Shown: positions 1 to 61,436 of the stretch, in pieces
Position numbering within the stretch: position 1 is the stretch's first letter
Layout of the letters: each line of letters begins with the position of its first letter
DNA from: Paludibacteraceae bacterium
GTDB lineage: Bacteria > Bacteroidota > Bacteroidia > Bacteroidales > Paludibacteraceae
Length of the DNA: 61,436 nucleotides
Reading direction: 5' to 3'
NCBI GenBank assembly: GCA_024399835.1
Contig: JAKSNK010000009.1
Coordinates: forward strand, 1 to 61,436
Position numbers and translations under genes: made by a program
The notes under the pieces: generated by a model
Database searches by the model: none
What the model was told of the DNA's origin: nothing
What the model saw: only the letters and a program-made list of their open reading frames with translations

Positions 1-65
1 ATGAGGGTGAGGGCGAAGATATAACGAAGATTTTTCATAACGCTTGCATTCTTAAAGTTTTTCAT
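1..65 (-). CDS. Start of a secreted protein, cut by the window edge
   Basis: Only the first 21 codons are inside the window. They begin MKNFKNAS and continue into a basic, then hydrophobic stretch (MKNLRYIFALTL) that looks like a signal peptide. The ATG lies 16 bases after the stop of the giant InlB-repeat gene and is preceded by a perfect AGGAGG eight bases upstream, so it is probably the next gene of the same transcript. A second in-frame Met at codon 10 is an alternative start. Function cannot be told. Confidence 0.6.
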   Translation of the reverse strand, partial: MKNFKNASVMKNLRYIFALTL

Positions 66-73
66 TGTCTTGT

Positions 74-79
74 CCTCCT
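74..79 (-). promoter_or_regulatory. Strong Shine-Dalgarno site AGGAGG
   Basis: The minus strand reads AGGAGG eight bases before the ATG of the partial gene at the left edge. Bacteroidetes genes generally make little use of Shine-Dalgarno pairing, so a perfect site is notable. It supports this start codon. Confidence 0.5.
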
Positions 80-81
80 AA

Positions 82-3000
82 TTATTGAATCGTGGCAGTA
101 GCCCAGATTGCGTAATACATTGCGTTAGCGGTGACGCTTGCCTGACTGCCTCCCTCGTGGATGGTAGCAGTTGTTCCTAATTGGTCTAATTCGGTACTGA
201 GTACCCAACCAACAAAGTGATAGTGGGCGATATTACACTGTCCTGTATCGTCAGGCGGTGTATCAGCAGTATCATCTAATGTCGGGAAGGTAATCTCGCT
301 ACCTGTCAGTAAGTGCTGATATTGTTCAGGATTAGCAACATCATTATCCTGCAACTGGTCAATGAAGGTAACATCGAACCACTCAGCAGGATTCTCTGCC
401 CACATAGCGTAGAGACTCTTATTAGTGGTATAGGAGTATGTATATGAGCCCTCATCGTCATACGCCTTGGTTTGACTTGTGGAATTATTTGCCCAGCCGG
501 TGAACAAGTAACCTGTGCGAGTGAAGGTGTTGGGAGTCAGGTTCTTGGTCTCCATATACGCAAAGGTTTGTGTAGTAGTTTGATCATCGTCTGTTACATT
601 CTTGTGGAATGTTAGCGTGTAGTTCTTTGGGGTTACTGTTGGGGTAATGACTACCGCACCGCTGAAGGTGGTCATAATATCAACATGTGTCTGGTTGTAA
701 ACAATATCATCGGCTGCAATTGCATTGCCACCTACTGTGACGGTCATGCCAGTTACTTCATAACCGTTGGTAACGGTGTAGTTAGCGGTAAGTTCGTCGG
801 TCTCGATATTGATAGTAGCAGGTTTCTCGCCCCAAGTGAGGTTCGTGGTCTCGGTGTAAGTAATGCCGTAGGAAACGGTACTCCATTGTGCATGGAGGGT
901 AGCACCGGCAGGGATGTCCCATATATGTGCGCTTGCGCCTGTACTTAAGTAATATTGTGTGCCACCTGTTTGAGCGTCATAGTAACCCAAGAAGGTGTAA
1001 CCCGGACGAACAGGCAGCGTAGCAATAGCAGGCATTTCTTGTCCGAAGGTTGCCTCTACCAATTTGGTGTAGTCGTTGGTTGCATCTAATGCGCTGAGGT
1101 AAACGGTGTATTGCATCGGTTCAACAGTGAGGGTGATAGATACAGCACCACCGAACTTCTTGGCAGCAGGAGTGATAACAATCGACTCATACTCATCATT
1201 AACTTCTATCTCGCCAGCGGTTAGAGCAACACCATTGACGGTGATAGCCGCTTCGGTAACATGATAACCCGGCGTAATGGTGTAGTCGGCAGTCAAGTCT
1301 TCGTCCCAATAGTCAACTGTAGTGGGTTGGGTGGTCCAACTCAATTTGTCATAAGCAGAGCCATTGACGGTGCAAGAGACGGTTTGTTGGATTTCTTCCA
1401 ATACCGCAGAGATAAGGATGTTCTCTGTAGGCATTATGAAGGTCTCGTCCGGTTGTTTGTCTGTGCCATCAGGCATTTGCCATTTGGAGAAGGTGTAACC
1501 CTCTTTGGTCATGTCTAAACTCTCCAATGTAGGCAGGGTGACTTCACTATTGCCATCTACCTCAAGCACTTGCGAACCGGCTTCGGTTCCCCAGCCCTTG
1601 TAGGCGTATGTGATGGTGTATTTGTTCGATTGTTTTTGGTTCACCGTAACGGTTGCAGGTGAGGAGGTGGCGGTAAGTTCGCAACTACCTTCTACATTCT
1701 TCAATAGGCAACGGTAATAAACAGTACCAATTCTTTCTGTTGATGGTGTATATTGGGCGCCAGTTCCAATATTTGTCCACTCAACTTGGTCTGTACTTGA
1801 CTGCCATTGGTAACTTGCCCAAGTCTCGTTTGCTTCCACAATCAACGGATACGCTTCGTCTGATTGCGTATAGGTAACAGTTTCTGTACTTAAATCTGTC
1901 TTAAATGTCGGTGTTACACAAGAGAAAGTAGCTTCGATTTCCACATTAGAAGCCGGCATTGTAAATGTATTGTCTGTGACGGTTATTTCTTCTGCTTCAC
2001 CATCAAGAACAGTCCAACCATCAAATTGATAGCCGTCATTTGGAGTGGCAGTCAGCGTAACGATATCTCCCTCTACTGCTTTGTCGGTAGGAACAGAAGA
2101 AATCGTACCTTGTGAGTTTTGATTTAAAGTAATGTCGTACTTTGTCTCACAAGTGGTGATATAGTCGGAGTAAGAGGTGGAACCGGCTGTCGCCTCAATT
2201 TTCTGGATACGATACTGATTCGATGTAGCTGTAATGGTAACTGTAGTCGTTTCAGTACTCATAGTCAAATCAAACGGAGTGCTCTCCAATCCTGTTACTG
2301 TATGAGAAGAAGGACTACCAACACTAAACGATGCGGTTGACTCGTCATTTGCTTTTTTAGAGGTTGCCCAAACGCGTAACGCAGACACAGGCGAACTAAA
2401 TGTTAAGGTTGCCGTAGAATTTACATACATTCTTAAATCATTGTACGGATTATCTGTACCAGGACCAACTTTTTCTGGGTCTTTTCCTTCTTTTGAATAA
2501 AATGTAGGATATAAATCACCATTTGTAGAACCTTTATTCGTATTGAGTGTTAATTTCAATCCTCCTTTTGTTACTTCGTCTTGAGTTACAATACTCCCAC
2601 TTGTATTACTAATAGTTAAAGAAGGATCTAATCCGTCTAAATCAAATACGACAGTAGAGGAGCCACCCTCCTCTTTTGCCCAGAGGGCATTGTATGTGTC
2701 AGAAGATTCGGAAGTGATGGTAGTGGTGGCTGTTATAAGAGCAGGTTCGTCAGCGGTTTTCTCGGTGAGTTCGGCAGATGTCCAGCCCATAAAGGTGGTG
2801 CTGGTCTCGTCACAAGGTTCTACATCATCCGATGTGGGCAGAGTGCCAATGGCTTCGCCGACATAGACTTTTCGCGAGTCACCCACTTGTGTACCATTAT
2901 TAAGGAAGGTAATGGTCTTGTATGCAGCTTCGGCAAAACTATACGCAATCTCTACTGCCTCATCCGGCATTGTAAAGGATTTAGTATCCTTGATGTCGTT

Positions 3001-6000
3001 GGAATTAGCAGTCAATGTTGCTAATGTATAGTGAGTATTTTCAGTTACACCAACCGTAACGGTCTCACCATAGTTCACGGAAACAGAACCTGTAGAATTA
3101 CCATTTACCGTGATAGAACCTTGTCCATCAATAGAAGGAGTAAAGGTTACGGTATAAGTATTGATTTGCCAAACGGCGTAGAGTGTGCAACCTTCAGAGA
3201 GGGTCACTTCTTCTTCGTCCTCATAAACGACCGTCTCGCCAGCCGGATCGGTATCCCAGCCAAGGAAAGTGTAACCCGTCTTGGTGAAGGTGCATTTATC
3301 AAGATTCGTCGCTGTATTGGACGGCATAGACTGGTTGGTCATTTCCCCTTCTCCACCCTTGGCATCGAAGGCAACGCTGATTTTGCCGTTAACGGTGATG
3401 GTGTTGGAAGTGACTTCTCTATCGCAATAAGTATCATCAGTCCAAGTGACAGTAATGGTTGCCGTACCGGCACCTTGCGGATGAATAGTACCATCTGCAT
3501 CAACTGTCAGAACGGCGGTGTTGCTGGATTCATACGAAACCGTGCCGTGAGTAGTACCTGTAATAGAGGGTGCGACTCCTGCGCCACCTGCTTGCAGCGG
3601 AGAGTTATAAGTTACTGTAGGAGCATCCCAAGAGGTGCAACATTGGGTTGCCCACTCGGTATAATCAATAGAACCTGCTTTGACAACAACATTGTCAATA
3701 AAGAAACGGTTGTTATTTTTGTTTGCTGCCTCAAATTTTATTTTAGTCGCTGATACAACTCCCGTTATGGTTATTTCATACTCAGACCATTCTCCCTTTT
3801 TCAAGGTAACAGAAGTTGGGCTTACAGTACCACTCGTTGCACTAATATTCAATGTTGTACCTTCCGAAGAAGCATCCCATGCGGCAGCTTTTAATATGAT
3901 TGTGCCATCTCCCGACATCGTAATTGATGGAGTTTGAGCGGAACCTTTCTTACTACCAGATCCGAATTTAGCACAGTTTAAAGCACCTCCTTCATTATCA
4001 AATGTCCACCCTGTATTATCAGCCGTTAAAGTACTTGAAGCTATAGAACCACTCCAAGAGCCATCATTACCACCTGTACCTTCGCATTGGTCAAATGTTT
4101 CTGTAAAGACGGTGGAGATAGAAGACTCCCCTGCTGCACAAACGGCATGGAAGGTATATGTCTCATCCAACTCAACGGCAGTATTGACTGTTACAAAGTT
4201 TGCTTCGGGGTTATCGGTAGTTGTGCCGAAATTGGTAGCACTCCAGCCACGGAAGTACGGATACTTTTCTGCATCACAACTGGTTGGAGTTCCAGAAGGC
4301 AACGAACCAACTTTACCGGCAGAAGTTCCTTTGGTAGTTTCGCCAAATTGCGATCCGTCCATATTCAGCCATTTGATTAGTGGCAAAGAATGAACAGTAA
4401 CGGATATCTCCTTATATATATTCGCGTCACGCGAGGAGGTAACTTTTACGGTTGCCGTACCTGCTTTGAGAGCAGAAATCACACCTCCATTAACCGAGAC
4501 AACATCGCTGCCTTCAACAACAGACCAAGTAAAGGTCTTGTTTAATGCGGTAGAAGGATTAACGGTTGCAGTAATGGTCTTTGCTTTTTCGCTTGCAGAG
4601 CCATCGTAAATCAAGTCGATTGCCGTTACATCAGGACTAAGAGTAATACCCGTTGGCATTATCTCGTTCCACTTGGCGTAAAGAGTGATGGCATCTAAAT
4701 AATCTGTTGCACCAAGAGTCGAAATAGAACTTGTGCAAGCAGCATCGGTAAACCAACCGATAAAATTATAACCAGTCTTAGTAGGACTAACTAATGTAGT
4801 AGCCGTTCCGTAGGTGTGTTGGGTTGGGTGATTTGCACCATGAGTACCTGAGAAATCGGCATTATTCTCGTCCTTATAGATGATATCGTATTTATTGGCT
4901 GTCCATTGAGCGACATAAGTAGCATTTTCAGCGGGCATTGTAACACTTTGTGTAAAATCAACGGACACATTGTTCTTTTTCCAACCAGTAAATGTATAAC
5001 CAGTCCGCTCAACGGTGGGAGCGACCAAAGAAGTACCATAAGCGACATCGCCGGCAGTTGTTCCTGCGGTAGTTATCTCGCCACCATTCAAGTCCCAAGT
5101 CAGGATGTAATTATTGACCAACCAGTTAGCAAACAAATCAATATCCCCGTGAGAACCTTGTTCAATGGTTGTAACTTGATTGACAAAAGTATTTTCCTTA
5201 AACCAACCTTGGAAAGAATGTCCAGTCTTTGACGGCTCTTGCAAAGTAATCGTTGCCGTCTCGTAAGTATATGTTGCAGGATTACCAACTGCATTATTAC
5301 CGCCATTAAGCGTATAATTGATGTTGTATGGGACAGGTGTCCACTTAGCATATAAAGTAAAATCAGCAGTATATGCGTCTGCTGCAACTGTCTGAATAGC
5401 AGTACCTGTGCAACTTGAATTTGTAAACCAACCATCAAAAGTATAATAATCTTTGCTTGCGCTCTTCAAAGTAGTGGCAGTTCCGTATGTATGTGTAGTT
5501 GGGTAGCCGGATTCATGCGTTCCCGAGAAATCAGCACCACCTTGGTCTTTATAAAAAATGTTGTATGCAGCAATAACGGTGATGTCATTTGAAATGGTTG
5601 AGTTCTCACAATAACCGTCAGCAGCAGTCCATGAGGCAATAATATGAGCCGTACCGGCTGCCTTAGTAGTGACAACACCTGTAGAAGATACTTCAAGAAT
5701 ATTATCATCGCTTGAAGAATAAGTCAATGTGCCGTGCGTTGTACCAGTCCCCCAAGAAGGGTTGAGGGTTGCACCTATATTTGCAGAAGCAGTATAAGTT
5801 AATGTAGGAGCCGTCCACAGTGTGCAGCAAGTGGTGGTGTAGTTGGAGTAAGTAGTGCCACCTCCGTAATTTATAGTAAATGATTTTGTATAGCCAGCAT
5901 TAGTACCATTAGTTAGCACAAAATAGTCGCAATCACCCCCACAATCAAAGGTTGTTGTTCCTTCTGTACTATTATAAACACCATCAACAGAAGTTCCTTC

Positions 6001-7437
6001 AGTAGGATTGGCAGAACTTCCTTTTTTCAAAGTGTGGTTTCTATTACTATCTGAATTATCCCAAGTTACAACAACCGATGCTATCTTGCCTGGGAATGCT
6101 TCATTATTATAGATAATGCCCGTTCCATTAGTATTACCACTAGCACGCCATTGCTGCTTTTCACCATTTTTATATACTTGTTGAATTTGGAATTTATATC
6201 CTTCCAAGGTATATTCAGTAAATGTGTTGCCGGTTCCATACTCTGTTGGAAAGTTAGTAGAACTATAAGAAACTACTACACTTCCACTTGCACCACCACT
6301 ACCACTTGCATCAGCAAAGACGGCATGATAGGTTACATTGCCTCCAGAAACTGTTGGAGCATCAGCTGCTGTACTGAATAAATCTCCAGGAGCAGTTGTT
6401 GCGTGAGTATAATTAGCAGTAGCCGTCCAGCCCACAAAAGTTTTTCCTCCACAATCAGTTGTTGGTGCAGTCGGCAAAGTTGTTACGGCAGCTCCATCAT
6501 TAACTGAAGTAGTAGGATTGCCTGTTGTATAAGTTTCATTATTCACTTTCCAAGTAACGGTACGAGTAACGGTGGCGGCTTGTTCACATTCAACTTGTAT
6601 AGCACACAAGTACCCTGCACTCTTATTAGCTGTTCCTTTTGATACTGCAATGACAATTTTACCAGTTTCCCCATCAGTGGCAGGTGTGAATGTCACCTTT
6701 GTTGTTCCACTTCGCTGGCTGCTTGCACTGGAATTTTTAGTGACTGTCATTCCGTCGCTTGTAGCACTTTTGCCTCCAATAGTAACTGTGGCAGTAATGC
6801 TTCCTGCAGCACCTGCATTCATCCACACATACACTTTTTTTACTTTAGTGTATCCATAGTAACTCGTGCCAGATTGTGCACCCCAATTGTTTTTACTCGT
6901 CAGCGTGACAGCACCTGTTTTACTACTTGTTCCGATTTGAACTCCTTTATAATATTGGGACTCGTAATTTCCAACATTAGAACTATTTGATGCTGTCCAT
7001 GTAATAGTTGAGAGAGTGTTATCTCCACTTGAAATTGTCGTCGTAAAGTCATGAGTGTAAATCATACTTTCTCCCCACACATTGACACTCAGCAGGAGAG
7101 TGAGGAGGAGTGCAAGGTACTTGAACCAATGCTTAACAGCAGCCGCTACTACCGATGTACTACCGATAGAAGTACGGGTAGCACATTGCGGCTGAACAGC
7201 AGCCGCTACTACCGCTATACTACCGCAAAAACCACGGGTAACATGTTGCTTAACAGCAGCCGCTACTCCCGTTCTACCCCCGTTAAAACCACGGAGAAGA
7301 CCCCTCAGTCCCCAAGACCCCATCGGTCCCCCTTCGGAGGGGGAAGAAAGAGACCCCCTCGGTCCCCCTTCGGAGGGGGAAGAAAGGGTGTAGGTGGACA
7401 GTTGGCAATTGATAGTTGTTTTGAATAAATGTTTCAT
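82..7437 (-). CDS. Giant secreted InlB-repeat / Ig-like protein with repeat-derived N-terminus
   Basis: This 2451-residue protein is built mostly of about a dozen Listeria-Bacteroides (InlB B-type) repeats, recognisable by GYxFxGW followed some 20-40 residues later by LYAxW or similar, interspersed with BIG2-like Ig domains and jelly-roll-like segments. It is probably a cell-surface or secreted adhesin-type protein; the ligand is unknown. The hydrophobic signal-like segment (YLALLLTLLLSVNVWG) starts only at residue 107. The first 106 residues are encoded by tandem and interspersed DNA repeats, including three units of about 20 residues beginning AAAV. The text MKHLFK at the start echoes VKHWFK just before the hydrophobic segment, suggesting that repeats were inserted inside the original signal peptide. 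No sorting tail is seen; it ends after a last repeat. Confidence 0.85.
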   Translation of the reverse strand: MKHLFKTTINCQLSTYTLSSPSEGGPRGSLSSPSEGGPMGSWGLRGLLRGFNGGRTGVAAAVKQHVTRGFCGSIAVVAAAVQPQCATRTSIGSTSVVAAAVKHWFKYLALLLTLLLSVNVWGESMIYTHDFTTTISSGDNTLSTITWTASNSSNVGNYESQYYKGVQIGTSSKTGAVTLTSKNNWGAQSGTSYYGYTKVKKVYVWMNAGAAGSITATVTIGGKSATSDGMTVTKNSSASSQRSGTTKVTFTPATDGETGKIVIAVSKGTANKSAGYLCAIQVECEQAATVTRTVTWKVNNETYTTGNPTTSVNDGAAVTTLPTAPTTDCGGKTFVGWTATANYTHATTAPGDLFSTAADAPTVSGGNVTYHAVFADASGSGGASGSVVVSYSSTNFPTEYGTGNTFTEYTLEGYKFQIQQVYKNGEKQQWRASGNTNGTGIIYNNEAFPGKIASVVVTWDNSDSNRNHTLKKGSSANPTEGTSVDGVYNSTEGTTTFDCGGDCDYFVLTNGTNAGYTKSFTINYGGGTTYSNYTTTCCTLWTAPTLTYTASANIGATLNPSWGTGTTHGTLTYSSSDDNILEVSSTGVVTTKAAGTAHIIASWTAADGYCENSTISNDITVIAAYNIFYKDQGGADFSGTHESGYPTTHTYGTATTLKSASKDYYTFDGWFTNSSCTGTAIQTVAADAYTADFTLYAKWTPVPYNINYTLNGGNNAVGNPATYTYETATITLQEPSKTGHSFQGWFKENTFVNQVTTIEQGSHGDIDLFANWLVNNYILTWDLNGGEITTAGTTAGDVAYGTSLVAPTVERTGYTFTGWKKNNVSVDFTQSVTMPAENATYVAQWTANKYDIIYKDENNADFSGTHGANHPTQHTYGTATTLVSPTKTGYNFIGWFTDAACTSSISTLGATDYLDAITLYAKWNEIMPTGITLSPDVTAIDLIYDGSASEKAKTITATVNPSTALNKTFTWSVVEGSDVVSVNGGVISALKAGTATVKVTSSRDANIYKEISVTVHSLPLIKWLNMDGSQFGETTKGTSAGKVGSLPSGTPTSCDAEKYPYFRGWSATNFGTTTDNPEANFVTVNTAVELDETYTFHAVCAAGESSISTVFTETFDQCEGTGGNDGSWSGSIASSTLTADNTGWTFDNEGGALNCAKFGSGSKKGSAQTPSITMSGDGTIILKAAAWDASSEGTTLNISATSGTVSPTSVTLKKGEWSEYEITITGVVSATKIKFEAANKNNNRFFIDNVVVKAGSIDYTEWATQCCTSWDAPTVTYNSPLQAGGAGVAPSITGTTHGTVSYESSNTAVLTVDADGTIHPQGAGTATITVTWTDDTYCDREVTSNTITVNGKISVAFDAKGGEGEMTNQSMPSNTATNLDKCTFTKTGYTFLGWDTDPAGETVVYEDEEEVTLSEGCTLYAVWQINTYTVTFTPSIDGQGSITVNGNSTGSVSVNYGETVTVGVTENTHYTLATLTANSNDIKDTKSFTMPDEAVEIAYSFAEAAYKTITFLNNGTQVGDSRKVYVGEAIGTLPTSDDVEPCDETSTTFMGWTSAELTEKTADEPALITATTTITSESSDTYNALWAKEEGGSSTVVFDLDGLDPSLTISNTSGSIVTQDEVTKGGLKLTLNTNKGSTNGDLYPTFYSKEGKDPEKVGPGTDNPYNDLRMYVNSTATLTFSSPVSALRVWATSKKANDESTASFSVGSPSSHTVTGLESTPFDLTMSTETTTVTITATSNQYRIQKIEATAGSTSYSDYITTCETKYDITLNQNSQGTISSVPTDKAVEGDIVTLTATPNDGYQFDGWTVLDGEAEEITVTDNTFTMPASNVEIEATFSCVTPTFKTDLSTETVTYTQSDEAYPLIVEANETWASYQWQSSTDQVEWTNIGTGAQYTPSTERIGTVYYRCLLKNVEGSCELTATSSPATVTVNQKQSNKYTITYAYKGWGTEAGSQVLEVDGNSEVTLPTLESLDMTKEGYTFSKWQMPDGTDKQPDETFIMPTENILISAVLEEIQQTVSCTVNGSAYDKLSWTTQPTTVDYWDEDLTADYTITPGYHVTEAAITVNGVALTAGEIEVNDEYESIVITPAAKKFGGAVSITLTVEPMQYTVYLSALDATNDYTKLVEATFGQEMPAIATLPVRPGYTFLGYYDAQTGGTQYYLSTGASAHIWDIPAGATLHAQWSTVSYGITYTETTNLTWGEKPATINIETDELTANYTVTNGYEVTGMTVTVGGNAIAADDIVYNQTHVDIMTTFSGAVVITPTVTPKNYTLTFHKNVTDDDQTTTQTFAYMETKNLTPNTFTRTGYLFTGWANNSTSQTKAYDDEGSYTYSYTTNKSLYAMWAENPAEWFDVTFIDQLQDNDVANPEQYQHLLTGSEITFPTLDDTADTPPDDTGQCNIAHYHFVGWVLSTELDQLGTTATIHEGGSQASVTANAMYYAIWATATIQ
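7120..7437 (-). repeat. Repeat cluster inside the giant gene's 5' end
   Basis: Reading the plus strand, three degenerate units of about 59 bases each begin with aacagcagccgctact, and each contains the 11-base motif tactaccg or variants. They are followed by two copies of a block holding the palindrome ccccttcggagggg, and then a heptamer-type stretch (gttggcaattgatagtt). The same 11-base motif array recurs near 24.2-24.3 kb, which marks it as a genome-wide interspersed family. Confidence 0.75.
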
Positions 7438-7612
7438 ATTGGTTAGTTTTAATTAGTTTACCAGTTATATAGAATAATAGTTCAATAGATTAATAGGATA
7501 TTAGGTTAATATATAGTTGTTATTCGACTGACCATCAAGCCCAATTGGGGGAATCAAATCGAAAATCATCTACCGTACAAACTACTAAGTCGCAGGAAAT
7601 CACAAACACTAC

Positions 7613-7641
7613 AAAAAAAGCACATACTTCGCAGTATGTGC
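7613..7641 (-). terminator. Intrinsic terminator or attenuator in the giant gene's leader
   Basis: On the minus strand a perfect 9-bp stem (GCACATACT pairing with AGTATGTGC, loop GCGA) is followed at once by seven T. It lies between the minus promoter at 7.8 kb and the giant gene, so it would stop the leader transcript about 185 bases after its start. Confidence 0.65.
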
Positions 7642-7797
7642 CCTCTATGCTATGGAAATTCGGCTATACATGTCACTCGAAGTCCCCAAAAAGGATGTCC
7701 ACACAGAAAATGCCGAATGTGAAAAAACTTGTTCCATAATACGCAGTGATGTGCCACTCAGTCAGTTACGACTTTAGCTGTTTATATACGCTTTAAA
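7613..7797 (-). ncRNA. Candidate leader RNA or small RNA with competing stems
   Basis: The region runs from a well-formed minus-strand promoter to the terminator-like hairpin. The right arm of the hairpin can also pair with an upstream copy of its left arm (GCACATCACT, at 7745-7754), because CGCAGT-ATGTGCC occurs twice on the plus strand about 110 bases apart. That would make an antiterminator/terminator switch for the giant secreted protein. No known riboswitch family was recognised, and an independent small RNA is equally possible. Confidence 0.4.
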
Positions 7798-7804
7798 TTT
7801 TGTG

Positions 7805-7835
7805 CAAAGGTACTACTTTTTTTTGATATGACAAA
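7805..7835 (-). promoter_or_regulatory. Bacteroidetes promoter for the giant gene leader
   Basis: The minus strand carries TTTG, 19 bases, then TACCTTTG, a full match to the Bacteroidetes primary sigma consensus. Transcription would start near 7797 and run towards the giant gene. Confidence 0.7.
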
Positions 7836-7942
7836 ATTTTTTTAATAAAAAAAGATGTTTTTTAGCATATTTTTTAATTTTGCAAAGTCGAGTTTACAAA
7901 AGAAAAATCAATGACTGATAATCAGGAGGAAGTAAGTTGAGA

Positions 7943-8145
7943 GGGGAGACAAATAATAAATAACAAATAATAAATAATAAGCTCGCACAAACGCTGAGGG
8001 GTTGGAGAGAGTTTGGTGGTACGAACAGAGTCTGAGAGTAATGGTGAATCGGGGAAAGGGGAGACAAATAATAAATAACAAATAATAAATAATAAGCTCG
8101 CACAAACGCTGAGGGGTTGGAGAGAGTTTGGTGGTACGAACAGAG
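7943..8145. repeat. Two identical 88-bp direct repeats
   Basis: Copies at 7943-8030 and 8058-8145 begin ggggagacaaataataaata and end ggtggtacgaacagag; no difference was seen between them. They are separated by 27 bases that include an octamer-type stretch (ggtgaatcgggg). A third, diverged copy lies inverted at 40532-40617. The unit is not coding, and with two copies and no Cas genes it is not a CRISPR array. It may be a small REP- or MITE-like element. This and the flanking 8146-8240 stretch of gaatcgg and actagg motifs fill most of the gene-free gap of about 840 bases. Confidence 0.8.
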
Positions 8146-8240
8146 TTTAATCGGTGAACCGGGGAGTTGGTGAATCGGTGAACTGGGGAAAGGGCACAAA
8201 GCGACTAGGAAACTAGGTCGCTGGCGCTATACTAGGGAAC
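8146..8240. repeat. Degenerate short tandem repeats (gaatcggt and actagg types)
   Basis: The stretch consists of octamer-like units (ggtgaatcggtgaac) passing into units containing actagg. It is continuous with the second 88-bp repeat. No coding potential is evident. Confidence 0.55.
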
Positions 8241-8280
8241 TAGAGACAACGGCGTTTAACCGCCGAGAGGAAGGGGAAGT

Positions 8281-9102
8281 CTATTCGACGACACGGCGGA
8301 AAGTGAAAGTAGCCAGATAAGCAGTGTCCAAGACCTCATCCTTGCGCCAAGCAGACCAACGCATCGTGGAATCCGTAATCTCGTCTATGTCCCACCACTC
8401 ATACTTGAGCCCTTCGCCCTGCGGCAACCAACGGGTAGCCAACCATGAACCATGGATATTGTACTCACTCACACTCTGCGCAGACGGAACCCACTCATGA
8501 TTGAGCGAATCATAACTATAATACACATAATCATACTTATCACTACGGTCCTTGTCCTTATACTCCCAACGATGATGATAATCACCATAAGTCTCCAGTC
8601 CCGTATTAGACACCCCTTCCCAAGTGCCCAAGATAAGTTCGTCATACCCCAAATCATCACTGATACGGCGGAAAACAACCGTATCCGCCATAGGCGACTG
8701 AACACCCTTCTTATTCACAAAAGCATCATAATAAACAGTCATCGAATTGGCATCAATGGGATAAGCACGGCAAATATGCTTCGTACCCGGGTCAGCAGCC
8801 GACACGACAAGATTAACACCGTCGAAAGAGTAATCCCCCATCGCCTTGTTCCGCCAAGTGAACTCCTGAAACTCAGGAAGGAAACGCGAAAGGGACATAA
8901 TCATCTTGGTAGAAGAAAGAAAAGTAATAATAGTTCGATCATTCGTAGTCAAACGCTCACCATTGAGCGACTCGGAACGCCAAGTACCTATCAATTCCAA
9001 TTTAACAGGGTCGGACGAGGAACCCGTATCAGAAGAAGGTTTGCACGCCGAGAAAGACAAAACAACAACAGAAGCAAGAAGAATAAAAGATTTCGTTTTC
9101 AT
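8281..9102 (-). CDS. Lipocalin-like lipoprotein
   Basis: The 273-residue product has a lipoprotein signal peptide with the lipobox LSFSAC (Cys 20), so it should be anchored in the outer or inner membrane. The mature part holds two halves that each start with a GTW motif (LIGTWRSE near residue 38, LILGTWEGV near 155), typical of the lipocalin-like DUF families of Bacteroidales lipoproteins. It probably binds a small hydrophobic ligand, but nothing shows which. It follows the endonuclease gene by 24 bases on the same strand and may share its transcript. Confidence 0.75.
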   Translation of the reverse strand: MKTKSFILLASVVVLSFSACKPSSDTGSSSDPVKLELIGTWRSESLNGERLTTNDRTIITFLSSTKMIMSLSRFLPEFQEFTWRNKAMGDYSFDGVNLVVSAADPGTKHICRAYPIDANSMTVYYDAFVNKKGVQSPMADTVVFRRISDDLGYDELILGTWEGVSNTGLETYGDYHHRWEYKDKDRSDKYDYVYYSYDSLNHEWVPSAQSVSEYNIHGSWLATRWLPQGEGLKYEWWDIDEITDSTMRWSAWRKDEVLDTAYLATFTFRRVVE

Positions 9103-9126
9103 ATAATATAATCATTTAGTAAATAA

Positions 9127-11415
9127 TCATTGTAACATAATACCCGTCGCCGAATACAGATGTTCGCCATGGCGCAACAACAGATGACCAGCCGCATTGA
9201 CAAACTTACGGTTGCCGTCACGCATATAGACATCACTCAAGCCGGTATCATCGGGGTCGGTAATAAAAGTGAAGATATCCGACTCGGTTTCCCCCGACGG
9301 CGTAACCGAATACGAATACTCGGTATCAGGAAGCAAGCCATTAAGCGTATGGAAGAGGTATGTCTCCGTACGCGGATAGCCCGACAAGTGGACGCGCTCC
9401 TCCTTGGTGCCCCCCGTAGTGACACGGACACGCTTGACATAGAAACGCTGGTTACCACTTGTGGACTCAATCTTAATGGACGAATGGTCGGGCGCTCCCG
9501 GTTCGACATCAATCGTATAATCTTCGTCCGATGTAGAAAGAGGGAACGACGAAGACGAGCCATTGACGGTAACCTTCATAGAAGGATTATCCTTGCTATT
9601 GTACGCCTTAGCCGTAATGGTGATTTGTCCGCCCCGACTCAAGTCAACATCCGAATAGGAGATAGAGCCGCCTTTGCTGCCTGAGCCCAAACGGATATAC
9701 CCGTCATCTTTATTGTCGAAATACATCACTTTGGTGGCATCGGCACCGGCGACATCGTCGAAGACAACCACCTCGGGAATGTCGATTTGATTGACAAAGA
9801 ACACATCCACCATATACTCGTTAACACCGGCATCCACCCAATTGAGCGTAGCCGAAGACGAAGAGATACCGGTAACAGGAAGAAGTTCGAACACACACGA
9901 GCCCGAAAGCCGGATAGTAGGTTGCGTAAACTCCTTGCCCAAAGAATTGACAATCAGATTAGACTCCACAACACCAAGTGCCGAAGGTGCATAAGTAACA
10001 GTAAGGTCAGCACCTGCATTTGCCTGAGCAGCCGTGAGCGAAGCCGGTGCAACAGAGAAAGTTCCCTGTCCCGTTTTGGCTATGCCGATATAGAGATCTG
10101 AAGTGAGGTTGGTTGCCTTGACATGCACCACCTGAGTGACTACATCGTTGATACCCTCTGCCACAAACACATAGTCGGTTCCCGTAGCAGGAGTGACCAA
10201 TTCCGCCTTTGAATCCGCCGTAAGCGTAACCGTACGCTGAGCAGAGAGTTCGGGAGAAGAGATAGTGAGGGTAGCCGTATGATTGCCTGTAGCCGTAGGC
10301 GTATAAGTGATACGCAGCGTAGCCCCCACATTGGCAGAGGCAGCAGGGATAGAAGATGTATGCAGCGAGAAGAAAGCAGCATTCGTGCCAGAGACCTCCA
10401 ACGAAAGCGGCTGAGTAAGATTGACAGCCGACAGATACAAGTCCTGATAGACAGACTCACCCACCGAAGCAGAACCGACATGAAGAGTGGCTCCATTCTT
10501 AGGCGTAAGCAAAGTAGGCAAGTCGGTGGTGCAATTACATCCCGTACGGTCGGAAGACTCATAATTATCGTCGGAAGATGCCATCAAAGTAGCCAAAATC
10601 AACGATTCAGTTTTATACTGCCCCCAAATATACTCTGCCAAGCAAGGATAGTCGATAAAAGGATTACGGTTGCCCTGTCGCGCATAGATTGCCTCGTTAC
10701 GGCGAATCTCCTTGTCGGACACAGGGTCCTGCCTGTGCCACTTGAGCATCAATGCGACCGTATATGGCGTAAAGCCCGCCTTGCCATTAGACCAAGTGAA
10801 CATGGTAGAGCCCCCACCCGATTGGGTGAAGTTCTTATCCCGATAGCAAGTGACCATATAAAAATACGCACGCGCGAAGTCACCCTTGTACTGGTCGTCC
10901 ACCTCAAAGACTTTACCTATGCCGGTATAGCCGGGGAATGAGGAAGAACCCAGTTTGCACAACGACTGATTGGACAGGCGTGTACCGCCGGAGCATTCGC
11001 CCAGGGGGTAATTGCTACGCTGATTGTTGACATAGCCGTCGGTCGGCACGACATGGAAAGGGTCGCAGTACATAGGACTGCCCTTGGCATCTCCGAACCA
11101 CGAGGCAGGCACCGAGTGCTCACGATTGAAGCAATCACAGACCTTCTTGTACGTCCCGCACTTATCGCCCGGATTGGCAAAGTCACAAGTGGAATACATG
11201 TCCCATATATACCCTTGGGCAGTCAAGTCGGAGGTTTGATACATGACATACAGGTTGTCGTACCCCAACGAAGTGTGGGGGGCAATCTTGCTATGCAAGG
11301 CAGCACAAATAGCATCGCCCGTGAGACCGTCGATAGAACTATAATAGCCATCCGGAATAGCCGCTAAAGACGGCAACGCAACAAGAAGCGCCAAGGATGT
11401 AAGGAAGCGAGACAT
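9127..11415 (-). CDS. Secreted endonuclease I family nuclease with Ig-like C-terminus
   Basis: A signal peptide (residues 1-19, FLTSLALLVALPSLAA) is followed by an endonuclease I domain with the family motif REHSVPASWF; His 100 is the expected general base and several Cys pairs fit an extracytoplasmic enzyme. It should cleave DNA or RNA non-specifically outside the cell. After about residue 290 come Ig-like repeats, then a fibronectin-like part. The last 30 residues (HLLLRHGEHLY) resemble the short type IX sorting tails also seen on the two secreted proteins at 35-39 kb. At 762 residues it is much longer than a bare nuclease because of the C-terminal modules. Confidence 0.85.
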   Translation of the reverse strand: MSRFLTSLALLVALPSLAAIPDGYYSSIDGLTGDAICAALHSKIAPHTSLGYDNLYVMYQTSDLTAQGYIWDMYSTCDFANPGDKCGTYKKVCDCFNREHSVPASWFGDAKGSPMYCDPFHVVPTDGYVNNQRSNYPLGECSGGTRLSNQSLCKLGSSSFPGYTGIGKVFEVDDQYKGDFARAYFYMVTCYRDKNFTQSGGGSTMFTWSNGKAGFTPYTVALMLKWHRQDPVSDKEIRRNEAIYARQGNRNPFIDYPCLAEYIWGQYKTESLILATLMASSDDNYESSDRTGCNCTTDLPTLLTPKNGATLHVGSASVGESVYQDLYLSAVNLTQPLSLEVSGTNAAFFSLHTSSIPAASANVGATLRITYTPTATGNHTATLTISSPELSAQRTVTLTADSKAELVTPATGTDYVFVAEGINDVVTQVVHVKATNLTSDLYIGIAKTGQGTFSVAPASLTAAQANAGADLTVTYAPSALGVVESNLIVNSLGKEFTQPTIRLSGSCVFELLPVTGISSSSATLNWVDAGVNEYMVDVFFVNQIDIPEVVVFDDVAGADATKVMYFDNKDDGYIRLGSGSKGGSISYSDVDLSRGGQITITAKAYNSKDNPSMKVTVNGSSSSFPLSTSDEDYTIDVEPGAPDHSSIKIESTSGNQRFYVKRVRVTTGGTKEERVHLSGYPRTETYLFHTLNGLLPDTEYSYSVTPSGETESDIFTFITDPDDTGLSDVYMRDGNRKFVNAAGHLLLRHGEHLYSATGIMLQ

Positions 11416-11477
11416 GGTGATTGGTGATTGGTGATTGGTGATTGGTTATTGGTGATTGGTGATTTGTGATTGGTGAT
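11416..11477. repeat. Heptamer tandem repeat (gattggt type)
   Basis: About eight near-perfect copies of a 7-base unit (gattggt/gatttgt) fill the gap between the nuclease start and the GH28 stop. The same family makes up the 3' end of the flippase gene at 13.95-14.04 kb. Confidence 0.85.
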
Positions 11478-13037
11478 TTATTTGATAGAGGCATTTCTGA
11501 CAGAAGAAGCGATAGACCAAGGTTCGCCCTCGGCAACGACGAGGTTGACATTGTCCACCGTGAGACCATCGGTTTGGCGAATAATAGCGCCACGCGTGCC
11601 GGACATAGTAATATTGGACAGATTGACATCCTGAATAGGCATTTCGGGCAGACCATTGAAGAGCATAGCCGAGCGTACATCCTTAGCGACCACATCGCGA
11701 ATGAAGATATGGCGGAACGCCGGCGTAGTAATGTCTGCTGCAGGTGCCTCGGCATTCATGCGAGCAGCCAGTTCCTCCTCCGTTTCCTCGCCTGCACCCT
11801 TGCCACCATAGAAGAGGTCAAAGAGCAATGCCTCGTTGGGGATAGCCCACATATAGATGTCACGAATATAGATATTCTCCACCACTCCGCCACGACCGCG
11901 TGTCGATTTGAAGCGCAGTCCGACATCCGTTCCCAAGAAAGTACAATTCTGCACCTGTATATTGCGCACATCGCCTGACATCTCAGAACCCACTACAAAG
12001 CCACCATGACCATGGTAAACGGTACAATGGTTGACAAAGACATTTTCCGTAGGGATAGCACGACGGCGCCCGTCTTCGTCCTTGCCGGACTTCATGCAGA
12101 TAGCATCGTCGCCAACATCAAAGGAGCAGTCGCTAATCATCACATTACGGCACGACTCGACATCAACGCCGTCACCGTTTTGCGAGTACCACGGATTGCG
12201 AACGGTAAGATGATTGAGGATAACATTTTCGCACATGAGCGGATGCAAGTTCCATGCCGGCGAGTTCTCAAAGCAAACACCCTCGAGCAGGACATTCTTA
12301 CAGCCCACAAAATGTACCATAACAGGGCGCAGGAAAGCATGGATATATGCCCACATCGAATCGCTGTCCACTACAGGCACATTCTGATCCACACAGAGTG
12401 TAGCGCCGAACTTGGCACCCTCGTTAGGATACCACACATTGCCGTCGTCGGAGAGTACGCCACCACGCTGCAAGTGTTTCTTCCACTGTGACTCAGTAAC
12501 CTTGGAGCGTTTGAGCGGACGCCAATAGTCGCCATTGCCATTGAAAGTGCCATGTCCCGTAATGGCTATATTCTCGGCTTGGAACGCCGACAGAGGCGAT
12601 TGGCAACGATGCGTATTAACACCCTCAAACGAGGTTTCAAACTGCGGATAGAGGTTATAGTCCGGGCTGAAAAGCACTACGCAATCGTAGTCGGTATAGA
12701 GGCGTATATGGCTGCGGAGCGTGATTGGACCCGTAAGATAAACACCTTTAGGCAGAATAACCGTACCTCCACCCATTTCGGCAAGCGAATCAATAGCCCC
12801 CTGAATAGCCATCGTGGAAAGCGTCTGTCCCGTAGGGTCAGCGCCACAATCAAGAATAGAGAGGGTGCGAGAAGGGAAAGAAGGAATAGTAATGTCCGGC
12901 ATATCAAACTCGGCTGTACGAGTAAGCGCATCCATGTCGGATTGGCGTGTGAGTTGATACGAGTCCTTGCACGAAACGAAGAACAAAGTTACCATTGCCG
13001 TAAGGCACAAAGCGGGAATGTGAAATTTGTGAGTCAT
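11478..13037 (-). CDS. Glycoside hydrolase family 28 (polygalacturonase-like) lipoprotein
   Basis: The product has 519 residues and a lipobox-type Cys at position 23 (FFVSC). The right-handed beta-helix holds the GH28 signature residues: NGDG at 287-290, the catalytic pair Asp 310-Asp 311 in DVGDDAI, GHGG around His 344, and RFK at 375-377. It should hydrolyse galacturonan or rhamnogalacturonan, probably anchored at the cell surface or in the periplasm. No SusC/SusD pair or other pectin gene is in the window, so it is isolated from a classical polysaccharide locus. The final codons abut the gattggt heptamer array. Confidence 0.9.
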   Translation of the reverse strand: MTHKFHIPALCLTAMVTLFFVSCKDSYQLTRQSDMDALTRTAEFDMPDITIPSFPSRTLSILDCGADPTGQTLSTMAIQGAIDSLAEMGGGTVILPKGVYLTGPITLRSHIRLYTDYDCVVLFSPDYNLYPQFETSFEGVNTHRCQSPLSAFQAENIAITGHGTFNGNGDYWRPLKRSKVTESQWKKHLQRGGVLSDDGNVWYPNEGAKFGATLCVDQNVPVVDSDSMWAYIHAFLRPVMVHFVGCKNVLLEGVCFENSPAWNLHPLMCENVILNHLTVRNPWYSQNGDGVDVESCRNVMISDCSFDVGDDAICMKSGKDEDGRRRAIPTENVFVNHCTVYHGHGGFVVGSEMSGDVRNIQVQNCTFLGTDVGLRFKSTRGRGGVVENIYIRDIYMWAIPNEALLFDLFYGGKGAGEETEEELAARMNAEAPAADITTPAFRHIFIRDVVAKDVRSAMLFNGLPEMPIQDVNLSNITMSGTRGAIIRQTDGLTVDNVNLVVAEGEPWSIASSVRNASIK

Positions 13038-13059
13038 TGTTGTAATAGTTTTTATGAGT

Positions 13060-13113
13060 TAGTTTATAAGTTTATCAGTTTAGAGGACGGCAGCGGGGCT
13101 GCCTACAGTTTAG
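13060..13113. repeat. tttagag-type repeat with small stem
   Basis: Units of agtttagagg flank an imperfect inverted repeat (ggcagcggggctgcc). A close relative follows udk at 27.14-27.17 kb, and a third stretch lies inside truA. The segment separates truA from the GH28 gene. Confidence 0.6.
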
Positions 13114-13116
13114 AGG

Positions 13117-13938
13117 TTAGAGGTCGGTATAGGCGATATGAGTAAGATAGAGTCCGTCAGGCGGAGCAGACTGTCCGGCTGAGCAGCGATTGCGTGCATC
13201 AATGACGGACTGAAAGTCGTCAATCGACAGTTTATGCCGTCCCACATCAAACAGAGTACCGACAACGGCACGCACCATATTGCGCAAGAAACGGTCTGCC
13301 GTGATGGTGAAGTAGGAAATCGGGGAATCGGGGAATTGGTGAACCGGTGAATCGGGGAATTGGGGAAGCGGGGAATCGGTGAATCGGTGAACCGGTGAAT
13401 CGGGGGATGGGGGAAGCGGTTGCCAATATGCCTCAGTGACGGTGCAGAAAGTAGTTTTGACATCGGTATGCACCTTGCAGAACGAAGCAAAGTCGTGGCG
13501 ACCGACAAGCAGCGCAGCCGCCCTGTTCATGGCATCAAAGTCCAATCCGGGTGCGACATAAGTTCGCAAGTGCAGATTGAAAGGATCTTTGCACTGAGTA
13601 ATATGGTATTGGTAAGTTCGCGCTACAGCAGAGAACCGCGCATGCGCAGAGTCAGCAACAGGAAAGATATCATAGACAGCTATTGCAGAAGGCAATAAGC
13701 TGTTGAGTTTAGAGGAGAGGAGTTTAGAGTTTAGAGAAGAAGGATAATCAAAGTGGGCATACATCTCGAGGGCATGCACACCAGCATCGGTTCGTCCGGC
13801 AAAAGTGAGAGCAACAGGACAGCGCAAGATAGTAGAGAAAGCTTGCTCCAAGACCTGCTGCACAGTAGTGCCTTCCGGCTGCGACTGCGAGCCGTGGAAA
13901 GGAGTACCGTAATATGCGAAGCGGACGAAATAACGCAT
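13117..13938 (-). CDS. truA: tRNA pseudouridine synthase A, with two repeat inserts
   Basis: TruA converts U38-U40 in the anticodon arm of tRNAs to pseudouridine. The catalytic Asp 51 sits in the family motif AGRTDAGVH, and FCKVHTDVK and DRFLRNMVR are recognisable. Two stretches do not belong to the family: residues about 66-80 (SSLNSKLLSSKLNS), from a tttagag-type repeat, and residues about 174-208, built of DSPVHRFT-like octapeptides, from the gattcacc octamer repeat. The second lies just before the conserved DRFLRNMVR strand. Both keep frame, so the enzyme is probably functional with surface loops enlarged. Confidence 0.92.
   Translation of the reverse strand: MRYFVRFAYYGTPFHGSQSQPEGTTVQQVLEQAFSTILRCPVALTFAGRTDAGVHALEMYAHFDYPSSLNSKLLSSKLNSLLPSAIAVYDIFPVADSAHARFSAVARTYQYHITQCKDPFNLHLRTYVAPGLDFDAMNRAAALLVGRHDFASFCKVHTDVKTTFCTVTEAYWQPLPPSPDSPVHRFTDSPLPQFPDSPVHQFPDSPISYFTITADRFLRNMVRAVVGTLFDVGRHKLSIDDFQSVIDARNRCSAGQSAPPDGLYLTHIAYTDL
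13315..13419. repeat. In-frame gattcacc octamer array inside truA
   Basis: About thirteen degenerate 8-base units (ggtgaatc and variants on the plus strand). Three units encode eight residues, so the peptide repeats as DSPVHRFT-like blocks. Confidence 0.85.
13699..13743. repeat. In-frame tttagag repeat inside truA
   Basis: Units gagtttagag repeat with small spacers and encode a Ser/Leu/Asn/Lys-rich loop between conserved TruA segments. Confidence 0.6.
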
Positions 13939-13951
13939 GGGGGGTTATTTG

Positions 13952-15535
13952 TTATTTGTGATTTGTGATTTGTGATTTGTGATTTGTGATTGGTGATTGG
14001 TGATTGGTGATTTGTGATTTATGATTGGTTAGAGAGGTGATATATTGGTGAATTTCAGGGGAGAGGTTAAGGCGGTAAGCGAGGTAGAAAGTGGGGGCAA
14101 AGATGACCAGTGTGCGGAGAAGGGCATCCCAGACAACAGAGCCATCGGCAATGAAAGCAGACAGATAAGCAGTCCAAAGATAATTGAGTACAAAAGCCAC
14201 TGCCAACAGCAAGACAATCAACAACTGCCCACGCGAGAAGGGACGAATATGCAATGCACACGAAGCCACCACAATGACCAAGATATAATAAACCGTATCG
14301 GCAATGACCGTTGCCCATGCAGCACCCATCATTCCCCAATGCGGAATAAGGTAATTATTGAGAAGCAGTGCCGAAACAGTCAGCACTAACGAATTGAGCA
14401 AAGCAAACGCATACCAGCGCGAATACGACAACGCCGGCAAGAAAACATTAAACGAAGCAACCATGAGTTGCCCAACACCCAACAGCAACACCACATTGCG
14501 TGCAGAAGCATACAAAGCACCATTGGGCAAAATGACATAGATAAGGTCGATATTGATCCAAATGACCAGCAAGATAAGTCCTCCCACCAGCATAAGGTTG
14601 GCACTCGATTGGTGTATCAACCGAGCGATAGCAGAAGAATCGTCGTTCTTGACCGCTACGGACAACTCGGGCTGCACAATCGCCACGAGCGAGCGGTAAG
14701 GGATAGAGACCATAACCGCCATATAGGTGGCAATGGCAAAAATACCCGTATAACTCAGTCCCATTTGCGCCGTAATGAAGAACGACGAGAGCATAGGCGC
14801 CAAAACGGAAGTGACCGCCGAGACCAAGAGGAAAAGCGTATATAATAAATAGGAACGCACCAGCGGGCGTTGCGCGCGCAAGAAAGTCCAATCAGGAGTC
14901 AGCATAGCAGCCATAGATCCATGCGCCATGCACAACTTAGCTACATAGCCCATGTTAATCAAAGCAGCGACAGCATAGGTTGCACAGAACGACCAAATGA
15001 AACCGTCCATACTGAGCCAACGGAACGCATACAGCAGGTAAGCGATTAACAGCCCCAGCCGCACCACCACTTCACGCACGAAACGCGGCAGGACAATGTG
15101 CATAAGGACATTGGCATTGGTCTCAAAGACGGTCTGATAGAGCATAAAGAAGGCAATGGGCAAGACAAGGTAGTAATAATTGACGAACAGCGGAGACTTA
15201 TCGCCAAAGAACGCCGACAAAGGCGTATGGCATGCCACATAGACCAACGCAAAGAGTGCAAAACCCACCAAAGGCACCAGCAAAGTCCAAAAGAAGAAAC
15301 CGTGTGTTCCTTCGGAACTACTAAAATACGGGAAGAAACGGATGATAGAAGACGAAGTACCCAATTGCGCCAACCCGACGAAGAGCGTCGCTGCATCAAC
15401 CATAACTCGCGCCAACCCGACTTCCTCTGCAGTGAGGAAGCGAGTCAGCACGAAGAAAGTGGTGATGAAGCCCAATGCCACCCCTAAATAGGTGACAATG
15501 GTGCCTTGTATGGATTGTTTAGCAATTTGTCCCAT
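13952..15535 (-). CDS. Polysaccharide flippase (MATE/Wzx-like) with repeat-coded tail
   Basis: The 527-residue protein has about 12-14 hydrophobic segments and starts GQIAKQSIQGTIVTYLGVALGFITTFFVLTR-like, as in polysaccharide biosynthesis flippases of the MOP superfamily; it would move lipid-linked glycans across the inner membrane. The last 28 or so residues (SLTNHK and QITNHQSP units) are encoded by a gattggt/gatttgt heptamer array and are not part of the family. truA begins 14 bases downstream. A second, unrelated-looking flippase lies at 18.1 kb. Confidence 0.85.
   Translation of the reverse strand: MGQIAKQSIQGTIVTYLGVALGFITTFFVLTRFLTAEEVGLARVMVDAATLFVGLAQLGTSSSIIRFFPYFSSSEGTHGFFFWTLLVPLVGFALFALVYVACHTPLSAFFGDKSPLFVNYYYLVLPIAFFMLYQTVFETNANVLMHIVLPRFVREVVVRLGLLIAYLLYAFRWLSMDGFIWSFCATYAVAALINMGYVAKLCMAHGSMAAMLTPDWTFLRAQRPLVRSYLLYTLFLLVSAVTSVLAPMLSSFFITAQMGLSYTGIFAIATYMAVMVSIPYRSLVAIVQPELSVAVKNDDSSAIARLIHQSSANLMLVGGLILLVIWINIDLIYVILPNGALYASARNVVLLLGVGQLMVASFNVFLPALSYSRWYAFALLNSLVLTVSALLLNNYLIPHWGMMGAAWATVIADTVYYILVIVVASCALHIRPFSRGQLLIVLLLAVAFVLNYLWTAYLSAFIADGSVVWDALLRTLVIFAPTFYLAYRLNLSPEIHQYITSLTNHKSQITNHQSPITNHKSQITNHK
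13955..14038. repeat. Heptamer array at the 3' end of the flippase gene
   Basis: Twelve or so 7-base units (gatttgt, gattggt) overlap the flippase stop codon. Seven residues are coded per three units, giving ITNHQSP-like peptide repeats. Confidence 0.85.
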
Positions 15536-15540
15536 TATGA

Positions 15541-15575
15541 GAGAACTAGGATACTAGATAACTAGACAACTAGAT
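15541..15575. repeat. Short actag-type tandem repeat
   Basis: Four to five units of about 7-8 bases containing aactaga lie between the FKBP lipoprotein stop and the flippase start. Related units occur near 8.2 kb. Confidence 0.55.
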
Positions 15576-16838
15576 TTATTTCTCTATATCAAGGAGCTCT
15601 ACATCAAAGATGAGGGTAGAGAACGGAGGAATAGCACCGGTAGCGCGTGAACCGTAGCCGAGTTCCTGCGGGATATAGAAACGGAACTTGGAGCCAACAG
15701 GCATGAGCTGAAGACCTTCGGTCCAACCGGCAATAACCTGATCCAAACCAAAAGAGATAGGTTCGCCACGCTCAACAGAAGAATCGAAGACAGTACCGTC
15801 AATCAAAGTGCCGTGGTAATGAACGCGAACCTTGTCGGTAGCAGCAGGTTTAGCCCCCTTGCCCATCTTGATAACTTCGTATTGCAATCCGGAAGGCGTA
15901 ACAATGATACCGTCCTTGAGAGCGTTCTCAATAAGGAACTTCTCGTTAGCGACCTTATTCTCGCCATACTTGAGGTCATCTATGGTAGTTTGGATATAGT
16001 CGCCGGCAGAGTGCATATCAAAGATGGTTTCGTCGCGGTAAAGACCATTGATGAAGCCCTGCTTGATAAGGTCGAAATCGGTAGATAATTGCGGAACGCC
16101 TATCAAACCTTCTGCTTCCTGTTCGCGAATGGTTTGACCAATCTGTTCGCCCATACTGGCGAGTTGTGGATTGCGGTATTTGCACTTGAGTCCGCCATTG
16201 AGGGCGTCCACAAAGTCGTTGAAGATTTCTCCTGTAGTGTCGTTAAGCAGCACATACATGCGCATCTGTGAGCCGTTGAGAACACCAAAAGCGTAGTTGA
16301 GAGAGTCATTGACGGAAGACAGGTCGACAGTAGCCATTTTCTTGCCGCACTTTGCCTTAACGGCTTTGGGTGTTTTGGCAGCGCTATCCACCGGAACAGC
16401 AGAAGCGGCTTGGATGTAACTTTGGAAGTACTGGCGTGCTTCGTCTGCCTGCATCATGACAGTGTCACCCAACATACCATTGACGAGCGCCTGGAAGAAA
16501 ATCTTCTCATTCATACGCCAAGTGGGTTGCTCGACCAAACCTTTGGTCTCAAAAGATTTGATAGTAAAACCGAGATTACGAGCCATGCTCATGTTCTCGT
16601 CCAATTGCTCTGCCTTGCCGTCATAACCACGGCTGAGAGCATCAATAAACTCGCCAATCGTTTTGTCAGACGAATCGTTGGCCAAATAATAGTCACGAAT
16701 CTGAGCGCCATTGACTAAACCAAGTGCGAAATTGACAGAGTCATTCATCGAATTGAGTTCAACCTGCTGTACCTTGTAGGTATTTCCGCAGGACACCATT
16801 GCCAATGCAGCAAGGGCAAAAATACTAAGTTTTTTCAT
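15576..16838 (-). CDS. FKBP-type peptidyl-prolyl isomerase lipoprotein with duplicated N-domain
   Basis: The lipoprotein signal has the lipobox AMVSC (Cys 17). Two copies of the FKBP N-terminal dimerisation-type domain follow: NFALGLVNG near residue 36 and NYAFGVLNG near 180. A C-terminal FKBP catalytic domain spans about 300-420, with VHYHGTLIDGTVFDSS and GWTEGLQLMPVG. It should catalyse prolyl isomerisation and act as a periplasmic chaperone. The N-domain duplication is unusual relative to the common Mip/FkpA layout. It is followed upstream on the same strand by a second FKBP gene with a very similar catalytic domain. Confidence 0.9.
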   Translation of the reverse strand: MKKLSIFALAALAMVSCGNTYKVQQVELNSMNDSVNFALGLVNGAQIRDYYLANDSSDKTIGEFIDALSRGYDGKAEQLDENMSMARNLGFTIKSFETKGLVEQPTWRMNEKIFFQALVNGMLGDTVMMQADEARQYFQSYIQAASAVPVDSAAKTPKAVKAKCGKKMATVDLSSVNDSLNYAFGVLNGSQMRMYVLLNDTTGEIFNDFVDALNGGLKCKYRNPQLASMGEQIGQTIREQEAEGLIGVPQLSTDFDLIKQGFINGLYRDETIFDMHSAGDYIQTTIDDLKYGENKVANEKFLIENALKDGIIVTPSGLQYEVIKMGKGAKPAATDKVRVHYHGTLIDGTVFDSSVERGEPISFGLDQVIAGWTEGLQLMPVGSKFRFYIPQELGYGSRATGAIPPFSTLIFDVELLDIEK

Positions 16839-16933
16839 TTTGTTTTGTTATTAAAAGGTTTGTATAAGGGTATTGTAAAGTTCCCTGTATCTTATATCAA
16901 TGTTATGTTCATGTTATGTTTAGCACCCGGTAT

Positions 16934-17443
16934 TTACTCAATACCCAACAGTTCGACCGTAAAGATGAGTGCAGCGTATGGCGGGATAGAAGCGCCTGCC
17001 CCGTGTTCGCCGTACGCCAACTGGTAAGGGATATACAGTTTATACTTGGAGCCGACAGACATGAGTTGAAGTCCTTCGGTCCATCCCTTGATAACCTGAT
17101 TGAGTGCAAAAGAGATAGATTCGCCGCGTTGGTACGACGAGTCAAAGACCGTTCCGTCGATGAGTGTACCCTCGTAGTGTACTTTGACGGTGTCGGTAGC
17201 TTTGGGCTTTTGTCCCAGCGTTGATTCGATTACCTCGTATTGCAGTCCTGAAGGAGTAGTTTTGACTTCCGGGCGCTTTTTGTTTTCAGCGAGGAACTTT
17301 TCGCCGTCCGCTTTGGCTGTTTTAGCGGCATTGAGGACGAAGTCCACGCCTTTCTCAAATTCGGCATAATCGAGTTCAGCAATGCCGTATTGTTGCATGA
17401 CTTGTGCCACTTGGGCACCCAATTGATAACTTACATTTTCCAT
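16934..17443 (-). CDS. FKBP-type peptidyl-prolyl cis-trans isomerase
   Basis: A 169-residue protein with no signal peptide: a short N-terminal helical FKBP_N-like part is followed by a complete FKBP domain (VHYEGTLIDGTVFDSS, GWTEGLQLMSVG, LAYGEHGAGASIPP). It probably acts in the cytoplasm. Its catalytic domain is close in sequence to that of the lipoprotein FKBP encoded next on the same strand, which suggests a tandem duplication with loss or gain of the export module. Confidence 0.9.
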   Translation of the reverse strand: MENVSYQLGAQVAQVMQQYGIAELDYAEFEKGVDFVLNAAKTAKADGEKFLAENKKRPEVKTTPSGLQYEVIESTLGQKPKATDTVKVHYEGTLIDGTVFDSSYQRGESISFALNQVIKGWTEGLQLMSVGSKYKLYIPYQLAYGEHGAGASIPPYAALIFTVELLGIE

Positions 17444-17468
17444 TTATTTGATATATTTAACAATTAAA

Positions 17469-18086
17469 TTATTTGATTAGTTGATTCATACGAGCGAGGT
17501 ATTTGCCAATGATGTCAAATTCGATATTGACCACAGTACCTTCCTGAATGTATTGGAAATTGGTTACTTCGTGAGTATAAGGGATAATGCAGACAGAGAC
17601 ATACCCCTTGTCGCCAACCACATCGGGTTCGCAGGCAGTAAGGGAAACGCCATTGATAGTAACACTGCCTTTGTCCACACAGAAATACCCACGGCGAATC
17701 ATCTCGGGTGTACTATCGTAGCAGAAGCGGTAGTACCAACTGCCTTCCGTCTCATGCACATCAACACAAGTGGCACGGCAATCCACATGCCCCTGAACAA
17801 TATGTCCGTCCAAGAGTTTTTCCAGAGACATAGCCCTCTCCAGATTGACCCAATCGCCCACTTTCAGCAAGTCGAGGTTAGTAAGCCGCAAGGTCTCCTG
17901 CATAGCCGTTACGGTATATGTATCATCTTCGTTCCTCACGACCGTGAGACAGACACCGTTGTGGGCAATGGACTGGTCTATGCCCATCGTAGCCGGGTAA
18001 GGATTGCGCAAAGTGAAGTGCTTGTTGGTTTGGTCCTGTTCAATACGAACCACCTGAGCCATTGTTTCTACTATTCCAGAAAACAT
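17469..18086 (-). CDS. ribE: Riboflavin synthase alpha chain
   Basis: The 205-residue protein begins MFSGIVET, the hallmark of riboflavin synthase, and holds two tandem lumazine-binding beta-barrels (first near 1-90, second near 95-190, starting GHIVQGHVD). It dismutates two 6,7-dimethyl-8-ribityllumazine molecules to riboflavin. Gene order (FKBP downstream, flippase upstream) gives no riboflavin operon, and no RFN riboswitch was seen upstream. Confidence 0.93.
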   Translation of the reverse strand: MFSGIVETMAQVVRIEQDQTNKHFTLRNPYPATMGIDQSIAHNGVCLTVVRNEDDTYTVTAMQETLRLTNLDLLKVGDWVNLERAMSLEKLLDGHIVQGHVDCRATCVDVHETEGSWYYRFCYDSTPEMIRRGYFCVDKGSVTINGVSLTACEPDVVGDKGYVSVCIIPYTHEVTNFQYIQEGTVVNIEFDIIGKYLARMNQLIK

Positions 18087-18126
18087 GATAGTTGATAGTT
18101 GATAGTTGATAGTTGATAATTGATAG
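18087..18126. repeat. gatagtt heptamer array
   Basis: Five to six near-perfect copies of the 7-base unit gatagtt fill the gap between ribE and the flippase. The same family is found in frame in the WbqC-like gene at 23.7 kb. Confidence 0.85.
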
Positions 18127-19554
18127 TTATGATTTTTTTAGTAATTTCTTAAGATCGAGTATATAGAATATTGCGACGAAAACGACCAATAAAGCCGTTC
18201 CGACCAACATGCGTATCCACATATTGGGATAAGCAGGCAGGTAGAACACCAACAGAAGGGCTATCGTCAATGCCGCATAAACACCTATGCGACGAAGATC
18301 ATAAGGCACCTTCAGGTGCTTGCGTCCCACGAAATAACTGAGCAGCATAACCACCAAATAGCAGACCAGACTGCTACCGCAGGATGCCCAATAACCGATA
18401 CGCGGTACAAAGACGATTTGCAGCACCAAGGTGATAGTCAACCCGATGAGAGAAAGATACGCTCCCCAACGCGTTTGGTCGGTAAGTTTATACCAGAAAG
18501 AGAGGTTGAAATAGATGCCTTGGAATACATAAGTCCACAATACCACAGGCACAATGCGCAAACCCTCCCAATAGGCAGCGCTGATGATGTATTTGAATAT
18601 ATCCAGATAGACGATTACGCCCAACAGGATAAGGAACGAGAAGATAATGTAATACTTCATGGCATCCGCATACGCTTCTACGGATTGGCGGTCCTTGTGC
18701 TTGGCAAAGACAAACGGCTCGTACGCATATCGGAATGCCTGTGTGAACATCATCATCACCATAGCGACCTTGAAGCACGCGCCATAGATACCCAATTGCG
18801 ACTGAGCGTCTGCGCCGGGATAGAGGTAAGGGAAAAGAATACGGTCGAGGGTTTGGTTCATAATACCCGCTACACCCAACACCAGCAACGGCAGCGAGTA
18901 ATGCAACAACTGCCTGAGCAAAGAGAACGAATATCGTCCTCCCTTGGGCAAAGTGAGAGGTATGAGAATAAGCGTTTGTATAGTGGTAGCCAAGATATTT
19001 GACAAGAAGACATAGAAGACATCATTGCGATGCAGCACCACCAAGAAGAGAAGATTGAAACCGATATTCAAGACAACGAACAGCAGTTTGAGTACGGCAA
19101 AAGTGAGGGGGCGTTTTTGGTAGCGCAAGTACGCAAAGGGAATGCAAGCGAACGCATCCATAGCCACGGTAAGTGCCATCATTGCGATAAACGAAGCATG
19201 TGAGTCATAACCCAATGCCGAAGCAATCGGCTGACGCAACAAGACACAAACGACGGCGAAGAGCACCGAAGTAGAAAGAACCGTGAGCAGAGAAGTCTTA
19301 TACACCGATTGAGGGTCACAGTCCTCGCGATTGGCAAAACGGAAGAAACCAGTCTCCATGCCATAAGTAAGAACGACCAGCAACAGGGCTGTCCACGCAT
19401 AGAGGTTGGTGACGATACCATAGTCGGCAGTATTTGCCAAGACATAAGTATAAAGCGGCACCAACAAGTAGTTGAGGAACTTGCCTATGATGGAAGAGAG
19501 ACCGTAGATAGCGGTTTCCTTCGCCAAAACTTTCATATTGAGTGCGTTATTCAT
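18127..19554 (-). CDS. Oligosaccharide flippase, Wzx-like
   Basis: A polytopic membrane protein of about 475 residues with roughly 12-14 hydrophobic segments and the N-terminal pattern LAKETAIYGLSSIIGKFLNYLLVPLYT, typical of O-antigen/polysaccharide flippases. It would translocate undecaprenyl-linked oligosaccharides. The chosen ATG overlaps the last codons of rsmI (GATGAATAA); an in-frame ATG four codons upstream and another six codons downstream are alternatives. Genes for glycosyltransferases are absent nearby, so the substrate is unknown. Confidence 0.85.
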   Translation of the reverse strand: MNNALNMKVLAKETAIYGLSSIIGKFLNYLLVPLYTYVLANTADYGIVTNLYAWTALLLVVLTYGMETGFFRFANREDCDPQSVYKTSLLTVLSTSVLFAVVCVLLRQPIASALGYDSHASFIAMMALTVAMDAFACIPFAYLRYQKRPLTFAVLKLLFVVLNIGFNLLFLVVLHRNDVFYVFLSNILATTIQTLILIPLTLPKGGRYSFSLLRQLLHYSLPLLVLGVAGIMNQTLDRILFPYLYPGADAQSQLGIYGACFKVAMVMMMFTQAFRYAYEPFVFAKHKDRQSVEAYADAMKYYIIFSFLILLGVIVYLDIFKYIISAAYWEGLRIVPVVLWTYVFQGIYFNLSFWYKLTDQTRWGAYLSLIGLTITLVLQIVFVPRIGYWASCGSSLVCYLVVMLLSYFVGRKHLKVPYDLRRIGVYAALTIALLLVFYLPAYPNMWIRMLVGTALLVVFVAIFYILDLKKLLKKS

Positions 19555-20212
19555 CTTTACCTGCAATAATAATCACTATTTCTCCTTTGGCGGGGGTGGT
19601 TTTGAAGTGTTCAATCAGTTCGGCGAGGGTGCCACGCTGTGTATCCTCGTGTACCTTGCTTATCTCACGCGAGACAGCGGCTTGGCGGTCAGCGCCCAAT
19701 ACTTGGGCAAGTTGCTCCAATGTTTTCTGCAGCCGGAAAGGCGACTCGTAGATAATCATCGTATGCTCCTGCTGAGCCAACCGTTGCAAGCGTGTCTGCC
19801 GTCCCTTTTTCTGCGGAAGGAAACCCTCGAAGTAAAACCTGTCGCACGGCAGTCCGCTATTGACGAGCGCCGGTACAAAAGCCGTAGCACCCGGGAGGCA
19901 CTGCACGGGAACACCTTTTTCCACACAAGCGCGTACAAGCATGAAACCCGGATCGGATATACCCGGAGTGCCTGCATCGGAAATGAGGGCAATGTCTTGA
20001 GTCAAAGCCAAGTCAGCCATCGTATCGGATGTCTCGTGCTCGTTGAACTTATGGTGACTGCGCAAGGGGGTATGTATATCATAATGGTGAAGCAGCACAG
20101 ACGATGTGCGTGTATCTTCAGCCAAGATGAGTGACACCTCACGAAGAATGCGCAAAGCCCGAAGAGTGATATCCTCCAGATTGCCTACCGGTGTTGGAAC
20201 GACATACAGCAT
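19547..20212 (-). CDS. rsmI: 16S rRNA (cytidine-1402-2'-O)-methyltransferase
   Basis: The 221-residue protein starts LYVVPTPVGNLEDITLRA and contains AEDTR, SDAGTPGISDPG and LPGATA, all diagnostic of RsmI in the tetrapyrrole-methylase fold. It methylates the ribose of C1402 in 16S rRNA, stabilising the P site. It lies 14 bases downstream of the coiled-coil gene and overlaps the flippase start. Confidence 0.95.
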   Translation of the reverse strand: MLYVVPTPVGNLEDITLRALRILREVSLILAEDTRTSSVLLHHYDIHTPLRSHHKFNEHETSDTMADLALTQDIALISDAGTPGISDPGFMLVRACVEKGVPVQCLPGATAFVPALVNSGLPCDRFYFEGFLPQKKGRQTRLQRLAQQEHTMIIYESPFRLQKTLEQLAQVLGADRQAAVSREISKVHEDTQRGTLAELIEHFKTTPAKGEIVIIIAGKDE

Positions 20213-20226
20213 ATTGTCACATCAAA

Positions 20227-20958
20227 CTAATTAAAGCGACGGCGGAGTACATTCATAAAGAGTTTGAAGGTAGTACTCTCCTGATCCCAGCCAAAGCGAG
20301 ATATATACGCTACCGCTTCGTCTATATTGGCGCAATTATTGAGCGAGTCCAAAGTCTTCTGCATGAGTTCGCCATTGTTGGTAAACAATTCGCGTTGGAA
20401 AAGGAAACGGTCACCCAGCGAGATAGCTTGGCGAATATCCGACACTTGCGGACCAAAGAGCGACGGCTGATAAGGCGCAGCGTGTACGGGTTCGGGGGCA
20501 GGGGCTGGTGCAGGGGCAGGAGCAGGTTCGGGAGCAGGAGCGGGTGTCGGTTCGGGGGCTGGAGCAGGAGTAGGAGCGGGTGTCGGTTCGGGGGCTAGTT
20601 CCGGCTCGGGGGTAATGACGATTTCCGGTTCTGCAGGGATTTCGGGTTCTGCAGGGGTTTCTTCCTCTTCCGGCATTTCCGGTTCTTCCGGCATTTCCGG
20701 CTCTTCTGAAATCTCAGGTTCGTCTGAAACCTCAGGCATTTCCGGCATTTCCGGTTCGTCCGTTTCGTCAGGGACAAGGAGTTCGACTTCTACCTCAGGT
20801 TCGTCGGGCAGATTGTCCAACTGTTCCTGAAGGGCAGCAAGGTTGTCCTGCAAATCGTTGATAGTGTCTTGCAGAGCGATATTGGAACTTTCCAAAGCAG
20901 CAATGCGCTGCTCAAGTGACTCTAAATAGTCGGCAATGGATAATAATTGATCTTTCAT
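20227..20958 (-). CDS. Coiled-coil protein with Pro/Glu/Ala-rich linker and conserved C-domain
   Basis: The 243-residue protein has an N-terminal coiled coil (about 1-50, ADYLESLEQRIAALESS), a long low-complexity stretch of Glu-Pro and Ala-Pro repeats (about 55-160), and a compact C-terminal domain (SLFGPQVSDIRQAISLGD onwards). The C-terminal domain resembles a family of Bacteroidales hypothetical proteins. The linker is GC-rich tandem repeat DNA and is likely length-variable. The role is unknown; the layout suggests an oligomeric scaffold with a proline-rich spacer. It precedes rsmI on the same strand. Confidence 0.75.
   Translation of the reverse strand: MKDQLLSIADYLESLEQRIAALESSNIALQDTINDLQDNLAALQEQLDNLPDEPEVEVELLVPDETDEPEMPEMPEVSDEPEISEEPEMPEEPEMPEEEETPAEPEIPAEPEIVITPEPELAPEPTPAPTPAPAPEPTPAPAPEPAPAPAPAPAPEPVHAAPYQPSLFGPQVSDIRQAISLGDRFLFQRELFTNNGELMQKTLDSLNNCANIDEAVAYISRFGWDQESTTFKLFMNVLRRRFN
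20500..20740. repeat. Minisatellite coding a Pro/Ala/Glu linker
   Basis: On the plus strand, first ggagcagg/ggttcggg units (period 6) and then ttccggcat-type units (period 9, with higher-order copies) repeat in frame. They code AP, PEPT and EMPE peptide repeats. Copy number should vary between strains. Confidence 0.65.
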
Positions 20959-20973
20959 ATTCGGAATGTATTA

Positions 20974-22515
20974 TTATTTAGTAGCGTCTTCGAGTTTTTT
21001 CATCATAGAGAACATAAAGATTGCAGCGACGAGGCAGACACCTACGAACACGCTCCACACAAGCCACAAAGGCAAGTTTCCCCACAAACTGCCACCTATG
21101 CTGACCAAGAAATTGCCTACAGCCGTAGCCACGAACCATAAGCCCATCATCATACCCTTGTATTGCGGAGGAGCCACCTTGCTGACGAAGGAAATACCCA
21201 TCGGGCTGAGAAGCAATTCACCGAAAGTAAGAATAAGATAAGTGAGTATGAGCACATTGGCATTGGCGAAAGTAGCATCGCCCGTAACGCGTGCCATCTC
21301 CTGTGCTGCAGGAGTGAGCAGGTTCCGGGAGCAGATAGCCATCACCATATAGGCGATTGCAGCCACCAGCATACCGTATGCTATCTTACGCGGAGCAGAC
21401 GGTTCTTTGCCCTTGGCAGCCAAAGCACCGAAGATAGCCATGCTGACAGGCGTAAGTGCCACTACATAGAAAGGATTGAACTGCTGGAAGATAGGTGCAT
21501 CCAACATAATACCTTCGGGAGATATATGCAGGTATTTATACGCCAACACGGCAACAGGCAAAACGATAGCCGCAGCGGAGACAACTTTACCGCGGGCATT
21601 CTTGCTTTGGAAGAGTCCAAACAAACCATATACGATGATTGCCAGCATAACGAGGTTGATGATATCAAAAGCCATGGATTGTACGCCCGTGCAAACAGGG
21701 TTGACAAATTCGTTAGCGAAGAAGGTGAGCGTCAATCCGTTTTGATGGAAAGCCATCCAGAAGAAAATAACCACTGCAAAGACGAGGCATAATGCCACAA
21801 TGCGTTTTTTGGTCTGTTCGGGAGACAGTTGCTCAACCTGTTGACCGGAAGCGGCCTGCTGCTTAACCGTATGCTCCACATGGCGGAACCAAGGACGGCA
21901 AGCATAATAGATAATGATACTCAGCACGAGTGAAGCACAAGCCACCATAAAAGCAAAGTGGTAACTGTCGTTGACGGAATAGTCCAGACTCTGTTGTGCC
22001 CAAGCCATAATCTTGACGGCAGCGGTAGGAGCGAACATGGCACCGATGTTGATTGCCATATAGAACAGAGAGAAAGCCGCATCGCGACGGTCGGCATATT
22101 GGGGGTCGTCATAGAGGTTACCCACCATGACCTGCAAGTTACCCTTGAACAAACCCGTTCCCAAACTGATAAGCGCCAAAGCGCCAATCATGGCAGTCAT
22201 CGGAAGGGCGATATTGCCATTGTCAATGCCTCCCAACGGGACAGCCAGCAGCAAATAACCGAGGAACATGATAATGATACCGATGGTCACACACTTGCCA
22301 TAGCCTATTTTGTCAGCCACGATACCGCCGACCAACGGGAGGAAATAGACCAACGCAAGGAAACCCGAATAGATGTATCCGGCGGTGGCAGGTGCCAAAC
22401 CAAAATTAGCGCGCAAGAATAGCGCAAACACGGCTAACATTGTGTAGTAGCCAAATCGTTCGCCTGTGTTGGCGAGAGCGAGGGCGTAGAGCCCTTTAGG
22501 TTGATTGTCGAACAT
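20974..22515 (-). CDS. Proton-dependent oligopeptide transporter (POT/PTR family)
   Basis: A 513-residue inner-membrane protein with about 14 hydrophobic segments. It has the POT signature near the N-terminus (NTGERFGYYTMLAVFALFL, ExxERFxYY-type), GGIVADKIGYGKCV and FSLFYMAINIGAMFAP. It imports di- and tripeptides with protons. It starts just after a gttaatcg repeat and is likely transcribed with, or after, ilvE. Confidence 0.92.
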   Translation of the reverse strand: MFDNQPKGLYALALANTGERFGYYTMLAVFALFLRANFGLAPATAGYIYSGFLALVYFLPLVGGIVADKIGYGKCVTIGIIIMFLGYLLLAVPLGGIDNGNIALPMTAMIGALALISLGTGLFKGNLQVMVGNLYDDPQYADRRDAAFSLFYMAINIGAMFAPTAAVKIMAWAQQSLDYSVNDSYHFAFMVACASLVLSIIIYYACRPWFRHVEHTVKQQAASGQQVEQLSPEQTKKRIVALCLVFAVVIFFWMAFHQNGLTLTFFANEFVNPVCTGVQSMAFDIINLVMLAIIVYGLFGLFQSKNARGKVVSAAAIVLPVAVLAYKYLHISPEGIMLDAPIFQQFNPFYVVALTPVSMAIFGALAAKGKEPSAPRKIAYGMLVAAIAYMVMAICSRNLLTPAAQEMARVTGDATFANANVLILTYLILTFGELLLSPMGISFVSKVAPPQYKGMMMGLWFVATAVGNFLVSIGGSLWGNLPLWLVWSVFVGVCLVAAIFMFSMMKKLEDATK

Positions 22516-22531
22516 AATTGTATTTTTTGGT

Positions 22532-22579
22532 TAATTGGTTAATCGGTTAATCGGTTAATCGGTGAGTTGGTTAATCGGG
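22532..22579. repeat. Octamer tandem repeat (ggttaatc type)
   Basis: Five to six copies of ggttaatc/ggtgagtt units lie between the transporter start and the ilvE stop. They are a variant of the gattcacc octamer family. Confidence 0.8.
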
Positions 22580-23623
22580 TTAGTTGATGACGGTGCACCA
22601 ACGGTGTTTGTCTTCGGCTCTGCCGTATTGTATATCCTGCAGGGCATTCCGCAGACCCAACAGAACGGGTCCCGGAGCTTGAGGCAGAGTATAGGTAATA
22701 TTGTTGTCAGGGTCTATCACCTTATCAATCGGCGAAATGACACAAGCCGTTCCGCATGCCGCCGCCTCGCTCATCCCGTTCAGTTCGTCCAAGCGGACAT
22801 GCCGGCGCGTAACTTTCAGTCCACGCTCTTTTGCCAGCGTCATCAGCGAGTCGTTGGTAATGGACGGCAGAATAGCCGACGAACGGGGAGTAATATATTC
22901 ATTTCCCCGTATGCCGATAAAGTTGGCTGCCGAACACTCGTCTATATAACGGTGATAGCGGCTGTCCATAAACAGGCAGTCGTACCCCTGCAAGTGGGCA
23001 GTCTCCGTGCCACGGAACGAGGCGGCGTAGTTGCCTCCAACCTTGAAATGTCCTGTACCGAACATAGCCGAGCGGTCCACATGCCGGTTGACGATAAAAG
23101 TCTGACAGGGAATACGGTTGGAGTGCGCCTCCTTGTAGTACGGTCCGATGGGCGAAGGAATAATGATAAACTCAAAATCCCATCCGGGTCCTACGCCTAA
23201 TTTGGGCGTTGTGCCTATCAGCAGGGGACGCAGATAAAGTGTAGCACCCGTTTCGTAAGGCGGAATGAACTTCTTATTCTTATGAACAGCCATCTGCACC
23301 ATCTGACCATAAAGTGCCGTCGGTACAGGAGCCATATATAATCCTTCTGCCGAACGAGCCATGCGCTCTGCATTGGCTTGCCAGCGGAAAACACGGATTT
23401 TACCGTCTATGCCACGGAACACCTTCAAGCCCTCAAACGCCTCCTGTCCGTACTGGAGAGCCGTAGCGCATACATGCATCGGCAGTATTTTGTCGCGTGT
23501 AGCATGCGGTGCGCCCCATTCGCCCACCAAGCGTCCGTCCTGCCACTTGCCGTGGAAGGATGCCCGAACGATATAATCCGTTTCGGTGTAACTAAATCGT
23601 AATTCTTGCCAATCTATATTCAT
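22580..23623 (-). CDS. ilvE: Branched-chain amino acid aminotransferase
   Basis: The 347-residue protein is a fold-type IV PLP enzyme. The Schiff-base lysine is Lys 194 in GHFKVGGNYAAS, and LQYGQEAFEGLKVFR and YLRPLLIGT are the other family markers. It interconverts Leu/Ile/Val and their 2-oxo acids. Length and motifs fit the Bacteroidetes/eukaryote-like class. The ATG shares one base with the TAA stop of the WbqC-like gene, indicating translational coupling. Confidence 0.95.
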   Translation of the reverse strand: MNIDWQELRFSYTETDYIVRASFHGKWQDGRLVGEWGAPHATRDKILPMHVCATALQYGQEAFEGLKVFRGIDGKIRVFRWQANAERMARSAEGLYMAPVPTALYGQMVQMAVHKNKKFIPPYETGATLYLRPLLIGTTPKLGVGPGWDFEFIIIPSPIGPYYKEAHSNRIPCQTFIVNRHVDRSAMFGTGHFKVGGNYAASFRGTETAHLQGYDCLFMDSRYHRYIDECSAANFIGIRGNEYITPRSSAILPSITNDSLMTLAKERGLKVTRRHVRLDELNGMSEAAACGTACVISPIDKVIDPDNNITYTLPQAPGPVLLGLRNALQDIQYGRAEDKHRWCTVIN

Positions 23624-24171
23624 TACAGTAGGGTCTCGGGACCCTTTTCAAACAATGTGTCCAATATACTCAATTCATTTTGCCAAGCATGGCGGTCGGT
23701 CCATATTTGTCCGGACCAGGAACTTGAATAGTTGATAGTTGACAGTTGACAGTTGACAGTTGATAGTTGATAGTTGATAGTTGACAGTTGATAGTTGATA
23801 TTTGGTTTATTCTGTATCAAGTTCCAGATGGTCTCGGTCAAAGCGCTGTTCAGGTCAATCAGGTACTTCGTTTCGCGCTCGTAGAAGGGTCGCAGGTAGT
23901 CCTCGTAGTAGAGGAAGTAAGGGGTATGTTCGTACTCCGAGCGAATCGCCATCCAGTGCTGGTGTTGCCACCGCTGCTGATAACTGATTTGTATGTCGCG
24001 TGTCAGTTGTTTGCTCTCCACCTTGCAAACAGGGACCGTCAAACGGATATTGTTGCGCAGGAGGCAACGGTTGCGGAAGGTCTGTTTCTCGAAGGTCTCG
24101 TTGATTTCAATCGTTGCCGGCAGTTGTCGATACCAACTGAGCGGACCCAAATATGTTGTAGGTAAGACCAT
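23623..24171 (-). CDS. WbqC-like family protein with heptamer-repeat insert
   Basis: The 182-residue protein starts VLPTTYLGPLSWYRQL and contains NRCLLRNNIRLTVPV and SYQQRWQHQHW, as in the WbqC-like family found in surface-glycan and antibiotic loci. The biochemical role of the family is unsettled. Between about residues 125 and 152 an insert of NYQLSTI heptapeptides, coded by the gatagtt DNA array, interrupts the protein before the conserved end (SSWSGQIWTDRHAWQNELS). It is translationally coupled to ilvE. Confidence 0.8.
   Translation of the reverse strand: MVLPTTYLGPLSWYRQLPATIEINETFEKQTFRNRCLLRNNIRLTVPVCKVESKQLTRDIQISYQQRWQHQHWMAIRSEYEHTPYFLYYEDYLRPFYERETKYLIDLNSALTETIWNLIQNKPNINYQLSTINYQLSTVNCQLSTINYSSSWSGQIWTDRHAWQNELSILDTLFEKGPETLL
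23722..23805. repeat. In-frame gatagtt/gacagtt heptamer array in the WbqC-like gene
   Basis: Twelve consecutive 7-base units keep the reading frame and code four NYQLSTI-like heptapeptides. Confidence 0.88.
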
Positions 24172-24189
24172 TTATTCTCCCTTTTTTTA

Positions 24190-24310
24190 ACAGCGTAACC
24201 TCTCGCTCTACTACCGCTATACTACCGCTCTACTACCGATGTACTACCGATAAGAACACGCTCTACTCCCGTTCTACCCCCGTTAAGCACCCGTAACACT
24301 ACCGTAACCG
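24190..24310. repeat. 11-base tandem repeat (tactaccgct type)
   Basis: At least six 11-base units (tactaccgcta, tactaccgatg) pass into ctcccgttctacccc and cgtaac-type units. The arrangement parallels the one inside the giant gene near 7.15-7.3 kb. It fills the gap between the WbqC-like start and the lepB stop; no other feature is visible there. Confidence 0.75.
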
Positions 24311-24315
24311 ACTTA

Positions 24316-25698
24316 TCAATTCCACGCATGCTGTCCGATACGGTTCCAACGGATATGACCTCTAAGCCACGGTTTGTCCTTCTCTATACTCAACCAGATG
24401 AAGACAGGTCTGCCCACAATATGGTCCTCAGGCACGAATCCCCAATAGCGGCTGTCGGCAGACTTATGGCGATTATCGCCCATCATCCAGTAATAGTCCA
24501 TTTCAAAAGTATATTCCTCGCCTATCCGCATCGGCTTATACTCGTACGCATCGGCAATACGCCTGTACAGCCAATAATTATCCTCCGTTATCATCAGGCG
24601 GTCGCCCTTGCGGGGAATATAGATAGGACCGTAATTGTCGCGTGTCCATTCGTTATGCCCCAAAGGATAGACTTCGCCACCCTCTGACTCGGGTTGAATC
24701 TGTATCATCTGAATATGAGGATTTTTCTGCAACTGCTCACGCATGGCGGCAGTCAAGGGGAAGAGATACACCCCCGGACGAATCATTTCGCGGTCGTCCA
24801 GACTGATACCAATCTTATCCAAATACGAGTTGCCCAACAGATGTCCGTCCGTTACCACATAGTAGTTAAACTGCCGTCCCTCGCGCTCGGATTCAGGCAC
24901 GCCATTGACGACGACAACATTATCTATGATTTGCAGACTGTCTCCGGGTTCGCCCACACAACGCTTGACATAGTTCTCACGGCGATCCACAGGGCGATAC
25001 ACGACATCCCCGAAGGCATGTTTGCGTTTTTCCACATTCTCCTTGCCGTAATAGTAGCACAAGGTGTAGTAGTCGGGGTTCTGCATGAGCGTACAAACGG
25101 TATCGCCGGCAGGGAAATTGAAAACGACAATGTCGCCCTTCTTGGGACTATCCCAACCTTTCAGGCGCTTGTATGCCCATTGCGGATGCTCTATGAACGA
25201 CTTGCCGCCGCCCAGCCACACAGGGAAAGTATGCTGCACCAACGGCATAGAGAGAGGCGTATTCGGGACACGGGCGCCATAACTCATCTTGCTGACGAAG
25301 AGGAAATCTCCCACGCGCAAACTCTTTTCGAGAGAGGAAGAGGGGATTTGGTAGTTCTGGAAAATATACAGATTGATAAAATAGACTGCCACCAAAGCGA
25401 AGACGATAGCGTCTATCCACGAACAAATCTTATACAAGGTAGGATTTGCATCGGGATTTTTCTTGCCTTCCGCCTCTTCTTCCTTGGTCAAAGGGCGGTA
25501 CTTGCGCCAAAAGCCCCAATTGATATACTTGGTGGTAAAAGCATCTACGATAACGGGCAAAAGGGCGAGCCAACCGAGGGATGCCCAGTCGCCCCATGCC
25601 ACCCAAACAACGAATGCCACATACAGCACGCCCCACACAACGGCTGCTATCCAACCCTTGCGGGGCACTTCGGCTATTCTGTCCTGAAAACTTTTCAT
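24316..25698 (-). CDS. lepB: Signal peptidase I
   Basis: The 460-residue membrane protease has N-terminal membrane segments (about 15-50 and 92-113), then the catalytic serine region IPSSSLEKSL (Ser 122 by alignment) and the general base Lys 244 in NYVKRCVGEPGD. A late box (MMGDNRHKSADSRYWG) completes the active site. It removes signal peptides of Sec-exported proteins on the outer face of the inner membrane. The residue after the catalytic Ser is Leu instead of the usual Met. At about twice the length of minimal enzymes it matches the large Bacteroidetes type. It begins three bases after dapB. Confidence 0.95.
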   Translation of the reverse strand: MKSFQDRIAEVPRKGWIAAVVWGVLYVAFVVWVAWGDWASLGWLALLPVIVDAFTTKYINWGFWRKYRPLTKEEEAEGKKNPDANPTLYKICSWIDAIVFALVAVYFINLYIFQNYQIPSSSLEKSLRVGDFLFVSKMSYGARVPNTPLSMPLVQHTFPVWLGGGKSFIEHPQWAYKRLKGWDSPKKGDIVVFNFPAGDTVCTLMQNPDYYTLCYYYGKENVEKRKHAFGDVVYRPVDRRENYVKRCVGEPGDSLQIIDNVVVVNGVPESEREGRQFNYYVVTDGHLLGNSYLDKIGISLDDREMIRPGVYLFPLTAAMREQLQKNPHIQMIQIQPESEGGEVYPLGHNEWTRDNYGPIYIPRKGDRLMITEDNYWLYRRIADAYEYKPMRIGEEYTFEMDYYWMMGDNRHKSADSRYWGFVPEDHIVGRPVFIWLSIEKDKPWLRGHIRWNRIGQHAWN

Positions 25699-25701
25699 CT
25701 C

Positions 25702-26349
25702 TTACTTTTTTATCTGTTCTGCCGCCAATACGGCACCGAGTGCAAAACCCTGACGCCCCTTGGCGGTATGTTTGATTTCAATTGTATCTTCGGGACTGTC
25801 CCAAGTGACGGTATGAATGCCAGCCACTTCGCCCTCACGAATGGAGTCAATTTGTAAATTTGTAAATTTGTAAGTTTGTAAGTCCTCCGCCAAAGTTTTG
25901 GCGGTGCCGGAGGGTTTGTCCAACTTGTGTACATGGTGTATCTCCGTGATGGACGGAGTGTATTGGGTATAAGGAGCCAACAGGGCAGCCAGTTGCTTAT
26001 TCAACTCAAAGAGGACATTGACACCAATGGAGAAATTACTTTTCCAGACAAGCCATTCGTGTCCGGTCTTCTTTCGTAATTCTTCATTCTTAATCCTCAA
26101 TTCGTCCACATTCCACCCGGTAGTACCGCAGACGACAGGGACATTGTGCGACCATGCGCGAAGGATGTTGTCCTTGGCAGTGGCAGGAGTGGTAAATTCG
26201 ATGGCAACTTCGGCAGAGGCGAAAGCAGGGCTATCAAAGTCCGAGAGGTTATCCTTATCTATCGTGCACACAACCTCGTGCCCACGCGAGAGGGCAATTT
26301 GCTCAATTATATGCCCCATTTTACCGTAACCTATTAATGCTATTTTCAT
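25702..26349 (-). CDS. dapB: 4-hydroxy-tetrahydrodipicolinate reductase, with two repeat inserts
   Basis: DapB reduces tetrahydrodipicolinate precursors with NAD(P)H in lysine/diaminopimelate synthesis. The nucleotide-binding start (KIALIGYGKMG), CGTTGW and the catalytic motif EIHHVHKLDKPSGTA (His 138-139, Lys 145) are intact. Residues about 82-94 (DELRIKNEELRKK) and about 157-168 (TYKFTNLQ) are coded by aattctt-type and tttgtaa heptamer repeats and are probably enlarged loops. The total length of 215 is shorter than common DapB enzymes despite these inserts. A good promoter lies directly upstream, divergent to udk. Confidence 0.92.
   Translation of the reverse strand: MKIALIGYGKMGHIIEQIALSRGHEVVCTIDKDNLSDFDSPAFASAEVAIEFTTPATAKDNILRAWSHNVPVVCGTTGWNVDELRIKNEELRKKTGHEWLVWKSNFSIGVNVLFELNKQLAALLAPYTQYTPSITEIHHVHKLDKPSGTAKTLAEDLQTYKFTNLQIDSIREGEVAGIHTVTWDSPEDTIEIKHTAKGRQGFALGAVLAAEQIKK
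25846..25881. repeat. In-frame tttgtaa repeat inside dapB
   Basis: Four to five units of the type tttgtaaa/tttgtaag follow one another and code the TYKFTNLQ stretch. Confidence 0.75.
26068..26106. repeat. In-frame aattctt-type repeat inside dapB
   Basis: Degenerate units aattctt, cattctt and aatcctc (7-8 bases) code the charged RIKNEELRKK segment. The same family occurs inside uvrD and near 40.45 kb. Confidence 0.6.
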
Positions 26350-26368
26350 ATTATCACATAAAAACGCG

Positions 26369-26400
26369 CAAAGTTACAAAAAAAAATTGAGATAAGCAAA
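26369..26400 (-). promoter_or_regulatory. Promoter of the dapB-lepB operon
   Basis: The minus strand reads TTTG, 20 bases, TAACTTTG, then reaches the dapB ATG about 20 bases later. Confidence 0.7.
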
Positions 26401-26455
26401 TAATTATGCCACATTTGTCATTTTATTGACATAAATTCATTTTATCGTCCAAATA

Positions 26456-26487
26456 TTTGCGTATCTCATTTTTTTGTTGTACCTTTG
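26456..26487 (+). promoter_or_regulatory. Promoter of udk
   Basis: TTTG, 20 bases, TACCTTTG. Transcription should start near 26494, which rules out the upstream in-frame ATG at 26485 and fixes the udk start at 26518. Confidence 0.75.
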
Positions 26488-26517
26488 CAGTCCGAAAACA
26501 GACATTCAACCTTCTCC

Positions 26518-27135
26518 ATGTTTATTATCGGTATTGCGGGCGGCACCGGCTCGGGTAAAACAACGGTGGTTCGTAAACTCATCGAGCGCCTTCCTAAAGG
26601 CGAGGTGACAGTTATTCCCTTGGATTCCTACTACAACGATTCGTCGAACATCCCTGTTGAGGAGCGGCAGAAAATCAATTTTGACCACCCTGATGCTTTC
26701 GAGTGGCCATTACTGGAAAAGCACCTCAAGGAACTCAAAGCAGGACAGGCGGTAGAGCAACCTATTTACGACTACATCACCAGCAGTCGGCAGAAAGAAA
26801 CTATTCATGTCGAGCCGAGCGAGATTGTGATTGTAGAGGGAATCATGACTTTGCACAATGCCGATTTGCGCGAACAGATGGACCTTAAGGTCTTTGTTGA
26901 TGCAGACGGTGACGACCGTCTCATACGCGTCATCAAGCGTGACATCGTGGAGCGCGGGCGTACGGTGGAGCAGGTGATTGAGCGGTATCAGCGTGTGCTC
27001 AAACCCATGCATGAGCAGTTTATCGAGCCCTGCAAGCGGTATGCCAATGTGATTATTCCCCAAGGCGGGCACAACAACGCCGCCATCAATATGATGGCCA
27101 AGTTCATCAAGCAGCAGCTCAGGGATAAAGTTTAG
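26518..27135 (+). CDS. udk: Uridine kinase
   Basis: From the chosen ATG the protein has 205 residues and begins MFIIGIAGGTGSGKTT with the P-loop. PLDSYYND, NFDHPDAFEWPLL and IVEGIMTL are the other uridine/cytidine kinase markers. It phosphorylates uridine and cytidine in pyrimidine salvage. An in-frame ATG 11 codons upstream lies inside the promoter and is rejected. A tttagag repeat separates it from the chromate transporter pair. Confidence 0.95.
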   Translation: MFIIGIAGGTGSGKTTVVRKLIERLPKGEVTVIPLDSYYNDSSNIPVEERQKINFDHPDAFEWPLLEKHLKELKAGQAVEQPIYDYITSSRQKETIHVEPSEIVIVEGIMTLHNADLREQMDLKVFVDADGDDRLIRVIKRDIVERGRTVEQVIERYQRVLKPMHEQFIEPCKRYANVIIPQGGHNNAAINMMAKFIKQQLRDKV

Positions 27136-27169
27136 AGGACGCTTTGCTACAGTTTAGAGTTTAGAGGCG
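27134..27169. repeat. tttagag repeat after udk
   Basis: The sequence gtttagaggacgctttgcta followed by cagtttagag repeats closely resembles the segment at 13.07-13.11 kb. Confidence 0.6.
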
Positions 27170-27595
27170 ATGTTGTTTCAACTCTTTTGGACATACTTAA
27201 AAATCGGCACTTTCACCATAGGTGGAGGTTATGCCATGTTGCCGCTGATTGAGCAGGAAGTGGTGGACAAGCACCATTGGTTGGACGACAAGGAGTTTAT
27301 GAACATGATTGCTTTGGCGCAAGCAGCCCCCGGACTGATAGCCGTCAACAGTGCCATCTTTATCGGACACCGATTGGCAGGTTGGAAGGGCACGGTCGCC
27401 TGTGTATTAGGAGCAGTATTACCGTCGATTATCATTATCTTATTGATTGCAATGTTCTTTAAGGAGATAAAGGACAATCCTACTGTTGAAGCCGTCTTCA
27501 AGGGAGTCCGTCCTGCCGTGGTTGCCCTGATTGCTGCCACGGTCGTCAGGATGGTGAACCGGTTAATCGGTGAATCGCGAGACCGTAAAAAGTGA
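27170..27595 (+). CDS. Chromate transporter, N-terminal half, apparently shortened
   Basis: The 141-residue product matches the first half-unit of the split CHR family (FWTYLKIGTFTIGGGYAMLPLI, AQAAPGLIAVNSA). Half-units usually have about 180-190 residues and six helices. This one stops soon after PAVVALIAATVVRM, where an octamer repeat (cggttaatcggtgaatc) supplies the last residues and the stop follows. It may therefore lack the final helices. It would pair with the product of the next gene to move chromate or another anion across the inner membrane. Stop and next start overlap. Confidence 0.8.
   Translation: MLFQLFWTYLKIGTFTIGGGYAMLPLIEQEVVDKHHWLDDKEFMNMIALAQAAPGLIAVNSAIFIGHRLAGWKGTVACVLGAVLPSIIIILLIAMFFKEIKDNPTVEAVFKGVRPAVVALIAATVVRMVNRLIGESRDRKK
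27554..27592. repeat. Octamer repeat at the end of the chromate transporter half-gene
   Basis: Units ggtgaacc, ggttaatc and ggtgaatc run into the stop codon region and replace the expected C-terminal helices of the half-transporter. Confidence 0.6.
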
Positions 27596-27597
27596 GC

Positions 27598-28161
27598 ATG
27601 CTCTACCTACAACTAATATGGGTTTTTGTTAAAGCCGGTTTGCTCGGCTTCGGGGGAGGAATGGCGGTTATCTCGCTTATTCAGGGAGAAGTGCTGTCGC
27701 GGGGTTGGATGACAGAGACGGAATTTATTGATATTGTGGGTATTAGTCAGGTCACACCGGGACCAATCGGCATCAACTGTGCCACTTATGTGGGCTATAC
27801 CGTGGGTGGTGTGTGGGGCAGCTTATTGGCAAGTGCTGCCATTGTATTTCCAAGTTTGGTTATTATGCTGATTATCTGCCGGATATACGACAGTATTCGT
27901 GACCGATACCAAGATAATCGCACCTTTCAAAACTCCATGCGTATTATTCGTATTTTGGTGGTTTTGCTTGTGGCTCACGCGGCTTTTGTGCTGTTCACAC
28001 CAAGTACCTTTATCGATTGGAAAAGTTGGGCAATCTTCGGTGTTGTTTTCGCGTGCATGCTTCTGCCGCTGTTCAAAAAAAATAAGGTTACCAAACTGAT
28101 TGGCAACCCTATTCTGCTTATCCTTGCCGCCGGAGCGGTGGGATGGATGATATATTGTTAA
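27598..28161 (+). CDS. Chromate transporter, C-terminal half
   Basis: The protein has about 187 residues and a CHR-family start (WVFVKAGLLGFGGGMAVISLIQGEV), followed by VTPGPIGINCATYVGY and five to six hydrophobic segments, so this half is full length. A GTG two codons upstream overlaps the stop of the first half and could also serve as start. Together the two halves would form an inverted-topology anion transporter; chromate as true substrate is a family label. Confidence 0.88.
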   Translation: MLYLQLIWVFVKAGLLGFGGGMAVISLIQGEVLSRGWMTETEFIDIVGISQVTPGPIGINCATYVGYTVGGVWGSLLASAAIVFPSLVIMLIICRIYDSIRDRYQDNRTFQNSMRIIRILVVLLVAHAAFVLFTPSTFIDWKSWAIFGVVFACMLLPLFKKNKVTKLIGNPILLILAAGAVGWMIYC

Positions 28162-28953
28162 TCATATAATAAATCGAAGATTGCTGCGAGCAGTAAGAGT
28201 GGCTTTCTCGTTCATTTCCTGTTCCATGCGGGCAATAGCGACCGACAAGAAGAAATGCTCAATAAACTCTACCGAATGCTCCTTTTTATACATTTGCAAA
28301 GCACGAATATACTCCGACTTATGTTCACTTGGAATAATTACCATCGGGTGATTCATGGATAACAGAATCAGATTAGCCATCAGTCGTCCTGTGCGTCCGT
28401 TACCGTCGCGGAAAGGATGCAAGAATTCAAAGAAGCAATGAAAGCGTGCTGCAATACATACGGGGTGTGTTTCTGCTTTATCCATTGCTTGTTGTGTAGC
28501 AGACAATAAGTCCGGCACACGCGCAATGAGTTGCTCATGGTCCCCAAAAACAGTATCACCCGCTGCCATATCAGTCGTAGTATATTCCCCCGGAACACCC
28601 TCTCCGTGTGTACGATATGCCAATGTATTGCGCGTACAGAGACGGTGCATCTCTTTCAAATGGGACTCGCAGAGCGGTTGACCCACGATAGAGAGCATAT
28701 ATCGATATGCTTCAAAATGGTCTAAGATCTCAAATGCTTCCAATAGTGTCTTACCTTGCGGAATAACACCTAATCCTTTTTCCTTCAACTCCCTTGTATC
28801 GTTCACGGAAAAAGAATTTCCCTCAATGGCACAACTGTGCGCAGAAAACAGCACTTCATTATAATCATACCAGTCCTGCTGCGACATTGTATCCATCACT
28901 TTAGCACGATATTGTGCCAGCACAGATTCATATTTAGCAATAAGATCTTGCAT
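28162..28953 (-). CDS. Fic family protein, class II
   Basis: The 263-residue protein has the complete Fic motif HPFRDGNGRTGR with catalytic His 179, so it should transfer AMP (or another NMP) to a hydroxyl on a target protein. An N-terminal inhibitory helix SCAIEGN (Ser 40, Glu 44) fits the (S/T)xxxE(G/N) motif of class II Fic proteins, so activity is probably self-restrained without a separate antitoxin. It ends the cassette with the GIY-YIG-like, DUF2442 and DUF4160 genes; the stop directly adjoins the chromate transporter stop. Confidence 0.92.
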   Translation of the reverse strand: MQDLIAKYESVLAQYRAKVMDTMSQQDWYDYNEVLFSAHSCAIEGNSFSVNDTRELKEKGLGVIPQGKTLLEAFEILDHFEAYRYMLSIVGQPLCESHLKEMHRLCTRNTLAYRTHGEGVPGEYTTTDMAAGDTVFGDHEQLIARVPDLLSATQQAMDKAETHPVCIAARFHCFFEFLHPFRDGNGRTGRLMANLILLSMNHPMVIIPSEHKSEYIRALQMYKKEHSVEFIEHFFLSVAIARMEQEMNEKATLTARSNLRFII

Positions 28954-29038
28954 TACTTTGCTCTATTTTTCACATTTTCGTTGGATTAGGGGGGCTTATA
29001 CTCTATACTCCTTCAAAAGAGGATATGAGTGTTTGTCT

Positions 29039-29599
29039 TTATTCACTATACAACACCTTTAATTTCTCCGCTCCACTCACGATGTGCGCATCAAGTTGTT
29101 TTTCATACCTATGAGCCATCATATCCGGCAAGGTTGCACATAATGAAGACTTGGATGGAGCTTTAACAATACTCAACATTGTCTTTGGGTTATACCAATG
29201 ATTGATGACATAAATCGTGTATTTAGGGAATGTCATATTAATTTCATTGAGCATATATTGCTGTCCTTCTCTGCTTGCTAAGACAGCTGTAATAATTCTT
29301 TCCCCGTAATTTATATCATTTGATGTTGGTTCGACATTACTATATGCTCCAATCCATATTTCAGAAATCTCTCTTAATTCATTTATATGGTGATTGCAAT
29401 TGCACAATCGTTGATATACTTTCTGCTTATCTGCTTTTCCACAATAAAAACTCTCATACGCTTTGGAATGCTTTTTCATTCCACGAAACATATACAAACA
29501 GCATTGAATTTCCGAATTCGCATCCTCAAAAGATTTAACTTCCTCTACGCTTTTAAAAGGTCCAAACCAATGCAATATGTATACAATTTCTTTCTGCAT
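29039..29599 (-). CDS. GIY-YIG-like small protein (tentative)
   Basis: The family was not recognised with certainty. The 186-residue protein shows the spacing of a GIY-YIG nuclease: CLYMFRG (Tyr 36), FYCGKA (Tyr 52), QRL (Arg 64), a His-rich NCNHH, IWIG, and a Glu in NYGERII (Glu 100) where the metal-binding Glu is expected. If so it could cut nucleic acid, but degenerate members exist. It lies 23 bases after the DUF2442 gene and before Fic, in an accessory cassette that looks mobile or toxin-antitoxin-like. Confidence 0.55.
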   Translation of the reverse strand: MQKEIVYILHWFGPFKSVEEVKSFEDANSEIQCCLYMFRGMKKHSKAYESFYCGKADKQKVYQRLCNCNHHINELREISEIWIGAYSNVEPTSNDINYGERIITAVLASREGQQYMLNEINMTFPKYTIYVINHWYNPKTMLSIVKAPSKSSLCATLPDMMAHRYEKQLDAHIVSGAEKLKVLYSE

Positions 29600-29622
29600 G
29601 ACACTAAAAAAATTAAGTATTA

Positions 29623-29898
29623 TTAAGCTTCTGCTCTTTCGTGGCTATATTTTTGGAAGTCACCTAAAATTTGCTCAACATGAATAACTTCCGGACAAGA
29701 ATCCCATGTCACTCCATTCCCCATTAGATACCAATTCTTTCTATCCGCCACGGAAACGCGTTTCAGCGAAGGGAATGCCGAAATAGGCATCACGACCTGA
29801 CGACCGTCCTTAAAGTCGACTTGAAACTTTCCCCTCTTGGGAAATGAAACTGATTTAATCTCCGGAGTAATATTCCAAAATCCTTCTACCGTAAACAT
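29623..29898 (-). CDS. DUF2442 protein
   Basis: The 91-residue protein contains VDFKDGRQVVMPISAFPSL and NWYLMGNG, the core of the DUF2442 family. Members are often encoded beside DUF4160 proteins and have been suspected to form toxin-antitoxin-like pairs; that role is inference. It starts one base after the DUF4160 stop. Confidence 0.75.
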   Translation of the reverse strand: MFTVEGFWNITPEIKSVSFPKRGKFQVDFKDGRQVVMPISAFPSLKRVSVADRKNWYLMGNGVTWDSCPEVIHVEQILGDFQKYSHERAEA

Positions 29899-29899
29899 A

Positions 29900-30190
29900 T
29901 TATTTCTTTATTTTTATAATTCTAATCGCTTTGCCCTCTTTAAAGTTTTTCCATTGTGTCAATAATTGAGACCGATGCGTAATTGCCAATTCGGTAATTT
30001 CTTTAATCTGAGCATCCGTTAAATCTCCCTTATCTGCCACGCACACTTCCGGTTCCAACCATATCTTAGCCAAATGTGTGGTATCTTTCTTGCCAACATG
30101 TACATGTCCTCTATTCTCATTAAAATCCTTGTTATAAAACAAGAAACACCACATAATTTTTGCGGTCGTATATAATAAAACTTTCGGCAT
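29900..30190 (-). CDS. DUF4160 protein
   Basis: From the ATG at 30190 the product has 96 residues (MPKVLLYTTAKIMWCF) with the HVHV and LTQWKNF motifs of DUF4160. The longer reading frame reaching 30259 would start upstream of the -7 promoter box and is rejected; an ATG six codons before the chosen one is possible. It is the first gene of the DUF4160-DUF2442-GIY-YIG-like-Fic cassette. Confidence 0.75.
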   Translation of the reverse strand: MPKVLLYTTAKIMWCFLFYNKDFNENRGHVHVGKKDTTHLAKIWLEPEVCVADKGDLTDAQIKEITELAITHRSQLLTQWKNFKEGKAIRIIKIKK

Positions 30191-30217
30191 CTTGCTAAAA
30201 CTTTGCATTTTATGATG

Positions 30218-30249
30218 CAAAAGTACACAAAAAAAATGACAAAAACAAA
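30218..30249 (-). promoter_or_regulatory. Promoter of the DUF4160-Fic cassette
   Basis: The minus strand carries TTTG, 20 bases, TACTTTTG, followed about 28 bases later by the chosen DUF4160 ATG. Confidence 0.65.
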
Positions 30250-30283
30250 TTTTTGCCATTCTTTTCTTCTTTTTCTATCACAC

Positions 30284-32635
30284 CTACTCTATTTTCTCTA
30301 ATTTGGCGTAGGTGAGGAGGAGGGTTTTCTTGCCGGGACCATCGAAGAGAATGTCTATCTTGTCGTTATCGTTTTCATTGTACACCCGTTGCACCGTGCC
30401 GTTGCCAAATACGCGGTGTGAGACGCGGTCGCCGGCGACAAAAGGACTGTCGGCAGATGGCGAATCGGGTGTCGCCGGACGCTCCGATATAGGGCGAACC
30501 GGTGAATCGGGAGTCACCGGTTTGAGATTACTAAGCGACGGCAGGCGAGTGGGAGTAGGAGACGAAGGCATAGCAGCAGACGATGTACTCCACGACGAGC
30601 GAGAAGGGAACGAAGGTGTGTAGGAAGGAGCGCCCGTTGGTCGCAACTGTTGGACAAACTGCTTATCTATATCTTTAAGGAAACGCGAGGGAGAAGAGAA
30701 AGAGACTTGTCCGTTGCGGAAGCGTTGCCGTGCATAAGACAGCGAGCAATGCTCCATAGCACGCGTGATAGCCACATACAGCAGCCGTCTTTCCTCCTCG
30801 ATTTCATGCGGCGCTTCGCAGAACTGCGACGGGAAAAGGTTCTCCTCCAACCCGACAATAAACACGCGAGGGAACTCCAACCCTTTGGCGGCGTGTACGG
30901 TCATCAGCGTGACACGAGAAGTGTGATCGGTCAGATTTTCGTCCTGGTCAGTCAGCAGCGACACTTCTGCCAAGAAATCCTGTATAGGCGTAAAGTCAAT
31001 ACCCTCCTCCTGACGCTGACGGACAAACTCATGAATGCCTGACAGCAATTCGTCCAAGTTCTCCTTGCGGTCCTTCCCTTCGGGAGTTGTGTCGGCAGCC
31101 GCAGCGGTCATCACACCGGACCGCATAAGCACCAATTCGGCAAACTCATACGCGTCTTTGGTGTCCATACACTCCTGAAACTGTGCCACAATGGCAGCGA
31201 ACGACTGCAATTTGTTTTGAATACCGCTGCTGACATTCAGTTCTGCCCCTGTGGGGTCGGCTATCACATCCATCATACTAAGATTGCGCTGAATACTGCA
31301 TTCGCTGATTTTCTTGAGTGTAACATCGCCGATGCCCCGTGCCGGGAAATTCACCACTCGCAGCAGCGCCTCCGTATCTTTGGGATTGACCGCCAAACGG
31401 AAATAGCCGATGGCATCTTTGATTTCCTTGCGTTGGTAAAAAGATGTGCCGCCATAGATGCGGTAAGGTATATTCAGCCGCCTCAATTCATTCTCAAAGG
31501 CACGCGACTGCGCATTGGTCCGATAGAGGATAGCGATGTCGTCGTAAGAGAGTTTGCGAGGGTTTTGAATTGAGGATTTTGAATTAAGGGAGGATTGGGA
31601 GGCGAGGGATTTTATCTGCCGTGCCACCCCTGCCGCTTCGTCACGGTCGGACATATATGCCGTCAATTGCAAGCGGTCACCTTCGGCATTCTCCGAATAG
31701 ACCTGTTTGTAAATCTGATTGGCATTATGATGGATGAGCGAATTAGCCGCATTGACAATCGTCTGTGTGGAACGGTAATTCTGCTCAAGTTTGAACAGTT
31801 TAGAATCGGCATAGCCCTGTTGGAACGAAAGTATATTGCGGATATCCGCTCCACGGAACGAATAAATCGACTGTGCATCGTCACCCACCACAAAGACCAA
31901 ATTCTCCGGCTCAGCCAGTATTTTGACCAGGAGATACTGCACATAGTTCGTATCCTGGTATTCGTCCACGAGAATGTATTGGAAAATCTGCTGATAGAAA
32001 GTGCGCACATCGTAGTTCTTTTGCAATAGCAAACACAGGTTCATCAGCAAATCGTCAAAGTCCATAGCATTGGCTGCACGCAGGCGGCGTTCGTATTCGC
32101 GGTAAATCCACGCCATCTCATAAAGGCGGTTATTACGGTCATCCTTGGCGTGCTGCGACGACATGGCATACTCGTCTGCCGTTTCCAAATGGTTCTTGGC
32201 ATCGGAAATGCGTGCCATAATCATATTGGGTTTATAGACTTTCTCGTCCAACCCTTTGTCTTTGCAAATGCTTTTGACAACCGACTTCATGTCGGGCGTA
32301 TCGTAAATGGAGAAATCGCGGGTGTAACCCAATTTGTCCGCCTCGGCACGCAAGATACGCGCCGCTATGCTGTGAAAAGTGCCCATCCACAGGTAATGTG
32401 CCGCCTCAGGAGACACCAAGTGCTGAATGCGCTCCTTCATCTCGCGCGCCGCCTTGTTGGTAAATGTGAGACAAAGAATACGATTGGCGGGAACGCCCTG
32501 CTGCAGCAGATATGCCACCTTGTAGGTTAATACACGCGTTTTGCCTGCCCCTGCCCCTGCGATGATAAGCGAAGGACCCTCGTTATACATAACAGCTTCC
32601 CGCTGTGACGGATTTAAATCTTGTAGCAATTCCAT
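30284..32635 (-). CDS. uvrD: UvrD/PcrA-type ATP-dependent DNA helicase, with repeat inserts
   Basis: From the chosen ATG the 783-residue protein begins MELLQDLNPSQREAV with Walker A GAGAGKTRVLTYK, then motifs DEYQDTN, GDDAQSIYSFRGA, VTLMTVHAAKGLEFPRV and YVAITRA: a complete superfamily 1A helicase for mismatch/excision repair. An extra segment near 31.56-31.61 kb (SLNSKSSIQNPRK) is coded by aattttga-type repeats. The C-terminal linker (TPDSPVRP, TPDSPSADSP) contains octamer-type units. A longer ORF upstream is excluded by the promoter. The Tudor-like end (GDRVSHRVFGNGTV) is intact. Confidence 0.93.
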   Translation of the reverse strand: MELLQDLNPSQREAVMYNEGPSLIIAGAGAGKTRVLTYKVAYLLQQGVPANRILCLTFTNKAAREMKERIQHLVSPEAAHYLWMGTFHSIAARILRAEADKLGYTRDFSIYDTPDMKSVVKSICKDKGLDEKVYKPNMIMARISDAKNHLETADEYAMSSQHAKDDRNNRLYEMAWIYREYERRLRAANAMDFDDLLMNLCLLLQKNYDVRTFYQQIFQYILVDEYQDTNYVQYLLVKILAEPENLVFVVGDDAQSIYSFRGADIRNILSFQQGYADSKLFKLEQNYRSTQTIVNAANSLIHHNANQIYKQVYSENAEGDRLQLTAYMSDRDEAAGVARQIKSLASQSSLNSKSSIQNPRKLSYDDIAILYRTNAQSRAFENELRRLNIPYRIYGGTSFYQRKEIKDAIGYFRLAVNPKDTEALLRVVNFPARGIGDVTLKKISECSIQRNLSMMDVIADPTGAELNVSSGIQNKLQSFAAIVAQFQECMDTKDAYEFAELVLMRSGVMTAAAADTTPEGKDRKENLDELLSGIHEFVRQRQEEGIDFTPIQDFLAEVSLLTDQDENLTDHTSRVTLMTVHAAKGLEFPRVFIVGLEENLFPSQFCEAPHEIEEERRLLYVAITRAMEHCSLSYARQRFRNGQVSFSSPSRFLKDIDKQFVQQLRPTGAPSYTPSFPSRSSWSTSSAAMPSSPTPTRLPSLSNLKPVTPDSPVRPISERPATPDSPSADSPFVAGDRVSHRVFGNGTVQRVYNENDNDKIDILFDGPGKKTLLLTYAKLEKIE
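30443..30520. repeat. Octamer-like units in the uvrD C-terminal linker
   Basis: Degenerate units gcgaatcgggtg, ggtgaatcggga and gtcaccgg code PDSP-containing peptides between the helicase core and the C-terminal Tudor-like domain. Confidence 0.45.
31555..31610. repeat. In-frame attttgaatt-type repeat inside uvrD
   Basis: Units ttttgaattgagga and ttttgaattaaggga code the SLNSKSSIQNP stretch inserted before the conserved YDDIAILYR motif. Confidence 0.65.
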
Positions 32636-32644
32636 AACAATCTG

Positions 32645-32676
32645 CAAATATACAACAAAAATTTGGAATATGCAAA
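32645..32676 (-). promoter_or_regulatory. Promoter of uvrD
   Basis: The minus strand has TTTG, 20 bases, TATATTTG; the uvrD ATG at 32635 follows within ten bases, so the 5' leader is very short. Confidence 0.7.
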
Positions 32677-32724
32677 TAAAAAATGCGGCATTACAACACA
32701 AATATCACTTTATCTTAAAAAATA

Positions 32725-32756
32725 CTTGCGTAATCCAAAAATTCTTCGTACCTTTG
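32725..32756 (+). promoter_or_regulatory. Promoter of the rsmF-like gene
   Basis: CTTG, 20 bases, TACCTTTG. The ATG at 32768 lies 12 bases after the -7 box, which excludes the upstream in-frame ATG at 32663 and implies a leader of only a few bases. Confidence 0.7.
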
Positions 32757-32767
32757 CACCCCGAATT

Positions 32768-34102
32768 ATGTTACCGATAGATTTTTTAGATAGTATGCGT
32801 CAGGAGCTGGGCAGCGAAGCCGAGCGCTTGTTTCGTGCATTAGAGAGCGAACCGATAACCAGCATTCGTCTGAATGACAAGAAGGATATATTGGATTTTC
32901 CGTGTGACCCGGAGGAAGTACCATGGCACGAAGAGGGATATTACCTTGCCATGCGGCCACAGTTCACATTGGACCCGCTTTTCCATGCCGGTTGCTACTA
33001 TGTGCAAGAAGCATCGTCTATGTCGGTACAATTGGCATTGGAACAATATGTCTCCCCCGATAGCATTGTATTGGATTTATGTGCCGCCCCCGGTGGCAAA
33101 TCCACGCTTATCAGTCAGTATTTAGGCAATGAGGGACTATTGATTGCCAACGAGGTAGTTCGCCAGCGCGTGTTCATACTGAGCGAGAACATCCAAAAAT
33201 GGGGCAACGGGAATACGGTTGTCACCCACAACGACCCTGCGCACTTTGGAGAGCGGACACCGTACTTGTTTGACTGTATGCTGGTGGATGCACCCTGCTC
33301 GGGCGAAGGCATGTTCCGCAAAGACACGGAAGCACGGGACGAATGGAGCATCAAGAATGTGCAAAAGTGTGCCGAACGGCAGCGCAGTATATTGATGGAT
33401 GTATGGGATGCGCTCAAACCCGGCGGCGTGCTGATTTATTCGACCTGCACATTCAACCACGAAGAGAACGAAGCCAATGTCGAATGGATCTGTGACTGCT
33501 TAGGCGGCGAAGCGCTGCCGTTGAATATTGAAGACAGTTGGGGTATTACGGAGAGCACTATCGGCTACCATTTCTATCCGCACAAAGTGAAGGGCGAAGG
33601 TTTTTATATCGCCGTTGTGCGCAAGAACGAAGAACCGTTTACGCCGTTCAAAGTGCGTGAGCCCAAGAAGAAACCGCTGCCTATCGAGTATGAGCAGGAG
33701 ATGCGCCAATGGCTGCTGCAGCCGGACGAATGGGCGATTCGCCAGAGTGACCGTTTTATGACCGCTTATCCGATGAAATACAAACCGCTGATTGATTGTC
33801 TGTGGGAGACACTGACCTGTATCTCCACCGGATTCGGCATCGGTGAAATTCGCGGCAAAGGTGTATCGCCACAACACGCACTCAGCATGGCAAAAGCACT
33901 CAAAAAAGATGCTTTCCCTATAGTTGACTTGAGTTTGGACAATGCGCTGCGCTATCTGCGCAACGAAGCGTTACCTCCTATGGAGTTGCCTTTCGGCGCC
34001 GTCCTTTTGACTTACCGGGATGTCCCCCTCGGTTTCGCCAAGAATGTCGGGAACCGCCTGAATAACCTCTACCCGAACGAGTGGAGGATTCGCAACCTGT
34101 AA
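32768..34102 (+). CDS. NOL1/NOP2/Sun-type rRNA (cytosine-C5)-methyltransferase
   Basis: The 444-residue protein (start MLPIDFLDSMRQELG) has the SAM site LDLCAAPGGKSTLI, the catalytic motifs DAPCSGEGMFRKD and YSTCTFNHEENE with both cysteines, and an RsmF/YebU-like C-terminal RNA-binding part ending LGFAKNVGNRLNNLYPNEW. It should methylate C5 of a 16S rRNA cytosine. The conserved C-terminus overlaps the 3' end of the convergent DEAD-box gene by 125 bases. Confidence 0.93.
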   Translation: MLPIDFLDSMRQELGSEAERLFRALESEPITSIRLNDKKDILDFPCDPEEVPWHEEGYYLAMRPQFTLDPLFHAGCYYVQEASSMSVQLALEQYVSPDSIVLDLCAAPGGKSTLISQYLGNEGLLIANEVVRQRVFILSENIQKWGNGNTVVTHNDPAHFGERTPYLFDCMLVDAPCSGEGMFRKDTEARDEWSIKNVQKCAERQRSILMDVWDALKPGGVLIYSTCTFNHEENEANVEWICDCLGGEALPLNIEDSWGITESTIGYHFYPHKVKGEGFYIAVVRKNEEPFTPFKVREPKKKPLPIEYEQEMRQWLLQPDEWAIRQSDRFMTAYPMKYKPLIDCLWETLTCISTGFGIGEIRGKGVSPQHALSMAKALKKDAFPIVDLSLDNALRYLRNEALPPMELPFGAVLLTYRDVPLGFAKNVGNRLNNLYPNEWRIRNL

Positions 34103-35249
34103 AGCGTGCCGGTGTTTCGCCCAATTCGGCAGGAACGGTTATACGCTCAATATCTTTTTTCAAAAAACGCTCTATCTTATGGAAGTACCGTTGGTCGTCA
34201 GGGCTGACGAAAGTAACGGCTTTGCCTAAGTTCTCCGCGCGTGCCGTACGCCCGATGCGGTGTACATAGTCCTCTGCATCGTGCGGTACATCGTAATTAA
34301 TCACCAACGGTATATCGTCTATGTCTATTCCGCGTGCCACGATGTCCGTTGCCACCAGCACATCCACTTTGCCGTTACGAAAATCCAACATCACCTCGTC
34401 ACGCTCCTTTTGCTCCAAGTCCGAATGCATGGCACGCGCATCCAACCCCTTGCGGCAAAGCATAACGGTCAGGTCTTTGACGCGCTGTTTCTTGCCCACA
34501 AAAACGATGACTTTTTTTAGGTTCTTGCCGTCCAACAGGTGTTGTAGCAAGGGTGTTTTTTGCGGGTCATACACATCGGCTGCCATTTGGTGGATGGTTT
34601 CCGGAGGTCGTGAAACGGCTATTTGCACCTCTACAGGATTATTCATTATAGCGCGTGCCATTGTGCGTATTTCACGCGGCATGGTGGCAGAGAACATGAT
34701 TTTCTGGCAATCCTTAGGCAACCGGCGATAGATAGCCATTATATCGTCGTAAAAACCCATGTCGAGCATGCGATCTGCCTCGTCCAAAATGAAATAGCGC
34801 ACGCCCGAGAAATCGACATTATAGATATTAATCAGCGACAATAGCCGTCCCGGCGTAGCGATGATAACATCAGCGCCCTTTTGCAGCCCTGAAGTCTGAT
34901 TGCCCCAGGCATCGTTGTCCTTGCCGCCGTAAATAGCGACCGACGAGAACGGCACATAGAAACTGAAGCCCTCCATTTGCTGGTCTATCTGTTGTGCCAA
35001 CTCGCGCGTAGGAGCCATTATGATAGCATTGAGTTTATTGGCATCGTGGTCGTCGTATTCAAGATTAGTGAGCAACGGCAATATATACGCTGCCGTCTTG
35101 CCGGTGCCCGTTTGGGCACAAGATATGACATCGTGACCGTCCAATATAACAGGAATAGTCTTTTCCTGTACGGGCGTGCAGGTGTCAAAGTGCATATCCC
35201 AGAGGGCATCCAGCACTCCGTCCGATAGGGCTAATTCGTCAAAGTACAT
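33978..35249 (-). CDS. DEAD-box RNA helicase, RhlE-like
   Basis: The 423-residue protein has all helicase motifs: AQTGTGKTAAY, PTRELAQQ, TPGRLL, DEADRMLDMGF, FSATMP and YVHRIGRTARA. It should unwind RNA during ribosome assembly or decay. The last 60 residues are Gly/Arg/Ser/Lys-rich and are coded opposite the conserved end of the rsmF-like gene. It starts directly after the stop of the secreted BIG2 protein and is the last gene of the aroB operon. Confidence 0.93.
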   Translation of the reverse strand: MYFDELALSDGVLDALWDMHFDTCTPVQEKTIPVILDGHDVISCAQTGTGKTAAYILPLLTNLEYDDHDANKLNAIIMAPTRELAQQIDQQMEGFSFYVPFSSVAIYGGKDNDAWGNQTSGLQKGADVIIATPGRLLSLINIYNVDFSGVRYFILDEADRMLDMGFYDDIMAIYRRLPKDCQKIMFSATMPREIRTMARAIMNNPVEVQIAVSRPPETIHQMAADVYDPQKTPLLQHLLDGKNLKKVIVFVGKKQRVKDLTVMLCRKGLDARAMHSDLEQKERDEVMLDFRNGKVDVLVATDIVARGIDIDDIPLVINYDVPHDAEDYVHRIGRTARAENLGKAVTFVSPDDQRYFHKIERFLKKDIERITVPAELGETPARFTGCESSTRSGRGYSGGSRHSWRNRGGHPGKSKGRRRKATP

Positions 35250-37388
35250 CTATTCTCTTACTATTTGACCGTTTACCATATACTTTTTGCCAAAGCGGTA
35301 TATGATTAGGCGGTTGTTGCGGATCAGTTTGGAGCATTGAGGAATCGACGAATTGACGAATCGATTTTCCAAATCGGTGGTCACAGGGTCTTGTGTCACC
35401 TCTATGGTAATGTTCACGCGCTCCTCAAAAGCGTTCTTCGATTTGTCGTTCCCGTCAGGAGTATAGAACAACAGTGACGAGGTATAAGTGCCTTCGGTAT
35501 ATGCATAGGAATACAATATAACTTCCGTGTCGGTATAGTCGATGGCGCCCATATTGGTCGAACTGCCGTAATAGACATCCATGTCCCCGGCAAGTATTTC
35601 CGTTGTTTCGCCCTGACGGCTCGGCACGGAGTTGCCGGTCGTATTTTCCCACTTAATATAAAGGTTTTTGACCATGTTTCGGGTAGTAAAGGTGAAACTT
35701 GCCGCATCGGAATTACCGTTCTGATAATTGGGGTTAAGATAGATTTGCCGTGTCGAGAAAGTGACGGACGGTTTAACCTCTTCCACCGTTACTGCCTTGG
35801 CTTTCAGTACAATTTTACGCGCTATCGTATCGCATACTATATATAGGGTGTCGCTGTAACTGCCCTTTGTATCGGTACTAAACTGAACGGAAGCCGTTCC
35901 GCCTGTAGGACGAATCTCCTCTGTGTAGAGCGTAAAGTCAAGCCCTTTCGCCAAGGTAAGATAGATATTATCCGACAAATCCTTGGTTACGAAAGTCAGC
36001 GTTTTCGCTTCTTCATACGGGTTGGTTTCCGTTCCCCAACTGTCGTCATAAACCACTTCTCCGAAGTCCAATGTATCCCTTATGGTATCCTTACCGACCA
36101 ATATATGCAATTCGGGCACGAGTACCGGCTCCACCCATTCGGGAGCGTTGTCCGAGTAAATGGCGATGTATGCCATATTGCTTTGGTCGTAGGCATTGTA
36201 GCAGCAGAACATGTCACTATTGTGGTTGTTGTACATTGTATAACCCGTGTTGTACATATTCGTGAACTTGAACGCAAAATCTTCGGTCATTTCGCCTGTC
36301 CAACGCGCCTTGTTGTCAAGGTTATCCTGCGCACTCAGGTTCTTCAGACTATAGTCGCACAAATAACTGCCGTCCAAGTCCGTAAACACATATTTGCCAT
36401 TATCAATATGCACGGTATAGGCATAACTCTCACTTGCCGTAACCTGATGTCTGTTTTCGTCAAATTCAGCCGCAGCGCCTCGAATATTGGACTTCGAAAC
36501 ATCGTAATCGTAGATACCCATTATATAATCTTCGTCCGCCCTGACGGAGGCAAAGAATACACGCGTACCCTCTTTCAGACTGTCCGGACTCTGCAAGCGG
36601 TTCCATGTTACATCGGGTTGGTCGAGCGAAGCATATACTTTGACAAAACATGTGTCGGTAAAATTGCCGTCCACGGTGCGAACCCATATTTTTGTTTCTC
36701 CTTGTGCAACAGCCGACACTTCGCCGTCTGCCACGGTAGCAATGTCTTCGTTCATGCTTCCCCATTCAACGGTTTTATTTTTGGCATCGGCAGGTAAGAC
36801 AGTAGCAGTAAGTTCGTCCTGCTCCCCTGCACGCAGGTAAAGTGTATCTGCATCGAGTTGCACATCCGATACTCGGACATTGGCACCTTGTCCTTCCGGC
36901 AGTTTTTTATACAGTTGAACAGCCGCCATGGTGCTGCTGGTATAGAACGCAAAACGGGGAGCGGATGTATTGTAGCAGATTTTCGGATACCCTTCTTTGC
37001 CGGATTTTGTGCAATAAGTTTTGCTTTGGATGATTACATTACCGTCGGCAAAAGATATTTTGTATGTTGTAGCCGTATTGGACATATCCAATGTAGATGC
37101 CTTGTGACCTACATAGGAGCCGCCGACGGTAGTTAATGTCCAGGCATCGGCGGCTCCGTCCAACACCAATTCGGTAGCATCAGCGGTAACAGCCGTGTCT
37201 CCGTACAGGTCGATAGCGACTGTTGCCAGGTACTTGTCTTTGGCACCGTTGGCTTTCAAAGCGTCCTCGTTAACCAAAACAACGGTATCTTTGGCATTCA
37301 GTCCTTCAACAGAATTAACTTTTTTATACGATGCCGCCTGCAACGCCTCGGCTAAAATCAAAACAGCAACTAAAAAATGTATTTTCAT
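35250..37388 (-). CDS. Secreted BIG2-domain protein with sorting-like tail
   Basis: A 712-residue protein with a signal peptide (residues 1-19, FLVAVLILAEALQA). A bacterial Ig-like group 2 domain lies near 185-260 (LPADAKNKTVEWGSMNEDIATV), and two or three further beta-rich segments follow. The last 25 residues (NNRLIIYRFGKKYMVNGQ) match the short LxIxRxGKxYxxxG tail of type IX-secreted Bacteroidales proteins. Function unknown; surface or secreted. The gene sits between the aroB-linked 659-residue protein (two bases) and the helicase (no gap). Confidence 0.8.
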   Translation of the reverse strand: MKIHFLVAVLILAEALQAASYKKVNSVEGLNAKDTVVLVNEDALKANGAKDKYLATVAIDLYGDTAVTADATELVLDGAADAWTLTTVGGSYVGHKASTLDMSNTATTYKISFADGNVIIQSKTYCTKSGKEGYPKICYNTSAPRFAFYTSSTMAAVQLYKKLPEGQGANVRVSDVQLDADTLYLRAGEQDELTATVLPADAKNKTVEWGSMNEDIATVADGEVSAVAQGETKIWVRTVDGNFTDTCFVKVYASLDQPDVTWNRLQSPDSLKEGTRVFFASVRADEDYIMGIYDYDVSKSNIRGAAAEFDENRHQVTASESYAYTVHIDNGKYVFTDLDGSYLCDYSLKNLSAQDNLDNKARWTGEMTEDFAFKFTNMYNTGYTMYNNHNSDMFCCYNAYDQSNMAYIAIYSDNAPEWVEPVLVPELHILVGKDTIRDTLDFGEVVYDDSWGTETNPYEEAKTLTFVTKDLSDNIYLTLAKGLDFTLYTEEIRPTGGTASVQFSTDTKGSYSDTLYIVCDTIARKIVLKAKAVTVEEVKPSVTFSTRQIYLNPNYQNGNSDAASFTFTTRNMVKNLYIKWENTTGNSVPSRQGETTEILAGDMDVYYGSSTNMGAIDYTDTEVILYSYAYTEGTYTSSLLFYTPDGNDKSKNAFEERVNITIEVTQDPVTTDLENRFVNSSIPQCSKLIRNNRLIIYRFGKKYMVNGQIVRE

Positions 37389-37390
37389 AT

Positions 37391-39370
37391 TTATTGTCCT
37401 ATTACATTGATAAATTGGTCATTATGTCGAATATACAACTGCCCCTTGCGGATAAATTTGGTGGGCAGCAAGGTCTTTTCCACCTCTATGTTGCCGGTGA
37501 TTGCGGATGTCTGCTTTACTACCCACAACTGGGTCTCGTCGTGGTCAATCATAACGATAGCATCCAGTATAGTCGGAATGTTTTCCAACACGCTTCCTGT
37601 CTGAAATTTCTCCAAAACGGGTATGCCCTGCCAACTGCCCGACTCAACCGTTACATTGCTTATCTGCACATACCGGCACACATCGGCGCTGTCCACTCCG
37701 GTCACCGTTTCCGGAGTGCAAATCTCTTTTTGCTGTGCAACCGCCCAGGCAGCCGTAGGTGTCATTTCCGGCACGCCGTAATAATTTCTGTAGCGTCCCT
37801 GTATATTGCTCAGCACATGTCCGTTCTCCAGCCCTTGGGCATAAGGTTTGCCGGTGTCGGGGTTGACGGCATCGTAAATGAGCATCGAACCCGTAACATC
37901 GCGGACAAAGACATACGAGTCGTATTTCTTGGTCACCACCACGGGGTTCAAATAGATAAAGTCAAAGTCCCTGCATTGTGTTGCCTCGGCAACGGTCATC
38001 TCTTTGACCACATTGACCATCACGCTCACTTCGCGCACGAGCGCACCCGAACGGACAACCAATGTGTCCGTATATTTGCCGGCTGCGGTGGCGGTAAAAC
38101 GGATAGTCAGCATATCCCCGTCGCGGTCCAATGTATTGGCGGACAGGGTGAACACATCGCCATGCTTGAGCGAGCAGGTCATTTCTTCGCTCAGCCGGTT
38201 GGCGTTAACTGCCGTAGTCGTCTGTCCCGTTACCGATTCGCCCGACAGGCGTACATTGCCGAAATTGACCATATTGACGGCAATCGCCGGGGTCTCCGAA
38301 CTCTGTCCGGGCACTTTGCGGTACAGACACACTTTGGTTTGCGAATGAGGGTCGGCATAGCAGCCGAAACTCTTGTTGGAAGCGTTGTACTGCATATACT
38401 TGCGTTCGCTCGTACCTGCGTTTTCCACAATGGCTGTGCCGTCGGCGGCTATGTTCATCCGCCAAAAACCGTTATTGCCGTAAGCAGGCGAATAGACATC
38501 GCTCCACACGGTCAGTTTGTTTTTGGTCCGTCCGCCGTTGGCTACAAGGTATGCCTGCTCGTAGCGCAATTCGTCCTGAAATATATATACGGTGTCCGTA
38601 TTGTCTTCGCCCACTTCTTTCCACAGTGTATAAACGGCATCTTCGTTTTCCGCCACAACGGTTCGCCCGTCGCTGTAAACGCCCTTGATGGCTTGTATGT
38701 TGTTGTCCGAGAACGCCTCGTCAAAGTACCCCAATATGCGGTTGGTCACCCCGTCGGCTATGCCGATAATGACCTGATCGGAATCGCGGAGCCGGTGTAT
38801 ATCGGTTACCAACTGATAGGAATCTTGCGTAAAAGCAGGGTCCTCGCCTCCTTCATAACGGATACTGACCGAGGAGATATAAATGGCGTTCCCCGTAGAG
38901 TTTTTACTGTTTACCCAGAACTTGATTTGTCCGCTGTTGGGGGTGGTTATATAGACTATACTGTCGCGGTTTAAGCGGCTGTCTGCCATTTGCTGGTCCG
39001 TCATTACGATTGAATCGGGCATGTTCTCGCCCACTTGCACATAGATAGTGCCTTTTCCTTTGCCACCGGAGTTTTGGCAGAGGTTAAAAGTGACCCGGCG
39101 AACATTGGTAAATGTCTTCACGCTGGTAGCACCGGCACCCTGCACGCCTTTGCCCACTTTGACACCATGCTGGTAGATACCGTTGTTGAAACCTGCCGAG
39201 TACTCGTTTCCGTCCAAGTCGCTTATCCATCCGTCCGTCGTTCCGTCACACCGGGTGGCACCTACCTGACTTGCCCATTGGGCGTTGGTAAAAGTGTAAG
39301 TGGTAATACCTGCCTGTACCGTCATTGCGCAGACGGCAAGAGACAAGAATAAACAAATGCGTTTCATCAT
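37391..39370 (-). CDS. Secreted beta-rich protein with OB-like domain and sorting-like tail
   Basis: The 659-residue protein has a signal peptide (ICLFLSLAVCAMTVQA). It carries an N-terminal jelly-roll-like module (about 22-150), a middle domain, and near residues 460-620 a segment resembling OB-fold domains of Bacteroidales surface proteins (SYVFVRDVTGSMLIYD). The end (TKFIRKGQLYIRHNDQF) resembles a type IX sorting tail. The ligand is not evident. Its ATG overlaps the aroB stop, and the next secreted protein follows after two bases, so both are co-expressed with aroB. Confidence 0.78.
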   Translation of the reverse strand: MMKRICLFLSLAVCAMTVQAGITTYTFTNAQWASQVGATRCDGTTDGWISDLDGNEYSAGFNNGIYQHGVKVGKGVQGAGATSVKTFTNVRRVTFNLCQNSGGKGKGTIYVQVGENMPDSIVMTDQQMADSRLNRDSIVYITTPNSGQIKFWVNSKNSTGNAIYISSVSIRYEGGEDPAFTQDSYQLVTDIHRLRDSDQVIIGIADGVTNRILGYFDEAFSDNNIQAIKGVYSDGRTVVAENEDAVYTLWKEVGEDNTDTVYIFQDELRYEQAYLVANGGRTKNKLTVWSDVYSPAYGNNGFWRMNIAADGTAIVENAGTSERKYMQYNASNKSFGCYADPHSQTKVCLYRKVPGQSSETPAIAVNMVNFGNVRLSGESVTGQTTTAVNANRLSEEMTCSLKHGDVFTLSANTLDRDGDMLTIRFTATAAGKYTDTLVVRSGALVREVSVMVNVVKEMTVAEATQCRDFDFIYLNPVVVTKKYDSYVFVRDVTGSMLIYDAVNPDTGKPYAQGLENGHVLSNIQGRYRNYYGVPEMTPTAAWAVAQQKEICTPETVTGVDSADVCRYVQISNVTVESGSWQGIPVLEKFQTGSVLENIPTILDAIVMIDHDETQLWVVKQTSAITGNIEVEKTLLPTKFIRKGQLYIRHNDQFINVIGQ

Positions 39371-40350
39371 ATACTAAATAGATAATCCAATGCTTCTTTA
39401 ATCAATGTATCCTCTACATGCACATCGCACACGGCGTCGCCTATTGCACGCAGCAGGGTGCAGTTTATTTCTCCGTGGCGGAGGGTCTTTTTGTCGTCGC
39501 GCATGAGATCCAGCAGGCGGTCGTAGTCGCTGCATGCGCATTGCGGGCGTCCGTAATAAGTGACCATCAGGTGGGCTAACTGTTGCAGCGGTTCGCGGTC
39601 GAAGTGCATTAGCACGACACTCATATACGCCTCAGCCACCATGCCGTACATCACGGCGTAGCCGTGGGGAATGGGCTGGTTGCGTTGCAGGGCATATTCC
39701 TCTATGGCATGACCGACGGTGTGCCCGAAATTCAACTTTTTACGCAAACCGTGTTCGTTGAGGTCGTCTGCCACGACGCATTTTTTATAGGTTATTGTGG
39801 ATTCAATCAGAGGATACAGTGCCTTGCAGTCGTCTATGTGTTCTATTTTGTTTATGGTTGCATGCCATATTGACGGACTTACCAGCAGGGCTGTCTTTAT
39901 CAGTTCGGCATAGCCGTTCAGGCGTTGGGTGACGGACAGGGTGTTTAGCCATTCGGGCTGAATGATAACCTCCAGCGGCTCGCGTATTACGCCTATGGCG
40001 TTTTTCAGTCCGCGGTAGTTGAAACCCGTCTTGCCGCCGACGGCGGCATCTACCATGGCTAACAAGGTAGTAGGTATATTGATGTAGTCTATGCCCCGAC
40101 GGTAGGTAGCGGCGGCAAAACCGCCGAGGTCGGTAATGATACCGCCTCCTATGTTTACGAGAAGTGTTTGCCGGGTAGCGTGGTGGTCGAACAGGAAATT
40201 CCAGATGTATTCTACCGTTTCCAAGTTTTTTTTGCTTTCGTCAACTTCGATTGCCAACATATTGGGCAACTTTAATCCGAGTTGACTGTCCACAATGTAC
40301 AATACATCTCTATTGGGATATTTTTCTGCTATACTCGACTCTATTTCCAT
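39367..40350 (-). CDS. aroB: 3-dehydroquinate synthase
   Basis: AroB cyclises DAHP to 3-dehydroquinate in the shikimate pathway. GGGIITDLGGFAAATYRRG, TTLLAMVDAAVGGKTG, and the zinc ligands in LNFGHTVGHAIEE and IPHGYAVMYGM identify it. The longest frame reaches 40389, but the -7 box lies at 40359-40366, so the start is taken at the ATG at 40350 (MEIESSIAEKYP). That is one to three bases from the predicted transcription start and thus nearly leaderless. The operon continues with two secreted proteins and a DEAD-box helicase. Confidence 0.92.
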   Translation of the reverse strand: MEIESSIAEKYPNRDVLYIVDSQLGLKLPNMLAIEVDESKKNLETVEYIWNFLFDHHATRQTLLVNIGGGIITDLGGFAAATYRRGIDYINIPTTLLAMVDAAVGGKTGFNYRGLKNAIGVIREPLEVIIQPEWLNTLSVTQRLNGYAELIKTALLVSPSIWHATINKIEHIDDCKALYPLIESTITYKKCVVADDLNEHGLRKKLNFGHTVGHAIEEYALQRNQPIPHGYAVMYGMVAEAYMSVVLMHFDREPLQQLAHLMVTYYGRPQCACSDYDRLLDLMRDDKKTLRHGEINCTLLRAIGDAVCDVHVEDTLIKEALDYLFSI

Positions 40351-40356
40351 TTCGAC

Positions 40357-40425
40357 TGCAAAGGTACTAAAAAATTTCGGGATATGCAAGTTTTACCGCC
40401 ACTAAATAGATTTTTAATCTATAGT
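40357..40425 (-). promoter_or_regulatory. aroB promoter, copy 1 of a duplicated 68-bp module
   Basis: The minus strand has CTTG, 20 bases, TACCTTTG. The block upstream includes the palindrome agattaaaaatct and the run tatttagtggc. The whole 68-bp block recurs with about seven differences upstream of rfbA at 52158-52226, in the opposite orientation. Confidence 0.8.
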
Positions 40426-40437
40426 CATACGATTTTG

Positions 40438-40620
40438 GGCGGTTCTCTTAATTCAAAATTCTTAATTCCCTCTCACCTGGTTCCCCGATTTACCGATTCA
40501 CCAATTCACCGATTCACCATTACTTTCTCCCCTCTGTTCGTACCACCCAACTCACTCCAACCCCTCAGCGTTAGTGCGAGCTTATTATTTATTGTTTATT
40601 GTTTATTATTTGTCCCCGAT
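40438..40620. repeat. Mixed repeat cluster including an inverted copy of the 88-bp element
   Basis: An aattcaaaattcttaattc unit is followed by octamers (gattcaccaattcacc) and then, at 40532-40617, a diverged inverted copy of the 88-bp element found twice at 7.9-8.1 kb. The gap between aroB and the kinase (about 460 bases) otherwise holds a gacggtcgaccgacggtcga duplication, a small GC hairpin (gcaggg/ccctgc, 40754-40770) and the kinase terminator. Confidence 0.7.
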
Positions 40621-40778
40621 TCCCCGCAACCTTGTTGTTCTCGGGGTTTTGCCGACGGTCGACCGACGGTCGAATTATACATCAAGCCACTCTTATGCTA
40701 CTTTTCGACTCGTCGAAGATTAAAAGAAAGGGGAAAACCAACTAACCACTCCCGCAGGGCATGACCCTGCAAAATAGT

Positions 40779-40817
40779 AAAAAGCGCTATTCCGCACCAA
40801 ACGATTAGTGCTTTTTT
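40779..40817 (-). terminator. Terminator after the kinase gene
   Basis: AAAAAGCGCTA (40779-40789) pairs with TAGTGCTTTTTT (40806-40817), an 11-bp stem with one G-T pair and A/T tracts on both sides. It overlaps the kinase stop codon and can work in either direction. Confidence 0.65.
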
Positions 40818-41871
40818 AATATCTTTGTGAATTGGGATTGTCTGATGAATAGCGATGAGGATATAGATTGTTACTATTCATTATATATTCATTTTCCACT
40901 TGGTGGGCTTGTATTTGCATATTAGACATTTTATCTTTCATCATGCCAATTGTTCCCTGCATGGTAACGATTGTTTGTGTGAGCGAATCTATCTGCAAAC
41001 TATCGGCTCTATTTTTTATTTCAAACTGCTGTCTGTCACTTTGTAGAGAATCTATTATAACTTGCTGGGCTTGTATTTTGCTGTCAGTAGATAGTGTTTG
41101 CGTATGAAACCAATATCCTATAGCCAATAATGTGAGAGTTGCTATTATTTCAAATCCGATTTTCCACCAGTCTCTCTTTAGTACACGAACGATAGCTTCT
41201 GCCGAAGGGTAACGCCTGCCGGGTTGGATTCGCATACAGCGTCGTGCGATATGTTTGTACGGACTGATTTGCAGCAATACGACACCTATTCCGTAAATAT
41301 CCGTTAGGGGGTTGATAATGCCTTGCTGTAATTGTTCCGGGGCGGCATAGTCGGTCGTACCGGCAGCGCCTTTTAAGACGGTGTAATCATATCGATCTGC
41401 CAGTCCGAAGTCCAATACATATAATTTGCCGGTGGCTTTTGCAATGAGTAAATTGTCCGGTTTGATATCTCTATGGATGATACCTTCGTGGTGAAGATAA
41501 CTCACCAATTGACACAACTCGATTGCCTGTTGCCTATTCAGTTTTTGTGGGTTTGCACCGTCTATATATTCCTGAATGATGCACTGCCCTAAGTCCTCTA
41601 CATACTCAAATCCCAAAGTATGAACGGCATTCGGGTGGTTGACGGAATAGGCAATGGCAAATTCTTTTTCCAATAAGGTTTGGTAGGTGGGTTGTAATCG
41701 GGCTTCTTTGGTAAGGCATTTCAGAATATGCCACTTGCCCCATCGTTTGGCGCGATAGACTTCCGAATAGCCGTTGGTGGAGGCGTGTAGCAATTCTATC
41801 TCTGTGAAATGAGCAGAGATGTTAATATCTTCTATTTGTGTAAAACCCGAATTTACTTTGCTATCGAACAT
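40816..41871 (-). CDS. Membrane-anchored Ser/Thr protein kinase with C-terminal coiled coil
   Basis: An eukaryotic-like kinase domain spans about residues 24-230: ATP lysine Lys 51 (WHILKCL), Glu 70, HRDIKPDN with catalytic Asp 135, DFG 154-156 and APEQL. The domain is short, ending soon after helix G. One membrane segment (about 238-256, IIATLTLLAIGYWF) follows, then a heptad-rich region (DSLTQTIVTMQGTI), presumably periplasmic, that could dimerise or sense. It phosphorylates unknown proteins. The start overlaps the upstream regulator gene by 19 bases, so the two are coupled. Confidence 0.9.
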   Translation of the reverse strand: MFDSKVNSGFTQIEDINISAHFTEIELLHASTNGYSEVYRAKRWGKWHILKCLTKEARLQPTYQTLLEKEFAIAYSVNHPNAVHTLGFEYVEDLGQCIIQEYIDGANPQKLNRQQAIELCQLVSYLHHEGIIHRDIKPDNLLIAKATGKLYVLDFGLADRYDYTVLKGAAGTTDYAAPEQLQQGIINPLTDIYGIGVVLLQISPYKHIARRCMRIQPGRRYPSAEAIVRVLKRDWWKIGFEIIATLTLLAIGYWFHTQTLSTDSKIQAQQVIIDSLQSDRQQFEIKNRADSLQIDSLTQTIVTMQGTIGMMKDKMSNMQIQAHQVENEYIMNSNNLYPHRYSSDNPNSQRY

Positions 41872-42413
41872 GGTAATATTTCCAGTTTGGTTAATCCCGT
41901 TTTGGCTCCTGCTATGTAGGTGTTGGGTATAGAGGGTTCGCGTAGCGACTTAAAATCGCTGGCAGTCATTGGCTGCCCCACTACAAATTGAGCACACGCA
42001 AACTGGTCTCCTATTTGCAGTTTCGCGTTGGCGGAATGGAGGACCACAAATCTATTTTCGCCAAGGTATTCGATTACACACTCACGGTTGGGGTTCCATG
42101 CAAGGGTTATTTTCTGTCCTATGGATAGTTCGGAAGTGAGTATTTTACTTGTGGTTACGAAATCGGATTCCACATGTTGTTTGTCTAAATAATCTTGCCA
42201 ACCGCTATAACCCACATAGCGCGCGAGTATAGACAATGTGGATGGGCGAGGAGTGCCATTCATGGGAATAAAGCCGAATATGCGTTTGAGGGTAGTTGGG
42301 CTAAGGTATTCCCCTATGGTATGTTGTATCTGTTCGCTTAAGTACTCGAAGTCTTTCGGCGACTCCATTGTGCGATTGATACGCTTTTGTATAGCGTTTT
42401 TCAGTTGTTCCAT
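41853..42413 (-). CDS. Regulator-like protein coupled to the kinase
   Basis: The 186-residue protein has an N-terminal helical segment with a helix-turn-helix-like pattern (LSPTTLKRIFGF, TLSILARYVGYSGWQDYL) common in Bacteroidetes proteins of unknown function, and a beta-rich C-terminal half (ECVIEYLGENRFVVL). No signal peptide or membrane segment. The strong coupling to the Ser/Thr kinase suggests it is substrate or partner. The function is not established. Confidence 0.75.
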   Translation of the reverse strand: MEQLKNAIQKRINRTMESPKDFEYLSEQIQHTIGEYLSPTTLKRIFGFIPMNGTPRPSTLSILARYVGYSGWQDYLDKQHVESDFVTTSKILTSELSIGQKITLAWNPNRECVIEYLGENRFVVLHSANAKLQIGDQFACAQFVVGQPMTASDFKSLREPSIPNTYIAGAKTGLTKLEILPCSIAK

Positions 42414-42436
42414 AAGTCTGTAGGTGAAACTTACTG

Positions 42437-42467
42437 CAAAAGTACAAATTTATTCTAAGATATGCAA
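42437..42467 (-). promoter_or_regulatory. Promoter of the regulator-kinase operon
   Basis: The minus strand reads TTG, 20 bases, TACTTTTG, ending about 24 bases before the regulator ATG. It is divergent to the promoter of the small secreted protein. Confidence 0.65.
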
Positions 42468-42501
42468 CTTTTTTTATCAAAATTTGTTATCTTTTGGCAT
42501 A

Positions 42502-42578
42502 AAAAGGTTTGTTTTGGTCATTTGGTCTCAAAAGGTTTGATTTGGCACGATTTGGCTCAAAAATTTGTTGTATCTTTG
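42502..42578 (+). promoter_or_regulatory. Promoter with tandem 28-base direct repeat
   Basis: Two imperfect copies of a 28-29-base unit beginning aaaaggtttg and ending ggtctca/ggctca lie end to end at 42502-42559, directly upstream of TATCTTTG (42571-42578). The TTTGG core recurs several times with near-helical spacing, as expected of a multi-site operator. The nearest TTTG is only 16 bases from the -7 box, so an activator may be needed. Confidence 0.5.
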
Positions 42579-42613
42579 CGCCGCAAAATAAAAACCAACT
42601 AATTTTTACTATT

Positions 42614-43054
42614 ATGAAAAAACTATGTACGGCATTGATGTTATGCCTTATTAGCATCGCAAGTTTCGCAAATTTTTCTGTCTTTTATTGTTTTGGAACG
42701 CGTTATTCGGAAGGAGATTGTGTTCCTAAAAGTTATAATTGGGAAGAGTTCCGTGAAGTGGAATGGAGTATGATGAGTGATGCAGAAAACATTGTTTTAA
42801 ACATGGATAATGATGTTAGGATGGTATATCGTATCAATCGTAAATACACGGATACGAATACAGGTGTCACTACATTTTTTGTTACGGACATGTTGCAGGG
42901 ATTGGATATGAAGTTGTATTACTATTTGAATGAGGCATGTACTAAGTATTTCCACGAAAGCAACCAAATGACGCAGGTATATGAGTTAGATATTAATGAC
43001 TATACCAATCGTCGAACAATTAGTGTACTCTTTTTTGAGCCGCAAAAGAAGTAA
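42614..43054 (+). CDS. Small secreted protein of unknown function
   Basis: From the ATG at 42614 the product has 146 residues with a clear signal peptide (KKLCTALMLCLISIASFA). A longer frame begins upstream of the -7 box and is rejected. The mature part (FSVFYCFGTRYSEGDC) has three to four Cys and aromatic-rich strands and was not assigned to a family. It stands alone between the kinase operon and the defence-like island. Confidence 0.7.
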   Translation: MKKLCTALMLCLISIASFANFSVFYCFGTRYSEGDCVPKSYNWEEFREVEWSMMSDAENIVLNMDNDVRMVYRINRKYTDTNTGVTTFFVTDMLQGLDMKLYYYLNEACTKYFHESNQMTQVYELDINDYTNRRTISVLFFEPQKK

Positions 43055-43100
43055 CCTGCTCTAAGTAAAAGCAGTCTAAAATGCTGTTATTGTAAAAAAT

Positions 43101-43148
43101 GATGCAAAATTATTTGTATATGTAAAAATATATTTGTAATTTTGCATC
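43101..43148. promoter_or_regulatory. 12-bp inverted repeat flanking the leader promoter
   Basis: GATGCAAAATTA (43101-43112) is exactly complementary to TAATTTTGCATC (43137-43148), 24 bases apart. The left arm abuts the TTTG box and the right arm contains the -7 box, so a protein bound to both arms would occlude the promoter. The nearby WYL regulator is the obvious candidate, by inference. Confidence 0.6.
43113..43144 (+). promoter_or_regulatory. Promoter of the WYL leader RNA
   Basis: TTTG (43113-43116), 20 bases, TAATTTTG (43137-43144). Transcription is expected to start near 43150-43152. Confidence 0.65.
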
Positions 43149-43149
43149 G

Positions 43150-43338
43150 TCTTTTCGTAGGACAGACATATTGAGACAATTCGACATATCGAATCTTGAA
43201 GATAAATCTGGAAAATTAATCTACGCACAAGACGATAAGTTGAAGTCAGTCCACCGCATAGGTGTAGACTGCTTTTACTTATTTCGTGCGTGGGTATTCC
43301 AGAACCTATCTTCAGATAAGTGAGGGTAGTCTATTTTT
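43150..43338 (+). ncRNA. Structured leader RNA upstream of the WYL regulator
   Basis: This segment of about 190 bases has three strong elements. (1) A closing stem CGTCTT/AAGACG plus CGTAG/CTACG (43148-43160 with 43221-43234), enclosing ATTCG/CGAAT and CAGA/TCTG stems. (2) A stem AGTC-CACC/GGTG-GACT (43248-43270). (3) An 18-bp stem (43265-43282 with 43316-43333, with G-T pairs), followed by five T like an intrinsic terminator. Stems 2 and 3 share 43265-43270 and exclude each other. This fits an attenuator or riboswitch-like leader for the WYL gene starting 33 bases later, or a stand-alone RNA of 6S-like size. No Rfam family could be assigned by eye. Confidence 0.5.
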
Positions 43339-43371
43339 ATCTGATAGAGAACATATTAAATTTGTAATGTA

Positions 43372-44292
43372 ATGCCAAAACAAAATTCTGCCATCTTGTT
43401 GAATCGCTATATTTGGTTGATAGATACCATTTATACCGCAGGGCATATCTCTCGTGAAGAAATAGATTGTCGTTGGTGTCGTTCACTTTTGAGTGAAGGC
43501 GAGATGTGTATCCCCGAACGCACGTTCCATCGATATAAAGAGGCAATCCAAGAGCTGTTTCAAATAAACATCGGTTTTAGCAAACTCAAGGGCTACTATA
43601 TTGAGAATACGGAGGACATCAAGCGTGATGGTATGCGTAAGTGGCTTATCAGCACATTTGCAGTTAATAATCTGCTAAATGAGGGACAGCATCTCAAAGA
43701 CCACATTCTATTAGAGCCGATGCCGTCCGGTCACATGTTCTTGTCGGCAATTATGGAAAGTATTCGTGATGGGGTCAAACTGAATGTGTCTTATCAGGGT
43801 TATGGTAAGGCAGAACCGGCTACATTCCCGCTCTTGCCTTATTGTCTGAAAGCGTTTAAACAACGCTGGTATGTATTGGCAGAATCGGCTTACGAAGACC
43901 ATTCTTTGCGTGTATATAGCTTAGATAGATTTGTGTCGGTAGAGCGTACGGAAGAACCTTATTCTATCCCGAATGGCTTTGATGGTAAGGAATATTTTAG
44001 CAAGTTCTATGGTATTTCTACCCCCAATAAAGCAGACCAACTTGTTTTGGTGCATATTCGTTTCTCTGAGCAGCAAGCCCATTTCGTAAGGTCTTTACCT
44101 ATCCATCCCTCTCAAAAGGAATTGCAGACGGACGATAATGGCACAACTTTTTCGTATTTCTTGATACCTAATTATGAGTTTTGTCATGAGATTTTGACAC
44201 ATGGTAGTGGTGCCGAAGTCCTATCTCCTGCTTCTTTGCGAGAGTGGTTTAGGAACGAAATAGATAAGATGAATACAATGTATAAGTCCTAA
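43372..44292 (+). CDS. WYL-domain transcriptional regulator
   Basis: The 306-residue protein has an N-terminal winged-helix-like DNA-binding part (about 1-80) and a WYL domain near 125-195 (LNVSYQGYGKAEPATF, KQRWYVLAES, LRVYSLDRF), followed by a WCX-like extension. WYL proteins bind nucleotides or nucleic acids and often repress or sense for bacterial defence loci. It lies between the structured leader RNA and the DUF262 gene pair and probably controls this island. Codon use is AT-rich like the neighbours to its right. Confidence 0.88.
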   Translation: MPKQNSAILLNRYIWLIDTIYTAGHISREEIDCRWCRSLLSEGEMCIPERTFHRYKEAIQELFQINIGFSKLKGYYIENTEDIKRDGMRKWLISTFAVNNLLNEGQHLKDHILLEPMPSGHMFLSAIMESIRDGVKLNVSYQGYGKAEPATFPLLPYCLKAFKQRWYVLAESAYEDHSLRVYSLDRFVSVERTEEPYSIPNGFDGKEYFSKFYGISTPNKADQLVLVHIRFSEQQAHFVRSLPIHPSQKELQTDDNGTTFSYFLIPNYEFCHEILTHGSGAEVLSPASLREWFRNEIDKMNTMYKS

Positions 44293-44345
44293 CATGAGTT
44301 AAGGATGAGTATAGGATGAGTATAGGATGAGTATAGGATTAATTA
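44286..44345. repeat. 11-base direct repeats (gatgagtatag)
   Basis: Three to four copies of gatgagtatag follow the WYL stop, then two copies of aaatgtt. The remaining gap up to the DUF262 gene is AT-rich with a short GC palindrome (cgcgcgagcgcg); no promoter consensus was convincing. Confidence 0.65.
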
Positions 44346-44509
44346 AGTATGAAAATGTTAAATGTTAAATGTTAATTGGATGCGATTTGCAAAAATCGCG
44401 CGAGCGCGTACGCATTAGAAATATGCCAATAGGTATATGTAAAATTAAAATCGCTTCGATTTAACATTTAACAAATTAACAAATTCGGATAAGAGAAAAT
44501 ATTAGTGAT

Positions 44510-46489
44510 ATGATGAAACAAAAATTATTACAAACTGTTGCTGAAGTATTTTGCCCTTCAACTGGTAATGTTTTTTACATTCCTAATTATCAAAGGGGAT
44601 ATAAATGGACTAAAGAAAATGTGCAAACATTATTAGATGATTTGCTTAGATTTGTGCAGTCTGGAGATACGACAAATAAGTATTATTGCCTTCAAAACAT
44701 TTCACTTATTGAGGATGAGGCAAATAAACGGTATAATGTAGTTGATGGTCAACAAAGATTGACTACATTGTACATTATTCTTTCTTATTTAAAATATCGA
44801 CAATTCATTGCTGAAAATTTTGACTCCAATTCCTTAATTTATGCAATAAGGACAGAAACTGGCGATTTCTTACGCACAGAAGTCGCATCCGGTAAAATTT
44901 GGGAGAAAACAATAGTTCCTCAAAATGCAAGACATAAAGATGAGTATTATATTTGTGATGTTGCAGAAGGAATTCATCAATGGTTTAGCATCTTTGAAAA
45001 AGATACAGATACAGAAAAAGATAAAGATAAATCAAAATATGTAGATGCTATCCTTAATCACTTACAACTGATTGTAAATGATTTGACATCAAATGATAAT
45101 ACAGAAGAAGCACTCTTTGCCGGATTAAACGGAGGTAAGGTTGATTTGGATGGTGCAGATTTGGTACGTGCGGAATTGATTACCCGTTCTGCTGAAGAAA
45201 AATATGGTAAACGCGAAACAGATAACCACGAGAAAGTAAACGAATTTAGAGTTCGTGTTGGTATGGAATTGGATGAAATAAATCATTGGTGGGCGCAACT
45301 AGATCACCAAACATTTTTCATCCAAATGTTGCCGGATAAAACAAATGATAACAAACTATTTAACAGCAACGAATATCCTATAGATATTTTATATCAGTTG
45401 TATTACGAATGCGATTATGAACACGCAGAAAATACCAACAAACAAGAAGAATTGGATTTTCGTTTCTTTGAACATGGGCGTGATACACAAGGTGACAAAA
45501 ATATAAATGATCATTGGGAACTTTATGAAAGTGTAATTGCCTTGCATCGAACAATGCAAGAATGGTTTGAAGATAATGATTTATATCATTGGTTGGGGTA
45601 TTTGTTCTTTAATTTTAAAGGCAAAGGTGAAGGAGACAATAATATATCTTTTAGGAATATTTATAAGAAATGGGCACAATGGAAGAAGTGGAATATTAAG
45701 GAGGATAGATTTACTCGCAAAACTGAATTTGTAAAATATCTTCAAAATCTTTCTAAAAATCTAATTTTACAAGATTATGGCGAAGAAAATGCATCTGAAG
45801 AAGAAAGACGATTAAACTTAATTTCTGCTATTAGTGATTTGCAATCAGATTGGTACAATAATTCCAATCAATTAGGGCGAATATTGGTGCTTATGGACAT
45901 TCTAATATGTACAAATAATTATCAGTATACAGAAACAAAAAAAGATGGTAAAAAACAACAATACGCAGACCGTCTAAAAGTGGATAATTTTAGAATAAAT
46001 AGTGAGGATAAAGAACATATTCGTTCTTGCACTCCTAATGTGAAAGAAGGTAGCCAAAATCCCAATAAGTCAACTTGGCAAGAATATATAGATAATCTTT
46101 TCCCCGAAGAAAACGAAATTTCAGATGAGTACCAATTGAAGAAAGAACTTCAAGAAAAACTTAATCTCATTAATGATGAAATGTTATCCGAAGAAAACAT
46201 TAATGAAATAAATGCTATAATGAATAAATATGGGCAGAATTCGATTGGCAATCTCGTCCTATTACATAAGCATGTTAATAGGAGTTATGGTAATGCGTTA
46301 TTCAATGAAAAAATTCAGAGAATAATTATGGAATATATGCAGAAAGAGAATTATATTCGTCCATTTACCTTCCTCGTCTTTTTGAGCAAAATTAAAGATA
46401 GCAATGCGGATTGGCGTTGGAACATAGGGGATATTAAAGCAAATATTGAAAATATTAAACAACAAGTAGAACATTTTTATAGTTTATAA
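44510..46489 (+). CDS. DUF262 protein with DUF1524-like nuclease end (GmrSD-type)
   Basis: The 659-residue protein starts with a DUF262 ParB-like NTPase domain: IPNYQRGYKW (about 24-33) and the signature VDGQQRLTT (78-86). Near the C-terminus EHIRSCTPN (His 503) and GNLVLLHKHVNRSYGN (Asn 590) match the layout of a DUF1524 His-Me finger nuclease. This is the composition of GmrSD type IV restriction enzymes that cut modified DNA. It is followed after three bases by a second DUF262 gene and preceded by a WYL regulator, so an anti-phage role is likely. Target modification is unknown. Confidence 0.8.
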   Translation: MMKQKLLQTVAEVFCPSTGNVFYIPNYQRGYKWTKENVQTLLDDLLRFVQSGDTTNKYYCLQNISLIEDEANKRYNVVDGQQRLTTLYIILSYLKYRQFIAENFDSNSLIYAIRTETGDFLRTEVASGKIWEKTIVPQNARHKDEYYICDVAEGIHQWFSIFEKDTDTEKDKDKSKYVDAILNHLQLIVNDLTSNDNTEEALFAGLNGGKVDLDGADLVRAELITRSAEEKYGKRETDNHEKVNEFRVRVGMELDEINHWWAQLDHQTFFIQMLPDKTNDNKLFNSNEYPIDILYQLYYECDYEHAENTNKQEELDFRFFEHGRDTQGDKNINDHWELYESVIALHRTMQEWFEDNDLYHWLGYLFFNFKGKGEGDNNISFRNIYKKWAQWKKWNIKEDRFTRKTEFVKYLQNLSKNLILQDYGEENASEEERRLNLISAISDLQSDWYNNSNQLGRILVLMDILICTNNYQYTETKKDGKKQQYADRLKVDNFRINSEDKEHIRSCTPNVKEGSQNPNKSTWQEYIDNLFPEENEISDEYQLKKELQEKLNLINDEMLSEENINEINAIMNKYGQNSIGNLVLLHKHVNRSYGNALFNEKIQRIIMEYMQKENYIRPFTFLVFLSKIKDSNADWRWNIGDIKANIENIKQQVEHFYSL

Positions 46490-46492
46490 ATT

Positions 46493-48547
46493 ATGAAAGC
46501 ATTAAATATTCGGACATTATTAAGCAATTGCTCTGGTAAGAAGAATACTACAACTCGTCTTATAGTCCCAGAGATTCAAAGAGAATATGTTTGGGGTGCA
46601 AAAAACAATGTTGAGAAACTCAAAGTTTTTATCCAAGATATAGAAAAGGATCTTAAGAACGAAAAAAAGAAGAATATAGGTTTTTTATATTCTTACCAGG
46701 CGCACAGTAATGAACACTATATTATTGATGGGCAGCAAAGACTCACATCTATAGTGCTACTGTTATATATTTTAGCCATAAAAGAAGATAAATATGATGA
46801 GTTTGCAGAACTGCTTAAGGTCGATAGTCCAACTCTCCAATTTTCGTATAATGTTCGTCCTCTAACGGAACAATTCTTACATTTGTTATTTCAAGAGCGT
46901 GATTTTATTAGTGCGAATGACATCAAAGATAAGATTTGGTATATTAGATCATTTGATAACGATAAAACTATTGAGTCAATGTTGAATGCACTCGATACCA
47001 TGCAAAATATGGGGCTACAATGTCAATTTGATAAGATTCTGGATAATGTTGAGTTTTGGTACTTTGATGTTGCCCAAACATCACAGGGTGAAGAATTATA
47101 TATTTCTATGAATAGCCGAGGGCAAAAGTTAACACAATCTGAACATTTGAAGCCGAAATTGTTTGACAAACTCAAGGATAATAACATTAACTACGGTAAA
47201 GAATGGGATAATTGGGAAGAGTTTTTCTTTGTTAATAAGCCCCAAGAGTCTCTTGTAGGTGCAGATGATGTAGCACTTCATAATTTCCTTAAAATAGTAA
47301 TTGAGTTGTTTAAACAGAAATCCGCGGATCAAAATATAATTAACGATGTGCAGTATATTGATTTGCCAAACATCAAACATCATTTTGATAATTTTGAAAA
47401 GTTACATCAGCAAAATATAGTTGATAGAGCATTACTAAACTCATTTTATAATCAAGACATAAAGAATGTTGATTTATTTGTTCTAGAGGCATTATTGGGA
47501 ACTTATGATAAACTTGATGGAAATTTACAAGAGCTCAACAGATTACTCAGAATCGTTAAAAATACATTGATATACAATCCGAATACAAGTATTGAAAATT
47601 TACATAAGTTTATAGGTAAAATCAAGGGACCCAATTTATATGCTGCAATATGCCAATGTCCCACTGAATATGTCCAAAATTTCAACGGACAAATAACTGA
47701 TGGCTTTATTCCTATTGAGGAGTTTGAGAAAATTGTGGGAATTGAAAAAGGATTTGTAAATGAACAAAATATTATTGAAGCTGAGCAATTTGCATTTTTT
47801 AATAGTAAAATACACGCTTTGTATCGAAATGAAAATGGCAAGTTGGATTGGGGGAATTTTCAAAGTAAATTATCCAATGCCAAGAAATATTTTGACAATA
47901 ATGGCGTGACTATTGCCTATTCAAAAGATTGTAACTTATTAAGACGATTTATTTCCTATTTCGACACTTGGGGGTGCTTTTGGGGAATAAGATATGATAA
48001 TACTGCTGATACTTGGAAAGAAATTTTAACCAAAAATTGGGATATAAATAATCTCCCATCACGAATACCTGCCATCCACAGACTTCTTTTGTTAGATGAA
48101 CAAATAGATTTTGCAAATTATGAATCAATCATAAATCAAGCAAATGAACAGCAAAAAATCGTACAAAAAGAATTGGTAAGTACAAATTTATTAACTGCGA
48201 TAGAAAAAGGATGTTATTTGAATTGGCGTGACCCTAATTATTTACTATATCCCTATAATGTCAAATCAGATAGGAAGAAATATATGATAGGAACTATCAG
48301 AAACCACATGTTATCAAGTTTATGTAACGAAGGGAAAATCTGCTCTGAACAAAAGTTAATCCAATCCGATTATTTTTGGGGATGGACAATTCATTTTTCA
48401 TACGATAAAAAACATTTCGCTTGGACATATAATAATGTGTTGGAATTATGGAATAACCAAGAAATTATACAAAGAGTTTCATTATCGGAATGTATAAATA
48501 GTAGTGATCCAAAAAGAAAATTCATTGATATTTTAAATAGTATTTGA
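46493..48547 (+). CDS. Second DUF262 protein, no recognisable nuclease motif
   Basis: The 684-residue protein has a DUF262 domain with VPEIQREYVWG (about 25-35) and IIDGQQRLTS (77-86). The C-terminal half shows no clear His-Me motif; it ends with a Trp-rich segment (WGWTIHFSYDKKHFAWTYNN), perhaps a DNA- or partner-binding domain. Tight spacing to the previous gene implies a two-subunit complex. Paired DUF262 genes of this kind occur in defence islands. AT content is high. Confidence 0.75.
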   Translation: MKALNIRTLLSNCSGKKNTTTRLIVPEIQREYVWGAKNNVEKLKVFIQDIEKDLKNEKKKNIGFLYSYQAHSNEHYIIDGQQRLTSIVLLLYILAIKEDKYDEFAELLKVDSPTLQFSYNVRPLTEQFLHLLFQERDFISANDIKDKIWYIRSFDNDKTIESMLNALDTMQNMGLQCQFDKILDNVEFWYFDVAQTSQGEELYISMNSRGQKLTQSEHLKPKLFDKLKDNNINYGKEWDNWEEFFFVNKPQESLVGADDVALHNFLKIVIELFKQKSADQNIINDVQYIDLPNIKHHFDNFEKLHQQNIVDRALLNSFYNQDIKNVDLFVLEALLGTYDKLDGNLQELNRLLRIVKNTLIYNPNTSIENLHKFIGKIKGPNLYAAICQCPTEYVQNFNGQITDGFIPIEEFEKIVGIEKGFVNEQNIIEAEQFAFFNSKIHALYRNENGKLDWGNFQSKLSNAKKYFDNNGVTIAYSKDCNLLRRFISYFDTWGCFWGIRYDNTADTWKEILTKNWDINNLPSRIPAIHRLLLLDEQIDFANYESIINQANEQQKIVQKELVSTNLLTAIEKGCYLNWRDPNYLLYPYNVKSDRKKYMIGTIRNHMLSSLCNEGKICSEQKLIQSDYFWGWTIHFSYDKKHFAWTYNNVLELWNNQEIIQRVSLSECINSSDPKRKFIDILNSI

Positions 48548-48558
48548 GTAGTTTTTCG

Positions 48559-48590
48559 CGGGTGTAAACGCCCGAGTGTGATTTTTTCGG
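48559..48590 (+). terminator. Possible terminator of the DUF262 operon
   Basis: A stem CGGGTG/CGCCCG (loop TAAA) is followed seven bases later by six T. The gap between stem and T-run makes it a weak candidate. Confidence 0.3.
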
Positions 48591-48725
48591 TTTGAAAAAC
48601 AAAAAACTCATGCGCGAACCATAGTATATATTATGTATGCGCAACGCGTAAAAATCTACTTTGGCGTTTTTCACGGGTTAAAACACCATATAGCGGTTTT
48701 ATAATTTTTAAAGTTAAACATTTTT

Positions 48726-48768
48726 TCACAAGATTGCCTCAATTTGGCAGTCTTGTGATGTATCTTTG
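48726..48768 (+). promoter_or_regulatory. Palindromic operator and promoter of the WG-cREC-WG operon
   Basis: TCACAAGA (48726-48733) pairs with TCTTGTGA (48751-48758), and the inner TTGCC/GGCAG extends the dyad to about 13 bp. The -7 box TATCTTTG follows at 48761. No good -33 box lies 20 bases upstream; the dyad occupies that place, so expression is probably controlled by a DNA-binding protein. Confidence 0.55.
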
Positions 48769-48818
48769 CAGCGGTTTTGAAAAAGAACATATTTATTAAC
48801 CCTTAAAATCATCAATTT

Positions 48819-49943
48819 ATGAATGTAAAAGACATTAAAAACTTGAAATCTATTAGCGCATTTGCCGGTAACTTCGCAACATTTACTACCACCGAGAACA
48901 AATGTGGTATCATCAATCGTCAAGGTGAAATCCTTTTCCCTGCTGACAAGTACGATGGCGCTTTTCATATTGGGAATGGTGTGTTTGGTTTGCAAATGTA
49001 TGATGGTACTCCGGGTAATACTTATTTTGATGCCAATAAACAAGAAGTTGTTGATTCTAATGTAACTTGGTATTTAAATATCAATGGAGGTGTATCTGTC
49101 TTTGTCAAGGATAACAAAAGAGGTCTCTATGATAGAAACAAGCACGTTCTTATACCTGCTGAATATGACCTTCTATTCCCATGGTGTGATTGTTTCTGGG
49201 CGTTCAAAGATGGCAAATGGGGAACCTTGGACCGCAATGGAAAAGTATTACTTCCTTTTGAATATGACAAAATCGTTTCTTGCGCTCACCACAAACATTT
49301 TGATCCGCAATATGGTGTTATCAAGAATGGTAAGGCTTCTATTATCAATCCACAAGGGGAAGCACTAACAAAAGGTGATTACGAATACATAGAAACCTTT
49401 AACGATGGTGGATTCTCCATTATGAAACAAAACGGGAAAATTGGTGTTATTGACCGCTTGGAAAATATCATTTGCATGACCGAGTTTACAGAAGTCGAAA
49501 AAAGGGATGAAGGTAGGTATTCACGAGTGTTCTGGTGCCAAACCGACCGTATCGCTTTCTATCAAGATGGTTTGTTCGGAATGATGGATGTAAGAGGAAA
49601 TGTAATTGTACCGGCAAAATACGAAGAAATTGGCTGGAATTATCAGGATGGCAAAATCAAAGTAAAGGAGAATGGACTTGCTGGTTATATAGATTTCAAT
49701 GGAACTACACTTATCCCTTGCCAATATAAGTATGTATTTTGGAGTCGCCTTTTCAATGTTTACAAAGTTCGTACGACTGATAATAAACGCGGAATATTGA
49801 ATTGTAGGGGAGAAATACTTATCCCCGCTGTTTATGCTGATATAGACATAGATAATTACTATGGTCTAAACGAAATAGCAGTTAGCAAAGATGGTCGATG
49901 CTACTTCATTAACGACAAACAAGAAGAAGTAAAGGTATTTTAA
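48819..49943 (+). CDS. WG-repeat protein
   Basis: The 374-residue protein consists of about nine WG-type beta repeats: GIINRQGEILFPADKYD, WGTLDRNGKVLLPFEYD, AGYIDFNGTTLIPCQY and similar. No signal peptide. WG repeats are common in Bacteroidetes, usually as binding modules of unknown target. The C-terminal 18 residues are almost the same as in the second WG protein at 50.3 kb, as is the general layout of the N-terminus, so the two are paralogues flanking a receiver-like gene. Confidence 0.82.
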   Translation: MNVKDIKNLKSISAFAGNFATFTTTENKCGIINRQGEILFPADKYDGAFHIGNGVFGLQMYDGTPGNTYFDANKQEVVDSNVTWYLNINGGVSVFVKDNKRGLYDRNKHVLIPAEYDLLFPWCDCFWAFKDGKWGTLDRNGKVLLPFEYDKIVSCAHHKHFDPQYGVIKNGKASIINPQGEALTKGDYEYIETFNDGGFSIMKQNGKIGVIDRLENIICMTEFTEVEKRDEGRYSRVFWCQTDRIAFYQDGLFGMMDVRGNVIVPAKYEEIGWNYQDGKIKVKENGLAGYIDFNGTTLIPCQYKYVFWSRLFNVYKVRTTDNKRGILNCRGEILIPAVYADIDIDNYYGLNEIAVSKDGRCYFINDKQEEVKVF

Positions 49944-50302
49944 TGAAAACCCTTTTATGGTTGGATGATTGCCGCAATCCGTTCGATACACGGACGGATT
50001 GGTTGGCATTCTCACCTATTGGGCGAAATGTGGAGGTCGTGTGGATTCAGTATGTAGATGACTTTTTTGCATACATTGACCAAAAGGGTCTCCCTGATGC
50101 CATTTGTTTTGATCACGATTTGGCAGAAGACAGTTACGATGAACGTACCGGCTATGATTGCGCCAAATATGTGGTGGAATACTGTATGCAACACAATTTG
50201 GATATACCTGCTTACAATATTCAATCTTCTAATCCAGTTGGAAAGGAAAATATACAACACCTAATGGATAATTATCATAACTATTTTATACACCAATTAT
50301 GA
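49943..50302 (+). CDS. Cyclic-phosphate-processing receiver-like (cREC) protein
   Basis: The 119-residue protein matches the stand-alone receiver-like family annotated as cyclic-phosphate processing: LWLDDCRNP near the N-terminus, CFDHDLAEDSYDERTGYDCAKY (acidic DHDL), and the tail NPVGKENI. The family has been proposed to act on 2',3'-cyclic phosphate ends in RNA-repair or immune contexts; activity here is inferred. Its ATG overlaps the stop of the first WG gene and its end overlaps the start of the second (four bases), so all three are translated as one unit. Confidence 0.72.
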   Translation: MKTLLWLDDCRNPFDTRTDWLAFSPIGRNVEVVWIQYVDDFFAYIDQKGLPDAICFDHDLAEDSYDERTGYDCAKYVVEYCMQHNLDIPAYNIQSSNPVGKENIQHLMDNYHNYFIHQL

Positions 50303-51348
50303 ACATTCGAGAACTAACCACATTAGATCATATTATGGGTTTTAAGGGCGAATATGCCGTATTCAAAGCCCAAGAAAAAGGCAGAATTACACAAGGACTT
50401 ATCAATCGCAAAGGTGAAATCGTTTGGAACGCTCATTCGATTATACCTATTTTGAAAGTTACAAATACAATTTTCATGGGAAAGCCAATGGGTAGTCATA
50501 GTTTAGTATATTATGACATTGTCAGTCAGACAGAAGTAGAGCGTCCTATATGCCAACTATTGATAGATGGTGGCTATTTCTTGAGAAATAAAGAAAACAA
50601 ATGGGCATTATTTATAGATGAAAAACAAGTTACGGATTTTATATATGACGACATAATTCGATTGGAAAATCTAGTACCTACAAAACAAGGGAAGAACCTT
50701 TGTGTTCGTCAAGGTGATAAATCCTTTTACATAGATAAGCAAGGAAATCGTATTTCAAAAGAGTATGACTATCTCGAACCATGTACCCAATCCAACTATG
50801 CCTTGGCCAAAATAGATGGCAAGATTTGGATTATTGATGGTGATGAAAAACCACTGGTAGAAACAAATTGGAAAGATACTTGGTGTAAAATTGAAGGGCA
50901 AGGAGAAACATATCATTATGGACTCGAATGGATAACTCCTGATATACTACTTTTTGCAAAAGGTGAAAAATGGGGGTTAATGGATACTAATGGAAGTATC
51001 ATATTACCTGCTGAATATGAATGGATTTCAGCTGAGGATGAGTATAGATCCTTTATTCTTAAAAAAAATGGTCTTTGTGGTGTAATGAGTAAAGAGGTTA
51101 TCCTATCCCAAAAACAAAATTGGTTGATATCTTGCAAATATCAACATCTTTTCTATTGTGAAGGCCTGTATGTAGCGCGTAAGAACGATAAAACAGGCAT
51201 TATAGATGAGCAAGAAAAGGTAATTATACCGTTTGAGTATGACTCTTTAATGCCAGCCAGAGATGAAAAATTAGATTTAATTTCGGCAAAGAAAGATGGC
51301 AAATGTTTCTTCATTAACGATAAACAAGAAGAAGTAAAGGTTTTCTAA
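50299..51348 (+). CDS. WG-repeat protein, paralogue
   Basis: The 349-residue protein has about eight more diverged WG-type repeats (QGLINRKGEIVWNAH, WGLMDTNGSIILPAEYE, TGIIDEQEKVIIPFEYD) and ends with the shared tail FINDKQEEVKVF. No signal peptide. Divergence in the middle but near identity at the end suggests old duplication with selection or gene conversion on the C-terminus. It forms an operon with the first WG gene and the cREC gene. Confidence 0.8.
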   Translation: MNIRELTTLDHIMGFKGEYAVFKAQEKGRITQGLINRKGEIVWNAHSIIPILKVTNTIFMGKPMGSHSLVYYDIVSQTEVERPICQLLIDGGYFLRNKENKWALFIDEKQVTDFIYDDIIRLENLVPTKQGKNLCVRQGDKSFYIDKQGNRISKEYDYLEPCTQSNYALAKIDGKIWIIDGDEKPLVETNWKDTWCKIEGQGETYHYGLEWITPDILLFAKGEKWGLMDTNGSIILPAEYEWISAEDEYRSFILKKNGLCGVMSKEVILSQKQNWLISCKYQHLFYCEGLYVARKNDKTGIIDEQEKVIIPFEYDSLMPARDEKLDLISAKKDGKCFFINDKQEEVKVF

Positions 51349-52158
51349 AAAAAATTGAATCTGGTCAACCCATTCTATGAAAAGTCAAGGGGAAATCTTA
51401 ACAATCTGCCATCAATATTTTTAGGCGGATGTTGAACCGCCACTCTGATCTGCCACTCAAAAACAACCGGTGGAAAAAGAGGATATTTTGCAACAGAACA
51501 CACTCATAATCAGCAAAATACAGAAGGCATCATCAACGAGTTGGAAAACTCATAGTGGCAGATGGCAGACACTTTTCTATAATTATAAATCCTCGTGCGT
51601 ACATATAATAGGTATAAGTATAAAAATATCTGCCACTATCCGCCACTGCCGCCACTCATTTTTCCTGTTTGCAACATAACATCAACATAACATGGTCGAT
51701 GGGTCGCAATACCATTAAGGAACTGATTTGCGTTAGCAGTCGGTTCCTAATTCTTAATAATCGTACTAAATTTATAATTGGCGGGCGGAAGAGCGAATAA
51801 TTCTATATGTATTTATTATTTTCTGCCCTATGCGGGGATTATATACGTGTTATATAGAAAAACACTACTTTCGCCCGCCTAAAATGGTGAGATGTTTTCT
51901 ATGCTTCTTCATAATTGATTTAGTATCAGATAATTAATCCTTTATTGTTGTCTTCCAACGTAGGCGGGCAGAAGTGAACGATGAGCGGGCGGTTAAAAAA
52001 GGTTTGGAAAGTGTCGGTCAACGGTCTGCCAACCCTCGACTATTTGCTTACTCAAAAAGACAGCAAAAAGACCTCAAAAAAAAATCTTTATTGAAAAATC
52101 CGATTCACCAACTCACCGATTCACCGATTCAGCGATTCACCCACAAAATTACTATTTT
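51349..52158. other. Gene-free, AT-rich segment with nested inverted repeats
   Basis: No convincing gene was found in these 800 bases; the open frame at 51470-51679 has no recognisable content. Clusters of gccact units occur near 51430-51450 and 51620-51660. A nested dyad lies at 51780-51879: GGCGGGCG (51780-51787) with CGCCCGCC (51872-51879), and inside it TTCTATAT (51801) with ATATAGAA (51852). The octamer gattcacc array is at 52099-52145. It may be the scar of a lost element at the right end of the defence-like island. Confidence 0.5.
52099..52145. repeat. Octamer gattcacc array upstream of the rfbA promoter module
   Basis: Five to six 8-base units (gattcacc, aactcacc, gattcagc). A similar array also lies beside the aroB copy of the promoter module, so array and module may travel together. 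Confidence 0.75.
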
Positions 52159-52226
52159 ATAGATTAAAAATCTATTTAGTGGCAGTAAAACTTGCATATC
52201 CCGAATTTTTTTTGTATCTTCGCGCC
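52158..52226 (+). promoter_or_regulatory. rfbA promoter, copy 2 of the duplicated 68-bp module
   Basis: CTTG (52191), 20 bases, TATCTTCG (52215-52222). The block starts with the palindrome agattaaaaatct and tatttagtggc and equals the aroB promoter block (minus strand, 40357-40425) except for about seven bases. Confidence 0.78.
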
Positions 52227-52258
52227 ATAATTATTAAATTACACATAAAATACAAACT

Positions 52259-53131
52259 ATGAAAGGAATAATTTTAGCAGGCGGTTCCGCCACCAGATTG
52301 TACCCGTTGAGTAAAGCCATTTCCAAACAGATCATGCCCGTTTATGACAAACCCATGATTTATTACCCACTATCCACTCTCATGCTCGCCGGCATACGCG
52401 AAGTACTGATTATCTCTACCCCCCGCGACCTGCCTATGTTCGAAGAACTGCTCGGCGACGGCAGCCGACTGGGGATGACTCTGAAATACAAAGTGCAACA
52501 AACCCCCAACGGGCTGGCACAGGCATTCGTTCTCGGTGCAGACTTTCTGCAAGGCGAACCCGGCTGTCTCATCCTGGGCGACAACATGTTCTACGGACAG
52601 GGATTCCGTCAGATGCTGCAGGAAGCCGTTGCACAAGGAGAGAAAGGCGAAGGCGCGTGCATCTTCGGCTACGAAGTTGCCGACCCGAGAGCATACGGCG
52701 TAGTGGAGTTTGACAAAGACGGCAAAGTGCTGTCACTCGAAGAAAAACCTGCACAACCCAAAAGCAACTATGCCGTTCCCGGTTTGTACTTCTACGACAA
52801 GACCGTTTGCGACAAAGCCGCCCATCTGCAGCCCTCGGCACGCGGCGAATACGAAATAACCGACTTGAACAAACTCTACCTGAACGAAGGTACACTCAAA
52901 GTCAAACTCTTCGGCAGAGGGTTCGCATGGCTCGACACCGGCAACTGCGACAGTCTGTTGGACGCAGGCAACTTTATTGCCACCATTCAGAACCGGCAGG
53001 GTTTTTATGTAGCATGTATCGAAGAGATAGCATGGCGCAACGGATGGATTAGCAAGGAGCAAATGGGTGCGTTGGGCAAAGAGATGAAAACCGCTTATGG
53101 TCGTTACTTAGAACACTTGGCATCAAAATGA
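52259..53131 (+). CDS. rfbA: Glucose-1-phosphate thymidylyltransferase
   Basis: The 290-residue protein begins MKGIILAGGSATRLYPLS with the nucleotidyltransferase loop, and contains KQIMPVYDKPMIYYPLS, LGDNMFYGQG and the sugar-binding end FAWLDTGN. It makes dTDP-glucose for dTDP-rhamnose synthesis. The partners rfbB, C and D are not nearby. Its last four bases overlap the start of the hybrid two-component gene. Confidence 0.95.
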   Translation: MKGIILAGGSATRLYPLSKAISKQIMPVYDKPMIYYPLSTLMLAGIREVLIISTPRDLPMFEELLGDGSRLGMTLKYKVQQTPNGLAQAFVLGADFLQGEPGCLILGDNMFYGQGFRQMLQEAVAQGEKGEGACIFGYEVADPRAYGVVEFDKDGKVLSLEEKPAQPKSNYAVPGLYFYDKTVCDKAAHLQPSARGEYEITDLNKLYLNEGTLKVKLFGRGFAWLDTGNCDSLLDAGNFIATIQNRQGFYVACIEEIAWRNGWISKEQMGALGKEMKTAYGRYLEHLASK

Positions 53132-56100
53132 AATTTATCAGGTCAATCGTTGTTGTTTTGTTAACAGGTTGTCAGGCGCTGGTTGCCTACGCCTCGTCTC
53201 CTTATCTCATCCGCCATTTCTCCACCGAAGACGGTTTGAGTCAGAGCACCGTGAGTTGCATCATGCAGGACTCACAGGGGTATATGTGGTTCGGCACATG
53301 GGACGGTCTGAACCGTTTCGACGGAGACCGCTTTGTACACTACCGTTCGGACTCGCGGGACAGTTTGGCAGACCACAACAACCGTATAGATGCCATTTGG
53401 GAAACCGACGGGCGCATCTATGTCAAGAACTACGAGAACCTGATTTACACCATCGACAACAATGTCCTGCTCCCCGTGCATGACACGGTTTATCCGCCTG
53501 CCCCGCACTACGACTCCATCTATGTGGACAGGCACGGCATCATTTGGACCGTAGATGACGAACCGGGCATATCGCGCTACCGCGACGGCGCATGGAAGCG
53601 TTTCTGCCCGCCCACAGACCCCCGATATGACGGACAACTGCACCGCAACTTCCTGATGCTGGAGGACAAATCCGGGCAACTATGGGTCAACCCCACCGGC
53701 GGCGGTTTCTCGCGGTACGACTATGAGAACGACCGACTGGAGTGGCCATTCGCCGGTTTGACCAACATGATTCATACCGCATACATCGACAATCAGGGAC
53801 TGCTATGGTTATCTACTTACAATCAGGGTATTGACTGCATCAACCTCAATACGCAGCCCTTTGAAGTGGTCGATTTGCGGACCGAAAGCGACCCGATAGG
53901 CGAGGTTCGTGCCATTCATGTAGAGGGTGACCAAGTGACTTTCTACCAGCGCGACAAGCAGCAGATATACTGCACCGCACAGACCGGTCGCGGGTTGCTA
54001 TTGGGCACCAAAGGCAAGGGCGTAATCGGTTTGCCTTATCATCCCCAATACGCCGATGTGTATAGCATAGCCGAGGGCGACAACGGTTCGCTCTACATAG
54101 GCACCTACGGCGGCGGAATCGTCGAACTCACCCCCGATAACGATATGCGCATACACGGCAACGGACTGAAAGTGCGCGAAGTCATGTTCACACATTCCAA
54201 ACTCTATGCCGCCACGACTTCGGGACTGTTGGTAGGCGACAGTTTATTGCCGTACTACGACATACGCTGTCTGTTGGAGGACAGCAAGGGGCGTATATGG
54301 TTCGGCACTTTCGGCGGCGGACTGCACCGGCTACAGGCAGACGGCAACGGTTTCCGTCTTATCCCCCAATACACCAATACGGATATCGTACTGGCGATGG
54401 CTGAAGATGCCAACGGAGACATTTGGTTTACCGACGAGACGGGCATAACCTGCTTCAAGCCCGAATCTCAAGCATACCAGCATTATGCCGTTTTGAACGG
54501 CGAATACGGCGCATTCTTCAACGAAGCCAAAGCGCAACGCATCGGCGAAGACCTGCTGTTCGGATACAACCACGGTTACTGCCGGTTCAACCCCAAAGAT
54601 ATTCACCACACGGATTTCGTTCCGCCCTTGGTAATAGGCGACATCGAATACAGAAACCGTCAATCGGTCAATATCACCTTTGCCGCCCTCGATTATGCCA
54701 ACCCCACCAAGATTCTTTACAGTTGGAAGTTGAGCGGTATAGACGACGATTGGACTATCGGCTCGACCGAACGCATCGCCTCGTACAATAACCTCAAATC
54801 CGGCAAGTACATCTTTCAAGTCCGCTCCACCAACAGCGAAGGAATATGGGTGGACAACATGCAACAGATCACGATTACCGTTCAGCCCTCGCTGTGGCAG
54901 AGTTGGTGGGTCGTACTGCTGATTCTCATACTGCTGCTGGTAATCGGCTGGTTAGTATGGAATTACCTGCGCTCTACCGCCTCGCTGCGACAGGAAGTCG
55001 AAGTGGAGCAAAAAGTGACGGACATCAAGTTACGCTTCTTTACCAACATCAGTCACGAACTGCGTACGCCGCTCACGCTCATCAGCGGACCGGTGGACAA
55101 TATATTGACCAACGAAAAACTTTCTCCTTCCGTCCGTGAACAGTTGGAAATCGTTTCCGGCAATGCACGGCGCATGCTTCGCATGATAAACATGCTGCTG
55201 GACTTCCGCAAAATGCAGCATAACCAACTCAAACTCAAAGTGCGCCCCGTACACTTCTGGGCATTGATAGAGGAAGCGAGCGGCAACTTTATCAAGGAGG
55301 CACAAAAGAAAAACATCACTTTCGAAAAGAAACTGCTGACCAAGGACGATTTGGTTTGGGTTGACAGGGACAAGATGGATACTGTCTTTTTCAACCTGCT
55401 GGGCAATGCGTTCAAATACACCCCCAACGGCGGTACAATAACCGTCCAATTGGCAGAAAAGCCCGACTTTCTCCTTTTATCCGTCAGCGACACCGGCGTC
55501 GGCATACCCAAAGACAAGCGCGCCGTGCTGTTCGAGCGGTTCCAAAGCAATAACGAACTGAACGGCAATACCGCTATGGGAACAGGCATAGGACTGAACT
55601 TGAGTAAAGAGTTGGTCGATATGCACCAGGGGTACATCGAGGTAGAGAGCGAAGTGGGCAAGGGCTCGACCTTTACCGTACTCATCCGCCGTGGCAACGA
55701 ACATTACGGAACGGAAGTGGATATAGTGGTAGATGATACGATACAGGCAGATATCAATGCCGTGCAACCGCTCCACAACTGGTCGGTGCGCGAGTCGCTG
55801 CCCAAGATGTTAATCGTCGATGACAACGAAGACATGCGGCTGTTTATCAGCAGTATCTTTGCCGAGCACTTTACCATTGCCACAGCCGAAGACGGACTGA
55901 TGGCGCTTGAGAGCATACGCAAGGATATGCCCGCCATCGTCATTACCGACTGGATGATGCCCAACATGGACGGACTGGAGTTGTTGCACCGTCTGCGCGA
56001 GAACAAGCAAACGGAAGCGTTGCCCATTATCCTGCTGACCGCCAAAACAACGATTGAAAGCCAACTGGAGGGCTTGCAGCACGGCGCAGACGACTACATA

Positions 56101-56565
56101 ACCAAACCCTTCTCGCCGGCATTCATCAAAACGCGCGTGCAGAACCTGTTGCAACAGCGCGAGAAACTGCAGGAGCATTACCGCGACCAAATTATTTCCA
56201 TGGATACCCACAAGCAGGAAAAAACGCCTGACGACATATTCCTGGCACGCCTTATGGCATACATGGATCAACAGATGGACAACAACAACCTCACGGTGGA
56301 TGACATGGTGGAGTATATGGGCGTAGGCAGAACGGTCTTCTTTAACCGGCTGAAGAGTTTAACCCAACTCAGCCCGGTTGAGTTCATCCGCGAGGTGCGT
56401 ATCAAACGCGCCGTGCAACTGCTGGAAATGAACAGTTACAACATCACGGAAATATCCTACATGGTAGGCATGAGCGACAGCAGGTACTTCTCCAAATGCT
56501 TCAAGCAGCTCATGGGTGTCACCCCCTCGGAATACAAGAAACAACATGTAACCAACAAGGACTGA
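53128..56565 (+). CDS. Hybrid two-component system sensor/regulator (HTCS)
   Basis: One 1145-residue chain carries a complete phosphorelay. A signal peptide (1-22) is followed by a periplasmic beta-propeller of two-component Reg_prop repeats (about 25-500, GYMWFGTWDGLNRFDG), a Y_Y_Y domain (about 505-585), a membrane helix (about 590-612) and HisKA with FFTNISHELRTP (His 643). Next come an HATPase (NLLGNAFKYTPNGG near 750), a receiver with acidic pair 898-899 and phospho-acceptor Asp 941 (ITDWMMPNMDG), and an AraC helix-turn-helix (about 1040-1145). It is somewhat shorter than the usual 1300-1400, so the propeller has fewer blades. Such regulators normally control a nearby polysaccharide locus; none is here. 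Confidence 0.93.
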   Translation: MKFIRSIVVVLLTGCQALVAYASSPYLIRHFSTEDGLSQSTVSCIMQDSQGYMWFGTWDGLNRFDGDRFVHYRSDSRDSLADHNNRIDAIWETDGRIYVKNYENLIYTIDNNVLLPVHDTVYPPAPHYDSIYVDRHGIIWTVDDEPGISRYRDGAWKRFCPPTDPRYDGQLHRNFLMLEDKSGQLWVNPTGGGFSRYDYENDRLEWPFAGLTNMIHTAYIDNQGLLWLSTYNQGIDCINLNTQPFEVVDLRTESDPIGEVRAIHVEGDQVTFYQRDKQQIYCTAQTGRGLLLGTKGKGVIGLPYHPQYADVYSIAEGDNGSLYIGTYGGGIVELTPDNDMRIHGNGLKVREVMFTHSKLYAATTSGLLVGDSLLPYYDIRCLLEDSKGRIWFGTFGGGLHRLQADGNGFRLIPQYTNTDIVLAMAEDANGDIWFTDETGITCFKPESQAYQHYAVLNGEYGAFFNEAKAQRIGEDLLFGYNHGYCRFNPKDIHHTDFVPPLVIGDIEYRNRQSVNITFAALDYANPTKILYSWKLSGIDDDWTIGSTERIASYNNLKSGKYIFQVRSTNSEGIWVDNMQQITITVQPSLWQSWWVVLLILILLLVIGWLVWNYLRSTASLRQEVEVEQKVTDIKLRFFTNISHELRTPLTLISGPVDNILTNEKLSPSVREQLEIVSGNARRMLRMINMLLDFRKMQHNQLKLKVRPVHFWALIEEASGNFIKEAQKKNITFEKKLLTKDDLVWVDRDKMDTVFFNLLGNAFKYTPNGGTITVQLAEKPDFLLLSVSDTGVGIPKDKRAVLFERFQSNNELNGNTAMGTGIGLNLSKELVDMHQGYIEVESEVGKGSTFTVLIRRGNEHYGTEVDIVVDDTIQADINAVQPLHNWSVRESLPKMLIVDDNEDMRLFISSIFAEHFTIATAEDGLMALESIRKDMPAIVITDWMMPNMDGLELLHRLRENKQTEALPIILLTAKTTIESQLEGLQHGADDYITKPFSPAFIKTRVQNLLQQREKLQEHYRDQIISMDTHKQEKTPDDIFLARLMAYMDQQMDNNNLTVDDMVEYMGVGRTVFFNRLKSLTQLSPVEFIREVRIKRAVQLLEMNSYNITEISYMVGMSDSRYFSKCFKQLMGVTPSEYKKQHVTNKD

Positions 56566-57062
56566 TGCAGCATAAATACACCATATTGATTCTCGCGGGT
56601 ATCATCTTGGCAGGATGCGCCAAGACTCAACCGCAACGCCCTACCGTTCGCGGCGAATCAGCTGTTGACAGCGAGGCGGCACAAATGCTTATGATGAACC
56701 AGCAAATGGCAGCCGAAGCCGACCGCTCCCTGCTGCGCTATGCCGATTCGGGCTTCGTAATGATGGACGACAATGTGTGGGTCAAAGGTCCAATCGCCGC
56801 CGATACAGTTTGGCACGAAAACGACTACATCGCACTCGAAGCACGGTTCTACGACCTCAAAGGCAATCTGCTGGCTACCCACCAGTCACAGACAACCGTC
56901 GGCAAAGTGGACGAAATACCTGCCATTGTGGACCTGCTGCCGTTCGTACATGCCCGCACACCGCTCACGGCGGTTGCACCGTGGTATATGGCATTCGGCA
57001 GCGCAGGAAACAACGAAGTGAAACCGTACGAAAATATTCGCATAGACATAAACATACAATAA
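56565..57062 (+). CDS. Lipoprotein, possibly degenerate FKBP/GldI-like
   Basis: The 165-residue protein has a lipoprotein signal (LILAGIILAGC, Cys 17). The body (LLRYADSGFVMMDD, LEARFYDLKGNLL, PWYMAFGSAGNNEV) resembles the GldI/FKBP lipoprotein layout of Bacteroidetes, but catalytic FKBP residues are not clear; assignment is tentative. The ATG shares one base with the TGA stop of the HTCS, and its own stop overlaps the next ATG. A longer frame from 56496 is rejected because it lies inside the HTCS. Confidence 0.7.
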   Translation: MQHKYTILILAGIILAGCAKTQPQRPTVRGESAVDSEAAQMLMMNQQMAAEADRSLLRYADSGFVMMDDNVWVKGPIAADTVWHENDYIALEARFYDLKGNLLATHQSQTTVGKVDEIPAIVDLLPFVHARTPLTAVAPWYMAFGSAGNNEVKPYENIRIDINIQ

Positions 57063-57601
57063 TGACAAAACATCTTACCATCTTATTGGCGGCAATCGCC
57101 TGCTTATCCCTTGTGGGCTGCAAACCTACCAATACTTATTCCAAACTATTGGCGGACGAGAAAAAGGTAATCAACGACTATATCGAGCGCGAAGGCATCA
57201 ACATCGTGGACGAAATACCGGAAACTTGGGGAGAAAAAGACTATTACGCCATTCCCGGATACGACAATCTCTATATTCATTTTATAGAGCAGAACCCTTC
57301 TGCCACCGAAGTTAAAGCCGGAGACATCATTCTCTTGCGCTACAAGAAATACGGTCTGACTGCCTATTCCGACACTACGCGCTATTGGACCACCGACGAC
57401 GGCGGTTTTCCCATCTCGTTTCAAATGGGTAACATGTCCGACCCGTATTATTGCGCAGGGTGGACATTGGCTATCCAGACCATGAAGTATAGCGGCGGTC
57501 ATTGCCGGCTGATTTGTCCCAGCAAGCAGGGTTTTACCGAGGACAACAGCAGCGTGACACCACGAGGATATGAATTGAAGTTTACAATCAAACCTTTCTA
57601 A
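57062..57601 (+). CDS. Lipoprotein of the DUF4827 / FKBP-like type
   Basis: The 179-residue protein has a lipobox (LSLVGC, Cys 20) followed by LLADEKKVINDYIEREGI and a FKBP-like beta region (GDIILLRYKKYGLTAYSDTTRYW, GWTLAIQTMKYSGGHCRLICPS) that fits the Bacteroidales DUF4827 family. It is found in front of glmM, as here. A role in envelope protein folding is plausible but unproven. A longer frame starting at 56777 is out of context. Confidence 0.75.
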   Translation: MTKHLTILLAAIACLSLVGCKPTNTYSKLLADEKKVINDYIEREGINIVDEIPETWGEKDYYAIPGYDNLYIHFIEQNPSATEVKAGDIILLRYKKYGLTAYSDTTRYWTTDDGGFPISFQMGNMSDPYYCAGWTLAIQTMKYSGGHCRLICPSKQGFTEDNSSVTPRGYELKFTIKPF

Positions 57602-57605
57602 TAGT

Positions 57606-58985
57606 ATGAGTTTAGTTAAAAGTATTTCAGGTATTCGCGGCACAATCGGCGGTCGCGTAAATGAAGGACTGAGTCCTGTTGACATCGTTCGTTTTACGGC
57701 AGCATACGCCACACAACGGCGTGCCATGTTGCCCGGCAACAACACCATTGTAGTGGGGCGTGATGCGCGTATCTCCGGCACTATGGTCAATCTGCTCGTC
57801 AGCGGCACGCTGATGGGAATGGGTTATAATGTAGTCAATATAGGATTGGCTTCTACCCCCACTACCGAAATAGCCGTAACAGGCGAACATGCTGCAGGAG
57901 GCATTATCCTTACCGCCAGCCACAACCCCAAACAATGGAACGCACTCAAACTGCTGAACGAAAAAGGCGAGTTCCTCAACGATGCCGAAGGCAAGGAAGT
58001 GCTGGCTATTGCCGAACGCGAGGACTTTAACTTTGCCGAAGTGGACCAACTGGGGCACATGACCGAAAAAGACTATCTGCCTTATCATATCCAACAGGTT
58101 CTCAATTTGCAGTTGGTCAACCGTGATGCTATCGCCAAGCGCAATTTTACCGTCGCTATCGACTGCGTCAATTCGGTAGGCGGACTGGCTATCCCTGCCG
58201 TTTTGGAGGCGTTGGGCGTGAAGAACATCATCCGTCTGAACTGCGAACCGACAGGACACTTTGCCCACAATCCCGAACCCCTACCGCAACACTTGACGGA
58301 AATAAGCGACCTGCTCAAGTCCGGCAAAGCCGATGTGGGATTTGTAGTTGACCCCGATGTGGACAGATTGGCTATTATCTGTGAGAACGGAGACATGTTC
58401 GGCGAAGAATATACGCTGGTCAGCGTGGCAGACTATATATTGGGTCATACGCCCGGCAATACATGCTCCAACATGTCCTCTACGCGCGCGCTGAGCGATG
58501 TGACACGCCTGCACGGCGGCGTTTATACGGCTTCGGCAGTAGGCGAAGTAAATGTCGTTACCGAAATGAAAGCCAACCATGCCGTTATCGGAGGAGAAGG
58601 CAACGGCGGCGTTATCTATCCTGCCGCCCACTATGGGCGTGACGCGCTGGTAGGTATCGCTCTCTTCCTCAGTTCACTATGCGAGAAAGGACTCAAAGTG
58701 AGCGAACTGCGTAAGACATTCCCGGACTATTGCATTTCCAAGAACCGTATCGACCTGACACCCGCCACCAATGTGGATGCTATCCTCAATGCGGTCAAAG
58801 AGGCATACAAGAACGAGCGCATCAACGACAAAGACGGCGTCAAAATCGACTTTGCCGAGGGCTGGGTACACCTCCGCAAGAGCAACACGGAGCCGATTAT
58901 TCGTGTTTATAGCGAAGCCGACAGTATGGACAAAGCTAACGAGTTGGCGAACCGTATTATCGACAAGGTTAAAACCATGATGTAA
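57606..58985 (+). CDS. glmM: Phosphoglucosamine mutase
   Basis: The 459-residue protein holds the phosphoserine loop ILTASHNPKQWNALK (Ser 105), the metal loop VDPDVDRLA and the sugar loop GGEGNGGVIYP. It converts glucosamine-6-phosphate to glucosamine-1-phosphate on the way to UDP-GlcNAc. It starts four bases after the lipoprotein stop and closes the HTCS-lipoprotein-glmM run. Confidence 0.92.
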   Translation: MSLVKSISGIRGTIGGRVNEGLSPVDIVRFTAAYATQRRAMLPGNNTIVVGRDARISGTMVNLLVSGTLMGMGYNVVNIGLASTPTTEIAVTGEHAAGGIILTASHNPKQWNALKLLNEKGEFLNDAEGKEVLAIAEREDFNFAEVDQLGHMTEKDYLPYHIQQVLNLQLVNRDAIAKRNFTVAIDCVNSVGGLAIPAVLEALGVKNIIRLNCEPTGHFAHNPEPLPQHLTEISDLLKSGKADVGFVVDPDVDRLAIICENGDMFGEEYTLVSVADYILGHTPGNTCSNMSSTRALSDVTRLHGGVYTASAVGEVNVVTEMKANHAVIGGEGNGGVIYPAAHYGRDALVGIALFLSSLCEKGLKVSELRKTFPDYCISKNRIDLTPATNVDAILNAVKEAYKNERINDKDGVKIDFAEGWVHLRKSNTEPIIRVYSEADSMDKANELANRIIDKVKTMM

Positions 58986-58995
58986 TACCTGTGCT

Positions 58996-59050
58996 TACCG
59001 TACTTTTTACGGTACATATACGGTACATATACGGTACATAAAGCCACGAT
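58996..59050. repeat. Dyad and three 11-base repeats upstream of surE
   Basis: TACCGTA/TACGGTA forms a 7-bp stem with five-base loop (58996-59014), and acggtacatat repeats three times. It could be a glmM terminator lacking a T-run or an operator for surE; it ends a few bases before the surE ATG. Confidence 0.5.
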
Positions 59051-59056
59051 TAAGAT

Positions 59057-59905
59057 ATGAATATACTTGTTGTTAACGATGACGGTTGGGGAGCAAAGGG
59101 GCTGATGACTTTGCTGCCGCATATCTTGCCCTTGGGCAAGGTAACGGTAGTAGTGCCTGACGGTCCGCGTAGCGGCATGAGCAATGCCGTCACCGCCACG
59201 CGCCCCGTCTCATTGTGCAAAATGGATCTCCCCGATTCACCAATTCACCGATTCCCCGATTCACCAACTCACCAATTCACCGATTCACCGATTCACCGAT
59301 TCCCCGATTCACCAATCCAGATTTACACCACCGACGGTACTCCCAGCGATTGTGTCAAGTTAGCCATCAATGTGCTATTCAAGGGTGATGCCGGTCAAAT
59401 CGACTTGGTGATTAGCGGTATCAACCATGGTTCGAATGCGTCGATTAACCTCATTTATTCGGGAACGATGGGCGCATGCTTTGTCGCTGCCGAGCACGGC
59501 ATACCCGCCATTGGTTTTTCCATTGACGACATGTCCGAGAACCCCGATTTCTCGTACATGGAACCCTATTTGGACCAATTACTTAATTCCCAACTCCCCG
59601 ATTCCCCGATTCACCAACTCACCGATTCACCGATTCACCAACTCACCGATTCACCGATCATCTTGAACATCAATGCGCCCAAAGGACCTATTCACGGGGT
59701 GCAATGGACTCGTCAAAGTCGGGCACATTGGGCACAGGAAATGCAACCTGTAACCCTCCCGGACGGCGAAACACGCTATGCGTTGGCAGGGTTTATGGTC
59801 AATGACGAACCGAATGCTAACAATACCGATTTGACGGCGATGAAAAACGGCTATATTTCCATTCAGCCGTGTAAAGTAGATATGACCGACTATGAAGCGC
59901 TTTGA
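59057..59905 (+). CDS. surE: 5'-nucleotidase SurE, with two octamer-repeat inserts
   Basis: SurE dephosphorylates nucleoside monophosphates. The metal site is intact: Asp 8-Asp 9 in VVNDDG, Ser 39 in PRSGMS, and Asn in SGINHGSN (about 120-127). Residues about 58-87 and 177-201 are octapeptide repeats (DSPIHRFP, DSPIHQLT) coded by gattcacc DNA arrays, the first just before IYTTDGTPSDCV and the second before LNINAP. Both leave frame and flanking strands intact, so the enzyme is probably active with long surface loops. Confidence 0.92.
   Translation: MNILVVNDDGWGAKGLMTLLPHILPLGKVTVVVPDGPRSGMSNAVTATRPVSLCKMDLPDSPIHRFPDSPTHQFTDSPIHRFPDSPIQIYTTDGTPSDCVKLAINVLFKGDAGQIDLVISGINHGSNASINLIYSGTMGACFVAAEHGIPAIGFSIDDMSENPDFSYMEPYLDQLLNSQLPDSPIHQLTDSPIHQLTDSPIILNINAPKGPIHGVQWTRQSRAHWAQEMQPVTLPDGETRYALAGFMVNDEPNANNTDLTAMKNGYISIQPCKVDMTDYEAL
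59228..59317. repeat. In-frame gattcacc array 1 in surE
   Basis: Eleven degenerate 8-base units code three to four DSPIHRFP-like octapeptides. Confidence 0.88.
59585..59659. repeat. In-frame gattcacc array 2 in surE
   Basis: Nine 8-base units (gattcacc, aactcacc, gattcccc) code DSPIHQLT repeats. Confidence 0.88.
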
Positions 59906-60167
59906 TAAATATTGGATAGGCATCGTGTTTGGATTGCTCCTTCCGGCAGTATTCATATTGTTGTATCTGAACCACTATAACCTGTGGTTCCTGCTGGATA
60001 CAGGGCGCTATGCGTTTCCTACTTATTCCAAACTGTGCTTGTTGAGCGTTTTCCCTAATTTGGCTCTCATTTTCGTCTTCTATACCACCGACACTTGGAA
60101 TTTGAGCAAAGGGGTATTGATAGGTGCATTCCCGTATATGTTGGCTGCCATTGCCTTTACGATATGA
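59892..60167 (+). CDS. Small inner-membrane protein between surE and lpxB
   Basis: The 91-residue protein has three hydrophobic segments (IGIVFGLLLPAVFILLYL, LCLLSVFPNLALIFVFY, GVLIGAFPYMLAAIAFTI). It overlaps the surE end by 14 bases and the lpxB start by four, so it is translated with both. Similar small membrane proteins are found at this place in other Bacteroidales; the role is unknown. Confidence 0.75.
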   Translation: MKRFDKYWIGIVFGLLLPAVFILLYLNHYNLWFLLDTGRYAFPTYSKLCLLSVFPNLALIFVFYTTDTWNLSKGVLIGAFPYMLAAIAFTI

Positions 60168-61303
60168 AGTATTTTCTCATTGCCGGCGAGGCGTCGGGCG
60201 ATTTGCACGGCGCTAATTTGATAACTGCTTTGCAGGAGCGTGACCCTTCCGCCACTTTTGTGGGACTGGGGGGCGACAAGATGCGCGATGCCGGTTGCCG
60301 ATTGCTACAGGATTACCGGAATATGGCATTCATGGGCGTTATCGCCGTGCTTGCCAATCTGCGCAAGATACGACAGAATTTCCGCATTGCCGAGCAGGGA
60401 CTATTGAACGAGCAACCCGATGTGCTGGTACTGATTGACTATCCGTCGTTTAATCTCAAAATAGCCGAGTTCTGCAAAAAGCATTTGCCACAAACCAGGA
60501 TTGTATATTACATTCCTCCTAAAATATGGGCATGGAAGACTTTCCGTGTACACAAGATTGCACGATTGTCCGACCTTATTTTAGGCATTTTCCCTTTCGA
60601 ACCGGCATTCTATGCCAAATATGGGTATAAGTGCGAGTACATCGGTAATCCCACCATGGACTCCATCCGCGAGTATCAATCCACCGGTTCACCGATTCAC
60701 CAACTCACCGGTTCACCGATTATTGCCTTGCTGCCCGGCAGCCGGAGAAGTGAGATACGCAACTGTCTGCCCAAGATGTTAGAGGCAGCACGCAGAGTCC
60801 AATCTTTTACCGGTGTGCCCGGAGGCACCCGATTCACCGATTCACCGATTCGTATCGTCGTCACCGCTGCCCCCGGCATAGAAGACTCTTTCTATGCGCC
60901 TTATCTGCAAGGAGAAGAACTGACGCGAGATACTTATGATTTGGTGACGCATGCAACGGCGGCAGTGGTCAATTCGGGAACGGCAACTTTGGAAACGGCT
61001 TTGTTGGGATGTCCGCAAACGGCAGTTTATAGGATAGTCTGCTCACGCTGGTTAGGTTGGCTCAAACCGTTTATTTTTAAGATACCTTTCTTCACCTTAG
61101 TTAATATCATACCCGCGCGCGAGGTGATAAAGGAACTGATTGCGTTCAATTTCACTACCGAGAATATCGTTCGCGAACTCACCCGCCTGCTGACCGACGA
61201 ACCGTATCGGCAACAGATGTTGGCTGATTATACCGAGATACGCCAAATTTTAGGCGACCACCCGGCAGCCGCCACCGCCGCCGAACGCATTATGGCAATG
61301 TGA
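60164..61303 (+). CDS. lpxB: Lipid-A-disaccharide synthase, with two octamer-repeat inserts
   Basis: From ATG 60164 (MKYFLIAGEASGDLHGANL) the protein has 379 residues. FVGLGGDKM, LIDYPSFNL, YYIPPKIWAWK and VNSGTATLETAL identify LpxB, which joins UDP-diacylglucosamine and lipid X at the inner membrane. Residues about 172-186 (TGSPIHQLTGSP), before the conserved IIALLPGSRRSEI, and about 215-229 (FTDSP) are coded by octamer repeats. The frame reaching 60095 is rejected since the ATG used here overlaps the previous stop. Confidence 0.93.
   Translation: MKYFLIAGEASGDLHGANLITALQERDPSATFVGLGGDKMRDAGCRLLQDYRNMAFMGVIAVLANLRKIRQNFRIAEQGLLNEQPDVLVLIDYPSFNLKIAEFCKKHLPQTRIVYYIPPKIWAWKTFRVHKIARLSDLILGIFPFEPAFYAKYGYKCEYIGNPTMDSIREYQSTGSPIHQLTGSPIIALLPGSRRSEIRNCLPKMLEAARRVQSFTGVPGGTRFTDSPIRIVVTAAPGIEDSFYAPYLQGEELTRDTYDLVTHATAAVVNSGTATLETALLGCPQTAVYRIVCSRWLGWLKPFIFKIPFFTLVNIIPAREVIKELIAFNFTTENIVRELTRLLTDEPYRQQMLADYTEIRQILGDHPAAATAAERIMAM
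60677..60721. repeat. In-frame octamer array 1 in lpxB
   Basis: Five to six units (ggttcacc, gattcacc, aactcacc) sit exactly between two Rossmann-fold halves of LpxB. Confidence 0.8.
60806..60850. repeat. In-frame octamer array 2 in lpxB
   Basis: Three clear gattcacc units follow a short Gly-rich segment (GVPGGT) and precede the conserved IVVTAAPG strand. Confidence 0.7.
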
Positions 61304-61319
61304 GAAAGGTAAAGAATTA

Positions 61320-61351
61320 TTTGGATATATGCAAAAATAATTGTACCTTTG
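61320..61351 (+). promoter_or_regulatory. Promoter for the next gene beyond the window
   Basis: TTTG (61320), 20 bases, TACCTTTG (61344-61351). No start codon with an open frame was found in the 85 bases left, so it may drive a gene or RNA outside the window. Confidence 0.65.
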
Positions 61352-61436
61352 CATTCGAAATACCCAGTTTGGTCATTCTGGCAAAAAATGGCAGACATAG
61401 CGATTTGAAAGATAATCGCGCAAAAAGCGTTTATTG

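Follow-up and report, generated by a model that had tools for sequence, protein, structure and literature searches.

How do tandem repeats with units of 7 or 8 bases come to lie inside conserved genes, and do so without breaking them? The question is raised by a 61,436-nucleotide stretch of a Paludibacteraceae genome (contig JAKSNK010000009.1 of assembly GCA_024399835.1), referred to in its entirety as the window. A first-pass annotation, made from the letters alone, had listed several families of short tandem repeats there, some between genes and some within them, in frame. Tandem Repeats Finder reports 84 rows in the window at score 30. With the bar raised to score 45, a minimum of 2.5 copies and 22 bases, and units no longer than 35, 21 arrays remain, 19 of which have units of 7, 8 or 11 bases, and none remain in one 3-mer shuffle. 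The families GATTGGT and GATAGTT, the octamer GATTCACC and the 11-mer CGCTCTACTAC are all there, as listed (Table 1). TTTAGAG, actag and aattctt are present too, but weak: TTTAGAG reaches only 2.1–2.4 copies, and the minor actag and aattctt types give weak rows at 15540–15575 and 40446–40468. A second 11-mer word, TACGGTACATA, recurs at three further places in the sample of the same genome described below. No known RNA family matches the window at the gathering threshold.

Table 1. Tandem arrays and composite modules in the window; aa, length of the protein segment at the array
Position	Strand	Repeat	Setting
8149–8190	+	Octamer	End of ~115-base composite module; two tandem copies, 7951–8190
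11415–11478	+	Heptamer GATTGGT, ×9	Between two genes
13318–13421	-	Octamer GATTCACC, 13 units	truA; encodes QPLPPSPDSPVHRFTDSP...DSPI; 35 aa, 2–7 aa in 13 relatives
13947–14026	+	Heptamer GATTTGT/GATTGGT, ×11	Junction of truA and next gene
18086–18128	+	Heptamer GATAGTT, ×6 (GATAGTT/GACAGTT family)	Between two genes
22533–22580	+	Octamer, AATCGGTT type	Intergenic
23728–23804	-	Heptamer, CAACTATC/CAACTGTC type (GATAGTT/GACAGTT family), 11 copies	WbqC-like gene (23623–24171), in frame
24204–24249	+	11-mer CGCTCTACTAC, ×4	
25849–25881	-	AATTTGTA, ×4	dapB (25702–26349); open frame, inside DapB_C match (own sequence alone)
27549–27580	+	Octamer, short	3' end of ORF 27170–27595; stop-rich sense
40475–40523		Octamer GATTCACC	
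40475–40611	-	AAATAAT heptamers, then constant part, then octamers	Composite module copy
52098–52145	-	Octamer GATTCACC	Intergenic
59008–59040	+	11-mer TACGGTACATA, ×3	Between phosphomannomutase gene and surE
59228–59319	+	Octamer GATTCACC	surE, array 1; 31 aa, 6–19 aa in 14 relatives
59587–59659	+	Octamer GATTCACC	surE, array 2; 25 aa, 8–22 aa in 14 relatives
60682–60721	+	Octamer GATTCACC	lpxB, array 1; 14 aa, 11–23 aa in relatives
60827–60851	+	Octamer GATTCACC	lpxB, array 2

The repeat invasion is real, and larger than was first reported. A 440 kb sample of the genome holds 116 arrays, 98 of them with units of 7, 8 or 11 bases. When the octamer ARYYGGKG (CACCGATT in its coding sense) is searched for genome-wide, as the first-pass annotation had proposed, the 1.76 Mb assembly—a draft of 46 contigs, 85% complete—returns 243 two-unit matches, and the reversed control returns none. 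Tandem units of 5–11 bases that recur in many places and beyond chance are the mark of the LSSR/STRR kind of repeat, the STRR of filamentous cyanobacteria being one such class, and the likeness that had been suspected between these and the arrays of the window is supported.

Nearly half of the octamer arrays are in genes. After rows shorter than 22 bases are dropped, which reduces 81 to 70, 33 of the 70 lie inside 23 Pfam-supported genes, among them those for TruA, SurE, LpxB, ArgRS, IspG, IspH, MurD, MurG, RsgA and QueA. The octamer arrays are neither mostly intergenic nor, in coding regions, of the multiple-of-three unit that might be looked for there. Thirty-one of the 33 are read in the stop-free sense, a preference that owes something to the method, in which a gene had to have an open frame to be counted. 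Among the hosts in the window, TruA and SurE, the latter at both of its arrays, are longer than the aligned relatives. LpxB was also named as a host and does carry two arrays; at the first of these, however, the length falls within the range of the relatives, so the loop has been replaced with no net gain. TatD, likewise, shows replacement rather than gain. In the genes aligned, relatives mostly lack the segments; the refuting condition that the first-pass annotation had set, their recurrence in related species as conserved protein sequence, did not overturn its reading there. The WbqC-like gene and dapB are hosts as well, judged from their own sequence alone: both frames are open through the array, and the former has WbqC-like sequence before it and an ending after it. 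One proposed host, uvrD (30284–32701), is not confirmed; it holds only a 14-mer repeated 2.3 times and CCTGCC repeated 2.8 times, and shows no notable insert relative to Pfam profiles. Single-sequence structure predictions for SurE and TruA have mean pLDDT values of 30 and 40, too low for use.

In-frame invasion, the central claim of the first reading, bears up well. Where both flanks of an array match one relative protein, the frame is open through the array in every case, 21 of 21; two of the original 23 two-sided rows were dropped from this count, 27549–27580 because it concerns neighbouring paralogous genes and 59008–59040 because the frame is antisense and between genes. An artefact of assembly or binning, for which the draft state of the genome might be cited, becomes highly improbable as a result, since frames are kept throughout and other assemblies show similar arrays composed of other words. 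The same count bears on contingency loci, typically surface genes, in which a change in unit number switches a gene on or off. Units that are not multiples of three would provide exactly such frame switching, but the hosts are mostly housekeeping genes, all 21 frames are open, and in-gene arrays keep the three-unit register described next; these observations speak against switching, which seems very improbable here.

In coding arrays, units three or six places apart are more alike than units at other lags, to a degree that none of 2000 unit shuffles reaches, whereas the corresponding signal in non-coding arrays is matched by 395 of 2000. The best repeat of the in-gene arrays recurs every three units, or 24 bases; the other arrays are without it. 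Selection on codons that fall in the same frame could account for part of this register. The units themselves vary in an orderly way. The degenerate pattern A-R-Y-Y-G-G-K-G is alike in coding and non-coding arrays, and neutral copying plus decay does not explain its near-invariant positions. Within it, G at position 2 is linked to T at position 4 (odds ratio 7, p 5e-10). Variant AGTTGGTG, two changes removed from the consensus, occurs at 18 of 60 loci, and its intermediates at 4 and 8; being commoner than the forms that lie between, such variants have spread as whole units. The consensus AATCGGTG contains GG only, short of the runs of three or more G, with four units preferred, that would go with a G-quadruplex; the variant AATCGGGG accounts for 60 of 439 units. 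Folded as single-stranded DNA, all seven sequences examined are less foldable than their shuffles (z-scores +1.2 to +2.3), so the arrays are not palindromic elements, and a hairpin element of the RPE or REP kind is rejected.

The peptide type DSPIHRFT is common to many unrelated host enzymes, as it might be if the inserted peptides had been selected for a function in their hosts. That peptide, however, is simply what the repeat encodes in its stop-free sense; the word is equally degenerate inside genes and between them; and in a sister species, discussed below, seven of these slots hold unrelated peptides. A selected function can hardly be expected.

Among relatives the octamer is conspicuously scarce: 28 of 36 congeners lack a two-unit match altogether, and the highest count is 12. 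At three units, the genome has 183 matches, and the rest of the phylum 19, spread over 7 of 394 genomes (control, 3). Given a single unit family that occupies 60 loci sampled here and is almost missing from relatives, spread appears to have gone beyond slippage alone, one of two possibilities that the first-pass annotation had left. Slippage alone is nonetheless the leading rival. Each array would have arisen in place from a chance duplication, and the likeness of units would reflect a mutational preference for certain words. Periods of 7, 8 and 11 prevail in sampled congeners too (70 of 99 arrays), and heptamers prevail in many bacteria (PMC4679880). Three exact units of GGTGAATC occur in at least 118 stretches from many unrelated phyla, among the matches listed in a scan of the GTDB collection, a count that stands without a control word and from which records of the genome itself may be missing. 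LpxB was found in nine of ten carriers, at 32–45% identity, and these nine are therefore not near relatives. The octamer loci, moreover, share no more long strings of units than chance allows. Runs of three or more are common to 12 pairs, where shuffles give 9.5 and 53 of 200 reach the observed figure; the data thus show no recent copying of long segments. Only runs of two are in excess, 164 against 119.8 (0 of 200). These comparisons use 49 arrays, all of at least 32 bases and none adjoining the composite module, with one of the five RsgA rows kept. Shared polymerase bias, on the other hand, does not predict abundance in one species and rarity or absence in 36 congeners, nor does purely local origin sit well with unit variants that carry two linked changes at 18 of 60 loci. 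On balance we regard purely local origin as unlikely.

That the octamer is a word favoured universally was considered and set aside. Loss of mismatch repair is rejected as a cause. MutS is present: it scores above the curated cut-off in this genome (model positions 2–839 of 840), as it does in 26 of 27 congeners; G018, 54% complete, had no MutS match. MutS itself carries an octamer array. The heptamer YAACTRTCAACTRTCAACT has 57 matches in the genome, 40 in G018 and 18 in G060, a member of another family; since this word is its own mirror image, its reversed form cannot serve as a control for these figures.

What do relatives have in the places where these arrays reside? For the most part the segments are absent or shorter. 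In G017, the closest congener seen, heptamer arrays occupy 7 of 16 of the same slots, with words of their own: AACTCTC in surE slot 1, CACCTGT in slot 2, and heptamer repeats again in lpxB slot 2. (The MiaB pair, at 28% identity, was not counted as orthologous.) One loop of LpxB, slot 1, holds repeats of differing units in 8 of 14 species, namely our own and G017, G014, G034, G004, G001, G007 and G020; five sequences, L196 and L199–L202, were left out of this periodicity test. This filling of shared slots with a word that varies from species to species goes beyond anything in the first-pass annotation. Judged by sequence comparison, the use of different words in several shared protein loops of sister species suggests a self-spreading class of repeat, although the sharing with G017 could be a matter of repeated hits on a few tolerant loops. 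Local origin draws some support here as well, from the marked dissimilarity of LpxB slot 1 units between species, and from seven array-free G017 slots that match the degenerate octamer at 5–7 of 8 positions, as so degenerate a word may do by chance. The slots are too diverged from those of relatives for target duplications to be visible.

We consider it probable, if not by much, that these are dispersed repeats of the LSSR/STRR kind, selfish-like and with no enzyme of their own, that are copied between loci and filtered by reading frame and loop tolerance. A short word without secondary structure, already repeated many times in tandem, would be copied from existing arrays to new places, perhaps when repair or replication involves single-strand annealing or template switching, with the repeats serving as microhomology. 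The new array would then grow and shrink by slippage. Purifying selection would remove copies that land in genes unless they fell in a tolerant, presumably exposed, loop, in the stop-free sense and with the frame kept, and length changes there would be confined to frame-keeping steps of three units: 24 bases for octamers, 21 for heptamers. Over time the word in use would shift between lineages, and tolerant slots, whether inherited or repeatedly hit, would be refilled or overwritten with the current one. A bolder version, which we offer tentatively and think less probable, is genome-wide rewriting: inherited slots would be rewritten, one locus after another, in the word current in the lineage, and the same enzyme loops would come to carry a different repeat dialect in each sister species. 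This would amount to concerted evolution of 7- and 8-base words across dispersed coding loci, by repeats that spread enzyme-free.

An alternative to enzyme-free copying is a dedicated writer, a mobile element or an enzyme with a degenerate template, a reverse transcriptase for example, that inserts the words. Structured degeneracy that is alike in coding and non-coding arrays is what such a template might produce, and the composite module, which includes octamers, is a private possession of this genome, its core occurring 28 times here and in none of 60 relatives. The coding arrays, however, when inspected by eye, have no module sequence and no constant ends or flanks. Phage were considered as the vehicle and rejected. 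Viral contigs are nearly free of the word: in the viral collection three octamer units turn up in a single stretch, neither the reversed word nor a shuffled one turns up at all, and a four-unit heptamer turns up in 4. A dedicated writer is, we think, improbable.

If copying filtered by selection is the right reading, satellite-like bacterial repeats can densely colonize the interior of conserved and essential enzymes and can be replaced from one sister species to the next, giving conserved proteins new loops. The arrays would provide a natural map of where conserved enzymes tolerate insertion, and species that differ in the word at shared slots would offer a direct test system for the spread of short tandem words in bacterial chromosomes.

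Rickettsia palindromic elements are repeated palindromic elements that insert in frame into conserved protein genes. The present arrays do likewise, but they are tandem, variable in length, and less foldable than shuffles. Among the top matches listed in literature searches that took in few subscription journals, none describes arrays of this kind inside genes of Bacteroidales. The statement that no counterpart is known nevertheless needs amending, since one exists at the level of the phylum and at small scale: TAACTGA heptamer arrays, described from Beggiatoaceae, cyanobacteria and five Bacteroidetes (MacGregor 2015, PMC4679880). According to that account these are mostly directly upstream of start codons, and insertions into ORFs succeed primarily at the protein periphery. 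They resemble ours in being heptamer arrays, sporadic across species, with stops in one sense and a mobile-like spread of no known mechanism; ours differ in that many lie in the interior of conserved enzymes. The GGGNATC heptamers of Xanthomonas and Nostoc are chromosome-wide, on both strands, and variable in copy number, their cause of spread being given as unknown (Rehm et al. 2015, PMC4692102). They, too, are dispersed short tandem words in which one position is degenerate, and they lie close to general-metabolism genes. As described there, 89–93% of those in Xanthomonas and 68% of those in Nostoc are intergenic; they are under-represented on the coding strand, form quadruplexes and are preferentially of four units. 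Our octamers, in contrast, are in genes in 33 of 70 cases, nearly all in one sense, and lack GGG in their consensus. With LSSR and STRR the arrays share units of up to 11 bases, a predominance of heptamers and a scattered phylogeny. LSSR in coding regions, however, are likeliest to have multiple-of-three units (Mrazek et al. 2007, as cited in PMC4692102 and PMC4679880), whereas here it is 7- and 8-base units that sit there. In the LSSR/STRR accounts consulted, no single word is described from some 20 conserved genes.

Short tandem arrays are dense in this bacterium, whose draft genome amounts to 1,759,035 bases and includes the window as part of contig 46. The filter applied (Tandem Repeats Finder score 45, at least 2.5 copies and 22 bases, units up to 35 bases) was passed by 21 arrays in the window, or 3.4 per 10 kb, by 95 in additional stretches of the same genome, 378 kb in all, and by none in a 3-mer shuffle. 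The further stretches were picked for containing octamer matches, which biases their array density upwards; so read, the whole sample has 2.64 arrays per 10 kb at identical settings, compared with 1.31 in congeners (757 kb) and 0.49 in other families (267 kb from 20 genomes, 15 of them without any). Most arrays have units of 7, 8 or 11 bases: 98 of the 116 here and 70 of 99 in congeners. The stretches read from congeners contain words peculiar to them, some at two places (AATCCTG in G001, AAAGTCG in G007, AACTCTC and ACAGGTG in the sister species, G017), and the heptamer CAACTATC/CAACTGTC is common to more genomes (57 matches here, 40 in G018 and 18 in G060, of another family, counted without a valid control). 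G060 also has clusters of 7- and 10-base arrays. In the relatives G004 and G034, 16–23-base repeats composed of GACCGCTACGCT-like words and of ACAGCGCAGCGG, two of them in the LpxB loop, resemble longer words dispersed in those species.

One word, the octamer ARYYGGKG, is rare or absent in the congeners and in the phylum sample, and its expansion is therefore specific to this species among the genomes sampled. Two consecutive units match 243 times in the genome, and the reversed pattern nowhere in the whole of it. Of 36 congeners, 28 have no match, seven have 1–2 and G020 has 12, and among 24 genomes from other families seven have 1–3; the reversed control gives 11 matches across those 60 genomes. 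Three consecutive units, sought in 395 genomes across the phylum, match 183 times in this genome and 19 times in seven of the others, with 3 matches for the control. The GTDB collection has three exact units in 118 stretches or more, a count made without a control word; the matches listed include records titled Nitrospirae, Syntrophobacteraceae, Pseudomonas, Planctomycetota and several Bacteroidales families. LpxB was found in nine named carriers; the one here is most like those of Bacteroidales or Bacteroidetes MAGs (42–45%) and less like those of a Nitrospirae (40%) and a Burkholderiales (32%) MAG.

Among 245 interior units, admitted with up to three differences at any position from AATCGGTG, A1 is kept in 238, G5 in all 245 and G6 in 237; positions 2, 3, 4, 7 and 8 vary, each with particular alternatives. 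This is not uniform decay and, because arrays inside and outside genes are alike in this respect, it is not a protein-level constraint either. Variants have spread as whole units: of 60 loci, 18 contain AGTTGGTG, and the intermediates one step short of it are present at 4 and 8. Long unit strings common to arrays at separate loci were looked for and not seen; the seeds are therefore short, or unit order is rapidly scrambled.

The 440 kb sampled from this genome hold 70 octamer arrays that reach 22 bases or more, and 33 of these lie inside 23 Pfam-supported genes; MutS and a neighbouring 631-aa ORF carry octamers in addition to these 33. The coding strand is the CACC sense in 31 of the 33, a bias that is partly built in because only open frames were counted as genes. 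That sense translates as DSPIHRFT, the identical cycle in all frames and free of stops; the consensus read in the opposite sense contains TGA whatever the frame. Both flanks match one relative's protein, in the correct order, for 21 of 128 arrays (20 octamer rows in 16 slots, and one heptamer; 65 others had no match and 40 no common match), and in all 21, without recourse to Pfam, the frame is open through the array and 90 bases to either side. There is no second copy of SurE or TruA in the genome as assembled; other matches within it fall in the array segments. The SerRS gene is overlapped at its 3' end by nine octamer units in the stop-rich sense, which look as though they had taken the place of the gene's end and supplied its stop.

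Octamer arrays in Pfam-supported genes, with slot lengths in residues (this genome versus relatives; number of relatives aligned in brackets), and positions of other features
Feature	Octamer arrays or content	Slot length	Position
TruA	1	35 vs 2–7 (13)	
SurE	2	31 vs 6–19, 25 vs 8–22 (14)	
LpxB	2	slot 1: 14 vs 11–23 (14)	
IspH	1		
IspG	2, adjoining		
SerRS	1, outside matched domain		
ArgRS	2	22 vs 6–14, 24 vs 15–27 (7)	
MurD	1	49 vs 6–17 (4)	
MurG	1	30 vs 2–15 (7)	
MurF-Alr	1	MurF: 31 vs 7 (1)	
RsgA	5, one compound insert	74 vs 4–17 (8)	
QueA	1	17 vs 6 (1)	
TatD	2	13 vs 13, 17 vs 15 (1)	
MiaB/RimO	1		
TrxB-like flavoprotein	1		
ABC ATPase	1		
Methyltransferase	2		
RecQ	1, outside matched domain		
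RecD-like helicase	1		
GH31 enzyme	1, outside matched domain		
Three large surface/repeat proteins	arrays outside matched domains		
Stop-rich octamer array, SerRS 3' end	nine units		L209 12432–12506
Composite module			window 7951–8190, 40475–40611; L207, L210, L212, L216, L222
TCGACCGTCGG arrays	11-mer		window 40652–40673; 11 other places in L207–L222
TACGGTACATA arrays	11-mer, 3–4 units		window 59008–59040; L206 5419–5451; L209 15487–15519; L213 10881–10924
60- and 36-base repeats			window 7130–7386
2451-aa ORF			window 82–7437, minus strand
WYL-domain regulator			window 43372–44292
GmrSD_N (PF03235) genes			window 44510–46489, 46493–48547
G060 clusters	7- and 10-base arrays		L320, L321
G004/G034 repeats	16–23 bases		L203 8852; L194 8774; L247 2615

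The first-pass annotation had proposed that the repeats invade conserved genes in frame, and alignment of the host proteins with those of relatives bears this out, with extra segments in most slots and replaced loops in others. TruA residues 174–207 are mostly missing in 23 of 23 relatives, and SurE slot 1 is shorter in 29 of 29. ArgRS slot 2, LpxB slot 1 and the TatD slots are without clear gain; there the loop was replaced rather than lengthened. The first SurE array maps between residues 56 and 62 of a solved homolog, the Thermotoga-type protein 1ilv, and that of RsgA between residues 216 and 222 of another, 1u0l, just past the HTTT motif and ahead of DTPG.

In genic arrays of at least five units, similarity between units is higher at distances of three and six than at others, by 0.062, a value that 2000 unit shuffles never reached; for arrays outside genes the excess is 0.016, reached in 395 of 2000. 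Three units make 24 bases, or eight codons, and such a register is what frame-keeping growth predicts, although constraint on codons in a common frame could in part produce it too.

G017 is the nearest of the congeners examined (LpxB 76%, ArgRS 85%). The octamer has no match there, and several of the same slots are used by other words. Sixteen slots with a G017 ortholog were examined. Heptamer repeats are significant in seven (SurE 1 and 2, LpxB 1 and 2, RsgA, MutS and the 631-aa ORF; 1–31 of 4000 random segments were equally periodic) and borderline in TatD slot 1 (78 of 4000); the remaining eight held none (TruA, MurD, MurG, ArgRS 1 and 2, QueA, TatD 2, plus another MutS slot, chosen by eye). 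LpxB slot 1 was tested for periodicity in 13 of 18 relatives with LpxB. Beside the octamer here, tandem repeats occupy it in G017, G001, G034, G020, G014, G004 and G007, with differing units of 7, 7, 16, 16, 20, 23 and 24 bases; G025 is doubtful (82 of 2000), and none was detected in G062, G033, G016, G064 and G011. Shared slots may have been inherited and then overwritten with other words, or they may have been hit repeatedly, few loops being tolerant.

Other repeats accompany the octamers. One is a composite module, about 115 bases long and often in tandem, made up of AAATAAT heptamers, a constant part (AGCTCGCACNAACGC...GGTACGAACAGAG) and octamers. Its core pattern was matched 28 times here and not once in 60 relatives. 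Arrays of TCGACCGTCGG often have TATAAT before them and CAAAGACCC after, as if they belonged to a unit that is promoter-like or mobile. The first part of the 2451-aa ORF holds both the 60-base repeat, which includes 11-mer pieces, and the 36-base one, which contains CCCCCTTCGGAGGGGG. Genes of this genome include BspA-type LRR, GmrSD and a hybrid two-component regulator, a content in keeping with Bacteroidales; the two adjacent GmrSD_N genes, possibly a defence pair, adjoin the WYL-domain regulator.

How might such arrays travel? They would be copied by annealing of unstructured repeated single strands or by template switching, would grow by slippage, and would persist where loops of host proteins tolerate them. 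The near-fixed A1, G5 and G6 are unaccounted for by this copying, so that a protein binding the word, or a templated writer, may also be involved. Palindromic elements were rejected because the arrays are less foldable than shuffles; so were mismatch-repair loss, MutS being present, and phage as vehicle, the octamer being nearly missing from viral contigs. No Rfam family reached threshold in the window.

The nearest described kinds that we found are the GGGNATC repeats of Xanthomonas and Nostoc (PMC4692102) and the TAACTGA repeats of Beggiatoaceae, cyanobacteria and five Bacteroidetes (PMC4679880). Both are mainly intergenic, whereas the arrays described here reach the interior of many conserved enzymes. 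Coding repeats are reported to favour multiples of three (a 2007 study, as cited in later literature), whereas the words within these enzymes are of 7 and 8 bases, and the reuse of slots is a feature that sets the present case apart from the GGGNATC and TAACTGA repeats. We therefore file the arrays, with a copying step that is so far a proposal, as a variant with new traits within the dispersed short tandem repeats.
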